A stretch of DNA of 64,000 nucleotides, taken from the NCBI GenBank assembly GCA_945881735.1, contig CAMCVF010000002.1, positions 62,001 through 126,000 on the forward strand, in the 5' to 3' direction. The notes beneath the pieces were generated by a model. The model was not told the origin of the DNA and ran no database searches. It saw only the letters and a list, made by a program, of their open reading frames with translations. The position numbers and the translations under genes are program-made. Position 1 is the stretch's first letter; every line of letters starts with the position of its first letter. This document shows positions 1-64,000 of this stretch, piece after piece. This DNA is from Methylotenera oryzisoli. GTDB taxonomy: Bacteria; Pseudomonadota; Gammaproteobacteria; Burkholderiales; Methylophilaceae.

Positions 1-503
1 AACATATTGCCGTTGGTGAAAATGCTGTAGTAAATCTGCCAGAAATCGCGTTACAGTTTCGAGTGTTGTGGCTGCCAGGGCATACTCTGGGACATATTGC
101 ATATTACAACAATGACTATTTGTTTTGCGGGGATACCCTATTTAGCGCTGGTTGTGGACGATTATTTGAAGGAACACCAGAGCAAATGCTTGATTCACTT
201 AATCGCCTTAAGCAATTAAATCCTGCCACAAAACTATTTTGTACTCATGAATATACTGCTAAAAATGTGGCTTTTGCACTTACTTTAGAACCAAGCAATC
301 TCGCATTACTTAATCGGCAAACTGAAGTTCAGCAATTACGGCAACAACAATTGCCTACTTTGCCTTGCACTATTCAACTAGAATTGGCCACAAATCCATT
401 TTTACGCTGTAGCCAAACCGAAATCTGGAAAAACTCGCACGCCGAAAACAGTCAGGAATTATCCGTTTTTACGGCAATTAGAACACTAAGAAATCATTAT
501 TAA
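1..503 (+). CDS. gloB: hydroxyacylglutathione hydrolase (glyoxalase II), 5' end outside window
   Basis: This is the C-terminal part of a glyoxalase II, which hydrolyses S-D-lactoylglutathione to D-lactate and glutathione in methylglyoxal detoxification. The reading frame is open from base 3. It contains the metallo-beta-lactamase-fold metal-ligand segment PGHTLGHIAYY, then the bridging-Asp segment FCGDTLFSAGCGRLFEG, then the CTHEYT histidine motif, followed by the typical glyoxalase II C-terminal helices with the ELATNPFLR segment near the end. About 90 N-terminal residues, including the HxHxDH motif, lie before the window. It precedes a MltD gene on the same strand. Identification is firm; only the truncation limits it. 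Confidence 0.93.
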   Translation, partial: HIAVGENAVVNLPEIALQFRVLWLPGHTLGHIAYYNNDYLFCGDTLFSAGCGRLFEGTPEQMLDSLNRLKQLNPATKLFCTHEYTAKNVAFALTLEPSNLALLNRQTEVQQLRQQQLPTLPCTIQLELATNPFLRCSQTEIWKNSHAENSQELSVFTAIRTLRNHY

Positions 504-629
504 TCATTAACATATGCATTAATAATCATGTAAAACTTTTACTTGACTAATGCATTAGCGATGGCTACCATACAGTAGGTTTTATTACAGAACTTAATAC
601 AGCAAACACCCAACAAAATATAGGAATAC

Positions 630-2252
630 GTGCTATCAATGCCGATTAACGCAATAAAATCTTTGCAAATCACTAAACTGCTCCACTTAATTTTGATGAG
701 TGTTAGCTTGATTTTTTCAACACAGCTATTTGCAAATACTCCGAGTACTAATGTATCTGGGATTGAAATTGAAATAATTTCTGAAACGGTTGACAGCGAA
801 TTGATTGGCGACCCAGTACAAGATTTTTTGGGTGATATTGATTCCAGCAACGCTGATCAACAAATCTATGAAGAGGCAACTGCGGATTCAGGTGATGATT
901 TATGGTCACGAATTAAAAGCGGTTATGCTATTCCAAATGTTAAATCACAATACACCACCAATCACGAAACATGGTATGCGTCACGCCCCGATTACATTAA
1001 GCGCATGTTGGATCGCAGCCAAAGATACTTATTTCATATTGTAGAAGAAGTTGAAAAGCGTGGCATGCCAACAGAAATTGCACTATTACCCATGATTGAA
1101 AGCGCATTTAATCCACAAGCTTATTCGCGAAGCTCCGCATCAGGTATTTGGCAATTTATCCCATCAACTGGTCGTGATTTTGGCTTACAGCAAAATTGGT
1201 GGGTCGATAATCGGCGCGATGTGACCGCTGCGACCAACGCCGCACTTACCTACCTGCAAAAACTGCACGGCATGTTTGGCACATGGGATTTAGCGTTGGC
1301 TGCTTACAACGCAGGCGAAGGAACGGTGCAACGTGCGATTAACAAAAACCGTAGCAAGGGCTTGCCAACTGATTACGAAAGTCTGAGCCTACCTCCGGAA
1401 ACGAGAAACTACGTACCAAAATTACAAGCAATTAAAAATATCGTGACGCATCCAGAGCGCTTTGGTTTAAAAATTAATTCAATCCCCAACCGCGCCTATT
1501 TTGCCCGCGTGACGACCCCAAAACAAATTGATGCCAAATTGGCGGCGCAATTAGCTGAAATTTCATTTGAAGAATTCAGTTCACTAAATCCAAGTTATAA
1601 CCGCCCTCTCATTAACGCTACCAACGATAAAAACCAATTGCTATTGCCAGTATGGGCTGCAGAACGGTTTGTAAATAATTTGGCTAATTACGATAAACCG
1701 CTGACCAATTGGCAAACATACAATGCCAAACGCGGAGAACGCATGGATAACATAGCAAAAAAATTTGGCATTAATGTGGCCCAATTGCGCAATGTAAATG
1801 GATTATCTCATACTAAAAAAGTGCGCTCTGCGCAAACGATGCTTGTTCCCGCAAACTACAAAGACAACCCTGATCAACAGTCTGTCAATTCTTTAATTCT
1901 TGCAGAAAGCAATAACGAAGCAGAATTGGAACAAAATAGCATCAATAATGAATCAAATCAAAAAAGTGAACCTAAATTATCGACTCCTCTCATACACAAA
2001 GTTAAACGTGGTGATACATTGCATGCTCTTGCCAATAAGTATGATGTAAATAGCAAAACCATCATGAAAATAAATGGTTTAAAGAATAATCATCTGAAAT
2101 TAGGCCAGATCATTAAGTTAAGCAACACAAATGTTGCTGTTGGCAAAACCAAGCACTTAAATGTAAAAAAAATGACCGTAAAACATCGTATTAAAAGTAA
2201 AAAGAATAGATCGAGAAATATTAAAACGCGCTCAAATATACGTATTCGATAA
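630..2252 (+). CDS. mltD: membrane-bound lytic murein transglycosylase D with two LysM domains
   Basis: This periplasmic enzyme cleaves the beta-1,4 bond of peptidoglycan glycan strands with 1,6-anhydro product formation. An N-terminal hydrophobic signal ends near residue 35 (FSTQLFANT). The SLT domain spans about residues 140-260, with the catalytic Glu in PMIESAFNPQAYS (about residue 157) and the SASGIWQFIPSTGRDFG and AYNAGEG motifs. LysM domains follow at about 365-410 and 455-500 (VKRGDTLHALANKYDV), then a very basic tail rich in Lys and Arg. The first start is GTG at 630; an ATG at 639 is an equally possible start, because the nearby AGGA (622-625) is close to the GTG. Length of 540 residues is normal for MltD. 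Confidence 0.92.
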   Translation: MLSMPINAIKSLQITKLLHLILMSVSLIFSTQLFANTPSTNVSGIEIEIISETVDSELIGDPVQDFLGDIDSSNADQQIYEEATADSGDDLWSRIKSGYAIPNVKSQYTTNHETWYASRPDYIKRMLDRSQRYLFHIVEEVEKRGMPTEIALLPMIESAFNPQAYSRSSASGIWQFIPSTGRDFGLQQNWWVDNRRDVTAATNAALTYLQKLHGMFGTWDLALAAYNAGEGTVQRAINKNRSKGLPTDYESLSLPPETRNYVPKLQAIKNIVTHPERFGLKINSIPNRAYFARVTTPKQIDAKLAAQLAEISFEEFSSLNPSYNRPLINATNDKNQLLLPVWAAERFVNNLANYDKPLTNWQTYNAKRGERMDNIAKKFGINVAQLRNVNGLSHTKKVRSAQTMLVPANYKDNPDQQSVNSLILAESNNEAELEQNSINNESNQKSEPKLSTPLIHKVKRGDTLHALANKYDVNSKTIMKINGLKNNHLKLGQIIKLSNTNVAVGKTKHLNVKKMTVKHRIKSKKNRSRNIKTRSNIRIR

Positions 2253-2343
2253 ATTTACCAAATACATTATTGGCTTAGCTTGCATTTATATCGTTATTTT
2301 TTAATTATAAAAAACTTAAATAGTTAGCAAAAATTTTTGAATA

Positions 2344-4014
2344 ATGAATAACTTGAATGTCTCTTTAGTTAAAAACACCCTTTACTTTATCTGTGCCATC
2401 TTTATCGCATCTTGCGGAAAACCGAATAAAGACTCTTCTGATTACAACAAAGTTTATCCAAGCCAAACTGGTGGTATGCTGATTGATGCCACAATTGGTG
2501 AGCCATCAGGATTAATCTATATGGTGGCAGGCGAATCGGCTGCAGCTGCCATATCCGGTAATATCTTTAATAAACTACTTAAATACGACAAAAATCTAGA
2601 TTTAGAGGGAGAGTTAGCCGAAAGCTGGATTATTTCACCCGATCAAAAAACGATTACGTTCAAACTAAAGCCTAATCTAAAATGGGCAGACGGCAAGGCT
2701 CTCACCAGCGATGATGTATTATTTACTTGGAAGCTGGTGACCGATGAAAAAACCCGCAGTCCTTATGCCTCTGACTATCAATTAGTCAAAAATGCAGTGG
2801 CGCCTGATACGCAAACCTTTAGCGTCACTTATGAAAAAGCCTACGCGCCTGCTCTTGATTCATGGTCTGGCCTACAAATACTGCCAAAACATTTATTAGA
2901 AAAACAAGATATTCACACCACCACCTTTGCGCGCCACCCTGTGGGCAGCCATTATTATAAATTAGATAGTTGGACGCATGGTGAAAACCTTAAACTGTCG
3001 CGCAATCCAACATCAGTGATGGGCCAGGCCAAAATTGATAAATTGGTGACGCGTATTATTCCCGATAATTCTGCCCAATTTTTAGAGCTAATGGCAGACA
3101 ATATCGACAGCATGGGTTTAGATCCAATCAAGTATTCGCGCATTATTCCGGCGCGCCCAGAATTACAAAAAAAATTAGCTTTATATAAAGAGCTTGGTAA
3201 CAGCTACACCTACATGGGTTTTAATCTAAAACACAAACCTTTTGACGATGTGCGTGTGCGCAAAGCCATTAATTATGCCATTGATAAGCAAGAGATTATT
3301 GATGGTGTGTATTTGGGTTTGGGCATCAATATAGCCTCCCCATACAAGCCAGGCACACGCTGGAGCAATCCAGAACTAAAGCCCTATGAATATGATGTAA
3401 AAAAAGCAAAAGCCTTATTAAAAGAAGCTGGCTTTGTCGATTTAGATGGTGACGGTATTTTAGAGCGCGACGGCAAACCCTTTGCCTTTGAAATCATCAC
3501 TAATCAAAATAAAGAGCGCGAAAAATCGGCTGTTCTGATCCAGCGCCGATTAAAAGATGTAGGCATTGATGTAAAAATTCGTGCAATTGAGTGGGCAAGC
3601 TTTATTAGCCGTTTTATTAAAACAGGTGATTTTGACGTGGTTGTGCTTGGATGGGGTTTAGGTTTGGATCCCGATCAATTCAATATTTGGCATTCAAGCC
3701 AAAACCAGCCAGGTCAATTCAATTTTATCCATTACAACAATCCTAAAATTGATGCTTTACTAGAACAGGGCCGTCTAGAACTTAATCCTGATAAACGCAT
3801 GAAAATATACCATGAGTTTGCAAAAGTGCTTTTAGAAGATAGTCCTATTGTGTATTTATCGGCAGGCTATGGCTTAACTGCCATTCATAAACGAGTAAAA
3901 GGTATTGACACGCCAGCGCCACCAGCAGGTATCGGTTACAATTCGCATGATTGGTATATTCCAGAACAACTTCGCCGGATTGAAATAGGTCGTAATGAAA
4001 TTGCTGAAAAATAA
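2344..4014 (+). CDS. peptide/oligopeptide ABC transporter substrate-binding lipoprotein (SBP_bac_5 family)
   Basis: This is an extracytoplasmic solute-binding protein of the DppA/OppA cluster. The N-terminus is a lipoprotein signal with lipobox IASC and the modified Cys at residue 24. The family hallmarks follow: LAESW, a long alpha/beta body, the RVRKAINYAIDK motif, and the C-terminal region with WGLGLDPDQFNIWHSSQ typical of peptide binders. At 556 residues it has the usual family length. It is 15 bases ahead of the first permease gene and is clearly in one operon with both permeases. The ligand cannot be read from sequence; peptides or peptide-like compounds are most likely. Confidence 0.88.
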   Translation: MNNLNVSLVKNTLYFICAIFIASCGKPNKDSSDYNKVYPSQTGGMLIDATIGEPSGLIYMVAGESAAAAISGNIFNKLLKYDKNLDLEGELAESWIISPDQKTITFKLKPNLKWADGKALTSDDVLFTWKLVTDEKTRSPYASDYQLVKNAVAPDTQTFSVTYEKAYAPALDSWSGLQILPKHLLEKQDIHTTTFARHPVGSHYYKLDSWTHGENLKLSRNPTSVMGQAKIDKLVTRIIPDNSAQFLELMADNIDSMGLDPIKYSRIIPARPELQKKLALYKELGNSYTYMGFNLKHKPFDDVRVRKAINYAIDKQEIIDGVYLGLGINIASPYKPGTRWSNPELKPYEYDVKKAKALLKEAGFVDLDGDGILERDGKPFAFEIITNQNKEREKSAVLIQRRLKDVGIDVKIRAIEWASFISRFIKTGDFDVVVLGWGLGLDPDQFNIWHSSQNQPGQFNFIHYNNPKIDALLEQGRLELNPDKRMKIYHEFAKVLLEDSPIVYLSAGYGLTAIHKRVKGIDTPAPPAGIGYNSHDWYIPEQLRRIEIGRNEIAEK

Positions 4015-4029
4015 TAGGCCAATTAAATT

Positions 4030-5052
4030 ATGCTGAAATATTTAATAAAACGCGTACTTTGGATGATTCCTTTACTAATCGGTATCAGCCTTATTTCCTT
4101 CTTTATCATGCACTTAGCACCAGGTGATATTACTAATAATGAGGGAGCATTTAATCCAAAAGCGTCCGAGGAATCACGCCAAAAATTGCGCGAGTTATAT
4201 AATTTAGACAAGCCTGTAATTGTGCAATATGGCTTATGGCTTAAGCGCATGGGCAGCCTAGATTTTGGTAATTCATTTGCGTCGCATCAAAAACCGGTTT
4301 TTTGGCAAACAAACGATAAAGATGGCAACGTAACCAAAGGCATGATTCAAGAAGCTCTGCCAATCACGCTAATGATTAATATTTTAGGCCTTGTTATCAC
4401 GCTTTCATTAGCCATTCCGTTAGGTATTGTAGCGGCCCGTAAATACACCTTATGGCAAGATAAATCCATTACGCTGTTTAATTTTATTGGCTTTTCTATC
4501 CCCGGCTTTTGGTTGTCACTACTACTTATGTATTGGTTGGGTGTCATGAACAATTGGCTACCAATCTCTGGCCTGCACAGTATCAACTACGAATCATTAG
4601 ATACTTGGGCAAAGATAAAAGACAGCATTAGCCACCTTATTTTGCCTGTTGTTATTCCATCAGTAACAGGCTTGGCAGGTATTACGCTGTTTGTCAAAAA
4701 CGGCATGTTAGATGTTTTCCATCAAGATTACATTACAACTGCCCGCGCCAAAGGTTTAAGCGAGCATAAAGTTGTTTATACACACGCACTACGTAACGCC
4801 CTACTGCCACTAATCACCATTATCGGCTTATCTATTCCTGGTTTAATTGGAGGCTCTGTGATTGCCGAAACCATTTTTGCCATACCTGGCATGGGTAAAC
4901 TGTTCTTTGATAGCGTATTGATGCGCGATTTTCCAGTGATTATGGGCATATTGACTATTGGTTCAGCGCTGACATTAATTGGTAATTTATTAGCAGACTT
5001 AGCTTACGCTTGGGCTGATCCGCGCGTACGGCGCGGAGTGGTTAGAAATTAA
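4030..5052 (+). CDS. peptide-type ABC transporter permease (DppB/OppB family)
   Basis: This is an inner-membrane permease subunit. It starts with the OppB-type N-terminal helix (LISFFIMHLAPGD), has a periplasmic stretch to about residue 105 and then the BPD_transp_1 core with about five more helices. The EAA loop that docks the ATPase is visible as DYITTARAKGLSEHKVVYTHALRNALLP around residues 233-260. It ends with ADPRVRRG, characteristic of the family. It sits 15 bases after the binding lipoprotein gene and 4 bases before the second permease gene. At 340 residues it is normal. Confidence 0.9.
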   Translation: MLKYLIKRVLWMIPLLIGISLISFFIMHLAPGDITNNEGAFNPKASEESRQKLRELYNLDKPVIVQYGLWLKRMGSLDFGNSFASHQKPVFWQTNDKDGNVTKGMIQEALPITLMINILGLVITLSLAIPLGIVAARKYTLWQDKSITLFNFIGFSIPGFWLSLLLMYWLGVMNNWLPISGLHSINYESLDTWAKIKDSISHLILPVVIPSVTGLAGITLFVKNGMLDVFHQDYITTARAKGLSEHKVVYTHALRNALLPLITIIGLSIPGLIGGSVIAETIFAIPGMGKLFFDSVLMRDFPVIMGILTIGSALTLIGNLLADLAYAWADPRVRRGVVRN

Positions 5053-5056
5053 GTCT

Positions 5057-5893
5057 ATGAATAAAGCACTATTTAAAAAAGCTATATCAAATCCACTGGC
5101 AATGGTAGGTTTTATCATCATTGTCAGCGTTTTCATATTAGCCATGCTGGCGCCTTTAATTTCACCTTATGACCCTAACAATATCGATGTCAAAGCCATA
5201 CTACTCCAACCTTCTTGGCAGCATTGGATGGGTACAGATGGTCTTGGTAGAGATGTGTTAAGCCGCATGCTCTATGGCGGCCGTATATCATTACTAGTAG
5301 GATTAGTGGCCGTAGGAATAGCAACGGCTATCGGCATCGTTTTAGGCGCCATTTCAGGCTATTATCGCGGCTGGGTAGATACCTTAATCATGCGCTTGGT
5401 GGATGTAATGTTATCGATTCCAAGCTTCTTTCTAATATTAGCCGTTATCGCTTTTTTAACTCCATCCATTTGGAATATCATGATTGTGATTGGGTTAACC
5501 TCTTGGATGGGGGTAACGCGCTTAGTACGCGCTGAGTTTTTAAGTTTAAGCAGTCGCGAATTTGTAATGGCTTCGCGCACATTAGGCGCTAAGGATGCAC
5601 GCTTAATTTTTACCCATTTATTACCCAATAGCTTAACGCCAATCATTGTAAGTGCTGTATTAGGCGTAGCAGGTGCTGTATTAATGGAATCTGGCTTAAG
5701 CTTTTTAGGCTTAGGAGTACAAGCACCCCAAGCCTCATGGGGCAACATTCTCACCGACGGTAAAGAGTACATTCAATTTGCATGGTGGTTATCACTGTTT
5801 CCTGGCTTGGCTATTTTAATTACTGTCTTGGGGTATAATTTGTTAGGGGAAGGTCTACGCGACGCACTAGACCCAAGATCGAATAATAAATAA
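5057..5893 (+). CDS. peptide-type ABC transporter permease (DppC/OppC family)
   Basis: This is the second permease of the transporter. It has an OppC N-terminal helix (residues 12-35), the motif SPYDPN, the HWMGTDGLGRDVLSRMLYG segment typical of the C-type subunit, and the EAA loop REFVMASRTLGAKDARLIFTHLLPN around residues 168-192. It ends with LLGEGLRDALDPR, as in most DppC proteins. No ATP-binding subunit follows: the next gene is fabI. The transporter must therefore use an ATPase encoded elsewhere or shared with another system. Confidence 0.9.
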   Translation: MNKALFKKAISNPLAMVGFIIIVSVFILAMLAPLISPYDPNNIDVKAILLQPSWQHWMGTDGLGRDVLSRMLYGGRISLLVGLVAVGIATAIGIVLGAISGYYRGWVDTLIMRLVDVMLSIPSFFLILAVIAFLTPSIWNIMIVIGLTSWMGVTRLVRAEFLSLSSREFVMASRTLGAKDARLIFTHLLPNSLTPIIVSAVLGVAGAVLMESGLSFLGLGVQAPQASWGNILTDGKEYIQFAWWLSLFPGLAILITVLGYNLLGEGLRDALDPRSNNK

Positions 5894-5946
5894 TTCTAAA
5901 TGGCCAAATGGTCATATCGCAAACATATTAATAAACTGGATTCGTT

Positions 5947-6732
5947 ATGGGATTTTTAGCTGGAAAAAAAATATTAATTGCAGGTTTACTTAGTAACCGT
6001 TCAATCGCCTACGGCATAGCCACCGCCATGAAGCGCGAAGGCGCAGAGCTTGCTTTTACCTATCAAATGGAAAAGCATGCTGATCGCGTTGCGGGATTGG
6101 CTGCCGATTTTGATTCTAAAATTGTATTGCCCTGCGATGTGGCTGAAGATGCACAAATTGATGCCCTTTTTCCAGCACTTGGTAAGCATTGGGACGGCTT
6201 AGATGGCCTAGTTCATTCTCTGGCATTTGTGCCAAAAGTGGCTTTAGATGGCGACTATTTAGATGCCGTCAATCGAGAATATTTCCGCATCGCTCATGAT
6301 ATCAGTTCATACAGCTTTTCAGCTCTTGCCAAATCCGCTTATCCGATGATGCAAGGACGCAACGGCAGCCTGCTGACATTGAGCTATTTGGGCGCAGAGC
6401 GCACCATGCCCAACTACAACGTGATGGGATTAGCTAAAGCCAGTTTAGAGGCCAACGTGCGCTATTTAGCGCAAAGCCTAGGGCCACGTGGCATACGCGT
6501 CAACGCCGTATCTGCAGGCCCTATTAAAACGCTGGCTGCCTCTGGCATTGCCGATTTCGATAAAATGATTGGCTTTAACGAGCATCATGCCGCATTGCGC
6601 CGTAATGTCACTATCGAAGAAGTAGGCAATACGGCGGCATTTTTGTGTAGTGATTTAGCATCTGGCATTACAGGTGAAATTACCTATGTGGATGGCGGTA
6701 TGAATATTACTGCTGCAGGTCAAATCGACTAA
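5947..6732 (+). CDS. fabI: enoyl-[acyl-carrier-protein] reductase (NADH)
   Basis: FabI catalyses the last reduction of each fatty-acid elongation round, trans-2-enoyl-ACP to acyl-ACP, in the cytoplasm. The divergent short-chain dehydrogenase nucleotide motif is [13 protein letters not shown] (residues 13-25). The catalytic FabI pair Tyr-X6-Lys is Tyr157 and Lys164 in NYNVMGLAK, with the additional Tyr147. It ends with [12 protein letters not shown]. Length of 261 residues matches the family. It is 53 bases after the ABC permease gene and converges on ppiD across a shared terminator. Confidence 0.96.
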
Positions 6733-6773
6733 ACCGCTATTTTAAGATTAAATCACTAGTTAAAAGCACCAAA

Positions 6774-6809
6774 ATAAATAAGCCGATATTTTCATATCGG
6801 CTTATTTAT
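6774..6809. terminator. bidirectional intrinsic terminator between fabI and ppiD
   Basis: A perfect inverted repeat of about 16 bp (left arm 6774-6789, loop TTTC, right arm 6794-6809) lies between two convergent genes. The stem core is AAGCCGATAT and both flanks are A/T-rich, so it can end transcription from either side. Confidence 0.85.
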
Positions 6810-6826
6810 ATCAAAAACAATTAGTA

Positions 6827-8722
6827 TTAATTATCTAAATTAGTTTCCAGTAATTTGCGATTCACCACTACATCACTCTTTGCTTTAAGCGATTTACCAT
6901 AAGCGCTCATATATTCAGCGGCCACGGCAGCTTGAAATTCATCATTTGCCGCTTGTTTCACATCAGCGTTAATCGCGCTATCTATGCTGATTACTTGCAC
7001 AATCGTGTAAGCTTTATTGCCGTCCATATAGCCCGCGTAAGCTGGCAATTTGCTTGTATCAATCTTAAATGCTTGTTGCATCACCGGCTCAGTTAAACCC
7101 TGTGCATTTTTACGGTCAACAGTCACTGAAGGAATCCACTCTAAATCATCTGCTGCAATGCCTGATTTAAGTTTATTAAGTGTGTCCAAGCCTTTTTTAG
7201 CAGTCATTTTAGTGGCTTGTTCCAGTTTCAACAAAGCTTCAATGCCACCCTTCACTTCCTCAAAACTACGTGGTGCAGCAGGTTTATACTCCAGCACACG
7301 AGCTGAAACCAAATTATTGGGCGAAACTTCTACCGCTTCAGAGTTACGTTTTTCTTTCAGCACATCATCAGCAAAAACCAAACTCATCAATTTGTCATTT
7401 TTGAAAAACTTAGCCCCCTCTTCACGGCTCATCCATGGGCTAGTTTGTACCTGCAGACCAAATTTCTCAGCAGCTGGTTTTAAGCTACCAGATTGCTCAT
7501 AAACAATATTACTAAAATCATCAGCCAATTCCGCAAACTTAGCTTGCGCTTTTTGAAACAATAATTCGCCCTTGATTTGTGGCTTCATGCTCTCAAAAGA
7601 AGACGATTGGCCTGTGATACCATTTAATTTAATTATGTGATAACCAAATTCAGATTCCACCAAATTACTGATTTGATCAACCTTCATCGCAAACACCGTA
7701 TCTTCAAACGGCTTTACCATTGCGCCGCGGCCAAAGCTACCTAAATCACCACCTTTGGTAGCAGAACCTGGGTCTTGAGAATTCTTCATAGCTAACTCTT
7801 CAAAACGTGATGGTTGCTTTTTCAACTGCATCAAAATGTCAGCCGCTTTATCTTTGGCTGCGGCCTTCTCTTCTGCCGTCGCAGTTACACCAAATCCAAT
7901 TAAAATGTGACTGGCTTGACGTTGCTCATCACCTTGAAATTTCGTCGCATTTTCATCATAGAATTGTTTAACTTCTGCATCTGTTACCTGCATTTGAGCA
8001 ACCAAACCCGCCGCTGATAAAAAAGCAAACTCTAATTTAACTTGCTCTGGCACTTTAAATTTATCTTTATGCTGATCGTAATACGCTTTTACTTGTGCAG
8101 GAGTTACGTTGGTTTCCGATACAAATTGTGCGGTTTTGATTTCTGCAAAACTAACTTCACGCTGTTGATAAGCAAATTTTAATGCATGTTCGGCCACACC
8201 TTTAGGCACAGAAACTAACAAGCCCAAACCCTCACGAGCTTGCTGGGTAAGCAATTCATTACGTCTATCGTTTTCAAACTTGCTTACGGTTAATTTGTTT
8301 TGTGCTAATGTTTTTTGGTATAAATCTTCCGAAAACTTACCATCTTGTTGAAACTCTGGCATACCCAAAATATAGGTGCTTAACTGCTCATTACTTATTT
8401 TAAATTTAGACTTTTGAATCTCATCGTTAACCAAACGACGCGCAATCAAACCGTCCAGTACAGACTGCTTTAATTCTGCGCTTTCTAACAATGCAGCGTC
8501 TACTTTCTGCCCTTCTGATTGCAGACGATTACGCACATTGTCGATAGCATTACCGTATTCTTGAATAGAAATTTTTTCGCCATTTACTTTAGCGATTGCA
8601 ACATTACTGCCAGCGTCGTTAAAGTATGAATCAATACCAAATAATGCAAATGGAATAGTGATTAAAGCCAATATTGCTTTTGCTAACCAACCTTGCGTGT
8701 GATTACGAATCGCATCTAACAT
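6827..8722 (-). CDS. ppiD: periplasmic peptidyl-prolyl isomerase-like chaperone PpiD (SurA_N and PPIC domains)
   Basis: This is a membrane-anchored periplasmic folding factor for secreted and outer-membrane proteins. A short cytoplasmic N-terminus precedes one transmembrane anchor (about residues 14-36). It is followed by a SurA-like N-terminal chaperone region, a parvulin domain at about 265-365 (starting QASHILIGFG, ending EFGYHIIKL) and a second chaperone lobe. At 631 residues it is normal. In many proteobacteria ppiD directly follows hupB, often with tRNA genes between in betaproteobacteria. Here it lies 24 kb away from them, on the same strand, with an accessory block in between. Confidence 0.94.
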   Translation of the reverse strand: MLDAIRNHTQGWLAKAILALITIPFALFGIDSYFNDAGSNVAIAKVNGEKISIQEYGNAIDNVRNRLQSEGQKVDAALLESAELKQSVLDGLIARRLVNDEIQKSKFKISNEQLSTYILGMPEFQQDGKFSEDLYQKTLAQNKLTVSKFENDRRNELLTQQAREGLGLLVSVPKGVAEHALKFAYQQREVSFAEIKTAQFVSETNVTPAQVKAYYDQHKDKFKVPEQVKLEFAFLSAAGLVAQMQVTDAEVKQFYDENATKFQGDEQRQASHILIGFGVTATAEEKAAAKDKAADILMQLKKQPSRFEELAMKNSQDPGSATKGGDLGSFGRGAMVKPFEDTVFAMKVDQISNLVESEFGYHIIKLNGITGQSSSFESMKPQIKGELLFQKAQAKFAELADDFSNIVYEQSGSLKPAAEKFGLQVQTSPWMSREEGAKFFKNDKLMSLVFADDVLKEKRNSEAVEVSPNNLVSARVLEYKPAAPRSFEEVKGGIEALLKLEQATKMTAKKGLDTLNKLKSGIAADDLEWIPSVTVDRKNAQGLTEPVMQQAFKIDTSKLPAYAGYMDGNKAYTIVQVISIDSAINADVKQAANDEFQAAVAAEYMSAYGKSLKAKSDVVVNRKLLETNLDN

Positions 8723-8951
8723 AACTTAACTTTCTAAAATCTTAAGCAGAATTTAATGGGTGACTATTAACTTAAATGGCTAATAACCTAGCGGTAACTA
8801 TTATATAACAATTGCGCGCGTAATCATGCCGAACAAGTACAATCGACACAGCAGAATTGATTATAAAGGGGTAAGATTAGTTTCTGAATCAAGTACTATT
8901 TAAATTTAATGCTAAATAGAATTGATTGTTTGAAACATTAGATTTCAAAAC

Positions 8952-8980
8952 AAAAAAGCGAGCCATCAGGCTCGCATTTT
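8952..8980 (-). terminator. orphan intrinsic terminator, probably the original tRNA-Asp terminator
   Basis: The stem GCGAGCC (8958-8964) pairs with GGCTCGC (8969-8975) around loop ATCA. Read on the minus strand it is followed by six T. The nearest minus-strand gene to its right ends 340 bases away at 9321. Its layout relative to the tRNA-like 14-mer at 8986 copies that of the present tRNA-Asp terminator, which suggests it served tRNA-Asp before the island entered. Confidence 0.75.
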
Positions 8981-8985
8981 ATATA

Positions 8986-8999
8986 TTTGCGGAGTAGAC
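8986..8999 (-). repeat. degenerate copy of the tRNA-Asp 3' end (candidate attachment site, island left end)
   Basis: The 14 bases here match 12 of 14 bases at 32553-32566, the 3' acceptor end of tRNA-Asp (core GCGGAGTAGAC against GCGGAGTGGAC). Both copies have the same orientation and both have a minus-strand terminator just to the left. They bracket the accessory block, as direct repeats left by site-specific integration at a tRNA gene do. The repeat is short and imperfect, so this remains an inference. Confidence 0.5.
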
Positions 9000-9320
9000 A
9001 TCAAAGGAGCCCACTGATGATTTCACCAATAAGGGTAAAAAATTTACTTCCTGACTCTCATTTCGACGTTAGCAATATCAACTTGCGAGTAAAAGATAGT
9101 GGCGCTTGAAGTTGAGTATTCAGATTTAAAAAGTAAATAAGGATACAGAAATTAGCTTAGGCTAAACCACTAGTAGATCATTAAAGCAAGCCAAGTATAA
9201 AAGAAATATAAAATTTAAATATTATATTCAATGCATTACTGAACTTTTAATGGGTCAATGTATTTTGCATTTGATGGGGCAAGCCAAGAAGCATTTCACT
9301 CTAATCAACAACCACTCAAA
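9000..9320. other. gene-free left end of the island
   Basis: No open frame with a credible start and no integrase fragment was recognised in these roughly 320 bases. The stretch is A/T-rich and lies between the candidate attachment repeat and the end of the RsbW-type gene. It may hold decayed mobility DNA, but nothing specific can be shown. Confidence 0.4.
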
Positions 9321-9755
9321 CTAAAGGTATTGCATAGTTAACGTTAGCACATTCCTACCATCTTCACGCTCGTACTTTAGGCGGTCTGACATTCTTTGAA
9401 TGATTCCGACACCCAATCCGCCAGGGACAACTTCATCGAGTGTCTTGGGTAACTCTTTGGGGGTAAATTTCAGTGGGTTAAATGGAATGCCTGAATCTGT
9501 GATGGTAAGATTAGCCTCTGCGCCATTAACCAACGCCTGGATAAAGAAGCTTAGTGATATTTGCGATTCTTTTGCCTCCGGACCACCGTGCATAATAATA
9601 TTAATGAGGACTTCATCAAGGCAGTGATCGAAAGCTCTAGCCTTATTGGCGGGCACATGGTATTGCTCAAGCAGGCCACTGAGCCAATTATTCGCTACGC
9701 CAACACCTTTAAGACTAGCCTCAATGTTTATTGACTCTAAGGGATGCGTAAGCAA
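9321..9755 (-). CDS. RsbW-type anti-sigma factor / serine kinase (HATPase_c_2)
   Basis: This small GHKL-fold ATPase belongs to the family that binds a sigma factor or another target and phosphorylates a STAS antagonist. The N-box is HCLDEVLINIIMHGG with Glu48 and Asn52. The G1 box is DSGIPFNP and the G2 box GGLGVGIIQRMSD. Start is a TTG at 9755, five bases after the stop of the STAS gene, so the two are translated from one message; no better start with a Shine-Dalgarno sequence was seen. It is the last gene of the leftward signalling cluster. Its partner is most likely the STAS protein immediately upstream. No sigma factor is in the window, so the output is unknown. Confidence 0.85.
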   Translation of the reverse strand: MLTHPLESINIEASLKGVGVANNWLSGLLEQYHVPANKARAFDHCLDEVLINIIMHGGPEAKESQISLSFFIQALVNGAEANLTITDSGIPFNPLKFTPKELPKTLDEVVPGGLGVGIIQRMSDRLKYEREDGRNVLTLTMQYL

Positions 9756-9760
9756 ATAAT

Positions 9761-10108
9761 TTAAACCGAAACGAGAGAAGCTTGATTAGCCTCTGACAGG
9801 TTAGTAAACATCGGAATTAAAGCGCTGATGCCAGTTGCCTCTAAGCTTTCAGCTACCGATTCATTATCCCCCACAAACAAAACCATGCGACCACCGTGTG
9901 CTTTAAGGTTTTTCGCATTCACCACCAGTAAGCGAATTCCTAATGAGGCGAGAAAAGTGACTTTAGAGATATCAACCACCATCCGACCACCCTGAAAGTT
10001 ACTTAATAAAGAAAATTTTATCCCAATAGCATCAGACTCTGGGCCATCAAGACGACCGTCAATTACTACATATCTTATTGAATCAGTATCATTGAAGTGG
10101 ATGGCCAT
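9761..10108 (-). CDS. STAS-domain anti-sigma factor antagonist
   Basis: This cytoplasmic switch protein of the SpoIIAA/RsbV type has 115 residues and a single STAS domain. The expected phosphoacceptor is Ser55 in TFLASLGIRLL, the conserved loop before the second helix. Unphosphorylated STAS proteins sequester the RsbW kinase; PP2C phosphatases remove the phosphate. The gene lies between a receiver-PP2C phosphatase gene upstream and the RsbW-type kinase gene downstream, giving a full partner-switching set. A plausible ribosome site (AGGAAA) is placed about 8 bases before the ATG. The 280-base gap to the phosphatase gene may contain its own promoter, but none was obvious. Confidence 0.88.
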   Translation of the reverse strand: MAIHFNDTDSIRYVVIDGRLDGPESDAIGIKFSLLSNFQGGRMVVDISKVTFLASLGIRLLVVNAKNLKAHGGRMVLFVGDNESVAESLEATGISALIPMFTNLSEANQASLVSV

Positions 10109-10389
10109 AATAGGTATTTCCTAGGGTGTGTTAGTTTAAAAAAGTGACTCAATAATACCCTAAGATTATGAATTTTTTATAAAAAAACAATTAAACCGAT
10201 CTAAAACTTTAATTTTTAAATTGGCCGACATAATGGCGTTCTGCTTTCATCTTTAATTAATAATATCGACGCTCAAAGCGCGTGTCTTTAAAGAGAGTGT
10301 TGCTGTAAGTGAATTGAAGGCCTCAAAAGCAAAAGTTAGATTTGGCGGCTTTGTCTCTATTTCTAGCAGCAATTAAAAAGGCGGCCGAA

Positions 10390-11547
10390 TTAGGCACGAT
10401 GAATATTAATTTGAAGCAGTGAAAAATCATCCTCAAATGGACCTTCTGTCGCTTGAAGTGCTTTCATCGTTTTAAGAATACTATCGACATGTGTTGTTTT
10501 AATATCAGTCATTTTTTTCATAATGTCAGTATATTCAATCAGTGTCACCATCTCTCCACCTGTCTTTTCTATCTCATAGACCCCGTCACTGTAAACCGTG
10601 AGTTGATTGTATTTCTTCAGCGGTAAGATTGCTTCTTTAAAGCTTGAGTCTTCCATAAATCCAATGGCCATATTGCCCGTCATCAATTCCAACAGTTCTG
10701 TTTTGTCTGCGCTGTCCCCCGTCCTGATAAAAGCAGGCGGATGTGCAGCACTGGCATAAGTGAGCGTATGGTCAGCGCGGTTATAAACGCCATACCACAT
10801 GGTAAAGAACTTATTATTATGATCTTCCATTAAAAAGGCGTTGTTAATCGCCGCCAAGACAGAGGCTGGCTGTTTAAAATCTGCTGCTTTTAACGACTGG
10901 GACCTCAGAGCATTAATCGCGGAAACCGACATCAAAGCTGACCCAACACCGTGCCCACAAACATCGAGCAAGTAAATCGCAAGGTGATCCGGATCAACCC
11001 AATGGTAACCAAAAGCATCCCCACCTAAAGCCGTCGAAGGGATATGCTTCCATCTCGTGACAATCTCCCCGTCAAGTTCGGCAGGAAGCGCACTAAGTAT
11101 ATAGTCAGCGGCTTCATTAATTTCAGTCGTTAACATTTGTTGGCTCAGTACTAGAGCCTTCTTTTGCCGGTGCATTGTGATATGCGTGTAAATTCTAGCA
11201 AGTGCAATCGGCGGGCTTACTGGCTTGGTAATATAGTCAACTGCTCCAAGCTTTAGGCCTTTTTCTTCATCTTCAGCTTGTGACATTGCTGTTAAGAAAA
11301 TAATGGGAATCTCTCGCGTTTTGTCATCCGCCTTTAATCTTCGGCAGACTTCATGCCCATCCATCTCCGGCATCATAATATCAAGCAGAATTAAATCGGG
11401 AGGATTGTCAGAAAAGGCAATCTTTAAAGCTTTCTCTCCTGAGGTTGCTGCCCTAACCTTATAATCATCCTGCAATAAACCAGTCATCAGGGTTAAATTG
11501 GCGGGGGTATCGTCTACAACTAAAATTGATGGTTTAGATTCCAACAT
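10390..11547 (-). CDS. response regulator receiver-SpoIIE/PP2C serine phosphatase
   Basis: The N-terminal receiver domain spans residues 6-125, with phosphoacceptor Asp56 in LILLDIMMPEMDG and the conserved Lys in ITKPVSP. After a linker helix comes a PP2C/SpoIIE phosphatase domain from about residue 165 with the metal-binding segments GGDAFGYHW, DVCGHGVGSALMS, YSDGVYE and EDDFSLL. By family logic the histidine kinase gene directly upstream (10 bases) phosphorylates the receiver, which then controls dephosphorylation of a STAS protein. This is the RsbU/RsbP or HsbR role in partner switching. Length is 385 residues. Confidence 0.92.
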   Translation of the reverse strand: MLESKPSILVVDDTPANLTLMTGLLQDDYKVRAATSGEKALKIAFSDNPPDLILLDIMMPEMDGHEVCRRLKADDKTREIPIIFLTAMSQAEDEEKGLKLGAVDYITKPVSPPIALARIYTHITMHRQKKALVLSQQMLTTEINEAADYILSALPAELDGEIVTRWKHIPSTALGGDAFGYHWVDPDHLAIYLLDVCGHGVGSALMSVSAINALRSQSLKAADFKQPASVLAAINNAFLMEDHNNKFFTMWYGVYNRADHTLTYASAAHPPAFIRTGDSADKTELLELMTGNMAIGFMEDSSFKEAILPLKKYNQLTVYSDGVYEIEKTGGEMVTLIEYTDIMKKMTDIKTTHVDSILKTMKALQATEGPFEDDFSLLQINIHRA

Positions 11548-11556
11548 TGTCTCAAC

Positions 11557-14500
11557 CTAACTTGTTGCCAATGCAAGTGCTTTTTCAAAATCAAAATCAA
11601 GCAATGCTTCGGTCATATTGTTAAAAATTACTTCACTAAAATGGGCTTTAAAAGCCGACTCATGTAGCTCTAAATAGATGTTCGCATCAGTATCATCATC
11701 TTTAAGAAGCTCGATAAACTTATCAAACACTTTTTTATCAATAGGCTTCTTAACCCTATTACTCGGAGATGTTGAAGTTTCACTGGAGCCAACTGGCAAT
11801 GCACTAGATATTGCTTCAACCATACTGATTTGAGCAACAGCAAAAGTTTCAAACTCCTGCATAAGCTGATCTCGATCATTATTCAGCTTCACCAACTTCT
11901 CTATGCTATCTGCCATCGCTTGCAAGGCACTAGCCCCAATATTACCATTCACGCCTTTAAAAGTATGCGCAATCCGCTCAGCCACTTCCTGATCATTCAT
12001 TGCTAAAGCATTTCTGAGATCCGACACGGCAGTATGTCCAGTCTCAACATATTTCTTTAGCATGTTGAGATAAAGGGGCATCTTACCCATGACGCGCTTT
12101 AGTCCCAACTTCGTGTCCAGCCCTACGATTGAGTCTAATCCAGTAGTCTGATTAATAGCCTCAACCTCTTTTATTTGCTTCGCTTCTTTGACTAGAGGGG
12201 ATGTCTTAGGCTTAATCCATTTAAGCAATGCATTAAATAAGTCATCGGGATCAATCGGCTTCGCTACGTGGTCATTCATACCAGCTTCAGCACATTTTTC
12301 TTTATCCTGATCCATTGCATTAGCAGTCATCGCCAAAATAGGAAGATCTTTAAATTGATCAAGCTTTCTAATCTCTTTAGTCGCTGTTAAGCCATCCATC
12401 ACTGGCATTTGCATATCCATTAAAACAATGTCATAAAGATGCTGACTCACCATCTCAACAGCTTCTTGTCCGTTGTTAGCAATCTCAACCACAAAGCCTT
12501 CGCTTTCTAATAAGCCAAGAGCTACCTCTTGATTAAGCTCATTATCTTCCACGACCAAAATTTTAGCTCCTAAAATGGCTGATAACTTCTGTCCTAACTC
12601 AGGCGCCTCTTGGTTGCTCCTATCATCGTCATGTGCCTCCCCTAAAATCCTTACAACAGAATCAAATAAAATAGACGCATTGACTGGCTTAATCAATATT
12701 TCATCTAATCCAGCCGCTTCAGCCTCACGAATCACATCTTCACGGCCATAAGAAGTAACCATAACCATGTGTGGCTTATTATCAAGGTTGAGTTTATTGA
12801 TGGCTGATGCTGCCTCAAACCCATTCATGCCTGGCATCTGATAATCTAAAAATACAATTTCAAATGGTGCGCTAGTAAAAGCTGCTTTTTTCACTTCCTC
12901 CACTGCTTCTGCGCCACCTGAAACTTGCTCAACCACAAAAGTCATACCTCTCAACAGATCGTCAAGTACATTACGAGCAATTTCGTTGTCATCAACCACT
13001 AGGACTTTTTTACCCCGAAGCTCATCACTTGGAAGCAGTTTTCTTATCGCCCCCTTGGCTTTTCCTAAGTGCGCAGTGAACCAGAACGTACTACCCTTGC
13101 CCGGCTCACTATCCACCCCCACCTCACCGCTCATGAGATTGGCTAATTGTTTAGCAATCGCCAAACCAAGACCTGTTCCGCCATATTTACGACTGGTTGA
13201 AGTATCCGCTTGTTGGAACGATTGGAACAGGCGCCCTCTTTGTTCTTCAGTTAAACCAATCCCAGTATCTCTCACTCCAAAATGCACAAAATAGTCCTGC
13301 TCATTTTCTTCAAGAACTTTAGCTGTAATAACAATCTCACCCTTTTCAGTAAATTTCACTGCATTATTCGCATAGTTAATTAACACTTGACCAAGTCTCA
13401 ATGAGTCGCCATTCAAGACGGAGGGAAGCTTGCCATCGATATCAAACACAAGTTCCAAACCCTTATGTGCGGCTTTTTCAGCGACTAGGTTAGCGACCGT
13501 ATCAAACACTTTAGACACTTCAAAGTCACTATGTTCGATCGTTAATTTACCCGCTTCAATCTTAGAAAAATCTAAGATATCGTTAATAATGCCCAGAAGA
13601 TGCTGGCCTGAACCACTAATTTTTTTAATGTAATCCCGTTGCCGTGGATTTAGGTCTGTTTTTAAAGCCAAATGAGACATCCCAATGATGGCATTCATCG
13701 GCGTACGAATTTCATGACTCATATTAGATAAGAAATCTGACTTCATGCGCGTCGCATCTTCAGCCTTATCCATGGCTTCCTGTATCTCAGTAACGTCAAA
13801 GAACCAGCCTAAATAGCCCTCTTGACCATTAAATTTAACAGGGATATGAGAAGCAATAACCTGCACAGGTTCCCCCGTAATCTTACGTAAAGCGAAGCGA
13901 CGATTGAGTATACTTTTCCCATTTGAAAGGCCCTCTAAAATAATTTTAAGGTCTTCAGGGTCCGTGTAGATTCTCTTCATATCAATCGAATCAATATCTT
14001 CTAGTGCGAAACCAAACATAGAGGCGTAGGACTGGTTAGCAAATAAATAGCTATTTTCATGCGGGTGCTTAATACGCATGGCTGCGGGACTAGACTCTAA
14101 AATATACCTAAAACTTTGCTCACTCTCACGGATGCGATCTTCAATTAATTTACGATCGGTTATATCTCTAATCGAAACACAAACACAGGAACCTCGCCCA
14201 CTAAGACTTGGCAGCACTGAAATTGATGTTTCAATTGGAAACTCTGTCTCATCCTTTTTTATCCCTTTTGGATCAATCAATGATTCAACCTTAAGAAGGC
14301 TATATCCAGAAGATTTCAAGTGTATTGGCAATAAATCGTCTGCGTGCTTCCCAATAAGGGCTCCTTTTTCATAACCAAACGCTTCCTCAAGCATAGTATT
14401 ACTCAAGATAATAATTCCTGAATCATCTAATACCATCATCCCATCAGGCGCAGATTCAACAATACCGCGGTACCAAGCCTCGGTTGTTTTCATTTCAACT

Positions 14501-15897
14501 TGTTGCGCTTCAAGTTCAACAGCCTGCTCTTCCATTTGGGCCGCTTGAATTTCCATACGCTCTGCTTGTTTCTGCGTCTCTTCTAATAATTTCTGAGTTT
14601 TAAGATTTCTCTCAAGCATCTCAATACTAATGGCTAGTAAAGGAAATAAATCTTCCAAAAGGGTCTTTTGTCTCATTGTAAAAGCATCAAAACTTGCAAG
14701 TTCAACAACACCTAAAACACGCCCATCCAACATCACTGGCAAGACCGCAATGTTTCTTGGCATTGCCTCACCCAGTCCCGAACTAATTTTTATATATTCA
14801 TCTGGTGCATTACTAATGGTAATAGGGGCCTTTTCCATCGCACACTGACCAACTAAACCCTCCCCTATCTCAAAATACTGTTTAAATTCTTTACGCTCAT
14901 TGCAGCCATAACTGCCTAACAGTCTAAGTTGATTTTTAGTGTCTAGGATATACACAACTCCGCGACCTAGATTAACTAATGGAGCAATGCTTGACAGTAG
15001 TATTTTAGAAAGATCAACAAAAGTCGTTGCGCGTTGGAGCTCATTCGAAATTTCACCCAGATGCGATTTCACCCAGCTTTGATCATCCATTTTTTGAGCA
15101 CTTTTTTGAAGCACTCCAATAGAAACTGCCAGCTCTCCTATTTCGTTAGGATAATCGGTGTGCGGGACATTCATATCAAGTTGACCTGAAGCAATATCTT
15201 TAACTGCTGCCTGAAGTCGGTTAGATGGTCTTCTAATAGAAATACCAATAAATAAGACACAAAGCAAACTTATTAATATGCCGAAAATAACAAAACCAAC
15301 GGTAATCAATAAACTTTGCTTATATAACTCAAGCGCACCTAAGGAATTCATCTCGGCAACACGCTCATTTTGGGTTGCAATTGCAATTAAAGCATTATCA
15401 GCTGCCTGGAAATTTTCAATAAATGCTCTATTCGTTAAAATATTAATGACATCCAAATTATTGGATTTTCCACTATTAATGACACCAATGACGCGATCTA
15501 TATCTTGATTATATTGGGTAAAATGAACATCGAATTCTGAAAATTTCTTTAAATCATTATCATCAAGAATGTATTTTTTTGACAAATCTACATGTTCAAC
15601 AATTGTGCCTCTAAACTTGGCGATACTGAGCTTTAACTTATCTCTATCTTCCTGGCTTTGCACTAAGGCCATCTGCCTAATAGCGCGAGCTATATATATC
15701 AAATTAATATTGGCTTGTTTAATATTAGTAATAGCGAGCAATCGTTCACCATTTTTCTTTGCTGCCTCATTAAGTCTATGTTGAGAATAAACACCCTGAA
15801 TACCTGTTAAAAATAAGAGCAATATCACTGCGCCAAAACCTAGATTAAGCTTTGTATTTAATCTAAGTTTCTCTAACATCTTTAATATGTTATTCAT
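11557..15897 (-). CDS. large hybrid sensor histidine kinase (4HB sensor, HAMP, GAF, 2 PAS, HisKA, HATPase, 2 REC, Hpt)
   Basis: This is a 1446-residue membrane kinase. Domains in order: transmembrane helix (about 15-35), periplasmic four-helix-bundle sensor, second helix (about 195-220), HAMP, GAF (about 290-440), coiled coil rich in Gln/Glu, two PAS domains (about 470-590 and 600-715), HisKA with His728 in [14 protein letters not shown], HATPase with DTGIGL and GTGLGLAI, receivers with Asp1018 ([11 protein letters not shown]) and Asp1161 ([11 protein letters not shown]), and Hpt with His1311 ([10 protein letters not shown]). I place the start at ATG 15897 because GGAG sits seven bases before it; an upstream TTG at 15903 is less likely. 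All phosphotransfer residues are present, so a full relay to the neighbouring receiver-PP2C protein is plausible. Confidence 0.93.
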
Positions 15898-15927
15898 ACG
15901 CAATCTCCAATAAAATTCGGTTATTTA

Positions 15928-17355
15928 TTAATGCTTAGGGTCTATTAATTGCCTATTTATGTATACATTGTGAGCTACATCTATCTGATGAAAAAGTATA
16001 CTAGTTGAAGGACTCAGCATCTCTGACTGTCCTAGAAATAATAGACTATCAGCCTCTAAATGGCCATGAAACTTACGCACAAGTTGATCTTGTGCAGACC
16101 CTTTCAGGTAAATCAGTAAGTTACGGCAACTAATTAAATCATAAGACTGATCAAGTGCATAATTAAAAAGGTCTTTATTATGAAATTTGCAGGTCGATTT
16201 AATCTCATCATTAATTAAGAATGCCCCGTTTACTTTCTGAAAATAATCATCAACAATACTTGGATCCACCTCTTTAAATGCTTTTGCATCATAAATACCC
16301 GCTATCGATTGCTCTATTGCTACGGGATTTAGATCAACTCCAACAATACTAACTTCGAATGCTAGGGATAATTCCGATTTAAGCTCATTAGCGATGATTG
16401 CAAAGGTATAGGCTTCTTCGCCAGAGGCGCAACCAGCCACCAAAATTCTTAGTGTGTCCAAGTTTTTTTTTGCAAGAATTTTCTGACGAAGTTGTGCCCT
16501 AATGAGTGCGAAGGAGCTGGCATCGCGAAAAAATGATGAGAATGAGACAAGAAATAACTGCTGTATTCTAAAAATTTCTTCAATGTGCTTAGCCAAGTGA
16601 TTTAAATAATCTTCATAGGTTTCAATACCAAGAACGGACATCCTTGTATCAAGCCTACGCTTTAAAGTCTCTTCTTTGTAGCCACTAAAATCGATTTTAG
16701 TTACCTCTTTAATTAGCTGGATTAAGCTGCCAAGCGGTTGAACGGTATTATCTTTAAGGGGGGAAGAATAAGTTGGAATAGAGCGATTTTGCGTGGGAAG
16801 AATGTTATTAATCGCTGTAGATATCTCTTCAACACCTAAGATTAAATCAACAACACCTGCTTCTATAGCAGATGTTGGCATACCATTAAATATGGCCGAG
16901 TTTGGATGTTGGGCAATAGTAATACCGCCTTTTGATTTAATGGATCTGCATCCATTCGTCCCGTCTGATCCAGTCCCAGAAAGAATGACTCCAATCCCTT
17001 TCTTTTGATAAGCGGTTGCAATTGATTCAAACAATAAATTGACAGAAGGAGTTGAAAGATTGTGCGCCAATGGTTCAGATAGGACAATCTGTCCTGATTG
17101 GACAGTACCATCTACTCCTGCAGGAATTAAATATACATGATCTGGCCGTAATTCCTCATTACCAGCAACTAAAATCACAGGAATTTTGGCATAACGATTT
17201 AGTAGTTTTTCCATAAGATCGCTATGTCCGTCGTGGGCCATGTGTTGCGCAATCACATATAAAACATGTCCATTCGGATTAAATCTCGGCAGTAATGCGA
17301 ACAGAGCTTCCAATCCACCTGCCGATGCACCAATACCTACAATATATTGTGACAC
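15928..17355 (-). CDS. CheB methylesterase-CheR methyltransferase fusion
   Basis: The first 190 residues are a CheB catalytic domain without a receiver: Ser11 (GASAGGLEAL), His38 (AQHMAHDGHSD) and Asp131 (SGTGSDGTNG) form the expected triad. From about residue 210 follows CheR: the N-terminal helical domain with KEETLKRRLDTRM, then the SAM-binding domain with VAGCASGEEAYTFAI and ISCRNLLIYL. No chemoreceptor or CheA gene is nearby. CheB/CheR fusions beside hybrid kinases are a known pattern whose modification targets are largely unknown. A natural candidate here is the adjacent kinase with its receptor-like sensor. The start codon is GTG. Confidence 0.9.
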   Translation of the reverse strand: MSQYIVGIGASAGGLEALFALLPRFNPNGHVLYVIAQHMAHDGHSDLMEKLLNRYAKIPVILVAGNEELRPDHVYLIPAGVDGTVQSGQIVLSEPLAHNLSTPSVNLLFESIATAYQKKGIGVILSGTGSDGTNGCRSIKSKGGITIAQHPNSAIFNGMPTSAIEAGVVDLILGVEEISTAINNILPTQNRSIPTYSSPLKDNTVQPLGSLIQLIKEVTKIDFSGYKEETLKRRLDTRMSVLGIETYEDYLNHLAKHIEEIFRIQQLFLVSFSSFFRDASSFALIRAQLRQKILAKKNLDTLRILVAGCASGEEAYTFAIIANELKSELSLAFEVSIVGVDLNPVAIEQSIAGIYDAKAFKEVDPSIVDDYFQKVNGAFLINDEIKSTCKFHNKDLFNYALDQSYDLISCRNLLIYLKGSAQDQLVRKFHGHLEADSLLFLGQSEMLSPSTSILFHQIDVAHNVYINRQLIDPKH

Positions 17356-17515
17356 TTAAACCCGCAATAACCGTTTATTGAGAGGCTTGTGCGGTGGACT
17401 ATAAAAGTACTTTGGGTAAACAAGAAATGCTTTCTTAATTGTTAAAGATATGACAGTAGAAAAATGAACTGCCATATCAACTCTCTTAGCAGCCTATCAA
17501 TCAAACATAAATAGG

Positions 17516-17854
17516 CTAACTAATGGCTGCAATTGCATCCTGAACGTTCGAATGAACGCCAAATAAAGCACCAAACCCGCTAATCATCATTACCTCATTC
17601 ACAGCAGCATTCACAGCACAAAGCGTTAAGGACCCTCCTAGAGATTTTGCTTTTTTAGCCGCCATTAACATCACGCGAAGTCCCTCAGAGCTGATGTAAT
17701 TAAGGTCCTTACAATCTAAAACAATTCGAGAAAAAGTTGACATCTCAGGCTCGTTAGTTTTGTCAATGAATGTTTTGGAAGTAATGCCATCGAGACGACC
17801 AATCAAACTAATTACCAACACATTATTTATCGATTCACTGCTAATTTCTAACAT
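17516..17854 (-). CDS. STAS-domain anti-sigma factor antagonist
   Basis: This 112-residue single STAS domain carries Ser55 and Ser56 in NYISSEGLRVML, the usual phosphorylation site. It is the first gene of the leftward signalling cluster, 160 bases ahead of the CheB-CheR gene, and is divergent from the ABC transporter operon that starts at 18030. It is distinct in sequence from the STAS proteins at 9761 and 28974. Being paired head to head with a transporter whose ATPase carries an RsbW-like tail makes that tail a candidate partner, which is inference. Confidence 0.88.
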   Translation of the reverse strand: MLEISSESINNVLVISLIGRLDGITSKTFIDKTNEPEMSTFSRIVLDCKDLNYISSEGLRVMLMAAKKAKSLGGSLTLCAVNAAVNEVMMISGFGALFGVHSNVQDAIAAIS

Positions 17855-17900
17855 CTTTAAAATTCCTATTTTGATTAATTTTGCTTCTCATCATGTTAAT

Positions 17901-17917
17901 ATACATTAAAAATGTAT
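17901..17917. promoter_or_regulatory. inverted repeat in the divergent STAS / ABC transporter promoter region
   Basis: A perfect 7-3-7 inverted repeat (ATACATT, AAA, AATGTAT) lies in the 175-base gap between the divergent genes at 17854 and 18030. Its position fits an operator controlling both units, but A/T-rich palindromes also occur by chance. Confidence 0.35.
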
Positions 17918-18029
17918 CAAAGAAAATATACTTAAACCTAGTTACTAAAACCTAATTTCCAAATTTATGGCTTTATCGAATAAAATATTTTGTATTTAGA
18001 TAAAGAACTTAGCATGGCTAATTTTAAAA

Positions 18030-20321
18030 ATGATTAAATCTCTCCTTATTGCCCTGGCGCTAATTCTTCCTATCCAATCTGAAGCAGCATTACCCCCAGA
18101 TAATCAATCGCCATCGGCCAGCAAACTATCCTCAGTCGACGATCTAAAGGATAAGAGAATCGGTGTTTTAATGGGTTCTGCGCATGAAACTTATGCAACA
18201 AAAACCTACCCACAAGCCACCATATTGCAATATAAGGCACCTGCAGATGTCATCCTCGCAGTGAAGACGGCTAAGGTTGATGCAGCTCTTTACGATGCTG
18301 AACCATTACGGGAGATCCTTAAACAAGATAGTACATTGGGAGTGCTTGGAGATACTCTATTTTCTTTTGATGTTGGGGTTGGGTTTAATAAAAAAAATAG
18401 TGCACTTAAAGACAGATTTAATACGTTTTTAGCAAAAACAAAATCAGATGGTACATATAAAGACATGGTCGATCGTTGGATGATTAGAGGCGAGACCAAC
18501 ATGCCTACAATAAAATCAGATGATGTGAATGGTGAGCTTGTAGTTGGTATTAGTGATTCAGGCCTCCCATTTGCTATCGTAAAAGATAATCAATTAGTTG
18601 GTTTTGATATCGAACTCGTTAAACGATTCGCATCATATGAAGGTAAAGAAATTAAATTTTCTAACATGGACTTTAGTAGTTTAATTTCGGCCGTTTCCAG
18701 CGGCAAGGCAGACATGATTGCCAGTTCAATTTATGTCACTGAAGAAAGAAAAAAACAAATAGATTTTTCTAATGCTTATTACGAAATGGGAACTAACGCA
18801 TTTGTTTTAAAAGACAAAATTAATGTGAATAAAAACATCGAAGTCCCAAAAGTCAACAAAGGCAACTCTTCAAAATTATTGACTTCAGTCGATGACGTTA
18901 AAGATAAAAGCATTGGTGTAATTCTAGGATCTGTTCAAGACGCCTATGCTTATAAAAATTACCCTAACGCAAAAATTATGCAGTACAAATCACCATCAGA
19001 TCTTATATTGGCAGTCAAAACAGGAAAAGTAGAGGTTGGTTTTTTTGTAAGTGAATTACTTGATAGCAAAATTCGTGATGATAATAGCCTTGCTTTTCTA
19101 GGCGAATCAGTAAAAGTTTCTCCTGTTGCTTATGGCTTTAATAAAAACAATAGTCAGTTAAGAGAAAAATTTAATACGTTTTTCAAAGAGCTAAAAGAGA
19201 GTGGCGTTTACGACGACATGCTAAATCGGTGGATTAAAACGGGTAGTACCATAATGCCTGAGATTGATACGCCAAATATTAATGGCGAGCTAATAGTGGG
19301 CCACTTGAGTGATGCAGGCTTACCTTTCGTGGCAGTCAAGGATAATGAACTTATTGGACTTAACATTGAACTCACTAAAAGGTTCGCAGCTTCTCAGGGC
19401 AAGTCTGTACGGTTCAATGATATGGATTTTGGGAGCATGATTCCAGGACTAGCTGCAGGAAAAATGGATTTCGCAGGCATGAGCATCGTGATTACCGAGG
19501 AGCGAAAAACAAAAATAGATTTCGCAGACCCCTTCTACGAATTAGGCATGCGATTTTTTGCCCTTAAAAAGAATTTTGCTGTCTACAGTGATGATAAACA
19601 ACAGGTGCCTACTTCGCAAGGATTCTGGACGGGAATCGTCGACAGTTTTCAAAGTAATATTATTCAAGAAAAACGTTATCTACTTTTGTGGGATGGCTTC
19701 AAAACTACGGTTATCATCTCAATCCTAGCAACAATCTTTGGGACAATATTAGGAGGTGTGATTTGCTTCTTACGAATGTCGAAAAATAGTTTACTTAATG
19801 TCCCTGCAAAAGTATTTATCAGTATATTGCGCGGTACGCCGGTGCTCGTAATTTTAATGATTATTTTCTACGTAGTCTTTGGTTCGGTTAACATCAACCC
19901 TGTCCTAGTCGCTACCATTGCTTTTGGATTGAATTTCGCCGCTTATGCCGCGGAAATATTTAGAAGCGGCATTGAAGGGATAGACAAAGGTCAAATGGAA
20001 GCTGGGATTGCAATGGGCTTCAATAAATTTAAAACTTTTACGTATATCATCCTGCCTCAAACCGTCAGAAGAATTCTTCCCATCTATAAGGGCGAATTTA
20101 TTTCACTTGTTAAAATGACATCGATCGTCGGATATATTGCGGTGCAGGATCTTACTAAGGCCAGCGACATCATCAGAAGCCGTACATTTGATGCATTCTT
20201 CCCACTAATCATGATTGCGATTTTGTATTTCTTGATTTCATGGGTGCTCATGTTATTGATGGACTATCTTGAGAAAATTACCGACCCAAAATACAAGCGT
20301 CCATTGAGATCTAAATCATGA
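18030..20321 (+). CDS. amino-acid-type ABC transporter: permuted tandem binding domains fused to permease
   Basis: This 763-residue protein has a signal peptide (about 1-19), four binding-protein lobes and a permease. The lobe order is lobe 2 (36-152, starting [14 protein letters not shown], ending [10 protein letters not shown]), lobe 1 (167-262, [14 protein letters not shown] to [10 protein letters not shown]), lobe 2 (286-403) and lobe 1 (418-513). HisJ/GlnH-type proteins run lobe 1 then lobe 2, so the series begins and ends out of register. The permease domain (about 550-763) has the His/Glu-type EAA loop around [18 protein letters not shown]. GlnP of lactococci also fuses tandem binding domains to a permease, but in normal lobe order. 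The stop overlaps the ATPase start by four bases. Confidence 0.88.
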
Positions 20322-21406
20322 TAAAAGTTGAAAACCTATCGAAAAAATACGGCGACTTAGTCGTATTAAAAGACATCAGCACTGAAATTAAAAAAGGTGA
20401 AGTAGTTTCTATTATCGGCCCCTCAGGAACAGGAAAAAGCACCTTCTTAAGATGTCTTAATCTGCTTGACCAGCCTAGCGCTGGCTCGATTAGCATTAAT
20501 GAAGAAAACGTCTTAAATAAAAAAACGGACGTGGCTAAGATACGTCAGAAAATGAATATGGTCTTTCAATCATTTAATTTATTTTCTCATTTGTCTGTCC
20601 TACAAAATCTAACCTTAGCACCAATAAAGCTAAAAGGACTCTCTGCAGAAGATGCCGAAAAAAAATCGATGGATTTACTGAGGCTAGTGGGTCTAGCTGA
20701 AAAAGCGCATAACTACCCAGACGAACTTTCTGGCGGCCAGAAGCAAAGGATTGCAATTGCTAGATGCCTCGCAATGGAGCCAGAAATCATTCTGTTCGAC
20801 GAACCAACTTCTGCACTAGACCCTACTATGGTCAGCGAAGTATTATCTGTGATTCGCCGATTAGCCAAAGAAGGTATGACAATGGTGATTGTGACCCATG
20901 AAATGGCTTTTGCTCGTGATGTTTCAAACCGCGTATTTTATATGGATCAAGGCCTCATCTATGAGGAAGGTTCGCCAGAACAGATTTTTGATACTCCACA
21001 AAAAGAACGAACTAAGGCGTTCGTTAATCGAATAAGGAATTTAATTTTCAACATCAACTCCCAAGACTTTGATCTGTACGGGATTAATGCTGAAGTTGAA
21101 TCATTCTGCGAGAAGCAGTTCTTAACCAAAAAATTAAGAGATCACTTACTATTACTCATTGAAGAACTGCTGATCATTTATAAGCCTTTTTTAAATGATT
21201 TAGCCATTCAACTTACCATCGCTTACTCTGAAAAAAATGAAGCCTTAGAATTGATTTCAGAAAGTGACGGAGATAAATTCAATCCACTAGAGAGTGAAAA
21301 ACTACCAGATGACATTGGACTCAATCTAATCAAGAATTTTTCATCTAAGATTCATTACGCTTGGGAAAATAATAAGAATACTTTTACCATCAGTATCAAA
21401 AAATAA
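20318..21406 (+). CDS. polar-amino-acid-type ABC ATPase with C-terminal degenerate RsbW-like domain
   Basis: Residues 1-240 are a GlnQ/HisP-type ATPase with Walker A GPSGTGKS (34-41), signature LSGGQ (137-141), Walker B ILFDE (158-162) and the switch His in VTHEMAF. The usual family length is about 240 residues; this protein continues to 362. The extra part resembles HATPase_c_2 anti-sigma kinases: [11 protein letters not shown] at the N-box, [10 protein letters not shown] at G1 and IGLNLIKNF at G2. The N-box Asn needed for magnesium and ATP is replaced, and the G1 and G2 glycines are mostly lost. The tail is therefore probably a binding rather than kinase domain, possibly for a STAS protein. 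ATG overlaps the permease stop. Confidence 0.88.
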
Positions 21407-21489
21407 TGCATGACTTGTCATTAACAACAAAAAAGTTGCTCTTGGAAACTGATATTAAAAATTAATTTGGAATGCTAAATTAAGCAATA

Positions 21490-22380
21490 TCAGGATTGGG
21501 ACGATGCAATAATGTTTACCTCAGCGCCCATAAATGCATCTTGAATCGTTAGTGACAGGCGATCAATTCTTCTCTGAATTTCACCCATCTTCAGTTCAGA
21601 ATCAAATCCTAAAAAAACCTCAATATAAATATCACTGCCAGATCGCCTGGTCCGAATTTTATGCACACTCTCGTAATCATTAAAATGATCCACTAGTTTT
21701 CTCATAATAATCAACTGAGATGCTTCTTCCAATGAAGCATCCAGTAACTCATGTACAGATGAAGTGCTGACCTCCCAAGCTCCATGCAAAAGGAAACAAA
21801 CGCCAACTAAGGAAGCTAATGGATCTAGATAGAGGCTCCAATGATAACGGCCAAACACGATAGCCAATATCAGTACCGAAGCCATCATCAAATCAAACCA
21901 AGCTTTAGAAAACCAAAGCCTTGATTGCGATGCCAAAATAGCTGAACTTTGAATCTTCAACAGATCACGATTATGGAACCACATCTTAAAACCAAAAAAA
22001 GACGAACAAGAAAAAATAATAATTCCTGGAAGCGTCCCATGTGCTTTTTCTGGATGTTGAAAGTGCCCTATAGCTTGAAATAGAATAAACATTGCACTTG
22101 CCAACATTAATAAGCCAATGCCGATGCTTACAAGGTTCTCAAGTTTTCCAATGCCATATGCAAATCTTTCATTCGGATTACGATTTACAAGGCGAACTGT
22201 AATTAAGGCGGCTAGTACTGAAACAAAATCTGCTCCTTCTTTAAAAAAATCACTCAGAATTGTCAGTGAATTTGAAAAAAAGGCCGCGCCTCCCGTTAAT
22301 AACAGATCAATAAGGCAGATCAAAGCCGCGACTCTAAGGCCTTGCTCTTTACTGGTAGGATTAGTTGGCGGGGAAATCAT
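21490..22380 (-). CDS. cation diffusion facilitator-like transporter with substituted metal ligands
   Basis: This 296-residue protein has six predicted membrane helices and a C-terminal cytoplasmic domain ending near ANIIASSQS (EVNIIASSQS), as in CDF proteins. The conserved ERFAYGIGKLENL segment after helix 2 is clear. In helix 2 the metal-site positions are Lys47 and Asp51 (KEGAD). In helix 5 they are Lys159 and Asp163 (KAWFD). In YiiP the equivalent residues are Asp45, Asp49, His153 and Asp157. Both first ligands are thus Lys, so zinc or iron transport by the usual site is doubtful. The gene converges on the ABC operon, with about 80 bases between them. Confidence 0.82.
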   Translation of the reverse strand: MISPPTNPTSKEQGLRVAALICLIDLLLTGGAAFFSNSLTILSDFFKEGADFVSVLAALITVRLVNRNPNERFAYGIGKLENLVSIGIGLLMLASAMFILFQAIGHFQHPEKAHGTLPGIIIFSCSSFFGFKMWFHNRDLLKIQSSAILASQSRLWFSKAWFDLMMASVLILAIVFGRYHWSLYLDPLASLVGVCFLLHGAWEVSTSSVHELLDASLEEASQLIIMRKLVDHFNDYESVHKIRTRRSGSDIYIEVFLGFDSELKMGEIQRRIDRLSLTIQDAFMGAEVNIIASSQS

Positions 22381-22517
22381 TTTAATTAAGTAATCTAGAG
22401 TAAGCGAGAGATGTCATATATATTTATTATTTTTAAATAAAGATTACTGATGCAATTAAGTTAATATCCTCAAATTATCTTACATTTTTACTTATTGGTC
22501 ATTAATTTCTAAAAATC

Positions 22518-22804
22518 ATGTCTAGGACTAACCGCGCAAACTTTCGAAAAAATTATTTCTTTTACATGGGCCTGGATAAGCCTGCTCATTTTCATTGGGA
22601 TTATCTCGCTCAACACCATCTGGTCAATGCACCTTGCCTATGTCTAGGCAGCCAAAAAAATATCACTTTTTAGTTACTGGAACAAGAGATGCTATTAGCA
22701 AATGTTGACTTCAAAACCCGAGTGCGGAAATGGAAAAATATTTTACTAAGAGGGAAGACAGCGTGGATAAAACCAAATACTTTGCAAAATCTGAGTACGA
22801 GTAA
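22518..22804 (+). pseudogene. decayed copy of the four-helix-bundle sensor gene found intact at 31713-32396
   Basis: Translated pieces match the intact protein: IISFTWAWISLLIFIGIIS (frame of 22549) against IISFAWTWIGMLIFIGIMS, then LLANVDFKTRVRKWKNILLRG (frame of 22689) against LLAKVHFKTQVQEWKNILLRG, then REDSVDKTKYF in a third frame. This needs at least three frameshifts and two in-frame stops (TAG 22645-22647, TAA 22802-22804). The 3' half is gone and the acyltransferase gene begins 70 bases later. It shows duplication or separate acquisition of this sensor and decay of one copy. Confidence 0.8.
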
Positions 22805-22873
22805 ATTTGGCTTTAATGATTTAATTTCTAAAAGTGCAAGATTCACCAACTTATACTTCACATTCTGTAAAAT

Positions 22874-24079
22874 ATGAATCATCAAAGGCTTATTCCATTG
22901 GAGGCCATGCGTGGATTGGCGGCAATCATCGTGCTGGTTCACCATGTCCTTTTAGGTTTCGCACCTTATATATCCGGTTTATTACCTCAAGCCAGGAACA
23001 CCAGGAGCTTTGTTGGGGAGTGGTATTTCTTTCTATTTAATGGCACGTCTTCAGTCACATTCTTTTTCACATTATCTGGCTTCGTTTTATGCTGGTCATA
23101 TTTCAATTCTGGAGATAAGAGTCATTTATTGAAAGCTTTTTTTAAAAGATGGCCGCGCCTAGCGGGATTAGTGCTCATCACATCTCTATCAAGTTATTTG
23201 ATTTTTCAGTTAGGATTTTATTATTACGAACCGGCATCTGTAATTAGCAACAGTACCTGGCTATTCAATTTTGGATGCCCAACCCCATATTGTGCCGATG
23301 GATGGGCGACTAGATTTGAACCAAGCCTTCTGGATGCTTTTACGCAAGGACTAACAACTTTTTTTACTGGAAATTCCACCTACAACACAAACTTATGGAC
23401 AATGAAACTTGAATTTATAGGAAGTATTGCCGTTTTTCTTATTGCAGCATTTATTTCACAAATACTTTCATTTAACTATCTCATTACCGCATCAATTATT
23501 TTTTTAATTTGGGCACTAAGCATTAACCCTTATCTTGTTCCTTTTATTGCAGGTATATTTTTATCAGCCATCGTTGCTAAGTATAAAACCAAAATAAGAC
23601 TCCACTTTGCCCTATCACTGATGATTATTGGAGTATACCTTCTCAGTTACTTAATACCTGAAAAAGACTTCGCTTGGGTTGGGCTCATACAATACCCAAC
23701 TCTGATTGCCGATAATATTCGTATCATCATCAATACAATAGCTTCAGTGTTAATCATTCTTTCAATCATGACAAACGACCTTATATTTAATAAGATCAAT
23801 GGGGAGTTTTTTTCCTTTTTAGGAAAATTAAGCTTCCCTCTATATTTGGTTCATACCTTAGTCATTTGTTCTATATCCAGCTTCAGCTTCATTACTATGC
23901 ATCGCTATGGATATACAGATGAACTAATTTTTATCACTACCTTTTTAATTACGCTGTCATCTTCAATTATTATTTCGTTACCACTCATTTGTATGGATAA
24001 TTTTTGGTTAAAAAAAATCAATCACATTGCTAGCATCGTATTCAAAAAAAACAAATCATTAACACTTCATAATCTGTAA
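22874..24079 (+). CDS. acyltransferase family 3 membrane protein
   Basis: This 401-residue integral membrane acyltransferase has about ten hydrophobic helices. The N-terminal family motif is LEAMRGLAAIIVLVHHVLLGF with the conserved Arg and His. A later motif is SFLGKLSFPLYLVHTLV near residue 320. Family members O-acetylate or otherwise acylate surface sugars such as O-antigen, exopolysaccharide or peptidoglycan. The acceptor here cannot be told. No convincing Shine-Dalgarno sequence precedes the ATG, which follows the remnant of a sensor gene. It stands alone on the plus strand. Confidence 0.85.
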   Translation: MNHQRLIPLEAMRGLAAIIVLVHHVLLGFAPYISGLLPQARNTRSFVGEWYFFLFNGTSSVTFFFTLSGFVLCWSYFNSGDKSHLLKAFFKRWPRLAGLVLITSLSSYLIFQLGFYYYEPASVISNSTWLFNFGCPTPYCADGWATRFEPSLLDAFTQGLTTFFTGNSTYNTNLWTMKLEFIGSIAVFLIAAFISQILSFNYLITASIIFLIWALSINPYLVPFIAGIFLSAIVAKYKTKIRLHFALSLMIIGVYLLSYLIPEKDFAWVGLIQYPTLIADNIRIIINTIASVLIILSIMTNDLIFNKINGEFFSFLGKLSFPLYLVHTLVICSISSFSFITMHRYGYTDELIFITTFLITLSSSIIISLPLICMDNFWLKKINHIASIVFKKNKSLTLHNL

Positions 24080-24331
24080 GCTACATTATAGGATAGGTGA
24101 TTGTTAGCAATTTAATAAGCTCCAATCAAAATAATAAGTGCGCTAAAGTAGCCTTTGAATTTCGGTGATTTCGACCATAAACAAACATTGAGTTTAGTTG
24201 CTACCGGCCCATAATTGATATTCGAAACACATACGATAGATTAGATAAAACTCAGGCAAACGTGGTAAGTAATTTGGAAGTTTATTAAGCGTATACAAGG
24301 AACTACACGCCAGAACAGCATTATTTTGGAT

Positions 24332-25192
24332 TCAGCCTAGCTCGAAACTGGTAATGCCGTAACTCCGGGCCAGCGCCAGATCCGGCGCAATGCCGGTGTA
24401 CATGCGGGCAGTCTCGAACACTCGGCGCATGCCACATGCTTCGGCCAGCTCAACGGCGGCGCGATTGCACTCTGGCACGTCTAGGAAAAGTGGCGCCTCG
24501 CTTTCGATACCCACACATAGCGCGTCGAGTAGCGTTGCAGCAAGTACTGGACTGTCGGCAAACAGAGGACCAATCTTGTGGCCACTGCGGCAACTGCGCC
24601 GCACACCGTAACCAAGCAAACTTTCTGAGTCTATAAGGCCAAGAGCAACCGTTTTCGGCTGGCTGATCCAAGACTGCAAGAAATCGCACCGACTGGCCGG
24701 AAAGAAGCTTTGGTCGTAGGTCGCAAGTGTATCGAAGGGTAGCTCCAGTAGCGATACCAGTCGGCAATCCCCTTGCAAGTTTTTGGGCTTGGCGGCTGCC
24801 CCACCACGACCCTGATAGCGAATGTTGCGGTGTGCTAGTACAAAGCCGCTGCGGCTGTAGTTTTCCTGCTGTGCCAGCACACCATCAAGCCCGATTGTGC
24901 GAGAACCTAAGCGAGCCATTCCTGCCTCCCAGATTCTCCACCCGTAACCTTGTCCACGACAATCTGGTCGAACAATATAGAAACCAATGAAGCCAAATAA
25001 ATCGTCATACCTGAGAGCCGATATCACCGCTACAGGTTCATTGTCCAACAAGCCAACTAACATTCCATCTGGGTCAACGCTACGGAAAGGCACTGCGTCA
25101 AATAAACCAGGGTTCCATCCTTCAGACGCTGCCCAGTCTAGCGCTAGGTCGAATTCGAACAGGGTCATTGTGCGAATGGTGAAGTCTTTCAT
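24332..25192 (-). CDS. GNAT family N-acetyltransferase, GC-rich foreign gene
   Basis: This 286-residue protein has an N-terminal GNAT domain with the acetyl-CoA loop RPDCRGQGYGWRIWEAG (about residues 76-92), followed by a second domain ending in a YGITSFELG tail, as in the Acetyltransf_18-type proteins. The substrate is not known. Base use differs sharply from its surroundings: the gene is visibly GC-rich with many CGC, GCC and CTG codons, while both flanks are strongly A/T-rich. This points to transfer from a high-GC donor. The upstream 250 bases to 24080 hold nothing I can recognise. Confidence 0.85.
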   Translation of the reverse strand: MKDFTIRTMTLFEFDLALDWAASEGWNPGLFDAVPFRSVDPDGMLVGLLDNEPVAVISALRYDDLFGFIGFYIVRPDCRGQGYGWRIWEAGMARLGSRTIGLDGVLAQQENYSRSGFVLAHRNIRYQGRGGAAAKPKNLQGDCRLVSLLELPFDTLATYDQSFFPASRCDFLQSWISQPKTVALGLIDSESLLGYGVRRSCRSGHKIGPLFADSPVLAATLLDALCVGIESEAPLFLDVPECNRAAVELAEACGMRRVFETARMYTGIAPDLALARSYGITSFELG

Positions 25193-25316
25193 TGTTGTAT
25201 GTTTAACCTAATGATTAAATTTTAGTCAATTCAAATCCAAAGCAATTTTAATCCAAAAATAGATTCATACTATCTGCTTTATTTATTACAAGGTAACTGA
25301 TGCATAAAGCTTACAC

Positions 25317-25772
25317 TTACGAACCTTGCGTTTTTGGTTCTAAAATTGTTTGCCCGTGTTTTGCGGCCAGTTCAATAAGTTTTTCTCGGTCCAGGCTGTC
25401 CCATGAAATACCTTGAGCAAAATCCACAAACATCTTTGAGGCGTTCCCACGTGAAGTAACGGCAATTAATGTAGCACCGCCTTTGCCAAAGCGGAACCAG
25501 TGCGTGGATCCAGCTGGAACATGAACTAAAGTACCAGGTAATGCGACAGTTTCTATATCATCTATACCACAGTGTAACTCACCACGAATGACAAAAAAAG
25601 ATTCGTCCCATGGATGAAAGTGAGGTCCTGGACCCTTGCCCTCAGGTCCTGCTAAGTGGAATATTTCATAGTCGCCAGTATCAGCTTCTGATGCGAGAAC
25701 AGTAATTGAAAAGCCACCTACATCCAGTGGCTTATTACGTTTACTTTCCGGAACGACTAGTGGTCTAGGCAT
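25317..25772 (-). CDS. cupin-domain protein
   Basis: This is a 151-residue small beta-barrel protein. Cupin motif 1 is GPHFHPWDESFFVIRGELH, supplying two His, a Glu and a later His as metal ligands. Motif 2 is PAGSTHWFRFG with a further His. Such proteins range from metal-dependent enzymes to sugar or ligand binders; no more specific role can be deduced. It is a single gene on the minus strand between the GNAT gene and a small secreted protein gene. Confidence 0.8.
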   Translation of the reverse strand: MPRPLVVPESKRNKPLDVGGFSITVLASEADTGDYEIFHLAGPEGKGPGPHFHPWDESFFVIRGELHCGIDDIETVALPGTLVHVPAGSTHWFRFGKGGATLIAVTSRGNASKMFVDFAQGISWDSLDREKLIELAAKHGQTILEPKTQGS

Positions 25773-25881
25773 GCTTTTATTCCTAAGAGCTTTAACGACA
25801 TTGAAGTTTTAATATTCAAGATAGTTTAAATTATTTATAACTTTATAATAGAATCCACAGTTTTATTTTTGCTTTTCTGGT

Positions 25882-26310
25882 TTAAGGATTATTTTTCAAC
25901 AGTGTTCCCCAGCCCTCAATCCAATCATTACTGTTAGGATTAACGTTTGGGACTCGAATCTGCGTATCATTTGGTAGCCAAAATTCGCTCGATTGGCGGG
26001 TGCCCTTAGCATGGCACTCAGTTTTTTGTTCGCATATTTCATCCTTGCACCCAGACTGCAAAGCTTCTCCATAAACCTTTTGTATGCTAAAGCCTGAACA
26101 TGACTGATTGGCTGAACATTTACTGATGCACTCTAGAATAGAAGTATTTGACCACGTGCCATCTGGCAGTGCAAATTCGTTAGGAATTAATTTTCCTGGC
26201 ATCCAAATATAGCGAGCGTCCACTGCTGCAATTTTTTCTTGCGCCACACTTGTAATGGCATTTCCAATTAAGGTTAAAAAAATTGCTAAAATGAATACTG
26301 TTTTACGCAT
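25882..26310 (-). CDS. secreted cysteine-rich hypothetical protein (possible PAN/apple-like)
   Basis: I do not recognise the family with certainty. A clear signal peptide covers about residues 1-23 (cleavage after SVAQ). The mature part of about 119 residues has eight Cys, including CISKCSANQSCSGFSI, a spacing seen in PAN/apple-type modules, and the cluster CKDEICEQKTEC. Disulfides in the periplasm or outside the cell are likely. It lies downstream of the Rap1a-like gene on the same strand. No enzymatic residues were identified. Confidence 0.6.
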   Translation of the reverse strand: MRKTVFILAIFLTLIGNAITSVAQEKIAAVDARYIWMPGKLIPNEFALPDGTWSNTSILECISKCSANQSCSGFSIQKVYGEALQSGCKDEICEQKTECHAKGTRQSSEFWLPNDTQIRVPNVNPNSNDWIEGWGTLLKNNP

Positions 26311-26419
26311 TTAGTTTCTCCCGAAAGATTGAATTAATTAGGTTATTGATGATTGTCGTTTTGAAGAAACTATCATTCTGTTCTTACCAACGTGGTCACG
26401 CATACTCTCCAGTATAAAA

Positions 26420-26530
26420 CTACAGGTAAGCATTTACAGTTTCTTCAAAACAACTCAAATGCGGGTCAACATTTTTGCAGCCTGCCGCATTTAAGTAGCA
26501 ACAGTTTTTTAGATTAAGATTCATCCACAT
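26420..26530 (-). CDS. possible small Cys-containing peptide (36 residues)
   Basis: A 36-codon frame starts with ATG 17 bases after the stop of the Rap1a-like gene, with AGAGG about seven bases before the start. The peptide has four Cys (NCCYLNAAGC and LSCF) and no signal peptide. The good ribosome site and close spacing argue for translation, but short size and lack of recognised relatives keep it uncertain. Confidence 0.35.
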   Translation of the reverse strand: MWMNLNLKNCCYLNAAGCKNVDPHLSCFEETVNAYL

Positions 26531-26547
26531 TTTATTACCTCTCATTT

Positions 26548-26916
26548 TCATTTAAATGCACAAGGCCACTCTTTGAAAAGTGCATCGTAAACATTTGATG
26601 CAAAAGATGCATGACGTTTAGATGGATTATTTCTAACAAAGCTATTAATTGCTTTTAATCTTTCTTCAATCGTTACATTTGACGGGATACATATCTTTTT
26701 ATCGTAACTGGCATTATCTTCAACCCCTAAAATAATCCCTAAGCATAATCCTCGATTAAAACTACTGTGATTGTTAGTTTGATAAGAATATAAACACTCT
26801 TTGTTTAAGGCTTGCGTACTTAAGTCGAGTCCGTCCAATCTAACCTGCTGGGCAATAGCCGAACTTATCACTGAAAATTGCAAACAAATGAGGGCAAACG
26901 ATTTAATGAATTTCAT
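26548..26916 (-). CDS. Rap1a/Tai-family immunity-like periplasmic protein
   Basis: Residues 1-22 from the ATG at 26916 form a signal peptide (ending ISSAIAQQ). The frame stays open upstream to 26976, but that extension would bury the signal. The mature domain has the Rap1a/Tai pattern: a Cys in LCLGIILGVEDN, then KICIPSNVTIEERLKAINSFV, RNNPSKRHASFASNVYDAL and the terminal WPC. Family members such as Rap1a bind and block type VI secretion peptidoglycan amidase effectors. No such effector lies beside it, so it may be an orphan immunity protein or have another role. Confidence 0.75.
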   Translation of the reverse strand: MKFIKSFALICLQFSVISSAIAQQVRLDGLDLSTQALNKECLYSYQTNNHSSFNRGLCLGIILGVEDNASYDKKICIPSNVTIEERLKAINSFVRNNPSKRHASFASNVYDALFKEWPCAFK

Positions 26917-27049
26917 GATAGATAAAGACACATAGAATAGCTGACATTGATAATTATTTCGCAGATAAAAAACCAAACTTAGCTCACTCAGTTAAGTTAA
27001 GTTTGGTTGGATTAAAATAGTCTTACGCCATTCTAAAATGAATTACACC

Positions 27050-27343
27050 TCAACGATCTTGCAAGTGATCAAATTCAAAATAGCTGGCTTGTGGCTCTAC
27101 ATGAAAACCGCCTTTAATTTGCGAACGAATGGTAAGCAACAAAACACCATCTAAAAAATTTTGCCAAGTTTGTTTTGAATCGTGTATTGCAATAATAGAC
27201 CAACCGCCAGGAGATGGGCCAGCTGCATGATAAAGCTGACCCTCAGGAAGGCTTGCACCACCATGAGGTTGCACTACTACAATTTAGGCATTGTATTGAG
27301 CCTTGGTGCCACCTGGGTAAAAGTGAATAATACCGTATGCCAT
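27050..27343 (-). pseudogene. small dimeric alpha/beta-barrel-like protein gene broken by one stop codon
   Basis: The frame starts with ATG at 27343 (MAYGIIHFYPGGTKAQYNA), meets TAA at 27284-27286 after 19 codons, and then continues uninterrupted in the same frame as IVVVQPHGGASLPEGQ and onward to 27050. The joined 97-residue product resembles small proteins starting MAYG(I/V)IHFFPGGT whose fold appears to be of the ABM/ferredoxin-like type. A single substitution explains the break. Reinitiation at the GTG at 27274 could still make a 74-residue remainder. Sequencing error is the alternative explanation. Confidence 0.72.
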
Positions 27344-27460
27344 GTTTAACTCCTCTTACTGATTAGCCTAATTTATATTTTAATCTTAGGCTGATGAAAT
27401 TGGAGAAATCCAGTCTGCTCAAATAGAAAATATATCCAACAGCTGTGGTTATTAAAAAAA

Positions 27461-28249
27461 TTATTTTTTAACAATAGCCGCAATTCCACCCGTGTAATAA
27501 GGGGCTGAAAAGAGAACTTTCTTAGAGCGATCTTCAGTAATCGTGATGCAGGCGCCAATCATATCAACTTTGCCAGCAGCAAGCGCTGGGATCATAGATC
27601 CGAATTCCATATTCACGATTTCGAGTTTCTTATTTAGTTTTTTGGCAACTAATGAAGCAATCTCAATGTCAATTCCGACTACTTTTTGAGACCCATCCAC
27701 GAATGAGAAAGGCTCGGTGATAGCCGAGGTGCCAAATCTTAAGACTCCATCATTACCCGTTTCTATAACAGGCATTGATTTAGGCGGTCCTACTGCTGGC
27801 AGCCAGCGTTCAATCATTAGGCCGTAATCGCCGCTTGCTTTGAGATCTTGAACTACCATATCAATGGCATTTTTAAGGGCTTCATCCTCTAAACGCACTG
27901 CGAAGCCGTAATCATCATGCGTAAGCATCTCTGGAAGTACAGTTAAGCCAGGATTCTTGGCAGCAATGTTTTTTAAGATTGGCTCATCATATGCCGCCGC
28001 ATCGATTTTGCCCTGTTTGACTGCGATAGCAGAATCAAGAACTGTGTTGTAATATTGAAATTTAGCATCAGAAAACTTGGATAAAACAAGCTTATCTGCG
28101 ACGCTTCCTGTAGGCACGCCGAATTCTTTTCCACTTAGTTGACTTAATTCAGTGATTTTTTCTTTTTGTTGGCTGTTACATCCAGCTAATAATACTGTTA
28201 TCAAAAAAGCTGTTCCGATTAAAGGCAGAGTACGCCATATTTTTGTCAT
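27461..28249 (-). CDS. amino-acid-type ABC substrate-binding lipoprotein with permuted lobe order
   Basis: The lipoprotein signal has lipobox LAGC with Cys24. The mature 239 residues begin with what is normally the second lobe (SGKEFGVPTGS through GDYGLMIERW, about 36-150) and end with what is normally the first lobe (VLRFGTSAITEPFSF through ITEDRSKKVLFSAPYY, about 166-262). It is therefore one lobe 2-lobe 1 unit, the same arrangement as each half of the transporter protein at 18030-20321, and it could feed that permease. It lies 42 bases downstream of the GPP34 gene in a STAS-GPP34-binding protein operon. No permease is adjacent. Confidence 0.82.
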   Translation of the reverse strand: MTKIWRTLPLIGTAFLITVLLAGCNSQQKEKITELSQLSGKEFGVPTGSVADKLVLSKFSDAKFQYYNTVLDSAIAVKQGKIDAAAYDEPILKNIAAKNPGLTVLPEMLTHDDYGFAVRLEDEALKNAIDMVVQDLKASGDYGLMIERWLPAVGPPKSMPVIETGNDGVLRFGTSAITEPFSFVDGSQKVVGIDIEIASLVAKKLNKKLEIVNMEFGSMIPALAAGKVDMIGACITITEDRSKKVLFSAPYYTGGIAAIVKK

Positions 28250-28291
28250 TGTTAATCTTCCTTATAGTGGTGATGGTGATTGATAGATAGG

Positions 28292-28960
28292 TTAGTGAAT
28301 CAATGGAACTTGGCTAATAATTCGCTCCCAAGCTTCTTTAACAGAAGCTGATAATGAACGATTAATCTCCTCAAGATTTGCAATCTGATCAATACGATTT
28401 TGCAATCTTACCAATTCTGAACTCGATAGTAATCTGCTCATAATTTCTGTCGCTCGTAACAAGCCAATTAGCAGTGCATCGCTTGGATTGGGAATTTCAT
28501 CATTATTTAATAGTTGCATGATTCTCGACCTTACTTCCCTCTCCTCAATACCACTTGTTGCAGGATAAGCGCGAGTTTTAAGAACCCATAACAAACGTTT
28601 CTCTACCATTTGAACCACGCCTTTATTGACTAAACTTTCGATGATTTTGTCACTCAAAGTAGCGCCATGGCGTGCGAATCTGCTTAGCCAATCAGAAGTA
28701 GAAAGGGAATTTTTTTCAGCCACAATTGCAGCTAAAGCTTGATCCAGAATAGCATCTCCAGTTGCCTCTGAAGAAACAACGAATACCTTTTTGGCGTCAG
28801 TATCTAACTTTCCTTTAAGTGTTAACTCCATAATTAAAGATGCTGCAATGGCAATGTCAAACGAAAAGGGTTTGATTGAATCCAGAAGCTTCCCTGACTC
28901 ATCATCAAGCGTAATCAGTAAAAGCTCTTCAGCCAGGCTTAGTTTTTTTGAGGACGTCAT
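28292..28960 (-). CDS. GPP34 (Golgi phosphoprotein 3-like) family protein
   Basis: This 222-residue, mostly helical protein has the family start LSLAEELLLITLDDESGK, followed by IAASLIMELTLKGKLD and the C-terminal half with KTRAYPATSGIEEREVRSRI. Eukaryotic GOLPH3 binds phosphatidylinositol-4-phosphate through this fold; bacterial members are common in actinobacteria and some others but have no settled function. The gene follows a STAS gene by 13 bases and precedes a binding lipoprotein gene, so it belongs to the partner-switching module. A role as membrane-binding effector of the switch is my inference only. Confidence 0.8.
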   Translation of the reverse strand: MTSSKKLSLAEELLLITLDDESGKLLDSIKPFSFDIAIAASLIMELTLKGKLDTDAKKVFVVSSEATGDAILDQALAAIVAEKNSLSTSDWLSRFARHGATLSDKIIESLVNKGVVQMVEKRLLWVLKTRAYPATSGIEEREVRSRIMQLLNNDEIPNPSDALLIGLLRATEIMSRLLSSSELVRLQNRIDQIANLEEINRSLSASVKEAWERIISQVPLIH

Positions 28961-28973
28961 TTTATCAGCGACC

Positions 28974-29252
28974 TTATTTTTCTATTTCAATAATCTTGTC
29001 AAATCCACTCATGATCAAGAGATCTAAAATTTCAGAATTTGGTTTTAAAAGAATGAGCTTTTTATTTTGACTTTTTAAATCTTTAGCCGTTTTTAAGAAT
29101 ATTCTAAGCCCCAAACTACTAATGTATGTGAGTTCTGATAAATCAATTGAAAAAGAAGGCCCCACTTTATTTATTAGCGCTGAAATTTCAAGGTCATACT
29201 GATCGGCATTAGACCCATCAATACGTCCATTTAGTTTGTAATTTGCATTCAC
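28974..29252 (-). CDS. STAS-domain anti-sigma factor antagonist
   Basis: This is a single STAS domain of about 93 residues with the phosphoacceptor motif TYISSLGLRIF. I place the start at GTG 29252, nine bases after GGAG. A TTG at 29258 is only three bases from that site and so less likely. It heads the operon STAS, GPP34, binding lipoprotein. The RsbW-type kinase at 29684 is divergent, 430 bases away, and is the obvious partner. It is the third STAS protein of the island. Confidence 0.86.
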   Translation of the reverse strand: MNANYKLNGRIDGSNADQYDLEISALINKVGPSFSIDLSELTYISSLGLRIFLKTAKDLKSQNKKLILLKPNSEILDLLIMSGFDKIIEIEK

Positions 29253-29683
29253 GATCAATTACTCCGGAATTTTTTTATTAATATTTAAGAGTCCACACTA
29301 TACATAGATCAATTATCATAATCAACTTACCGTATATCAACAAACTATACCCAATTTAAAATATTAAGAGTGGCACGCTAGCTAGATTATTTTTTATAAA
29401 TCTTCGATGGCCACTTGCAAGCATTTGATCGCCATTTGCTGAAGTTTAAGAGCTGAATTTATCAGCGGTATGGCGCATTAACAAATAGGACAACGATATT
29501 TTAAATTACTGATCATCGTTTCTAGTTTTACTTTTTGTTGCTTGTTAAGTATGATCAGACAATATTGTTGCAAAATTTAGAACCTAATGTAGATTTCATT
29601 AAAATGTATTTTAATTTCAAAACTAGCTTGATCTAATCTCATCATATGATGAGTCAAATTGATTTTAATTAAAGCCTTTATCA
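29253..29683. promoter_or_regulatory. divergent regulatory region with two perfect palindromes
   Basis: These 430 bases separate the STAS operon (left) from the RsbW-type gene (right) and hold no gene. Two perfect inverted repeats lie close to the right-hand gene: 29598-29615 (ATTAAAAT, GT, ATTTTAAT) and 29638-29653 (CTCATCAT, ATGATGAG), the second about 30 bases before the GTG start. The first shares ATTAAAA and TGTAT with the repeat at 17901-17917. Operators for a dimeric regulator are possible. Confidence 0.4.
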
Positions 29684-30112
29684 GTGAATAATACCCAAAA
29701 AAATATACTAGAAATTTTATTGACTGGTGATCTGGCCGAGATTGATCATTTGGCGATAGCGCTTAATCGCTTTTTTGACGATGCTGGGATTGATGCATTG
29801 GTAAAGAATCAAGTAAATTTGATTCTTGAGGAGCTTTATACCAATACAGCTAATTATGGTTTTCAAGGCATTACCAATGGTGAAGTAACAATCACTCTCT
29901 CTTTAATTGATGGACAACTAGAGATGGTTTATCAAGATAACGGGATTGCATTTAATCCACTCGAAATTGAAGACCCTGATTTATTACTGGGTATCGAAGA
30001 TCGGCCAATAGGCGGATTGGGCGTTTTCTTTGTAAAAGCCTTGACTGATCAAGTTGAGTACTCTCACGTGGGTGAATTCAATCAACTCAAAATGCAAAAA
30101 AAAGTTTATTGA
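29684..30112 (+). CDS. RsbW-type anti-sigma factor / serine kinase (HATPase_c_2)
   Basis: This 142-residue GHKL ATPase has a complete N-box (ILEELYTNTANYGF, Glu49/Glu50 and Asn54), G1 (QDNGIAFNPLE, Asp85) and G2 (IGGLGVFFVKAL). It should phosphorylate a STAS partner, most simply the product of the divergent gene ending at 29252. The start is GTG without a clear Shine-Dalgarno sequence. It resembles the degenerate tail of the ABC ATPase at 20318 (EEL at the N-box, FNPLE at G1), which helps identify that tail. It is convergent with the Na/Pi cotransporter gene, 16 bases apart. Confidence 0.88.
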   Translation: MNNTQKNILEILLTGDLAEIDHLAIALNRFFDDAGIDALVKNQVNLILEELYTNTANYGFQGITNGEVTITLSLIDGQLEMVYQDNGIAFNPLEIEDPDLLLGIEDRPIGGLGVFFVKALTDQVEYSHVGEFNQLKMQKKVY

Positions 30113-30128
30113 AGAAAACTTTTTAAAT

Positions 30129-31706
30129 TCACTCGTTTTGTGTTTTCACGTTTAACATTTGTCTAATTTGCCACAAGATTCTTTCAAATACGCGAGTACT
30201 GACAAATAACGATTTCCTAATATTGATGTCAATACTTGTCTCCGAAAGCAAAGTATTACGTATGTTATCCATAAGCTGACCTTTATCCGAGGTGAGCTCC
30301 ATTAAAAAATCAGTATTTTCATCGCCACTCAATGTTTCTTCCATCAACGTCAAAACAAGATGAAGGCTTTCAATCATTGATCCGGATAGACCTTCTTTAA
30401 AATTTTTTGTAGCACCCACTGTGTTTGTGAAGTTGTTTAAGGATTCCAGTAGGGCAATAATGGCTTCGTTGTAACTTTGAAGTTGCAATACATCAGACAT
30501 CTCTTTGCCTAATTCATGATGAGAAATCTCATCGATAAATTGTTTGATTTCATTAGCTAACTGCAGATTTGCCTCATGCCTAATGCTAACTGGCATGTGT
30601 TCTATTTCGTCTGTTCTAAGAGGTTCTAGATACTTTGAAAGTGTCGAAATTAATCTTTCTTGCTCTTTTTTGACTAAACTAATTACGATATCTGGGTCTT
30701 CAATAGCTTCAGCATAGATAAATTTAGGTTTCCCTAAAGATTCTTCTTCCTTTTCTGGGTATAGTTTGTTTAATAAGGGAATGATTTTTGACTGAAATAA
30801 AGTCACCATTACGGCACCAGCAATTTGTAGGGCTAAGTAAATGACCGAAATTTGAAAACCAATTGCCACTTTGCCAGCTAATGTTGAGGGGTTCGCGATG
30901 TAGAATTTGAATAAGCTAGGGAATATGATGAACGCCGGCAGAATTAATAACAACCCGCCGAATTTTGTTAAAAACTGATAGAACGCGATTTGTTTTTGAG
31001 CGCCTGATAGATGAGAAGTAATTAAAACTAGGCTTAGACCTGAACCTGTATTAGCCCCGAATAACATAATAACTGCGGCTTCAAATGGAATGATGCCTGA
31101 CAGTACTAGGGTGATGGCAATAATTGTTACTGTTGACGCTGATTGTGTAATCAGGCTGAAAAATAAACCAATAATAAAACAGATCAATGTGGTTTCAGAG
31201 GCAAACTCAATAAATTCCACGACCCACTTAGAATCATTAAGAGAATGAGCCCCCTCCTTCACCATCCCAAGCCCTACAAATAATAAGCCGAGGGCGAATA
31301 AAATTGCAACCAGATACTTTGTTTTTTCCGCACGACCAACGTTAAACAAGTTGGCTAGCCCAACGACAGCAATTAATACAAAGCCCCCCAATCGAATATC
31401 AATTGACGCTAAGAATACGAGTAATGATCCACCTACACTTGACCAAGCGGCGATATTGAGAGCATTTTTGAATTTAAGAGCGCCGGAGTTGACTAGCCCC
31501 ATGCATACAAACGTTGAGCCACTGGTACTTTGTGTTATTGCCCCAAGCATCGTTCCCGCAAGGGCCATGCTGAAATAGTTGCCGGTCATTTTTGAGAGGA
31601 TCTGTCTCATTTTTTTGCCAGCAAGTGGCCTCATGCTGGCTGACAAAAAACTAAGTCCAGTTAAGAACAGCCCTAGCCCCGCCATCGAAGATATATAGCC
31701 AAGCAT
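30129..31706 (-). CDS. Na+/phosphate cotransporter family protein with PhoU-like tail
   Basis: This 525-residue membrane protein has about nine helices in its first 320 residues. The inverted-repeat transport motifs of the NptA/PNaS family are visible as TQSTSGSTFVCMG (about residue 60) and TQSASTVTIIAIT (about 185). Residues 345-520 are a cytoplasmic helical region of PhoU type. Members import phosphate with sodium or act in phosphate or membrane signalling. The gene is six bases downstream of the four-helix sensor gene, in one operon, which suggests the sensor and the transporter work together. Confidence 0.87.
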   Translation of the reverse strand: MLGYISSMAGLGLFLTGLSFLSASMRPLAGKKMRQILSKMTGNYFSMALAGTMLGAITQSTSGSTFVCMGLVNSGALKFKNALNIAAWSSVGGSLLVFLASIDIRLGGFVLIAVVGLANLFNVGRAEKTKYLVAILFALGLLFVGLGMVKEGAHSLNDSKWVVEFIEFASETTLICFIIGLFFSLITQSASTVTIIAITLVLSGIIPFEAAVIMLFGANTGSGLSLVLITSHLSGAQKQIAFYQFLTKFGGLLLILPAFIIFPSLFKFYIANPSTLAGKVAIGFQISVIYLALQIAGAVMVTLFQSKIIPLLNKLYPEKEEESLGKPKFIYAEAIEDPDIVISLVKKEQERLISTLSKYLEPLRTDEIEHMPVSIRHEANLQLANEIKQFIDEISHHELGKEMSDVLQLQSYNEAIIALLESLNNFTNTVGATKNFKEGLSGSMIESLHLVLTLMEETLSGDENTDFLMELTSDKGQLMDNIRNTLLSETSIDINIRKSLFVSTRVFERILWQIRQMLNVKTQNE

Positions 31707-31712
31707 GTTCTT

Positions 31713-32396
31713 TTAGCTCTCTGTCATACGAAGAATGCTATGAAGACCGATTCCGCTAAGAATAAGTGCGGCCAACATAACCCCAAGAATAAACTTTTTG
31801 AGTGACTTGTGCCGGGACTCAACACTTTGCTTAATAATACTTAGTTGAGTTTTTCCAACATCAGAAAATTTTTGAAATATGGTACCCAGATCATTGTCTA
31901 GGGCACGGTCGATTCCCCTTAGTTTTTGATCAATCTCACTAGCCCCTTCGTTATTTTCCAATGACCCCTCATTAAGCGTTTTTTTGTAAATTATTCCTAG
32001 TTCCAGATGTTTAAGACGAGCTTCCTCTATAGACTGACATATGTCTTGTTTACTTAAGGATAAACAAATTTTTTGAGCATCTTTGAGATTATTAACTACT
32101 TTGGTTTGCTCTGCCTCAAAACTTGAAAGGTAATTGAATTTATCCTTATTATCCCCTCCCCTTAGTAAAATATTCTTCCATTCCTGGACCTGGGTTTTGA
32201 AGTGTACTTTTGCTAACAGCATCTGGTTTTGTAGTTCACTAATAATAATCAACTTTGCCGATCCATCTTCATAGGCGCGGTTGATTGACCATATTGAGAA
32301 GAGAGACATGATGCCAATGAAAATAAGCATGCCAATCCAAGTCCATGCAAAAGAAATGATTTTTTTTCGTAAGTTATCGGTTTTAGTTTGGGCCAT
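31713..32396 (-). CDS. membrane four-helix-bundle sensor protein lacking any output domain
   Basis: This 227-residue protein resembles only the sensory part of a chemoreceptor: helix 1 (about 14-33), an extracytoplasmic four-helix bundle of about 165 residues with KVHFKTQVQEWKNILLRGGD, and helix 2 (about 202-220), then just a few residues. It has no HAMP, methyl-accepting or kinase domain. The protein is complete at both ends, so truncation by frameshift is not evident; the next gene, the Na/Pi cotransporter homologue, begins six bases later. A decayed relative lies at 22518-22804. It might sense a ligand and act through the transporter or through the signalling proteins nearby. Confidence 0.75.
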   Translation of the reverse strand: MAQTKTDNLRKKIISFAWTWIGMLIFIGIMSLFSIWSINRAYEDGSAKLIIISELQNQMLLAKVHFKTQVQEWKNILLRGGDNKDKFNYLSSFEAEQTKVVNNLKDAQKICLSLSKQDICQSIEEARLKHLELGIIYKKTLNEGSLENNEGASEIDQKLRGIDRALDNDLGTIFQKFSDVGKTQLSIIKQSVESRHKSLKKFILGVMLAALILSGIGLHSILRMTES

Positions 32397-32510
32397 GTTA
32401 TTTTTAAAATGATATAGGAATATAAAACAGATCTACTATAGTGAGTAATAATGACAAAATTATTTCACCCCAATTCAAGCAAGATTTAATTGGCGTACTA
32501 GATAGTATAC

Positions 32511-32540
32511 AAAAAAGCAAAACGCCCCATAAGGGGCGTC
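32511..32540 (-). terminator. intrinsic terminator after tRNA-Asp
   Basis: Stem ACGCCCC (32522-32528) and GGGGCGT (32533-32539) with loop ATAA; read on the minus strand it is followed by TTTTGCTTTTTT. It begins about 15 bases beyond the tRNA-Asp 3' end. Confidence 0.88.
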
Positions 32541-32553
32541 ATTACTAAATAAT

Positions 32554-32630
32554 TGGCGGAGTGGACGGGACTCGAACCCGCGACCCCCGGCGTGACAGGC
32601 CGGTATTCTAACCAACTGAACTACCACTCC
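32554..32630 (-). tRNA. tRNA-Asp (GUC)
   Basis: This 77-base tRNA with encoded CCA folds normally: acceptor GGAGTGG with CCACTCC, D-arm, anticodon loop CTGTCAC giving GUC, and T-arm GGGTTCGAGTCCC. Its 3' end borders the accessory block and is partly repeated at 8986-8999, so it is the likely insertion site of the island. Confidence 0.97.
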
Positions 32631-32687
32631 AGTTTTTTTAGTACTTAATTGTATTTAAAATTATATTCTAGCACTCCCTCAAAATTA

Positions 32688-32713
32688 AAGAGTGCTAAAT
32701 ATCTAGCACTCTT
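32688..32713 (-). terminator. hairpin in the tRNA-Val/tRNA-Asp spacer with a third half-site
   Basis: A perfect 10-bp stem (32688-32697 with 32704-32713, loop of six) is followed on the minus strand by TTTAATTTT. A further copy of the CTAGCACTC arm at 32668-32676 could pair instead with the middle arm, so two exclusive hairpins are possible. It may end part of the transcription between the tRNAs or guide processing. Confidence 0.45.
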
Positions 32714-32744
32714 ATTTAAGATTGAGGCAATATTTGTTAGTTGT

Positions 32745-32820
32745 TGGTGGGTGCTAACGGGGTCGAACCGCTGACATTCGCCTTGTAAGGGCGACGCTCT
32801 ACCAACTGAGCTAAGCACCC
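32745..32820 (-). tRNA. tRNA-Val (UAC)
   Basis: This 76-base tRNA with encoded CCA has acceptor GGGTGCT with AGCACCC, D-loop with AGTTGGTAGAGC, anticodon loop CTTACAA giving UAC, and T-loop GGTTCGACC. It lies between hupB and tRNA-Asp, all on the minus strand. Confidence 0.97.
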
Positions 32821-32928
32821 TGTGCCCATGTTACAACATTGAGATTCGATAAAATTAATAGAATTTACTTTATCAATAACCCTAAACTAACCGAGATTTA
32901 GTAGTTAATTACTTAATCACTAAAAGGG

Positions 32929-33201
32929 TTAGTTTACAGCATCTTTAAGCGCTTTACCAGCCCTAAACTTAGGAGAATTCGCAGCTTTTATACTAATTGT
33001 TGCGCCTGTACGTGGATTACGGCCATTTCTAGCCTCACGCTTACCAACGTAAAATGAACCAAAACCAATTAAAGTTACTAAATCCCCTTTTTTTAGTGCA
33101 TTAGTGACAGCAGCGGTAGTAGCATCTAAAGCGCGACTAGCAGCTGCCTTAGAGAGACCAGCTGATTTTGCAATTTCATCAATCAATTCTGATTTATTCA
33201 C
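32929..33201 (-). CDS. hupB: DNA-binding protein HU, beta type
   Basis: This 90-residue nucleoid protein starts [20 protein letters not shown] and carries the HU signature [21 protein letters not shown] on its DNA-binding arm with the tip Arg-Asn-Pro. Length and sequence are typical. It is downstream of lon, as in many proteobacteria, and is followed by two tRNA genes. Confidence 0.97.
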
Positions 33202-33254
33202 GTGTAATCCCCTATAATATTTTTAAATAAATAACAGGCGTATCCTGTAATGAC

Positions 33255-33284
33255 TTTATATCAAGCTATAAAAGCCTATGTCAA
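33255..33284 (-). promoter_or_regulatory. probable sigma-70 promoter of hupB
   Basis: On the minus strand a consensus -35 box TTGACA (33279-33284) is followed after 18 bases by TATAAA (33255-33260), about 54 bases before the hupB start codon. Confidence 0.6.
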
Positions 33285-33353
33285 GGCTTTGCAGGCAATT
33301 TTGCTAGATAATAAGTAAATAAATGCGTATAACCTTAATTAGCACTTAAAAAT

Positions 33354-35846
33354 CTAGTGAGTGATTGGAACACTGGAGTCAGGCGTAACTTCGGCAACAA
33401 CGGCAGCGATTTCCACTGTTTTGCCAGTCAACGGTTTCGGCGCACTTTCTAAAGCCAACTCCAACACTTGATCTATCCACTTTACTGGATGAATCTGTAA
33501 CTGACTTTTTATGTTATCTGGAATATCCACTAAATCTTTAACGTTAGATTCTGGTATTAATACGGTTTTAATACCTCCACGATGTGCTGCCAGCAACTTC
33601 TCTTTTAAGCCACCAATTGCTAACACTTCACCACGCAAAGTAATCTCACCTGTCATTGCCACATCCGCACGCGCGGGAATACCCGTTAAAACTGAAACCA
33701 AAGCCGTTGTTAGTCCAATACCCGCACTCGGACCATCTTTAGGAGTAGCACCTTCCGGCAAGTGAATATGAATATCTTTTTTCTCATAAAACTCTTCATC
33801 AATACCCAAGCGAGTTGCACGACTGCGCACCACACTCATTGCTGCTTGCACAGATTCTTGCATCACATCACCTAATTTACCTGTGGTGATAGTTTTACCC
33901 TTACCCGGCAAAAGTACCGTTTCAATAGTTAGCAACTCTCCACCAACCGATGTCCATGCTAACCCTGTGACTTGCCCAACTTGGTTATCTTTAGCAGCTA
34001 AGCCGTAGTCATAGCGATAAACACCTAAATACTTCTCAAGATTCTTTGAAGTAATGCTGATCTTTTTTTCTGCATTAACGACTACTTTTTTACTATCCGC
34101 AACTGCTACATCACGCGATTTTTTAGCATTGGTTCGATTAAGTAACAACTCTTTAACTACTTTGCGGCAGATTTTAGCAATTTCTTGTTCCAAGAGGCGC
34201 ACACCAGCTTCACGCGTGTAATAGCGCACGATATCACGAATAACGGATTCGGAAATATTGACTTCCGCTGATTTTAAACCATGAGCTTTAAGCTCTTTAG
34301 GCAATAAATACTTCATGGCAATATTAATTTTTTCGTCTTCGGTATAACCCGCTAAGCGAATGATTTCCATACGATCCAATAGAGGTGCAGGAATATTCAT
34401 GCTATTAGCTGTTGCCACAAACATCACATCAGATAAATCGTATTCGACTTCAATATAGTGATCGGCAAAGGTATGGTTTTGCTCTGGATCAAGCACTTCT
34501 AGCAGGGCGGAAGAAGGATCGCCGCGCATATCTTGACCCATTTTATCCACTTCATCCAACAAGAATAATGGATTTTTAACAGCGATTTTAGTCATGCTTT
34601 GCATCACTTTACCTGGCATTGAGCCAATGTAAGTGCGTCTATGACCTCGAATTTCAGCTTCATCACGCACGCCGCCCAATGCCATGCGGATAAATTTACG
34701 ATTGACTGCTTTAGCAATACTTTGACCAAGCGAAGTCTTACCTACACCCGGTGGACCAACCAAGCATAATATTGGCGCTTTAAGTTTGCCAACGCGTTGT
34801 TGCACTGCTAAATACTCAACAATACGTTCTTTTACCTTATCTAGCCCATAATGATCAGCATCTAAAATATCAATGGCTGACTGCAAATCTTTGCTAATCT
34901 TTGTTTTTTTCTTCCAAGGTAGGTTAACTAAAGTATCAATATAATTACGCACAACCGATGCTTCAGCCGACATAGGCGACATCATTTTCAGTTTCTTAAT
35001 CTCAGCATTTACTTTTGAAAACGCCTCTTTAGACATACCCGATTCTTTGATTCGCTTTTCTAAATCATCTAATTCGGCATTTTCGTCTTGCTCACCCAAC
35101 TCTTTTTGAATGGCTTTTACTTGCTCATTTAGATAATATTCACGCTGACTTTTTTCCATTTGGCGTTTAACGCGGCCACGGATCCGCTTTTCGACCTGCA
35201 AGATATCAATTTCAGATTCCATCAAATGCAGCAGATGCTCTAAGCGCTCTGTTACGCTTAACATCTCTAGGATTTTTTGTTTTTCTTCTAGTTTTAGGGT
35301 CAGGTGCGCGGAAATAGTGTCCGCCAATCGCCCTGCCTCTTTAATTGTAGCCAGTGAAGCTAAAATTTCTGGTGGGATTTTTTTGTTTAATTTAACGTAT
35401 TGATCAAATTGCGTGAATACAGTGCGCATGAGCGCTTCAGTTTCGCTATCATTTTCAAGTGGGTCTGCAATTTTTTCGGCTTTAGCTAAAAAACATTCTT
35501 CTGTTTCAATGAATTCAGACACACGCATGCGATGCAAGCCTTCCACCAGCACTTTTACTGTGCCATCTGGCAGCTTTAGCAGTTGCAATACAGTGGCTAG
35601 AGTGCCGATATCATATAAATCTTCAGCATCAGGCTCATCTTTATTAGCAGATTTTTGCGCAACTAATAAGATCTGTTTATTGTTATCAGATGCAATTTCT
35701 AAGGCTTTAACCGATTTTGCACGGCCTACAAAAAGCGGAATCACTAAATGGGGATAAACCACCACATCACGCAATGGCAATAAAGGCATCAAGCCATTCG
35801 GCTCATTGGCTTTAGTTAAATCATCTGAAAAAGTTTGTTCTGTCAT
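33354..35846 (-). CDS. lon: ATP-dependent endopeptidase Lon
   Basis: This 830-residue cytoplasmic AAA+ protease degrades misfolded and regulatory proteins. The N-terminal LON substrate domain starts around [15 protein letters not shown]. The AAA module has Walker [10 protein letters not shown] near residue 364 and Walker [10 protein letters not shown]. The C-terminal protease domain has the Ser-Lys dyad Ser707 (GPSAGIG) and Lys750 ([12 protein letters not shown]). It sits between clpX and hupB in the usual order. Confidence 0.98.
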
Positions 35847-36061
35847 AGAATACTTTCAAGGTCGAATAGACACACAATCAATAAGGCAAGCAGCCAATAC
35901 TATTAGGTTGGGAACATACTTTGATAGTTCAAGAGTGATGATCAAATAAATCGTTTACATCCAATTAATATTAATGCATCAATGACTATAAACGACCTAT
36001 TTTTATTTGCAATAGCCCTGTGGCGTGCACAAGGGAATTAACGATAGCAGCAACTCACCAT

Positions 36062-37345
36062 TTAGCTGGCTGATTCTGCCTTTTTTGGTGCGTCTTGAAA
36101 AATCATGAGCGGCTGTGATTCGCCTTTGATAGTGCCTTCATCGATCACCACTTTACTTAAGTTTTCAATCGATGGCAGGTCGTACATCACTTCAAGCAAT
36201 GAGTGCTCTAGGATTGAGCGTAAGCCACGTGCCCCAGTTTTGCGCTCTAAAGCTTTTTTGGCTATCAATAGCAAGGCTGACTCTCTAAACTCAAGGTCTA
36301 CACCTTCCATTTTAAATAGCTTCATATACTGTTTGGTTAATGCATTTTTTGGCTCAACTAAAATTGTCATCAAGGCTGCTTCGTCTAATGATTCTAATGT
36401 TGCAACCACAGGCAAGCGGCCGATAAACTCAGGAATCAAGCCAAACTTGATTAAATCTTCTGGCTCAACATCGCGCAATACAGCACCAACTTCACGCATA
36501 TCGTCTTTGCTTTTTACTTCTGCGCCAAAGCCAATGCCGCCTTTTTCGGAGCGTCTACGGATGACTTTATCTAAACCATCAAATGCGCCACCGCAAATAA
36601 ACAGAATATTGGTAGTATCTAATTGCACAAATTCTTGGTTTGGATGCTTACGACCACCTTGTGGCGGTACAGAAGCAATCGTACCTTCAATCAATTTCAA
36701 TAACGCTTGCTGAACACCCTCACCCGATACGTCACGAGTAATAGAAGGATTGTCAGATTTACGTGAAATCTTATCTACTTCATCAATGTACACAATTCCA
36801 CGTTGTGCTTTTTCAACATCGTAGTCACATTTTTGCAATAGTTTTTGCATAATGTTTTCAACATCTTCGCCCACATAGCCAGCTTCAGTTAAGGTAGTAG
36901 CATCAGCCATCACAAATGGCACATCTAGCATGCGTGCCAATGTTTGCGCCAATAAAGTCTTGCCTGAACCTGTTGGGCCAATCAGTAAAATATTACTTTT
37001 CTGAATTTCAACATCATCTTTCACTGTATTTTGTGATATGTGATTATGACCAAGTCGCTTGTAATGGTTATAAACCGCCACAGAAAGATTTTTCTTAGCT
37101 TGGGTTTGACCAATAACATACTGATCTAAAATCGCGCAGATTTCTTGCGGCGTAGGCAACGACTTATCTGTCGATTTAATATCGCTTAAACTTTTAACTT
37201 CTTCTTTAATAATGTCGTTGCATAAATCAACGCATTCATCGCATATAAATACAGACGGGCCTGCAATCAGCTTTTTAACTTCGTGCTGGCTTTTGCCGCA
37301 AAAAGAGCAATACAGTAACTTTTCACCTTCGGCTTTAGTCGCCAT
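36062..37345 (-). CDS. clpX: ATP-dependent Clp protease ATP-binding subunit ClpX
   Basis: This 427-residue AAA+ unfoldase delivers substrates to ClpP. The zinc-binding domain has Cys13, Cys16, Cys35 and Cys38 (YCSFCGK and FICDECVD). Walker A is GPTGSGKT and Walker [11 protein letters not shown]. The IGF loop for docking to ClpP is present as the segment GIGFGAEV. It follows clpP by 57 bases in the tig-clpP-clpX-lon order. Confidence 0.98.
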
Positions 37346-37401
37346 TCAACATCCTTAACCCAACTATCTGACTACTTTTAAATAAATACAACAATAATGC
37401 T

Positions 37402-38073
37402 TTAAACAGCTGGTGCGCGCGTTTCAATCACTTTATCAATCATGCCATATTCAACCGATTGTTCTGCACTCATAAAGTTATCACGTTCCGTATCACGGTC
37501 TATTTCTTTGGCCGTTTTACCTGTGTGATGTGCCAATATGGCATTTAATTTGCCACGCAAATATAAGATTTCTTTTGCGTGTATCTCAATATCAGTCGAT
37601 TGTCCTTGAAAACCACCTGATGGCTGATGAATCATTACACGTGAATTGGGTAAACTAAAGCGCTTGCCTTTCGCGCCAGCCGCCAATAAAAATGCACCCA
37701 TACTAGCCGCCTGACCAATACAAAGGGTGCTTACATCGGGTTTAATAAACTGCATGGTGTCATAGATCGACATACCTGCCGTTACCGATCCGCCTGGTGA
37801 ATTGATATATAAAGAAATGTCTTTATCTGGATTTTCCGCTTCTAGGAATAGCAATTGAGCCACCACTAAATTGGCCGTCATATCATTAACAGGACCAACC
37901 AAAAAGATGACGCGTTCTTTTAATAAGCGCGAATAAATATCATACGAACGTTCACCACGACCGCTTTGTTCTACTACCATTGGGATTAAACCCAAACCTT
38001 GCGGCTCTTTTTTGTTGATAGTATTCATGCTGTAACTTGAATTTACATTAAAATCACTTATATTATTGAACAT
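37402..38073 (-). CDS. clpP: ATP-dependent Clp protease proteolytic subunit ClpP
   Basis: This serine protease subunit forms the tetradecameric chamber. The nucleophile is Ser124 in [10 protein letters not shown], with His149 in VMIHQPSGG and an Asp in DTERDNFM. From the first ATG the protein has 223 residues, about 15 more than usual before the [19 protein letters not shown] core. A second ATG at 38028 would remove 15 residues, but an AGGA sequence lies only before the first. Either way the propeptide is removed in the mature enzyme. Confidence 0.97.
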
Positions 38074-38115
38074 ACTGTTTGCTAATCCTAATTTAAACGC
38101 TATTACTAGTAAGAT

Positions 38116-39420
38116 CTATTGACCAGCCATTAATTCATCAAACTTGATTTTTTTGGCCGTCACTTTTGCTTTATCTAACACCCAGTTCACCACATTTTCC
38201 TCTGTAGCTAATGCGGCTGGCTCATCTAAGCGCTTTACATCAGCATAGTACCAGCTCACTAATTCACTTGGCTTTTCAAAACTTTGTGCAAATATATCAA
38301 CCATTGCACGTACTTGGTCAGCTGACGCTTGTAAATTGTTATTGTTAACCAGTTCACTTAAAATTAGGCGTAATGCAGTGCTGCGTTTAGCTTGTTCTTC
38401 AAACATAGCTGGCTCTAATTTAATCGCTTTCGGGTCCATGCCACGCTGCTGAAGGTTTTGAGCTGTTTGTTGCATCATGCGATTAATCTCAGCATTCACC
38501 AGTGATTTTGGTGTTTCAATCGCTGAATCAGCCACTAAAGCTTGGAAAACTTGCTCTTTAACGCGCGCTTTCAGGCGCTTTTCGACTTCTTGCTCTAAAC
38601 TTGATTTGATTTCGGCTTGCATTTTTTTAACGTCGCCGTCATCGATGCCTAAACTTTTTGCAAAATCGGCATCAATTTTTGGCAATACAGGCTGCGAAAC
38701 TTGATTGTAAGTAACCGCGTAACTTACTGTTTTACCTGCTAATTGCGCTGGGTTATGGTCTGCTGGGTAGCTTATTTCAAACACTTTAGTGGCGCCTTTT
38801 TTACCGCCAGCTAAATGTTCATCAAATTCGGCAATTCGACCTGGCTCGCCTAAAACTAAATCAATTCCTGTTTCGCTTGTGCTCTCAACTTGCTGACCAT
38901 CAATGCTAGCAATCAGCACCACATTAATTTGATCGCCTTTTTTTGAAGCGCGTTTTACTGGCTCAAAAGTGACGCGTTGTTTAACCAGCACTTCTAATGT
39001 TTTTTTAACATCCGCTTCTGATACTTCCAAAGTTGGCTTTTCGATTTTAAGCTTGCTTAAGTCGTTTAGCTTTACTTCGGGAAACACTTCAAAAGTAGCG
39101 GTGTATTCAAAATCTGTTGCTGCTTCAGCAAAGGGTTTATGTTCAATATTTGGAAAACCTGCAACACGCAACCTGTTTTCTTCTACAGCATTACCGAAAC
39201 TTGTTTCAACCGCTTGCGAATATACCTCATCGCGCACTTGATCACCATAATGTTGATTTACCAAGCCAATTGGCGCTTTACCAGGTCTAAAACCAGAAAA
39301 TTTAGCGGTGCGTGAGATTTGAGTAAGTTTTTGTTTAATCTGGCCTTCAAGCGGTGCCAAAGGAACTTTAACTGTTATGCGACGTTCCAGGTTACTGATT
39401 TTTTCGAGCGATGCTGCCAT
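38116..39420 (-). CDS. tig: trigger factor (ribosome-associated chaperone and prolyl isomerase)
   Basis: This 434-residue chaperone has the ribosome-docking signature FSGFRPGKAP (about residues 41-50), a central FKBP-type PPIase domain (about 160-245, with KKGDQINVVLIASIDG) and the long C-terminal helical arms. It is the first gene of the tig-clpP-clpX-lon cluster. The 290 bases upstream to metZ are very A/T-rich and should hold its promoter, though I could not choose one. Confidence 0.97.
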   Translation of the reverse strand: MAASLEKISNLERRITVKVPLAPLEGQIKQKLTQISRTAKFSGFRPGKAPIGLVNQHYGDQVRDEVYSQAVETSFGNAVEENRLRVAGFPNIEHKPFAEAATDFEYTATFEVFPEVKLNDLSKLKIEKPTLEVSEADVKKTLEVLVKQRVTFEPVKRASKKGDQINVVLIASIDGQQVESTSETGIDLVLGEPGRIAEFDEHLAGGKKGATKVFEISYPADHNPAQLAGKTVSYAVTYNQVSQPVLPKIDADFAKSLGIDDGDVKKMQAEIKSSLEQEVEKRLKARVKEQVFQALVADSAIETPKSLVNAEINRMMQQTAQNLQQRGMDPKAIKLEPAMFEEQAKRSTALRLILSELVNNNNLQASADQVRAMVDIFAQSFEKPSELVSWYYADVKRLDEPAALATEENVVNWVLDKAKVTAKKIKFDELMAGQ

Positions 39421-39710
39421 GTTGCAATTCCTGTAAAAGTGTCACCTAAATTATTCAAGCAACGATTAATAGTTAAAAAGTTAATAAAGCTACGACTTAA
39501 AAAGTATAAATTCAGTTTTAATAAAATTTTATTTAAATCTAAGTTGAATTTAAACAAGTCTTATTTTTAGGCAAGATTTAATGTTATGAGTATATAAAAT
39601 TAAACTTCAAATATATCATATACTAGGTTTGAAATAAACGAATTTAAATCATGTTCTAGATCATAGAGTCCATTATCGCCTAGTTTAAATCCACTAAATG
39701 AAGACATCCA

Positions 39711-40892
39711 TTAAAAACGCAAATCGGCTTTTAAATCGTCTACATGCTCTAATCCTACAGCTATTCTGATTAAATTATCGCTAATACCAACCTCTAATCT
39801 AGCCTCAGCAGTAATGCGGCTATGTGTTGTTGTGGCAGGGTGTGTAATGGTACTTTTTGCATCACCTAAGTTGGCTGTAATTGAAATCAGCTCTGTTGCA
39901 TCAATTAGCTCCCATGCCGCCTCTTGCTTGGTCTGATTTGATTTGGGCTTCACTTCAAAGCTGACAATACCGCCACCACTAACTTGCTGCTGCGACGCTA
40001 AAGCATACTGTGGATGTGAGGCTAATCCAGGGTAATAAACACGCGCTACTTGCGGTTGCGTTTCTAACCATGTTGCTAACTCAAAGGCCTTGCGTGAATG
40101 TGCTTCCATACGGATATGCAACGTTTCTAATCCTTTTAAAAACACCCATGCATTGAAGGCGCTCATAGTGACGCCCGCTGTACGCAAAAATCCATACACA
40201 GGCTCCATTAAGGTTTTACTGCCTAACACGGCACCACCCAAACATCTGCCCTGCCCGTCAATATACTTAGTGGCAGAATGAATAATAATATCGGCACCTA
40301 AATCCAGTGGTTTTTGAATCGCGGGCGTGCAAAAGCAATTATCTACCACCAAATATGCGTTGGCCTCATGCGCAATACCCGCCAGTACTTTAATATCGCA
40401 TACCTCAGTCAGCGGATTAGAGGGTGTTTCAACAAAAAACAATTTGGTTTTTGGCGTAATAGCTGCCTGCCATTCACTCGGATTGGTCAGCGACACAAAA
40501 GTGACTTCTAAACCCCAACGTTTGAGAATATTTCCGAACAATTGCACGGTTGTGCCAAACACACTACGTGACGCCACTACATGGTCGCCAGCGTTGCACA
40601 AACCCATCACACAAGCCAAAATGGCTGACATTCCGCTAGATGTGGCAACGCACTGTTCTGCACCTTCTAATGCAGCAAGTTTATTTTGAAACATGGTAAC
40701 CGTTGGGTTGGTAAATCGTGAGTAAATATTACCTGGCTCTGTTCCGCCAAAGCGCGCTGCTGCTTGTGCTGAATTTTTAAACTTAAAGCTGGAATTTAGA
40801 AATATTGCCTCAGAATTTTCACCAAACTCAGTCGTTTCGGTTCCAGCTCGCAAGCTTAATGTCTCTGGATGATAGGTTTTATTTAAACTCAT
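39711..40892 (-). CDS. metZ: O-succinylhomoserine sulfhydrylase
   Basis: This 393-residue PLP enzyme of the Cys/Met metabolism family converts O-succinylhomoserine and sulfide to homocysteine. The PLP lysine is Lys209 in HSATKYIDGQGR, and the family motif NPLTEVCDIKVLAGIAHEANA lies before it. Proteins of this exact type next to purF are annotated metZ in betaproteobacteria. The reaction assignment over cystathionine synthase rests on that closeness. Expression is very probably controlled by the SAM-II riboswitch in its leader. Confidence 0.92.
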   Translation of the reverse strand: MSLNKTYHPETLSLRAGTETTEFGENSEAIFLNSSFKFKNSAQAAARFGGTEPGNIYSRFTNPTVTMFQNKLAALEGAEQCVATSSGMSAILACVMGLCNAGDHVVASRSVFGTTVQLFGNILKRWGLEVTFVSLTNPSEWQAAITPKTKLFFVETPSNPLTEVCDIKVLAGIAHEANAYLVVDNCFCTPAIQKPLDLGADIIIHSATKYIDGQGRCLGGAVLGSKTLMEPVYGFLRTAGVTMSAFNAWVFLKGLETLHIRMEAHSRKAFELATWLETQPQVARVYYPGLASHPQYALASQQQVSGGGIVSFEVKPKSNQTKQEAAWELIDATELISITANLGDAKSTITHPATTTHSRITAEARLEVGISDNLIRIAVGLEHVDDLKADLRF

Positions 40893-40933
40893 ATGTCACA
40901 TCACTTTTGTATTTAAGCTGATATTTGGGCATT

Positions 40934-40977
40934 AAAAAACCCGTGTTAGCTAAATAATAAGCTAAAACGGGTTTTGG
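40934..40977 (-). terminator. attenuator terminator in the metZ leader
   Basis: On the minus strand a 16-bp stem with one mismatch (40960-40975 with 40936-40951, arms AAAACCCGTTTTAGCT and AGCTAACACGGGTTTT) is followed by a T run. It lies directly after the riboswitch and 42 bases before the metZ start, so ligand-dependent termination is the likely mechanism. Confidence 0.85.
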
Positions 40978-41058
40978 CTCTCGCTTTAGCAGAATTTATT
41001 ATGCGCTCGCAAGCTGAGTAAGGCTTTGTTTAAAGTTGGCCACTCAAATCAGCGCAAT
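40978..41058 (-). ncRNA. SAM-II riboswitch upstream of metZ
   Basis: On the minus strand the sequence reads GCGCTGATTT, then an extra small hairpin arm, then CTTGCGAGCGCATAATAAAT and TCTGCTAAAGCGAGAG. This matches the SAM-II aptamer: P1 is GCGCT (41051-41055) with AGCGC (41003-41007), the loop GATTT pairs with the downstream ATAAAT to form the pseudoknot, and the conserved GCTAAA block follows. Known SAM-II RNAs bind S-adenosylmethionine and switch off methionine synthesis genes, fitting metZ. The P1 loop is longer than in the crystallised examples. Confidence 0.88.
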
Positions 41059-41061
41059 TTC

Positions 41062-41090
41062 ATTAGACTCCTTTTAAAAGAGCCTGTCAA
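41062..41090 (-). promoter_or_regulatory. sigma-70 promoter of the metZ leader
   Basis: On the minus strand TTGACA (41085-41090), a 17-base spacer and TCTAAT (41062-41067) form a near-consensus promoter. Transcription would begin within a few bases of the riboswitch 5' end. The remaining bases to 41434 contain only a weak 74-codon frame that I do not accept as a gene. Confidence 0.72.
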
Positions 41091-41434
41091 CAGGTTTGTT
41101 CAGACTACTTGTATTAATAAATTTAAACAAACATTATCTTTAGCATAGCATTTTGTTGCATATCTAATCTCACTAAAAGCACCAACCTTAATAAACACTC
41201 AGAAAGATTTTCAGTATGTTTTAATGTTCCATGCGTTCGAACAAATTGCTTACCTGTTGGGGGTGATATGCAGTGAAATGCAATGAATAACAGGATGCAT
41301 ATCTTGCTTTTTAAACTTGTGAGGTATATTTTATTAAACGGATACATTCTTATTTTTAATATTGTCTAAAATCAAAAAATTAATAGGCAAATATATAATT
41401 AATCCCATTTAAATATTTACAGTTGTATTCTATT

Positions 41435-42982
41435 TTATGAAACTTGCTCTACCGCTTCATCCTCTTCAGCATCAATTAAATTCAAATCAAGCTGAGTGCT
41501 AGAATTACTGGGTTTTTGCTTTTTGTTAAAATCGCCACGTGCCGATTCGATTCGATTTAAATAAGCGGCATCTACATCACCCGTCACATATTTACCATCA
41601 AAACAACTGCAGTCAAATACACGCATTTTAGTATTGGATTTAGCAATCACCCAAACCAATGCATCTAAATCCTGATAAATCAGCGCATCAGCGCCAATTT
41701 CTTGGCAAATTTGCTCATCGGTGCGACCAGTGGCTAATAGCTCATCTCGGCTTGGCATATCAATACCATATACGTTTGGAAAGCGCACTGGCGGCGCGGC
41801 AGAGGCAAAATACACTTTATTGGCACCTGCATCGCGCGCCATTTGTACAATTTGCTGTGAAGTTGTGCCGCGTACGATGGAATCATCTACCAACAGCACA
41901 TTTTTACCTTTAAACTCAATGCCTATTGGGTTTAGTTTTTGACGCACCGATTTTTTGCGCAATGCTTGGCCTGGCATAATAAAAGTGCGGCCGATATATC
42001 GATTTTTAATAAAGCCTTCGCGGTAGTCTAAGCCTAACGAGATACCTACTTGCAAAGCACTTGGGCGACTAGTATCAGGAATCGGAATCACCACGTCTAT
42101 TTTTAAATTGCTCCATTCACGTTTGATTTTTTCAGCCAGCGTTGTACCCATATCTAAACGGGTTTGATAAACCGAAACACCATCAATCACAGAATCTGGT
42201 CGCGCTAAATACACGTACTCAAAAATACAAGGTGTTAAAGTTGGCGCCTCTGCACATTGGCGGCTAAACAAATTGCCGTCCATATCAATAAATACAGCTT
42301 CTCCTGGCTCTACATCGCGCATCAATTGAAAGCCTAATACATCTAGTGCAACACTTTCAGACGCCACAATATACTCAGTACCTTTATCGGTATCTAATTT
42401 ACCAATAACCAATGGGCGGATACCATTTGGATCTCGAAACGCTAGTAAACCAAAGTTAGCAATCATCGCAACTACAGCATAAGCCCCCTTACAGCGTTTG
42501 TGTACGCCTGAAACCGCATCAAATGCCATATCGGTATTTAATACGGCATTGTGCGATGTTTTTTCAATTTCGTGTGCTAATACATTTAATAGCACTTCAG
42601 AGTCTGAGTTGGTGTTGATATGGCGTAAATCTTGACGAAACATTTCTGATTTTAATTGTTCAGAATTGGTCAGGTTACCGTTATGCCCTAGCACGATGCC
42701 AAAAGGGGAATTCACATAAAATGGCTGCGCTTCTGCAGCACTTGAAGAACCTGCTGTTGGATAGCGCACATGAGCTATTCCAGCATTACCTACTAGGCTA
42801 CGCATATGACGTGTTTGAAATACATCCTTCACCAAGCCGTTGTTTTTGTGCATAAAAAAAGTATTTCCATCGCAGGTAACAATACCCGCAGCGTCCTGTC
42901 CGCGATGTTGTAGTACCAATAGGCCATCATACAATAACTGATTGACTGGGTTTTTGCCGACAATGCCTAAGATTCCGCACAT
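41435..42982 (-). CDS. purF: amidophosphoribosyltransferase
   Basis: This 515-residue enzyme commits PRPP and glutamine to purine synthesis. The class II amidotransferase nucleophile is Cys2 in MCGILGIVG. The glutaminase domain contains HRGQDAAGI and HNGNLTN. The phosphoribosyltransferase half has the PRPP loop [12 protein letters not shown]. It lies downstream of cvpA as usual and ends about 345 bases before the metZ promoter. Confidence 0.98.
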
Positions 42983-43060
42983 ATTTGAATTCCCTAAAAC
43001 AAACAGATTTTAACTACAACGATAAACTTCTAAACGCTTACTAGATGAACTTTACTACAT

Positions 43061-43555
43061 CTAATCATACTTAACGTATTGAACTACTTTTTGGGGCATA
43101 ATAAAAGGTAATGCCATCTTCACCAAGGCCTCTAACGGCGAACTAAACATAGCGTTTGTCCAATTTATATCTTTAGGAATACTAGTTAAACCTGCTAAAA
43201 AAACTAAAATAAAGACAATTAAAAGCCCTTTTGCAAATCCAAATAGTGCGCCAAAAAATCGATTTAGCCAACTCAAACCAATTTTTTTCAAAATACTGGA
43301 GAGTGCAATAGATAGCAAACTAAACACCAATAACACCCCTAAAAACAAGATTAAAAATGCAGCCAATAAGCTTAACGAATCGGTGGGAATATCTTGTGGT
43401 AACAAAGGGACTAATTGAGTAGAGTAGGTTTTTGCCACATAAAGTGCGGCTAACCAACCAACAATTGACAGCATTTCACGCATCGCACCACGCATCATAC
43501 TCATGATGATGCAAGCACCAATAATGATAAGTACGGTGTAATCGAAGCTAGTCAT
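43061..43555 (-). CDS. cvpA: CvpA family membrane protein
   Basis: This 164-residue inner-membrane protein has four hydrophobic helices, beginning MTSFDYTVLIIIGACIIMSM and containing the family stretch LSWLNRFFGALFGFAKG. E. coli CvpA is needed for colicin V production and affects envelope resistance. The position directly before purF is conserved. It follows the SPOR-domain gene by 17 bases. Confidence 0.92.
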   Translation of the reverse strand: MTSFDYTVLIIIGACIIMSMMRGAMREMLSIVGWLAALYVAKTYSTQLVPLLPQDIPTDSLSLLAAFLILFLGVLLVFSLLSIALSSILKKIGLSWLNRFFGALFGFAKGLLIVFILVFLAGLTSIPKDINWTNAMFSSPLEALVKMALPFIMPQKVVQYVKYD

Positions 43556-43572
43556 GACTCAATAAATGCCGA

Positions 43573-44217
43573 CTATTGACTAACAACCACGCCTGTTAGA
43601 CCTGCATCTTTGATATTTTGCAATGCAATGGCGGCTTCGTTACGCTCGCCCAGCAAATGGGTACGCAAGCGGATTTTTTTGCCTTTTGCTGTGTCAATTT
43701 TTTCTGTTTGTGTGGGGTAGCCTAAGTCGCTTAATTTAGCCTGCAATTTCTTTACGTTAACCTCATCCGAAAATACACCAATTTGCACATAAAATTTAGG
43801 GCTATTGGTACTTTTCTTTTCTGCCACAATTGGTGATTCTGTTTTAGTCTGTTGTAACACTACTTTCGGTGATACCTTTGGTTCAGTTTGGAGGGCAACT
43901 TGTGCTTCATTGACTTGCACTTCAGGCGGCTGCTCGGCTTGCTTTACAGGTACATCAACCACTGATTCACTATTAAGCGGAACATCTTCAGCTGGGACAA
44001 TATTCGAATCAAAATCTGATGTGGCCGCATCTGTAGGCGTATTTTGATTGGATAAAGTAATAGTGATTTCTTCAGTTGGCGTGCTAACCGACCTATCCTT
44101 TAAAATCATTGGTAACACAATAATCATCAATAATACCAATGCAATAGCGCCAACCAAACGGCGGCGTGCGCGTTTTTTTAAGGTTAGTTCTTGATCATTA
44201 GGTGCGTCTTTTTGCAT
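43573..44217 (-). CDS. SPOR-domain membrane protein (DedD-like)
   Basis: This 214-residue protein has a cytoplasmic basic start, one helix at about 22-40, a Pro/Thr/Glu/Val-rich periplasmic linker and a C-terminal SPOR domain (about 138-214, beginning KFYVQIGVFSDEVNVKKLQ). SPOR domains bind denuded glycan strands at the division septum. DedD occupies this place between folC and cvpA in many proteobacteria, so it is probably the DedD equivalent, taking part in septal peptidoglycan constriction. Confidence 0.87.
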   Translation of the reverse strand: MQKDAPNDQELTLKKRARRRLVGAIALVLLMIIVLPMILKDRSVSTPTEEITITLSNQNTPTDAATSDFDSNIVPAEDVPLNSESVVDVPVKQAEQPPEVQVNEAQVALQTEPKVSPKVVLQQTKTESPIVAEKKSTNSPKFYVQIGVFSDEVNVKKLQAKLSDLGYPTQTEKIDTAKGKKIRLRTHLLGERNEAAIALQNIKDAGLTGVVVSQ

Positions 44218-44298
44218 ATTTAACTTTTATCCCTACGCTAGTTGAGTAATGATAATCGGGTTGAAGTTGCTGATTTAAAGAGATATTGAACAAGGGGA

Positions 44299-45585
44299 TT
44301 ATTTAATATCCTTATTAGAAACGTGTGCAATCGCATCAGCAACCGTGTAAAACGAACCAAACACAATAATTCTATCATTTTTAGTGGCAATATCACAGGC
44401 TGCAGACAGCGCAGATATGACGTCGGAATACAAGATAGACCGTGCATTTGGATTGTGTTGTATTAATTTTTCAAATAACAGCAGCGCTTTTGCACCACGA
44501 ACACTGTGATTATCGGCAATAAACCATTGGCTGATATGTGACGATACAGCTTGAATGACGCCATCGATATCTTTATCCGCCAGCATGGCAAAAACAGCAA
44601 AAGTCCTGCCTGTACAAGTTGTGATTTGCAAATTATGGGCCAGCGAAAAAGCGGCATGCGGATTGTGCGCGACATCAACTATGATACTGGGGTTTGACTG
44701 AATCGAGTAGAAACGCCCTATTAATGTGACCTCTTGCAATGCCTTATAGATATCAGTGATGTTGACAGGCAAAACTGACTGTAAATGCTGTGCTGCACAA
44801 ATAACACACGCCGCATTGTTGAGTTGAAAGTCACCTTGCAACCCCAAATTAGAGAATAAAAACTCTTCTTGTTTTTCAGTGTATTGCCAACTATTGGTGA
44901 ATTTTTTTACAGAAAAATCCCTATTAATTAATTTTAATGGTGCATTAATTTGATTAGCATAATCCATCAAACTATTTGGTGGATTCTCATCGCCACAGAT
45001 AGCTAAAACACTCGGCCTGAAAACACCTGCTTTTTCAAAGCCAATTTTTTCGCGTGTATCTCCCAAGAACTCCATATGATCCAAGTCTATGGTGGTCACA
45101 ATGCAGCAACTAGGTTCAAATATATTGACCGCATCTAATCTACCTCCTAAGCCCACTTCTAGCACTGCCACATCCACTTTTGATTGGCAAAAATGCCACA
45201 ATGCAGCTAGCGTACCCATTTCAAAATAAGTGAGCGAAATATTTCCACGTGCATTTTCAACGGCTGCAAAAGCGGCGCATAAATCACTATCAGATATTTC
45301 TTGCTGGTTAATTCGCACACGTTCGTTATAACGCAATAAATGTGGCGATGTGTAGCAACCTACTTTATAGCCAGCCACAGTATAAATTTGGCTTAACATG
45401 GCGCAGGTTGAACCTTTTCCGTTGGTCCCAGCAACTGTAATAATGGGGAAACTTGGCTTATTGTGTAGTTTTTTGGCAACTGTGCTAACGCGATCTAAAC
45501 CCATTGCAATCGATTTAGGATGCAGCGCTTCAATATAAGCCAACCACTGATCAGCAGTAGTTGGCTTAAGTGTAGGATTAGTCAC
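44299..45585 (-). CDS. folC: bifunctional folylpolyglutamate synthase / dihydrofolate synthase
   Basis: This 428-residue Mur-ligase-type enzyme adds glutamate to dihydropteroate or folates. The P-loop is GTNGKGST (residues 53-60). The loop LEVGLGGRLDAVNI and the ligase motif IVDVAHNPHA are present. It lies between accD and the SPOR gene, the standard betaproteobacterial place. Confidence 0.95.
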   Translation of the reverse strand: MTNPTLKPTTADQWLAYIEALHPKSIAMGLDRVSTVAKKLHNKPSFPIITVAGTNGKGSTCAMLSQIYTVAGYKVGCYTSPHLLRYNERVRINQQEISDSDLCAAFAAVENARGNISLTYFEMGTLAALWHFCQSKVDVAVLEVGLGGRLDAVNIFEPSCCIVTTIDLDHMEFLGDTREKIGFEKAGVFRPSVLAICGDENPPNSLMDYANQINAPLKLINRDFSVKKFTNSWQYTEKQEEFLFSNLGLQGDFQLNNAACVICAAQHLQSVLPVNITDIYKALQEVTLIGRFYSIQSNPSIIVDVAHNPHAAFSLAHNLQITTCTGRTFAVFAMLADKDIDGVIQAVSSHISQWFIADNHSVRGAKALLLFEKLIQHNPNARSILYSDVISALSAACDIATKNDRIIVFGSFYTVADAIAHVSNKDIK

Positions 45586-45631
45586 TGATTATTGGAGTGA
45601 TGAGTTAAAGCTTTGGAGAAAAAGATATTAA

Positions 45632-46510
45632 TTATGCCGCTTTAGGTATCTTCATTAAGCTAGACAACATTCCAGCTAGTCGTTGGCGCATCTCACGGCG
45701 ATCGATAATCAAATCAACAGCACCATGTTCGACCAAAAACTCAGCACGCTGGAAGCCTTCTGGCAGAGTTTCGCGCACAGTTTGTTCAATCACACGAGGA
45801 CCTGCAAAACCAATTAAGGCATTGGGTTCTGCAATAATAATATCACCTAACATAGCAAAACTAGCCGATACGCCGCCCATGGTTGGATCGGTTAATACGG
45901 ATATATAGGGCAAGCCTGCTTGCGATAACTTGGTTAAAGCGGCACTGGTTTTAGCCATTTGCATCAGTGATAGTAGGCCTTCTTGCATTCGCGCCCCACC
46001 ACTGGCCGAAATACAAATAAAGGCTGATTTGCTTTTAATAGCAGCATCTATGCCACGCACAAAACGCTCACCCACTACAGAGCCCATAGAGCCGCCCATA
46101 AATTTAAATTCAAAAACGGCAACGACCACATTAACGCCAAGAATTTTACCCTGCATCACAATTAAAGCATCTTTTTCACCCACCTCTTTTTGGGCCGCTT
46201 TCATACGCTCGGAGTAGCTTTTGCTGTCTTTAAATTTCAAGGGGTCAATTGGCTCAATATTGGCGCCAATTTCAGTGCGTAATTCTGTTTTTGTATTGGG
46301 GTCGAGCAACTGATTTAGCCTTGCGCGGGCTCCAATACGATTGTGATGCGCACATTTGGGGCACACTTCAGAATTGGACTCTAAATCGGTTTTATACAAA
46401 ACCGATTGGCAAGAATCACACTTACTCCAAAGGCCTTCTGGTACATTTTTCTTTTGTACAGCTCCTACAACACGTTGAATTTTCTGAGGGATTTTATCTA
46501 ACCAACTCAT
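45632..46510 (-). CDS. accD: acetyl-CoA carboxylase carboxyltransferase subunit beta
   Basis: This 292-residue subunit transfers the carboxyl group from biotin to acetyl-CoA, giving malonyl-CoA. The zinc finger has Cys31, Cys34, Cys50 and Cys53 (CDSC and CPKC). The carboxyltransferase core includes [11 protein letters not shown] and [12 protein letters not shown]. It is 24 bases downstream of trpA. Confidence 0.98.
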
Positions 46511-46534
46511 TTTTTACTCCTTAAGCATCAATTG

Positions 46535-47332
46535 CTAAGCGTCAATTGCATGGCGCAATTCCATCATTAATTGACTAACATTTTCGACTAAATTGTCATC
46601 ATTAGAATTCTCAATAGCCTGCACCATTCGACTGCCAACTACTACAGCATCAGCAAACGCCGCTACGTTCTTAGCGGTGATTGAATCTTTCACACCAAAA
46701 CCAACACCAATTGGCAGTTTAGTTTTATGGCGAATGTCTGCCACGCGTGACTTTACTTCTTCAATATCCAGATTAGCTGAGCCTGTTACACCTTTTAGTG
46801 AAACGTAGTACAAGAAGCCACTGGCCTGATTCACGATTAAATCTACGCGCGCGGAGTCTGTGGTGGGCGATAGCAAAAAGATACTATCCATACAGTTGGC
46901 TTGTAACTGACTAATAAACTCTTTGCATTCTTCTGGCGGATAATCAACTGTAATTACGCCATCTATACCCGCCATTTTTGAAAACCGTGTAAATTTTTCT
47001 ATACCCATCGCCTCAATTGGATTGGCATAACCCATTAAAATAACGGGAGTTTTATCATCTGTTTGACGAAACTCAGTCACCATTTGCAGCACTGTAGTTA
47101 GGCCGACTTTATGTACCAATGCGCGCTCACTTGCACGCTGAATTACTGGACCATCTGCCATTGGATCCGAAAAAGGCACCCCTAGCTCAATCATGTCTGC
47201 ACCGGTTTTAACCAAAGTATGCATCAAGTTAACGGTATGATTGGGATGCGGATCACCCGCGGTGATGTAGGGAATTAAGGCTTTTTTGTTACTTGCCTTA
47301 AGTGCTGTAAAGACGGTTTGAATGCGTGACAT
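46535..47332 (-). CDS. trpA: tryptophan synthase alpha chain
   Basis: This 265-residue TIM barrel cleaves indole-3-glycerol phosphate to indole. Catalytic residues are Glu49 in MIELGVPFSDP and Asp60 in MADG. The phosphate loop GVGFGVKD is near the C-terminus. It lies 150 bases after trpB; that short A/T-rich spacer shows no gene. Confidence 0.97.
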   Translation of the reverse strand: MSRIQTVFTALKASNKKALIPYITAGDPHPNHTVNLMHTLVKTGADMIELGVPFSDPMADGPVIQRASERALVHKVGLTTVLQMVTEFRQTDDKTPVILMGYANPIEAMGIEKFTRFSKMAGIDGVITVDYPPEECKEFISQLQANCMDSIFLLSPTTDSARVDLIVNQASGFLYYVSLKGVTGSANLDIEEVKSRVADIRHKTKLPIGVGFGVKDSITAKNVAAFADAVVVGSRMVQAIENSNDDNLVENVSQLMMELRHAIDA

Positions 47333-47482
47333 AAGTTAGACTGAATAGAAGTTCGAAGAAATATGAAAATTGAAAACCACAAAATAAGGCATGGCGCGAG
47401 CTAAAAAAAACGAAGCATATGCTTTATATGTAAGTTTTTTGTTTTTAGTGAAGTAACTCATCATTGTAAAGGTGTTTGCGAC

Positions 47483-48685
47483 TTATAGGGTGATATTGGC
47501 TAGCTTGGCAACGGTATTAATATCCTTATCGCCACGTCCAGACAAATTCACCAAAATGATTTCATCTTTACCCATGGTTTTAGCCATTTTTTCAGCATGC
47601 GCCAGTGCGTGGCTTGATTCTAATGCAGGGATAATACCTTCTGTTCGGCATAAACCATGAAACGCAGCCATTGCTTCATCATCCGTAATCGCCACATATT
47701 CAGCGCGCTTAATGTCTTTTAACCAAGCATGCTCTGGCCCCACACCTGGGTAATCAAGGCCTGCTGAAACAGAATGTGTCTCAATAATATTCCCGTCCGT
47801 ATCTTGCATTAAATAAGTACGGTTACCGTGCAACACCCCAATAGGACTATTAGCGGTTAAAGGTGCGGCGTGCATGCCCGTTTCCATGCCATGACCAGCT
47901 GCTTCCACGCCAATCAAACGCACATTTGGCACGTCAATATACGGGTAAAAAATACCCATTGCATTAGAGCCACCACCAACACAGGCCACAACCACATCTG
48001 GCTGGCGCCCAATCATTTCTTGCATTTGGATTTTGGATTCTACACCAACCACAGATTGAAAATCGCGCACCATCATTGGGTAAGGATGTGGTCCTGCCAC
48101 TGTACCAATAATGTAAAATGTATTTTCAATATTAGTCACCCAGTCACGCATCGCCTCATTCAGGGCATCTTTAAGCGTTCTAGAGCCACTTTCGACTGGG
48201 ACCACTGTTGCACCAAGCAACTTCATTCTAAACACATTAGGCGCCTGACGTTTCACGTCCTCGCTTCCCATGTAAACCACGCATTCCAAGCCTAATCGAG
48301 CCGCAATAGTTGCTGTAGCAACGCCATGCTGGCCTGCGCCCGTTTCGGCAATCACGCGGGGCTTGCCCATGCGTTTAGCCAGTAAAGCTTGGCCAATCGT
48401 ATTGTTTACCTTGTGCGCGCCAGTGTGATTTAAATCTTCACGCTTTAAATAAATTTGTGCACCACCAACGTTATCAGACCATCGTTTGGCGTGATAAACT
48501 GGACTTGGGCGACCAACGAAATGCTTTAAATCATAGGCAAATTCCGCTAAAAAAGCCTCATCGTAGCGATATTTTTCATACATCACACGCAGCTCTTCTA
48601 GGGCCTCAACCAAAGTCTCGGCCACAAAAATGCCACCAAATTGACCAAAATGACCGCGCTGATCAGGCATGTCATACACTTGCAT
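47483..48685 (-). CDS. trpB: tryptophan synthase beta chain
   Basis: This 400-residue PLP enzyme joins indole and serine to tryptophan. The PLP lysine is Lys92 in [10 protein letters not shown]. The phosphate-binding loop is [11 protein letters not shown] choose the ATG at 48685, which has AGGAG six bases before it; the frame also offers GTG one codon earlier. It lies 56 bases after trpF. Confidence 0.98.
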
Positions 48686-48740
48686 CACTTACTCCTCAAT
48701 ACAATCTTATATGTAATTTTTTGGAAATTTTTGTCGTACA

Positions 48741-49370
48741 TCAATTAGCAGACTGAACAGCTAACATAAAAATAGCTATTTTATCAGAATCTTTAACACC
48801 TTTACTGATTTCAACTCCGCCGCTAATATCTACTGCATAAGGCTTTACTTTTTGAATAGCTAAACCAACATTTTCTGCCATTAAACCACCTGCTAATATC
48901 ACCGGTTTCGACATGTTTTTGGGGATTAAATCCCAATCAAACGCATGACCAGTACCCCCGTAGGCAGATTCGGAATAAGTATCTAAAAGTAAGGCTTTAG
49001 CGCCATTAAATTCTGCTTCACATTTTAAAAAATTAGTGTCAGGATTAACGCGGATTGCTTTAAAATAAGGTAGTTTAATTTGCTCACACTCTGCCGCCGT
49101 TTCATCGCCATGAAACTGCACAATATCAATCCTCACTTGCGAAGTTACATTTTCTATTTCAGCCCGCGTGGCGTTAACAAACAAAGCCACCACGCTAACT
49201 AATGGAGGTATGGCGGCAACAACTTGTTGTGCTTGAAGTATAGTAACGCAGCGCGGGCTAGCGGCATAAAATACTAATCCAATCGCATCTGCGCCACAAC
49301 GCACCGCTTCAAGTGCATCTTGCACACGAGTAATACCGCAAATTTTAACTCTTGTCCTTATTTGATTCAT
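48741..49370 (-). CDS. trpF: phosphoribosylanthranilate isomerase
   Basis: This 209-residue TIM barrel catalyses the Amadori rearrangement in tryptophan synthesis. The N-terminal motif VKICGITRVQDAL supplies the catalytic Cys, and the catalytic Asp lies in VQFHGDE and LLDTYSESAYGGTGHAFDW regions. It is between truA and trpB. Confidence 0.97.
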   Translation of the reverse strand: MNQIRTRVKICGITRVQDALEAVRCGADAIGLVFYAASPRCVTILQAQQVVAAIPPLVSVVALFVNATRAEIENVTSQVRIDIVQFHGDETAAECEQIKLPYFKAIRVNPDTNFLKCEAEFNGAKALLLDTYSESAYGGTGHAFDWDLIPKNMSKPVILAGGLMAENVGLAIQKVKPYAVDISGGVEISKGVKDSDKIAIFMLAVQSAN

Positions 49371-49422
49371 TTTGCTGGTTTTGATTCCATATCAATTTTT
49401 TTTATTGCAAATGCAGAATATA

Positions 49423-50202
49423 TTATATAAGTCTTAAATAGCGCTTCGTGTCAGGCAAGTTAAATTTATCATAATAATCAACACCGCTTAAATATAAACC
49501 GTTGGGTGAAAAAGTGGGCGGTGACAAAGTGCGGCTTTTTTGCTGAAGTAAATGTGTTATCCAATCTGGTGCATATTTACCGTTGCCCACATATACTAAA
49601 GCGCCCACCATATTGCGCACTTGATGCTGTAAAAATGCGTTAGCCGAGAAATTAAAAATGAATGACTCTTGCAGAGCAATAATGTTCGCTTGTGCCAAAT
49701 GTCTAATGGGTGATTTGGCTTGACACTCGCTTGCTCTAAAAGCACTAAAATCATGCTCTCCCTGCAATAAAGCAATCGCCTTCTGCATGGCAACAATATC
49801 CAATGGCAGATGATACCAACCTGCTTTTGTGTTATGAATAGCAGGCGCAGTTACTTGATTAATCAATAAATACTGATAATGGCGCTGAGTAGCCGAAAAC
49901 CTTGCATGAAAGTCATCCTCCACATGATGCGCCCAAATCACGCGCACGGTTGCTGGCAAAAATGCATTCACACCACGCACCCACGCTGTTAAAGGTCTAA
50001 CAACATCAGATTCAAGATGCACAACTTGCATAAGTGCATGAACACCAGTATCAGTGCGCCCTGCTGCGTGAATGCGCACATCATGCAAGGTCAAACGTTT
50101 AATTGCCGCTTCTAATGCATCCTGCACACCACAAAGTTGCGGCTGACTTTGCCAGCCACAAAAACCTGCACCGTCGTACTCAACACCTAATGCAATGCGC
50201 AT
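49423..50202 (-). CDS. truA: tRNA pseudouridine(38-40) synthase
   Basis: This 259-residue enzyme makes pseudouridine at positions 38-40 of the tRNA anticodon arm. The catalytic Asp51 is in AAGRTDTGVHA. The frame is open 16 codons upstream, but the start is ATG 50202 (MRIALGVEYDG): it overlaps the stop of the upstream EcfT-like gene as TAATG and matches the family N-terminus. Confidence 0.96.
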   Translation of the reverse strand: MRIALGVEYDGAGFCGWQSQPQLCGVQDALEAAIKRLTLHDVRIHAAGRTDTGVHALMQVVHLESDVVRPLTAWVRGVNAFLPATVRVIWAHHVEDDFHARFSATQRHYQYLLINQVTAPAIHNTKAGWYHLPLDIVAMQKAIALLQGEHDFSAFRASECQAKSPIRHLAQANIIALQESFIFNFSANAFLQHQVRNMVGALVYVGNGKYAPDWITHLLQQKSRTLSPPTFSPNGLYLSGVDYYDKFNLPDTKRYLRLI

Positions 50203-50870
50203 TATGTATACACTTTCAGCAAAGCATAAACGCAAATCATCATCAAGCAACTTAGCACTAAAATATCAATTTTTTTGAAAACTGGCATTTCAAACAAAAT
50301 ACTAAAATTATCTTTTTGCATGATGCTATTGTTGCCAAATACTTTTAACTGATTAAGCAATCCTTTTTGTTTAGCAATCTGGTTTTGATTCTGCTGAGAA
50401 GATTCAACATAATATAGCGTTAAACATAATCGCGCTGCAAATCGTTCTATTTCTAAACCAAAGCGTTGTAGAGGAAGTAACATAAAATAAAATCCAGAAA
50501 TCAGTTGCTGCCTGGTATTAAGTGCCATGATTAAAGATAATACGGCAATCAACGCAAGCATTCTAAACACTTGCAACAATCCAGAAGCTAACCCTTCATA
50601 AGTTGGACTAAGAAAATAATCCCAGCCTTCCACATGCTGACCGGGTGTATTAAATATAAAAATGAGTAACATCACCAAAAAAAACCATTTCATGCGCTTA
50701 AGCAAACAAAAAAAATGTTGGGAGTTAATGGCAATAAGGGCAACTATTAACAAGGTACAAAGAATCAACAAATGCGTTAAATTAAACTGATTCATCAATA
50801 TGGCAATTACTAAAAAACAGCTTATCTGTGTGATGGTATTAATAAAAAAACTTGTTTTTAAATCAAGCAT
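50202..50870 (-). CDS. membrane protein resembling an ECF/CbiQ-type transporter transmembrane subunit
   Basis: This 222-residue protein has about five hydrophobic helices and the segment ALNTRQQLISGFYFMLLPLQRFG, then FAARLCLTLYY. These resemble the coupling region of EcfT/CbiQ proteins, where an Arg-containing motif contacts the ATPases. No ECF ATPase or substrate component is adjacent. Its stop overlaps the truA start, so it is cotranslated with truA. The family call is moderate. Confidence 0.55.
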   Translation of the reverse strand: MLDLKTSFFINTITQISCFLVIAILMNQFNLTHLLILCTLLIVALIAINSQHFFCLLKRMKWFFLVMLLIFIFNTPGQHVEGWDYFLSPTYEGLASGLLQVFRMLALIAVLSLIMALNTRQQLISGFYFMLLPLQRFGLEIERFAARLCLTLYYVESSQQNQNQIAKQKGLLNQLKVFGNNSIMQKDNFSILFEMPVFKKIDILVLSCLMMICVYALLKVYT

Positions 50871-50914
50871 ATTGAATCATCAATCACATTAGAACTAAAA
50901 AGGCTGTATAGAAA

Positions 50915-50945
50915 TAAAAAAGCTGAGCAGCAAACTCAGCTTTTT
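50915..50945. terminator. intrinsic terminator after fimV
   Basis: An 11-bp stem AAAAAGCTGAG (50917-50927) with CTCAGCTTTTT (50935-50945) and loop CAGCAAA has T runs on both strands. It separates fimV from the EcfT-like/truA unit. Confidence 0.85.
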
Positions 50946-50986
50946 AGCATTAATAATAATTAAAGCTGTAGATCACTGTTTAGAAA

Positions 50987-53743
50987 TTAAACCATTTTTG
51001 CCAACAATGCTTCAGCGCGCTTACGTTGTGTTGTGCCGCCCTCTTTCATTACTTCATGGAGTAGTTCTTTTGCGCCCTCAGCATCATCCATTTCAATGTA
51101 GGCTGCAACTAAATCTAACTTGATTTCAATCTCCATTGGCTCATCTTCCATAGAGTCAACTTCGGCAAAGGTTTTAGCAGATTGTGTTGCGTCCGCATCA
51201 GTCATATCTAAACTAATGCCCGATAGATCATATGTGTTAGCAATTTGTGAATTGTCATCCACATAACTTGCCGCTTCTGGTGACAGTGTACTTAAATCAA
51301 AATTAGATTCTTCAGTTATTGCATCGATTTTAACAAAACGGGTGTCATTTAAATCTGTCAATATTGGCTCGACTCTAGGCGATTCATTTAACTTTGGCAT
51401 ATCAAATGATTCAGATATTTCTGCATTAGCTGATATATCTATTGCTAATTCTGGCTCAATTTTAGTTGATACAAAATTTGAATCATCTGCTTCTGTTGTC
51501 TTTTCTAAACTTAATGTCAAATCACCAAAATCAAAATCTAAAGCATCGTTTGTTTCGGCTATAGCGAGACTTTGCATGGTATCTGCCGTTAAACTTTCGG
51601 TTGAAGAAGCGCTACCAGTTAATTCAATCTCATCTGTATTTTGATTAGCGATTGAATCCAACTCTAAATCAAAGGCATCTTTATCGCTTGGCGTTGACGC
51701 AAAATTTTTAACCAAGGAATCATTATCAAAAGTAAAATCTAAATCCGCTTCGCTAGCGATTGGAGAGTTTGAAAAATCGTTGGATTCCAATTTTTGGTTG
51801 GTTTCCAGCTTTTCATTAGATGCATGGCTTGCTGAATGTGCTGTTTTGGCTTGGTAAAGCGGATTACTAGGCTCTAAACTACGGCCAATATCTGCCACTT
51901 TAACCCAAGTTGGATCATCTGCCCCTAGGGTGGTATATAATTCACCTGCTAAGTCTTCGAATGCAGAAACATTTTTGCTTGCAGCATACATTTCAATCAA
52001 TTTTAAATGCAATTCGAAGCGCTTAGGCTCTTTTGCAATAGCGTCTCTTAAAATCTCTTCGGCTTGCGCATCGCGACCGTATGCCATATACACTTCAGCT
52101 TCGGCAATCGGATCCACATCATTGGTATCAATCATTCCGCCATTAGCGCTTTGTGAGAAATCGGTTAAGAATGAAGTGTCTCCAGTATCTACACTAGATC
52201 CAGATGTATTTCCGAAAACAGTATTGGCTCTTAAACCACCCGAAGTCATGATACCTTGTTCAAAATCGGCTAAGTTACGTCTACGTTTATTACGCAGAAA
52301 CATCCAACCGCCCAGCAATGCTAACAATCCAGCGGCAGAGACAACCAGTGGCAAGTCAGCACCATTTAAAGAGCTAACTTCTGCTACTGGCTCAGCCACT
52401 ACAACTGGCGGAGGTTTAGGCGGCGCGGGTGGAATTGCTGCGGCAATAGGTGGTGCAGGTTTTTCCACATTCGTGGTAGTAGCTTCAGCTGGTTGAGGTT
52501 GCTCAATTACTGAAGGCACTTGTGAGATAGCCGCATTTTTATCAATTGCGGCTTGAATTTCTGCTTGTTTTTGAAGATCAGTCATGGTGCTATTTTTCAA
52601 TGCAAGCAATTGCTGCATATTCGCAATTTGCTTTTCTAAATAGGCTGTCTTTTCCTGGGCTTCAATTACACTTTTTTGGCGCGCAGTCGATTCTTCTTGT
52701 AAGGCAGAGATTTTAGCTTGCAGATCTTTAACGTCGTCAGCTTCCTTTTTTGTTAGGGCCGCTTCACCAGCTGATAGCTTTACAACATCTTTTGGACCAG
52801 TTGCAGATGGCATGGATTTATCTTCAGCTGCACTTTTAATTTTGCCATCGGCCCTTTGTGTGCTTAACTCAGATTCGCCAGGTGCTGATTCGGCAACAAT
52901 TCCTGCAAGCTTATTGCGATATTCATTCCAATTAGCCGATTGAACTTTGACTTCTTTAGACGCTTGCTGCAGTGACATAGATGCTAGCTCTTGTTCTGAA
53001 GGCATGCGCATAATTTTGCCGACTTTTAGTCGATTCATATTTTTGCCATCAAATACATTTGGGTTAGCATTATATAAACCCAACAACATTTGATCCAAAC
53101 TAACGCCCTCTGGTTTGTAATCACGTGCAATTTTTGCCAAAGAATCACCACGTTGCGTCTGATATTCCTCACCAGATGTCGTAATACTAGCTTTAGCAGT
53201 TGGTGATTTTTTAGTTTGTGTTGGCTTATCTGCAGAGCTAGATAATTTGGCTGATGATGAATTGACTATTGAATCTTGAGTTGATGCACCACTTAATTTT
53301 ACGGTAGGCAATTGTGTGGTTGTGCTTTCAACTTCACCTACATAACCAGGCGGATCTAATAATACGGTATATTCTCTTAACAAACGACCAGACGCCCAAT
53401 CAAGCTGAATAAGCATATCTAAAAATGGCTCACTAATTGGCTGTGTAGATTTGAGCTTTAAAATGGGTGTTCCATTTGCATTATTTGAAACTTCAACTTT
53501 AATAGTACTGTGTGAAGCGGGGCGATCAATACCTTGATTTGCATAAGCTTCTTCAGAAGCAATGACGGCAAAAATACTGTTTAACTCTTCAGGTGTAACG
53601 GACAATAATTCAATATCTGCGCTTAATGGCTCGCCTAGTCCGGAGCTTATGTTTAGCTTACCAAGACCTGCCGAAAAAACAGCCATTGGCACCAGCGACA
53701 TAAATAGAGCAACTGTTATTTTCTTTAATTTTGAGTTAAGCAC
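50987..53743 (-). CDS. fimV: FimV-type pilus assembly / polar hub protein
   Basis: This 918-residue inner-membrane protein starts with a signal sequence (residues 1-25), the FimV N-terminal domain (SGLGEPLSADIELLSV), and a LysM domain near 195-250 (YQTQRGDSLAKIARDYK). A Gln/Glu-rich coiled coil (about 335-395) and a Pro-rich stretch follow, then one transmembrane helix (about 462-484). The acidic cytoplasmic part holds TPR-like segments (AEVYMAYGRDAQAEEILRDA) and ends with the conserved FimV C-terminal motif around AYIEMDDAEGAKELL. Pseudomonas FimV organises type IV pilus assembly at the pole. It lies between asd and truA. Confidence 0.93.
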   Translation of the reverse strand: MLNSKLKKITVALFMSLVPMAVFSAGLGKLNISSGLGEPLSADIELLSVTPEELNSIFAVIASEEAYANQGIDRPASHSTIKVEVSNNANGTPILKLKSTQPISEPFLDMLIQLDWASGRLLREYTVLLDPPGYVGEVESTTTQLPTVKLSGASTQDSIVNSSSAKLSSSADKPTQTKKSPTAKASITTSGEEYQTQRGDSLAKIARDYKPEGVSLDQMLLGLYNANPNVFDGKNMNRLKVGKIMRMPSEQELASMSLQQASKEVKVQSANWNEYRNKLAGIVAESAPGESELSTQRADGKIKSAAEDKSMPSATGPKDVVKLSAGEAALTKKEADDVKDLQAKISALQEESTARQKSVIEAQEKTAYLEKQIANMQQLLALKNSTMTDLQKQAEIQAAIDKNAAISQVPSVIEQPQPAEATTTNVEKPAPPIAAAIPPAPPKPPPVVVAEPVAEVSSLNGADLPLVVSAAGLLALLGGWMFLRNKRRRNLADFEQGIMTSGGLRANTVFGNTSGSSVDTGDTSFLTDFSQSANGGMIDTNDVDPIAEAEVYMAYGRDAQAEEILRDAIAKEPKRFELHLKLIEMYAASKNVSAFEDLAGELYTTLGADDPTWVKVADIGRSLEPSNPLYQAKTAHSASHASNEKLETNQKLESNDFSNSPIASEADLDFTFDNDSLVKNFASTPSDKDAFDLELDSIANQNTDEIELTGSASSTESLTADTMQSLAIAETNDALDFDFGDLTLSLEKTTEADDSNFVSTKIEPELAIDISANAEISESFDMPKLNESPRVEPILTDLNDTRFVKIDAITEESNFDLSTLSPEAASYVDDNSQIANTYDLSGISLDMTDADATQSAKTFAEVDSMEDEPMEIEIKLDLVAAYIEMDDAEGAKELLHEVMKEGGTTQRKRAEALLAKMV

Positions 53744-53899
53744 TATTCCACCCTTAAAATTTACCTACATATCCAATAATAAAAATAACATCAATTACTT
53801 AGAGTTGCAAGCTCATAATACACATTATATTCGCAAGCTATGTGGCTGTATGTGCTTGTTGTTGCATTTTAATCAAGCTTTTTATTAATTTTTTACATT

Positions 53900-55012
53900 T
53901 TAGCGCTCTATTAATATGCGCAGCATGCGCCTTAAAGGCTCTGCCGCACCCCATAACAATTGATCACCCACAGTAAAGGCAGACAAGTATTCGTTACCCA
54001 TATTAAGCTTACGCAAGCGCCCAATAGGTGTGGTTAGTGTGCCTGTTACAGCTGCAGGTGACAATTCACGCATGCTGGCTTCGCGTTCGTTTGGAATTAC
54101 TTTTGCCCATTGATTGGCATCACTTAACATGGCATTAATATCAGCCATCGGCAGATCTTTTTTAAGCTTGATAGTTAAGGCTTGGCTATGACAACGCATA
54201 GCGCCAACACGAACACAAAGTCCGTCAATATGAATTGGATTGGCTACACGCCCTAAGATTTTATTGGTCTCAACATGACCTTTCCATTCCTCTTTACTTT
54301 GTCCACTGCCTAAATCTTTATCAATCCAAGGAATCAAACTTCCGGCCAATGGCACGCCAAAATGTTCTTTTGGAAAAGCATCGTCACGCAAAGTGAGAGC
54401 AACTTCACGATCGATATCTAAAATAGCAGAAGCTGGGTCTTTTAGTAAATCATTTGCCGCCAAATGCAGTTCACCCATTTGTTTAAGTAACTCACGCATA
54501 TTTTGCGCACCTGCACCTGATGCTGCCTGATAGGTCATAGATGTTGCCCACTCGATTAAATCGGCTTTAAATAAACCGTTTAAAGCCATTAACATGAGTG
54601 AAACAGTACAGTTGCCGCCAACCCAATTATTGCCACCCTTATGCATGGCGTCTTGAATAACGTGTAAGTTGACTGGATCTAAAATAATTACCGCATCTTT
54701 TTCCATACGCAAAGCAGAGGCCGCGTCAATCCAATGCCCTTTCCAACCCGCTTGTCTGAGTTGCGGAAATATTTCGCTGGTATAGTCACCACCCTGGCAA
54801 GAAATAATGGTATCCATTGTCTTGAGGTCAGCAATATTTTTTGCATCTTTTAATGCGGCCGATTCTTTGCTAACATTTGGCGCCTTTCCACCAATTTGAG
54901 AGGTAGTGAAAAATTGCGGCTCGATTAACGCAAAATCATTCTCTTCAACCATACGCTGCATCAACACAGAGCCCACCATGCCCCGCCAACCAACGAATCC
55001 AACTTTTAACAT
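53900..55012 (-). CDS. asd: aspartate-semialdehyde dehydrogenase
   Basis: This 370-residue enzyme reduces aspartyl phosphate to the semialdehyde for Lys, Met, Thr and diaminopimelate synthesis. The NADP motif is [14 protein letters not shown] at the N-terminus and the catalytic Cys135 is in [10 protein letters not shown] choose ATG 55012 ([11 protein letters not shown]) because AGGA lies just before it; the open frame runs ten codons further upstream. Confidence 0.97.
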
Positions 55013-55067
55013 TTCATTTCCTAAATTCTTAGTATCGCTCAAAGAGCGCCTAGATCATTTATTCTAG

Positions 55068-56126
55068 TTATAAACTTGCCAACACCGCATCGCCCATCGC
55101 GCTACAACCCACTTTTTTACAGCCATTAGTCGTAATATCCGCAGTTCTAAAGCCTTGTGCCAAGGCTTTTTTCACGGCATTTTCAACTTTTAGCGCATTT
55201 GCTTCATCGTTAAAAGTATAACGTAGCAACATCGCAACCGATAAAATGGTTGCTAGTGGATTCGCGATATCTTTGCCTGCAATATCAGGTGCAGATCCAT
55301 GACTAGGCTCATACATACCTTTTTTGTTTGTATCTAATGAAGCAGATGGCAACATACCAATAGAGCCTGTCAGCATTGAAGCTTCGTCAGACAAAATGTC
55401 ACCAAAAATATTGCCAGTCACTATCACGTCAAATTGTTTTGGCGCGCGAATCAATTGCATAGCGGCGTTATCTACATACATATGGCTGAGCTCAATTTCT
55501 GGATACTCGGCAGACAATTCAGTCATGACTTGACGCCATAGTTCAGTTGTCTCTAATACGTTAGCTTTATCCACTGAACAGACTTTTTTGTTTCTTTTCA
55601 TGGCAATATCAAATGCTACACGGCCAATACGACGTATTTCAGATTCGTTATAGCGCATGGTATTAACACCTTCGCGCTCGCCATTTTCTAGCGCGCTAAT
55701 GCCACGTGGCTGTCCAAAGTAAATATCGCCAGTGAGCTCCCGAATAATCATCAAATCCAAACCAGAAACCACTTCTGGTTTCAATGTAGATGCACCCGCT
55801 AATTCAGGGTAAAGTAATGCTGGACGAAGATTAGCAAACAAATTCAATTCTTTACGAATACGCAACAAACCACGTTCTGGGCGAAGTTGGCGCTCTAATT
55901 TATCGTATTTCCAATCGCCAACAGCACCCAATAATACCGCGTCAGATTCTTTAGCTAATTGCAACGTACTATCTGGCAATGGGTCACCAAATGCTTCGTA
56001 ACCGGCACCGCCAATTGGCGCTTCAGTCATACTTAAATCGGTAATATTAAGTGCTTTTAATACTTTTATTGCTTGCGCAACTATTTCTGGTCCAATGCCA
56101 TCTCCTGGCAAAACTGCTAATTTCAT
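55068..56126 (-). CDS. leuB: 3-isopropylmalate dehydrogenase
   Basis: This 352-residue enzyme oxidises and decarboxylates 3-isopropylmalate in leucine synthesis. The start is ATG 56126 ([16 protein letters not shown]), the conserved N-terminus; the open frame extends 22 codons upstream into the leuD region. Metal and substrate segments include [14 protein letters not shown] and [18 protein letters not shown]. It follows leuD by 16 bases. Confidence 0.97.
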
Positions 56127-56142
56127 CTCTAACTTTCTATTT

Positions 56143-56781
56143 CTAATTGAAAAGCCAAGGCTGCGTTTGTTGATGCTTAAGCTCAAACGCATTAATCTTA
56201 TCTTGATGCTGCATGGTTAGACCGATATCATCTAACCCATTGAGTAGGTTATGCTTTCTAACACTATCCACTTCAAATGAGTATTTGCTTCCACTTGGCG
56301 TAGTCACCGTTTGTGCAGCTAAATTCACACATAGTTGATAGCCAATTTCCTTTTCAACTTCTTGAAAAAGGCTTTCCACTATTTCAGCAGACAACACAAT
56401 CGGTAACATGCCATTCTTAAAGCAGTTATTAAAGAAAATATCAGCAAAGCTAGATGCAATCACCACTTTAAAGCCAAAATCTTCTAAGGCCCAAGGAGCA
56501 TGCTCGCGGCTAGAACCGCAACCAAAGTTTTCACGCGTTAGCAACACACTTGCACCTTGATAGCGCGCTTGATTGAGCACAAAATCGGGATTAAGTGGCC
56601 GTTTAGAATTATCCATACCTGGCTCGCCATGGTCTAAATATCGCCATTCATCAAACACATTTGGGCCGAAACCGGCGCGTTTAATCGACTTTAAAAATTG
56701 TTTTGGAATAATCGCGTCAGTATCTACGTTTGCCCTATCTAGCGGCGCGACCAATCCATTTAATTGCTTAAAAGCTTGCAT
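56143..56781 (-). CDS. leuD: 3-isopropylmalate dehydratase small subunit
   Basis: This 212-residue swivelling subunit pairs with LeuC. It contains the conserved [14 protein letters not shown] and [15 protein letters not shown] segments. It is separated from leuC by a small entericidin-like gene, an arrangement common in betaproteobacteria. Confidence 0.97.
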
Positions 56782-56807
56782 AATTGTTCTTTAGAATAGC
56801 GCATTCT

Positions 56808-56939
56808 TTAGTTAGTTGACTTTTGAATGGCTTCGCCACCCTTTTCAATATCTTTACCCACGCCACGCACTGTATTGCAAGCGCTTAAAGCAAAACAAAC
56901 AACTAACAACAAGGCTGAGAATTTAACTAATGATTTCAT
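56808..56939 (-). CDS. entericidin A/B family small lipoprotein
   Basis: This 43-residue peptide has a signal with lipobox LSAC (Cys at residue 21), followed by NTVRGVGKDIEKGGEAIQ, the entericidin hallmark. AGGAG lies eight bases before the ATG. Entericidins are cell-envelope lipoproteins linked to a toxin-antidote pair in E. coli; the role here is unknown. It sits between leuC and leuD on the same strand. Confidence 0.88.
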   Translation of the reverse strand: MKSLVKFSALLLVVCFALSACNTVRGVGKDIEKGGEAIQKSTN

Positions 56940-56982
56940 TATTAACTCCTTACATGATTACAAAAAAATATAATTTAAAAAA

Positions 56983-58392
56983 TTAAAACGTTCTTACATC
57001 TACAAAATGACCCGCAACAGCTGCTGCTGCTGCCATCTCCGGGCTAACCAAATGGGTACGTCCACCATGACCTTGACGACCTTCAAAATTACGGTTACTA
57101 GTTGATGCACAGCGTTCACCTGGCTCTAATCGGTCGGCATTCATGGCCAAACACATCGAGCACCCTGGCTCACGCCATTCAAAACCCGCATCCGTAAAAA
57201 TCTTGTCTAAGCCTTCAAGCTCTGCTTGTGCTTTCACTAAGCCAGAGCCTGGTACTACTAATGCCAACTTAACATTTGGGGCAATATATTTACCTTTTGC
57301 CACAGCTGCTGCGGCACGCAAATCCTCTATACGCGAGTTAGTGCAAGACCCAATAAACACCTTATCAATATTAATTTCATCAATTGGCGTATTTGGCGTT
57401 AAACCCATATAGGCGTAAGCACGCTCCCAATCGCTGCGTTGTACTTCATTTTTAGCCAAATCCAAGCTTGGCACTTTGCCATCCACACCTACCACCATCT
57501 CTGGCGACGTTCCCCAAGTCACTTGTGGCTGTATGTCTTCTGCATTTAAAGTAACAACCGTATCAAATTTAGCACCTTCGTCACTATGTAAAGTTTTCCA
57601 GTATGCAACCGCCGCATCCCATTGTTCTGTTTTAGGCGAAAATGGACGGCCTTTAACGTAATTGATAGTTGTATCATCAACCGCCACTATACCTGCACGT
57701 GCGCCTGCTTCAATTGCCATATTACACAACGTCATGCGGCCTTCCATGCTTAAGGCACGGATGGCCGAACCAGCAAATTCAATCGCACAGCCGTTACCGC
57801 CAGCAGTACCAATTTTGCCGATAATCGCTAACGCGATATCTTTAGCAGTTACGCCATTACCCAATTGACCATCCACCAACACTTGCAAAGTTTTGGATTT
57901 TTTTTGTACCAAACACTGGGTAGCCATGACGTGCTCAACTTCTGAAGTGCCAATACCGTGCGCAAGGGCACCAAAAGCGCCATGCGTGCTGGTATGCGAA
58001 TCACCACAAACCACTGTCATACCTGGCAGAGTTGCGCCTTGCTCGGGACCAATCACGTGCACAATACCTTGGCGCAAATCATTCATTTTAAATTCAGTCA
58101 CGCCATGCTCAGCGCAGTTTTCATCCAAGGTTTGTACTTGTAAGCGTGAGATGGGGTCAGCAATGCCAGCAACACCTGTACTTCTATTAGTTGTTGGCAC
58201 ATTATGATCTGGCACAGCCAAAATTGAATTAACACGCCACACTTTTCGATTTGCTAACCTCAAGCCTTCAAACGCTTGCGGACTTGTGACTTCGTGAACC
58301 AAGTGACGGTCGATATAAATCAGCGCGGTGCCGTTTTCTTCATGCACCACGTGTGAATCAAACAATTTGTCGTAAAGCGTTTTCGCTACCAT
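56983..58392 (-). CDS. leuC: 3-isopropylmalate dehydratase large subunit
   Basis: This 469-residue aconitase-family enzyme isomerises 2- to 3-isopropylmalate. The [4Fe-4S] ligands are Cys350 (GSCTNSR), Cys411 and Cys414 (GCSMCLAM). [13 protein letters not shown] is also conserved. It begins 34 bases after yajQ, so the leu genes may be read through from that gene. Confidence 0.98.
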
Positions 58393-58426
58393 TTTATTAC
58401 CTACTAAATAAATCTCAATCTAAAGG

Positions 58427-58921
58427 CTAGTCTCTAAAATTACCAAACTGTAAGGGAAAGTCCGTCACATTCTTTTTACAAAAAACGATGGCTTCTTGCA
58501 ATAAATCACGTTTTGCGCCATTCACACGCACTTCGTCACCTTGAATACTGGCTTGCACTTTTAAGCCAGAATCTTTAATTAACTTAGCGATGCGCTTGGC
58601 TAAATCGCTATCAATACCCGCACGGATTTTAAGCTCTTGTTTAACCTTATTACCACCCACTTTTTGCACATCCTTGTGCTCTAAGCGCTTGGTTGAATCA
58701 GGCTCTTTCTTTTCCATACTAGGCAGCAAAATATCTTTAATCTGATCAAGCTGAAAGTCATTATCACCATACAAAGTAATAATGCCATCTTTTTCGTTTA
58801 ATTCAACTTTGGCAGATGTACCTTTGAAATCATAGCGATTGGTAATTTGCTTACCAGCTGTATCAATCGCATTTTTTAAAGCTACCATATCAACTTCAGA
58901 ACTAATATCAAATGAGGGCAT
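58427..58921 (-). CDS. YajQ family cyclic-di-GMP-binding protein
   Basis: This 164-residue protein starts MPSFDISSEVDMVALKNAID and has the family stretches ITNRYDFKGT and GDEVRVNGAKRDLLQ. Some family members bind cyclic-di-GMP and act with a LysR regulator in Xanthomonas; others are reported as nucleotide-binding. Both ferredoxin-like domains are complete. Confidence 0.94.
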   Translation of the reverse strand: MPSFDISSEVDMVALKNAIDTAGKQITNRYDFKGTSAKVELNEKDGIITLYGDNDFQLDQIKDILLPSMEKKEPDSTKRLEHKDVQKVGGNKVKQELKIRAGIDSDLAKRIAKLIKDSGLKVQASIQGDEVRVNGAKRDLLQEAIVFCKKNVTDFPLQFGNFRD

Positions 58922-59048
58922 AATTAATCCTTATTAAAACTATTTATAACTAGATAATGCGCCAGCAGAAGAAGACACTCTCAGGCTGACAGTACGATTA
59001 GTAATCCAAGTGAAAATAACGCCCTACAAGCAAACACTATCGGTTGCC

Positions 59049-59360
59049 TTACTCAAAATGGCAAACGTAGTCTAGGGTTTCAGTCACTTCTATATCAAAA
59101 CTAGAATTACCAGGCACAGTAAATTTTTCGCCTGCGTTATAAGTTTTCCATGCATCCTCGCCATTTAAGCGCACTTTGCAGCTACCTATGTTAATTTCCA
59201 TCAATTCTGGCGCGGCTGTGTTAAATGTCAATGTGCTTGGAAAAATCACACCAATTGTGCTACGTGTTCCGTTTGGAAACATCACGGTGTGGCTTACACA
59301 CTTTCCATCAAAATAGATGTTTGCTTTTTTCTTTACACTTACATTGTCAAATTGTGCCAT
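59049..59360 (-). CDS. ppnP: pyrimidine/purine nucleoside phosphorylase (PpnP/YaiE family)
   Basis: This 103-residue cupin-like protein starts [20 protein letters not shown] and includes [14 protein letters not shown] and the C-terminal DYVCHFE. E. coli PpnP phosphorolyses several nucleosides. It is a single gene between argG and yajQ; the 127 bases after it show no gene. Confidence 0.92.
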
Positions 59361-59416
59361 TCTTAACTCCTCGATTTTGTATTTAAATTTTGAGCGCCTA
59401 TAACTTAAGTCTACTT

Positions 59417-60664
59417 TTAGCGCTGCTTATTTTTAAGATTAGCCGCAATACGCATACGCAGCGCATTTAACTTAATAAAACCGCCTGCATCTTTTTGGTC
59501 GTAAGCACCTTCGTCATCTTCAAAAGTAGCGATTGTAGAATCAAATAGTGAGTTGGTTTTGCTATCCCGTCCGGTTACATTTACATTACCTTTATATAGC
59601 TTAACGCGCACCCAGCCGTTAACTGACGTTTGCGTATGATCGATTAGCGCTTGCAATGCAAGACGCTCTGGACTCCACCAATAACCGTTGTAAATCATGC
59701 TAGCGTAGCGCGGCATTAAATCGTCTTTCAAATGTGCTACTTCGCGGTCTAAGGTAATGCTTTCAATAGCGCGGTGCGCTTTAAGCATAATAGTACCGCC
59801 TGGCGTTTCGTAGCAACCACGTGATTTCATGCCTACATAGCGATTCTCAACCAAATCCAAGCGGCCGATACCATGCTTGCCGCCAATTTTGTTTAAATGC
59901 GCCAACAATTCATGCGACTTCATCGCTTCGCCATTTAAGCTTACTGGATCGCCATTTACATATTCAATATCTAAATATTCAGCAGTATCTGGCGCTTTTT
60001 CTGGGCTCACACTCCAACGCCACATTGATTCCTCAGCTTCTGCCGCTGGGTTTTCAAGATGACGACCTTCATACGAAATATGCAATAAGTTGGCATCCAT
60101 TGAGTATGGACTGCCGCCTTGCTTGTGCTTCATATCTACTGGAATACCATGCTTTTCGGCATATTGCATCAGTTTCTCACGGCTAAGCAAATCCCACTCA
60201 CGCCATGGCGCGATGATTTGAATATTCGGATTTAAGGCATAAGCTCCCAACTCAAAACGTACTTGGTCGTTACCCTTACCCGTTGCACCATGTGAAATGG
60301 CATCGGCATTGGTTTCTGCAGCAATTTCAATCAAACGTTTGGCTATTAGTGGTCGCGCGATTGAAGTGCCTAATAAGTATTCACCTTCGTAGACGGTATT
60401 GGCGCGAAACATTGGAAATACGAAATCGCGCACAAATTCTTCACGCACATCGTCAATATAAATCTCTTTTACACCAGCCGCTTTGGCTTTTGAACGCGCA
60501 GGTTCTAGTTCTTCACCTTGGCCCAAATCGGCAGTGAAAGTTACCACTTCGCATTGATATTCATCTTGTAGCCATTTTAAAATCACAGACGTATCTAAGC
60601 CGCCCGAATAGGCCAACACGACTTTTTTTACTTCTTTTTTTGCCACTTTATTATTTGCACTCAT
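59417..60664 (-). CDS. argG: argininosuccinate synthase
   Basis: This 415-residue enzyme condenses citrulline and aspartate with ATP. The PP-loop is [10 protein letters not shown] near residue 19. [15 protein letters not shown] and the segment [13 protein letters not shown] are family hallmarks. It lies 15 bases after argF in an argD-argF-argG order. Confidence 0.98.
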
Positions 60665-60679
60665 TGCGCTTACTTTTCC

Positions 60680-61600
60680 TTAATTAACCTTACCCAATAA
60701 TAAATATTCCATTAATGCTTTTTGCACATGAAGTCTGTTTTCCGCTTCTTCCCAAACCACACTTTGCGGGCCGTCAATCACATCAGCAGCCACTTCTTCG
60801 CCGCGATGCGCTGGCAAACAATGCATAAATAAGGCGTCTTTTGCGGCGATGCGCATCATATCGCTGTCTACTTGCCAATCGGCAAAATCGCGCATGCGCT
60901 CTTCATTTTCCGCCTCAAAACCCATGCTGGTCCATACATCAGTGGTCACTAAGTGAGCACCACGCGCGGCTTCCATGGGGTCAACAAAGGTTTCAAAATG
61001 GTCATCGCCATATAAATTAGCGCGCTCCACTTCTACTTCGTAGCCAGGTGGAGTAGAAACATGTACATTAAAGTCAAGCACTTCCGCTGCTTGCAACCAT
61101 GTATTGCAGACATTATTACTGTCGCCAATCCATGCAACAGTCTTGCCCTTTATCGACCCTTTTTGCTCAATAAAAGTAAAAATATCTGCCAAAATTTGGC
61201 AGGGATGGTATTCATTGGTTAAGCCATTAATAACAGGCACTCGCGAATTAGCTGCAAAACGCTCAATAATATCCTGTTCAAAGGTGCGAATCATAACAAT
61301 GTCAGACATGCGCGAAATCACTTGTGCCGCATCTTCAACTGGCTCGCCGCGGCCCAATTGCGAATCACGCGTATTTAAATAAATAGCCGAACCGCCCAAC
61401 TGGTGCATGCCCGCTTCAAAAGACAGGCGGGTACGCGTACTGGCTTTTTCAAAAATCATCACCAAGGTGCGATCCTGCAAAGGCCAATATTGTTGATAAG
61501 CCTTGAATTGCGCTTTGATGATTTTGGTGCGCGCAAAAATATGATTGAGCTCACCCAAGTTCAAATCGTTAAATTGCAAAAAGTGTTTAATATCAGCCAT
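60680..61600 (-). CDS. argF: ornithine carbamoyltransferase
   Basis: This 306-residue enzyme makes citrulline from ornithine and carbamoyl phosphate. The carbamoyl phosphate motif is STRTR (54-58). The ornithine-side motif is MHCLPAHRGEE. It follows argD by 30 bases. Confidence 0.98.
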   Translation of the reverse strand: MADIKHFLQFNDLNLGELNHIFARTKIIKAQFKAYQQYWPLQDRTLVMIFEKASTRTRLSFEAGMHQLGGSAIYLNTRDSQLGRGEPVEDAAQVISRMSDIVMIRTFEQDIIERFAANSRVPVINGLTNEYHPCQILADIFTFIEQKGSIKGKTVAWIGDSNNVCNTWLQAAEVLDFNVHVSTPPGYEVEVERANLYGDDHFETFVDPMEAARGAHLVTTDVWTSMGFEAENEERMRDFADWQVDSDMMRIAAKDALFMHCLPAHRGEEVAADVIDGPQSVVWEEAENRLHVQKALMEYLLLGKVN

Positions 61601-61630
61601 ATTGAATACTCGTTTTTTACTGATTTAAAA

Positions 61631-62824
61631 TCACTGACTTAAAAATTGTTTAATTAATTTACTTAAACGCTCAACCAATTCCAGCGCTTCCGCTTCATTA
61701 ATGACAAGCGGCGGCAATAAACGAATGACTTTTTCTGCCGTCACATTAATTAATAACTGCGTGTTTAAAGCCATTTTAACGATTTCACCGCATGGTCTAT
61801 TTAACTCAATGCCAATCATTAAACCAGCGTTGCGTACCACAACTACGCCTTGTGTTTTTTGTAATTCAACTTGCAACTTTTCACAAATAAGGTCGCCCAT
61901 TTTTTGTGCATTTTCGCGTAAATTTTCTTCTTCAATAGCGCTTAATGTTGCCAAACCGGCGCTTGATGCCAATGGATTGCCACCAAAAGTTGAACCATGT
62001 TTACCATAGGTAAACGTTTGCGCTGCGATCCCTTTTGCAACACAAGCACCAATGGGTACGCCAGAGCCCAAGCCTTTCGCCAAACTCATCACATCTGGCA
62101 TGATGCCAGTATGCTGAAACGCAAACCAAGTACCAGTTCGACCAATACCGCTTTGCACTTCGTCCACCATCAGCAACCAGCCATTTTCATCGCATACTTG
62201 ACGAAGGCCTTGAAAATACGTCTTCATATCCGCTGGAATATGAATACCACCCTCGCCTTGCACGGGCTCAACTAAAATCGCCACCACGTTATTTTTGCGC
62301 GATGCAACTTGCTTAACCGCCACCAAGTCATCATAAGGCACGCGAATAAAACCAGAAACAAGGGGCTCAAAGCCAGCTTGTGCTTTGCGATTTCCTGTTG
62401 CAGAAAGCGTTGCCATGGTCCGACCATGAAAAGCGCGTTCCATCACAATTATTTCAGGGTTTTCAATTCCTTTATTGTGCCCATACAAGCGCGCTAGCTT
62501 AATGCTAGCCTCATTTGCTTCGCAGCCAGAATTACAGAAAAACACATTATTCATACCAGAAATTTCGACTAGCTTATTTCCTAAGGCTTCTTGCTCGGCA
62601 ATTTGATAAATATTAGAAACATGAATCAATTTGGCGGCCTGCTCTGAAATCGCTTTCACTAATTTTGGATGCGCATGTCCTAAGCCATTGACTGCAACGC
62701 CAGACAAAGCGTCCAAATACTTCTTACCTTCATCATCCCACAGCCAAACGCCCTCTCCCTTTACAAAAGTAACGGGTTGACGAGTATAAGTATTCATCAA
62801 ATGGGTGCTTGTTAAATGTGCCAT
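61631..62824 (-). CDS. argD: acetylornithine transaminase
   Basis: This 397-residue class III aminotransferase uses PLP bound to Lys250 (SLAKGLGSGVPIG), with the cofactor Asp in DEVQSGIGRTG. It supplies N-acetylornithine for arginine synthesis and may also act in lysine synthesis. It heads the argD-argF-argG run on the minus strand. Confidence 0.95.
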   Translation of the reverse strand: MAHLTSTHLMNTYTRQPVTFVKGEGVWLWDDEGKKYLDALSGVAVNGLGHAHPKLVKAISEQAAKLIHVSNIYQIAEQEALGNKLVEISGMNNVFFCNSGCEANEASIKLARLYGHNKGIENPEIIVMERAFHGRTMATLSATGNRKAQAGFEPLVSGFIRVPYDDLVAVKQVASRKNNVVAILVEPVQGEGGIHIPADMKTYFQGLRQVCDENGWLLMVDEVQSGIGRTGTWFAFQHTGIMPDVMSLAKGLGSGVPIGACVAKGIAAQTFTYGKHGSTFGGNPLASSAGLATLSAIEEENLRENAQKMGDLICEKLQVELQKTQGVVVVRNAGLMIGIELNRPCGEIVKMALNTQLLINVTAEKVIRLLPPLVINEAEALELVERLSKLIKQFLSQ

Positions 62825-62871
62825 GATTTTATTTCTATAAAAATATATTTCTATTCTAATCTTGTATCAAA

Positions 62872-62904
62872 ACCAAAAAGAAAACGGCGGCTAAGGCCGC
62901 CGTT
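62872..62904 (-). terminator. intrinsic terminator after the membrane protein gene
   Basis: A 9-bp stem AACGGCGGC (62883-62891) with GCCGCCGTT (62896-62904), loop TAAG, is followed on the minus strand by TTTTCTTTTTGG. It insulates argD from the upstream gene ending at 62921. Confidence 0.87.
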
Positions 62905-62920
62905 GTTGCCTTAATGCTAA

Positions 62921-63412
62921 TTACAATCCTAAAACAGCGCGATGGCTAAATCCATTTGCCATGAAAAATAACATGGGAATAGACAGCATCATATTTGACC
63001 GTGATGCTAACATAGCCACCCGTCGCGCCTTTGCTTTTACGGCATCATCGGCTGGCACCATACCAAGAATTTTTTTCTGATTTGGCCAAATTAGTAACCA
63101 TAAGTTAAACAGCATAATTGTGCCTAACCATGCACCAATACCAATACCTTCGTATCCGTTGCGCAGTAAAAATGCATCGGAAAAGCCTGCGCCTAATAAC
63201 CACGACCCAGCAATCCATGTTGCAACGGCAGACCAGCGTAACCATAACAATGCGCGCGGCGCTACGTGTTTGGTAATTCCTGCTGCCGTGCCATCAGCAC
63301 CTGCATCTTTAAGTGCGGCCATTTGTACTAAATTAAAATAGTAAAGCAGACCAATCCAAGTCACACCTGATAACAAATGAATCCAACGAGCGACTCCTGG
63401 CATGATTTCCAT
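62921..63412 (-). CDS. PuuD-like (urate hydroxylase N-terminal type) membrane protein
   Basis: This 163-residue integral membrane protein has four helices and starts PGVARWIHLLSGVTWIGLLYYFN. This is typical of the membrane domain named after urate hydroxylase PuuD (DUF989 type). Here the domain stands alone, without the cytochrome c part, so urate oxidation should not be assumed. A conserved His in the first helix could be a haem ligand. It begins one base after the stop of a 34-residue membrane peptide gene. Confidence 0.8.
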   Translation of the reverse strand: MEIMPGVARWIHLLSGVTWIGLLYYFNLVQMAALKDAGADGTAAGITKHVAPRALLWLRWSAVATWIAGSWLLGAGFSDAFLLRNGYEGIGIGAWLGTIMLFNLWLLIWPNQKKILGMVPADDAVKAKARRVAMLASRSNMMLSIPMLFFMANGFSHRAVLGL

Positions 63413-63413
63413 T

Positions 63414-63518
63414 TTAAACTGCCGCTACTAAAAAGTTTTTCAGAAAAAATATCAACACTACGGTTAGAACAACACCAGAAACAATAGTGCCAACAACTGA
63501 TTCCAAGGGATTTTTCAT
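63414..63518 (-). CDS. small single-helix membrane protein (34 residues)
   Basis: The frame starts at ATG 63518 and encodes a short start KNPLESVVGTIVSGVV followed by LTVVLIFFLKNFLVAAV, one membrane helix. GGAG is seen about seven bases before the ATG (GGAGTAATTTAA). Its stop is one base from the ATG of the PuuD-like gene, so the two are translationally coupled. It may be a small partner of that membrane protein. The family is not recognised. Confidence 0.65.
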   Translation of the reverse strand: MKNPLESVVGTIVSGVVLTVVLIFFLKNFLVAAV

Positions 63519-63879
63519 TTAAATTACTCCAAAATGAATTTGACTGTTTTATAAATTCGATTTATTAAGGTCTGAGAGTAGCGCAAAAGGCGCCTTTTAG
63601 CAAGATTTGCGGGCAAATTGCATGCTAAAACTTCAGGACAATTAACATCTGTATTCAATTCTGCCTGGAATAAAGGTTGTATTCGCTTATGCGTCCTGGA
63701 GATCGAGGCTAACATATTGTTATATTCACTATTTTTCCTGGATTTTGCGGGCTTATTTTATTTCGTTTCTGTTGTCTTTTTAATGCTTTTTCTCAGCGAA
63801 TCTTAGCGTGCTTATTTACTAGGCAAAATCAAGCGCTTAGTGCAAAATCTTATTTGCATTAATTTTCAAATTTATTTTT
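63519..63879. other. divergent intergenic region
   Basis: About 360 bases separate the leftward membrane protein unit from the rightward oxygenase gene. Two short frames on opposite strands overlap here and look like chance. Perfect inverted repeats ATAAAT-TCG-ATTTAT (63551-63565) and AAAAGGCGCCTTTT (about 63585-63598) are present; their function is unknown. Confidence 0.4.
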
Positions 63880-64000
63880 ATGGCTTTAACTGCAATTTCT
63901 AACTTCCCTCAAGCTGAAAGCGCTCTAAAAAAACCATCTCAATTACCTATTTACTGGTACGCTGATGCAAGCTTTTATCAATTAGAGCAACAATATTTGT
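63880..64000 (+). CDS. probable Rieske-type aromatic ring-hydroxylating oxygenase alpha subunit, 3' end outside window
   Basis: Forty codons are visible from ATG 63880. The stretch KPSQLPIYWYADASFYQLEQ resembles the N-terminus of Rieske oxygenase large subunits, in which LP-x-x-WY-x-D and a following E-x-x-x-(I/L/Y)F segment precede the [2Fe-2S] domain. The cluster ligands lie beyond the window, so the call is tentative. Confidence 0.45.
   Translation, partial: MALTAISNFPQAESALKKPSQLPIYWYADASFYQLEQQYL

Follow-up and report, generated by a model that had tools for sequence, protein, structure and literature searches.

The window analyzed here is a 64,000-nt stretch of Methylotenera oryzisoli DNA, in which the block of interest spans positions 9321 to 32396. 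At the left end of the block, on the minus strand, lie genes for an intact HATPase_c_2 kinase, RsbW1 (9321-9755; Pfam E 1.1e-18), and for its predicted partner, which is STAS1 (9761-10108; Pfam STAS E 2e-11). On the same strand, Pfam identified a receiver-PP2C (REC-SpoIIE) phosphatase (10390-11547), a hybrid histidine kinase (11557-15903) with 4HB_MCP, HAMP, GAF, PAS, HisKA, HATPase, two REC and Hpt domains, and an accessory CheB-CheR fusion (15928-17355). STAS2 (17516-17854, minus strand; Pfam STAS E 1e-16) is divergent from the plus-strand transporter genes, which encode a binding-protein/permease fusion (18030-20321; SBP_bac_3 in three stretches and BPD_transp_1 by Pfam) and an ABC ATPase (20318-21406). 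The ATPase ORF consists of an ArtP-like domain with intact motifs (20318-21019), which aligns to ArtP 3c41 over residues 1-239, and a C-terminal, HATPase-like domain (21020-21406) that was recognized as a degenerate, or dead, RsbW by profile comparison with RsbW kinases.

Six middle genes, one of them a CDF transporter, occupy positions 21490-26976. To their right, on the minus strand, are a permuted SBP_bac_3 binding lipoprotein (27461-28249; Pfam and permuted alignment to PDB chains), a GPP34-domain protein (28292-28960; Pfam E 1.7e-39) and, upstream of the latter, STAS3 (28974-29258; Pfam STAS E 1.7e-13). A second intact HATPase_c_2 kinase, RsbW2 (29684-30112; Pfam E 1.5e-19), is encoded on the plus strand. 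The block ends, again on the minus strand, with an NptA-like Na/Pi-cotransporter homolog that has a C-terminal tail (30129-31706; Pfam Na_Pi_cotrans E 5.1e-32) and an adjoining four-helix protein of 227 aa without an output domain (31713-32396). The 227-aa protein had no Pfam match, and a relative with 31% identity in locus L175 matched 4HB_MCP_1 below the cut-off (E 2.6e-4). The initial annotation had listed three STAS proteins, two RsbW kinases, a PP2C phosphatase, a hybrid kinase and a CheB-CheR fusion without a sigma factor; ORFs and Pfam confirmed each of these genes at the positions given above, and no Sigma70_r2 match was found on the window's contig, all five of the genome's matches over the cut-off lying off it. 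The possibility that the block had integrated at tRNA-Asp (32554-32630) was considered and rejected, as no second tRNA 3′ end was present in the window, allowing up to 1-3 mismatches.

In binding proteins of ordinary order, residues 4-104 are the part that aligned with residues 162-262 of the lipoprotein, giving the order lobe 2-lobe 1 and substantiating its earlier description as permuted. Homologs of the lipoprotein were found in G451, G252 and G377, and also in G396, where the gene is cut by the contig end. The fusion protein encoded at 18030-20321 carries two such lobe 2-lobe 1 units and a polar-amino-acid permease, and, as is evident from the single-unit G252 homolog, the second of these units runs in the same order as the lipoprotein. 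Because the binding units are in tandem, a domain in ordinary order can be read in the middle of the fusion, as in the Pfam stretch 170-403. The fusion and ATPase genes overlap by 4 bp, and exactly the same overlap was seen in 62 of 76 relatives. The importer features present are an ArtP/GlnQ-like ATPase, an HEQRo-type permease and an SBP_bac_3 binding protein; the permease scored over the cut-off of TIGR01726, and all of the single-substrate equivalog models scanned remained below theirs. The transported substrate is predicted to be an amino acid.

A full-length Pfam scan of the ABC ATPase did not detect the RsbW-like end, and the C-terminal domain scanned alone gave only a sub-threshold HATPase_c_2 match (E 0.0045). 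Compared with RsbW kinases profile to profile, it reached a probability of 98.3% (E 1.6e-14), in support of the degenerate RsbW copy that the initial annotation had noticed on this ATPase. PDB sequence searches with dead-domain profiles returned no match, and in the members scanned the extension stayed below the cut-off of every Pfam and NCBIfam model. Alignment of 82 fused domains with 28 free-standing kinases, which include RsbW1 and RsbW2, showed that the N-box Asn and the DxG Asp of the ATP site are present in 0/82 of the former vs. 28/28 of the latter, and the first Gly of GGxG in 2/82 vs. 28/28. By motif reading, RsbW1 and RsbW2 keep the N-box E and N, DxG and GGxG. In B. subtilis, RsbW touches the phosphorylatable Ser of RsbV with a Glu (PMC7340262) that is kept in 79/82 fused domains and in all 28 kinases. 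Lys44 and Asp42, two further residues with which RsbW contacts RsbV, lack conservation in both groups, and at the position of Tyr118 the kinases mostly have H, Y or F but the fused domains T, N or M. Among 54 aligned sequences, the residues of Walker A, the signature, Walker B and the H-loop do not vary.

The same kind of domain was also found at the end of an unrelated transporter, an NCS2 permease, one of which is encoded in this genome. The NCS2 end matched the ABC-fused domain in profile comparison (96.5%, E 8e-10). In Pfam, the NCS2 C-terminus of locus L201 matched HATPase_c_2 below the cut-off (E 6.5e-5), and those of the present genome and of L177 had no HATPase match at E 0.05. In 10 of the 11 genomes in which it was found, the NCS2 fusion has a STAS, RsbW or PP2C gene no more than 5 kb away.

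A search of bacterial genomes with one peptide pattern yielded 136 relatives of the degenerate domain, and the loci of the best 80 of these were read. All 80 carry the domain as an ABC-ATPase fusion, and in 76 the upstream gene is a permease. The ABC-ATPase end is a widespread, uniformly degenerate domain. In 28/80 loci the fusion is immediately followed, on its own strand, by a STAS gene at a spacing of -28 to +90 bp. This gene order, together with retention of the serine-contacting Glu despite loss of the ATP site, counts against an alternative that we hold to be very unlikely, namely that the dead domain binds the RsbW kinase, the two forming a mixed dimer by their helix 1/strand 1 faces, so that the kinase is recruited to the membrane or sequestered and STAS is a substrate only. 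Such pairing would agree with the dimerization of RsbW through helix 1 and strand 1, as described in PMC7340262, and with a conserved D-[FY]-D block which, in our reading, stands at the start of the region aligning with RsbW helix 1; it is nevertheless STAS, rather than RsbW, that is most often encoded immediately after the fusion.

Switch genes were concentrated around the ABC fusion. In a count from which the STAS of the L093 cluster is absent, 36 STAS genes occurred within 5 kb (54/Mb) vs. 1 beyond (2/Mb), 28 RsbW genes within 5 kb (42/Mb) vs. 1 beyond (2/Mb), and 25 PP2C genes within 5 kb (37/Mb) vs. 6 beyond (13/Mb), so that the density of STAS and RsbW near the fusion was 20- to 25-fold that further out. 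Forty-three ABC loci had 5 kb of sequence on both sides, and 23 of them had no STAS, RsbW or PP2C gene nearby (16 also lacking a histidine kinase and 7 with a histidine kinase only). At loci without local switch genes the fused domain is degenerate in the same way. An RsbW-type HATPase was present somewhere in 22/22 genomes whose loci have no local switch genes, five of these with incomplete flanks, which we regard as weak evidence.

The 23 loci would suit a second alternative, in which the partner switch is an ordinary one whose target is a sigma factor or otherwise transcriptional. The transporters would then be neighbors, perhaps members of the regulon, and their C-terminal domain either a leftover or a cis-regulatory domain that binds a ligand. 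Also in its favor are the five sigma-factor candidates encoded elsewhere in the genome and, as given in PMC12329169, Slr1861/Ssr1600 of Synechocystis, an RsbW-type kinase and STAS protein linked to the inorganic-carbon level, which acts on SigC. Against it, the same kind of degenerate domain occurs on two unrelated transporters, both near STAS, RsbW and PP2C genes, and the fused domains show a uniform pattern of residue loss and retention. We consider this alternative improbable.

The initial annotation had proposed the block as a new system whose genes should recur together, and recurrence was found: contiguous copies with the ABC fusion were found in G252, G377 and G451 (other genera of the same family), related clusters without the ABC fusion in G136 and G861 (other families), and a simpler operon form, judging by record titles, is spread across several phyla. 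Some of the fusion records bear the titles of named strains or isolates, among them Methylobacter marinus, Nitrosomonas communis and Azonexus hydrophilus. From the six middle genes, the CDF transporter alone was found again, in 1 of 100 loci searched. In G472 and G473, the ABC fusion is directly followed by a two-component pair, a binding-protein-sensor kinase and a receiver protein. A REC-PP2C directly after the ABC genes in these genomes was rejected, since the receiver alone had matched; the output of the G472 receiver protein is HD-GYP by Pfam. The G473 contig has a PP2C end upstream of the ABC fusion. The REC-PP2C of G472 is on contig C18, whose left end is a binding-protein-permease gene cut by the contig end, and the ABC contig, C13, begins inside a binding-protein-permease gene; the two contigs may adjoin. 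Weak matches in G744 and G772 (E about 1e-7) were excluded from the counts, and the L122 protein of G744 matched RsbW much more strongly than it matched the fused domain. Also removed from the fusion count were G463, a free-standing RsbW, and G373, a short fragment. Plasmid searches with the C-terminal domains alone gave no match. With the whole ATPase, at least 5000 plasmid records matched, four over 80% of the query, including a Selenomonas fusion among the matches listed, and the NCS2 fusion had 432 matching records, with identities below 60%.

The acceptor Ser is present in 44/44 aligned STAS proteins, including all three of the window. STAS2 is 83% identical to the G451 copy, and the tree likewise showed this STAS to be shared with G451. 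RsbW2 grouped with the copies of G451, L042 and L044, a kinase common to the related clusters, and the STAS1-RsbW1 pair occurs without transporters in G463 (12 kb read). The kinase profile matched RsbW 6m36 and SpoIIAB chains. Relatives of the receiver-PP2C lie beside the system in G451, G252, G377, G472, G305, G307 and G096. Among 31 aligned PP2C proteins, the Asp of GGD and that of D-V-x-x-H-G are present in all 31 and the S-D-G Asp in 30, and the last Asp pair is a gap in 30. Locus L201 encodes kinase, Hpt, receiver and PP2C in one 1349-aa ORF, and L084 encodes PP2C and RsbW in one ORF. Among the family loci read, a CheB-CheR fusion was found at the same place in G451 only; the L093 cluster has separate cheB and cheR genes nearby.

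Sensor input to the PP2C is apparent as REC-SpoIIE in the window and as Cache-HAMP-SpoIIE in L050 and L084. Such dedicated sensors, the 4HB-GAF-PAS kinase and the Cache-HAMP-PP2C, bear on a further alternative, in which the transporter is itself the sensor: its dead RsbW would take up or release STAS with the transport cycle, so that flux sets the pool of free STAS, which would act through RsbW on another output, possibly transcription. The same genes and docking logic would serve such a system, the five sigma-factor candidates could supply its output, and the permuted binding units, of which each transporter has one to four among the loci read (best 80 of 136), would suit sensing. We nonetheless think it unlikely, as the loci already have their own sensors and the recurrent unassigned neighbors, apart from an NMT1-like binding protein, were mostly restricted to records with Chlorobiaceae titles.

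Across 187 family genomes, the NptA subtype (at least 41% identity; two matches of 28-29%, in G340 and G375, were left out) was found in 10, nine of which have RsbW. Tested statistically, NptA occurred in 9/13 genomes with an ABC or NCS2 fusion vs. 1/174 without (p 1e-11), and RsbW in 10/13 vs. 15/174 (p 6.5e-8), the other three fusion genomes having an RsbW gene below the cut used in the count. Loci L093, L175 and L178 also combine GPP34 with NptA, STAS and RsbW, and at G000:C2:1391-2062 GPP34 is again beside STAS. The four-helix protein adjoins NptA in L023, L035, L036, L039, L093, L175-L180 and L201. NptA and GPP34 may be further outputs.

Taken as a whole, the observed part comprises the gene set and its recurrence, a loss of ATP-site residues that is uniform and leaves the docking Glu in place, and the presence of the same kind of domain on two unrelated transporters. 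Since the dead-RsbW domain is widespread, degenerate and found again on the NCS2 permease, the transporters are likely direct outputs. The proposal in the initial annotation that the circuit sets transporter activity holds to that extent, on the evidence of the domain on the ABC ATPase and NCS2. Its suggestion that the binding lobes and the four-helix protein are the sensors is a conjecture, some genes of the block may not belong to the circuit, and a sigma factor may be a target as well. We propose, as the probable reading of these sequences, a partner-switching circuit with transport proteins as outputs. Signals would enter through the hybrid kinase in the window, or through a Cache-HAMP sensor elsewhere, and pass to the PP2C phosphatase, which would dephosphorylate STAS; the free-standing RsbW would rephosphorylate it. 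The ABC ATPase, or in other clusters the NCS2 permease, would offer an RsbW domain without an ATP site, on which dephosphorylated STAS would dock and change transport, and phosphorylation of the STAS serine would release it. The binding of STAS, its dependence on phosphorylation and the sign of the effect are all predictions of this scheme. Evidence that speaks against it comes from the 23 ABC loci lacking switch genes nearby, from the differing or unconserved residues at the other RsbV contacts, from the two-component pair after the fusion in G472 and G473, and from the NCS2 ends of this genome and L177 that gave no HATPase match. A correlation between STAS and fused-domain distances was discarded as evidence of co-evolution, the partial value falling from 0.77 to 0.44 without outliers, with a permease control of 0.60. 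The broader proposal, that STAS gates unrelated transporters (ABC importers, NCS2 permeases and, through partners, perhaps NptA and GPP34) post-translationally on an appended dead RsbW, without transcription and in several phyla, seems to us evenly balanced. These results suggest that a switch known for the control of gene expression can control transport directly. Kinase, phosphatase, STAS and the likely docking domain are encoded together, also in named strains, and phosphorylation-gated transport is therefore directly testable. If true, control of nutrient uptake directly by a partner switch would be a general, unrecognized signaling principle.

Partner switches are mainly known as controls of sigma factors. 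Bordetella BtrU/V/W and Pseudomonas HsbR/HsbA have targets other than a classical stress sigma factor, and to our knowledge neither includes a transporter with a dead kinase domain. The literature matches listed, from a coverage that mostly excludes subscription papers, included none that describes a transporter carrying an RsbW-like domain. Like RsbU-RsbV-RsbW and SpoIIE-SpoIIAA-SpoIIAB of Bacillus, the window has a PP2C, STAS proteins with the acceptor Ser and intact HATPase_c_2 kinases; unlike them, its contig has no sigma factor and dead RsbW copies are fused to transporters. The target of the Synechocystis switch, Slr1861/Ssr1600-SigC, is likewise a sigma factor. The importer resembles GlnPQ and ArtPMQ in its ArtP-like ATPase and GlnP/HisM-type permease, and GlnPQ (6h30 by PDB name) also in its tandem binding domains fused to the permease, but its binding units place lobe 2 before lobe 1 and its ATPase has an extra C-terminal domain. 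In E. coli, the ABC ATPase MlaF is bound by MlaB, a STAS protein, and how MlaB is regulated, including by phosphorylation, is called an open question (PMC7367683). The window shares with MlaFB a STAS protein as the likely regulator of an ABC ATPase. Its ATPase is ArtP-like with a BPD_transp_1 permease rather than MlaF-like with MlaE/MlaD partners. The system further differs from MlaFB in that the transporter is a polar-amino-acid-type importer, its ATPase bears an RsbW-like domain, and genes for a kinase and a phosphatase lie beside it.

The block lies on contig C2 of a 2.02-Mb genome in 34 contigs (window bases 62001-126000) and is bounded by tRNA-Asp (32554-32630) and the gene at 6827-8722, which we take to be ppiD. 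Every gene listed between them by the initial annotation was confirmed by ORF and Pfam analysis. Both stand-alone kinases, RsbW1 and RsbW2, have intact ATP-site motifs, and the acceptor serine is retained in all three STAS proteins of the window. The ABC ATPase (20318-21406, + strand) is ArtP-like over residues 1-239; its last 128 residues (21020-21406) matched HATPase_c_2 weakly, below cut-off (E 0.0045), whereas profile comparison gave a strong match to RsbW kinases (98.3%, E 1.6e-14). Also found mid-block were a Rap1a-immunity-like ORF (26548-26976; Pfam E 4.1e-13) and a small ORF without a Pfam match (25882-26310), neither of which had a further copy in the 100 loci searched.

The binding lipoprotein (27461-28249) is permuted, and the permease-fusion binding units are collinear with it. 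Its residues 29-257 correspond in alignment to positions 99-325 of the GlnPQ binding-domain chain 6h30 (460 residues), a stretch that apparently spans the junction between the two binding domains of that chain. This alignment suggests that the permutation (27461-28249, 18030-20321) came about when the frame of a tandem array was shifted.

We aligned 82 fused domains (80 loci, the window and Selenomonas) with 28 free-standing kinases. Two ATP-site residues, N-box Asn and DxG Asp, are each present in 28/28 kinases and missing from all 82 fused domains; the first Gly of GGxG is found in 28/28 and 2/82, respectively. The N-box Glu was retained in 79 of the 82. By our mapping of the chain numbering this residue is Glu49 of B. 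subtilis RsbW, and in the B. subtilis complex it touches the RsbV serine that becomes phosphorylated (PMC7340262). The Lys44 and Asp42 positions are unconserved in both groups, the Ser48 position is Glu in most kinases and most fused domains, and at the Tyr118 position nearly all kinases, unlike the fused domains, have an aromatic residue or His. This pattern of residues, which is not proof, fits a domain retained for holding STAS rather than phosphorylating it. That the domain binds the RsbW kinase itself appears very unlikely to us.

With the C-terminal domain of the ABC ATPase as query, matches were obtained in 9 of 187 family genomes; seven were real fusions and two were dropped. In two genomes of 1.3-1.4 Mb (G252 and G377), the system genes form a single compact block of STAS, RsbW, NptA (the Na/Pi-cotransporter homolog), the four-helix protein, hybrid kinase, REC-PP2C, permuted binding-protein-permease, ABC fusion and binding lipoprotein; GPP34, CheB-CheR and a second switch are absent from it. 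This gene set stands in a different order in G451, where CheB-CheR is also present, and G428 has a partial system on a 7.1-kb contig. The ABC genes of G472 and G473 are followed by a two-component pair; STAS, RsbW and hybrid-kinase genes are on other contigs, as are REC-PP2C and NptA in G472, and the G473 contig has a PP2C end upstream. The G472 pair, on one contig directly 3′ of the ABC fusion, consists of a hybrid kinase whose periplasmic sensor is of the SBP_bac_3 type (L105:1452-4724) and a receiver-HD-GYP output identified by Pfam (L037:4774-5895), so other signaling outputs can adjoin this transporter.

A single peptide pattern, used in one genome scan, yielded 196 stretches, of which 136 were confirmed as relatives; the best 80 of the 136 were taken as loci, and all 80 were ABC fusions. 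Record titles of these best 80, mostly metagenome bins with contig misassignment possible for some, name Methylococcaceae, Nitrosomonas, Nitrotoga, Burkholderiaceae, Azonexus, Chlorobiaceae, Bacteroidetes, Geobacteraceae, Gemmatimonadetes, Verrucomicrobia, Acidobacteria, Kuenenia and Bacillota. The block for which the initial annotation had advised a search elsewhere recurs in the family (G252, G377, G451), and a simpler operon form is present among the best 80 outside loci. The system is rare and patchy in the phylum, since our copy was the sole clear match in a draw of 398 genomes.

Where the ABC fusion is linked to a switch, the genes usually run in the order NMT1-like binding protein, PP2C, a permease preceded by one to four permuted binding units, ABC fusion, STAS and RsbW (NMT1 and Cache-HAMP-PP2C were checked by Pfam in L050). 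A permease gene lies upstream of the ABC fusion at 76/80 loci, and at 28/80 STAS is the next gene downstream on the same strand, with a spacing of -28 to +90 bp. Within 5 kb of the fusion (668.6 kb of sequence) there were 36 STAS, 28 RsbW and 25 PP2C genes, versus 1, 1 and 6 farther out (467.0 kb), in loci that are not independent because many are close relatives, Chlorobiaceae foremost. A Selenomonas plasmid carries an extra ABC fusion with a permuted binding protein and permease, and a STAS gene 7 kb off. In a Bryobacterales bin, a STAS domain joined to an APH phosphotransferase (L097:4620-5816; Pfam E 3.5e-12) adjoins permuted transporter genes.

Related clusters encode an NCS2 (xanthine/uracil) permease of 576-580 residues with ~140 additional C-terminal residues. 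This C-terminus matched the ABC-fused domain (96.5%, E 8e-10) and RsbW (85%, E 6e-6) in profile comparisons and HATPase_c_2 weakly (E 0.027 in L180, 6.5e-5 in L201), with no HATPase match at E 0.05 for our own copy or that of L177. Among six aligned copies, all retain the Glu and all have Phe at the Asn position. The fusion was present in 9 of 187 family genomes and, besides our own, in two from a draw of 250 order genomes; it lies ≤5 kb from a STAS, RsbW or PP2C gene in 10 of 11 genomes, G305 being the exception. Our own copy lies upstream of the window, ~55 kb from its start; the 8 kb examined there contained neither an RsbW nor a PP2C match, but a second STAS-GPP34 pair is 2.6 kb away from this copy. 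That pair (1391-2358 of contig C2, L182) is 62-63% identical to the window pair, and an alkaline phosphatase gene is also close to it. G136, of another family, combines in a single block STAS, RsbW, the NCS2 fusion, NptA, the four-helix protein and an ORF uniting hybrid kinase, Hpt, receiver and PP2C.

The NptA subtype occurred in 10 of 187 family genomes, nine of them with RsbW, and in 9/13 genomes with an ABC or NCS2 fusion versus 1/174 without (p 1e-11, uncorrected for kinship). GPP34, detected in 6 of the 274 class genomes searched, occurs together with the four-helix protein, NptA, STAS and RsbW in L175 (G861, same class, different family), L178 and L093, whose STAS gene (13993-14385) was absent from the locus annotation and identified later. 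No HATPase match was seen in NptA or GPP34 proteins. An alpha-acetolactate decarboxylase gene, assigned by Pfam in L176 (4882-5607) and by resemblance in L179 (2400-3116) and L180 (11693-12409), lies inside NptA/switch clusters, and a similar-looking family recurs close to five ABC loci, of which four belong, judging by title or genus, to Chlorobiaceae.

We propose, as the likeliest mechanism, that phosphatase activity would raise the level of unphosphorylated STAS, which would leave the RsbW kinase and dock onto the transporter's degenerate domain, and that phosphorylation of STAS by RsbW would free the transporter. Docking would affect transport, with no direction (opening or closing) predicted; judging by the binding-protein and ATPase families, the putative substrates of the ABC importer are amino acids. 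Among 43 loci with 5 kb on each side, 20 had at least one of STAS, RsbW and PP2C (11 had all three) and 23 had none, and this lack of local switch genes at about half of the well-flanked loci counts against STAS docking. An RsbW-type HATPase was encoded somewhere in the genome for 22/22 loci without local switch genes (five with a flank <5 kb), versus 6/14 control genomes, such proteins being common and the control crude. The distance correlation between STAS and the fused domain had a partial value of 0.77, which dropped to 0.44 without outliers, below the 0.60 of the permease control. The transporter might instead act as the sensor, which we regard as unlikely. The initial annotation's description of a block without a sigma factor held: five Sigma70_r2 matches exceeded cut-off in the genome, none on the window's contig. 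A plain sigma-factor switch with the transporters as bystanders is given little credence. A Sigma70_r2 match on contig C1 (242568-242762, L021) is in a 101-aa frame with one in-frame TAG and may represent a sigma factor that has decayed or been split.

Among the papers listed in our literature searches, none reported a transporter bearing an RsbW-like domain, and no Pfam or NCBIfam model matched the fused domain at cut-off in the members scanned. For the proposed docking of STAS on the degenerate RsbW domain, the model is the docking of MlaB on MlaF. The underlying logic is partner switching, which is already known, and we therefore count the system as a variant of it whose class of output is new.
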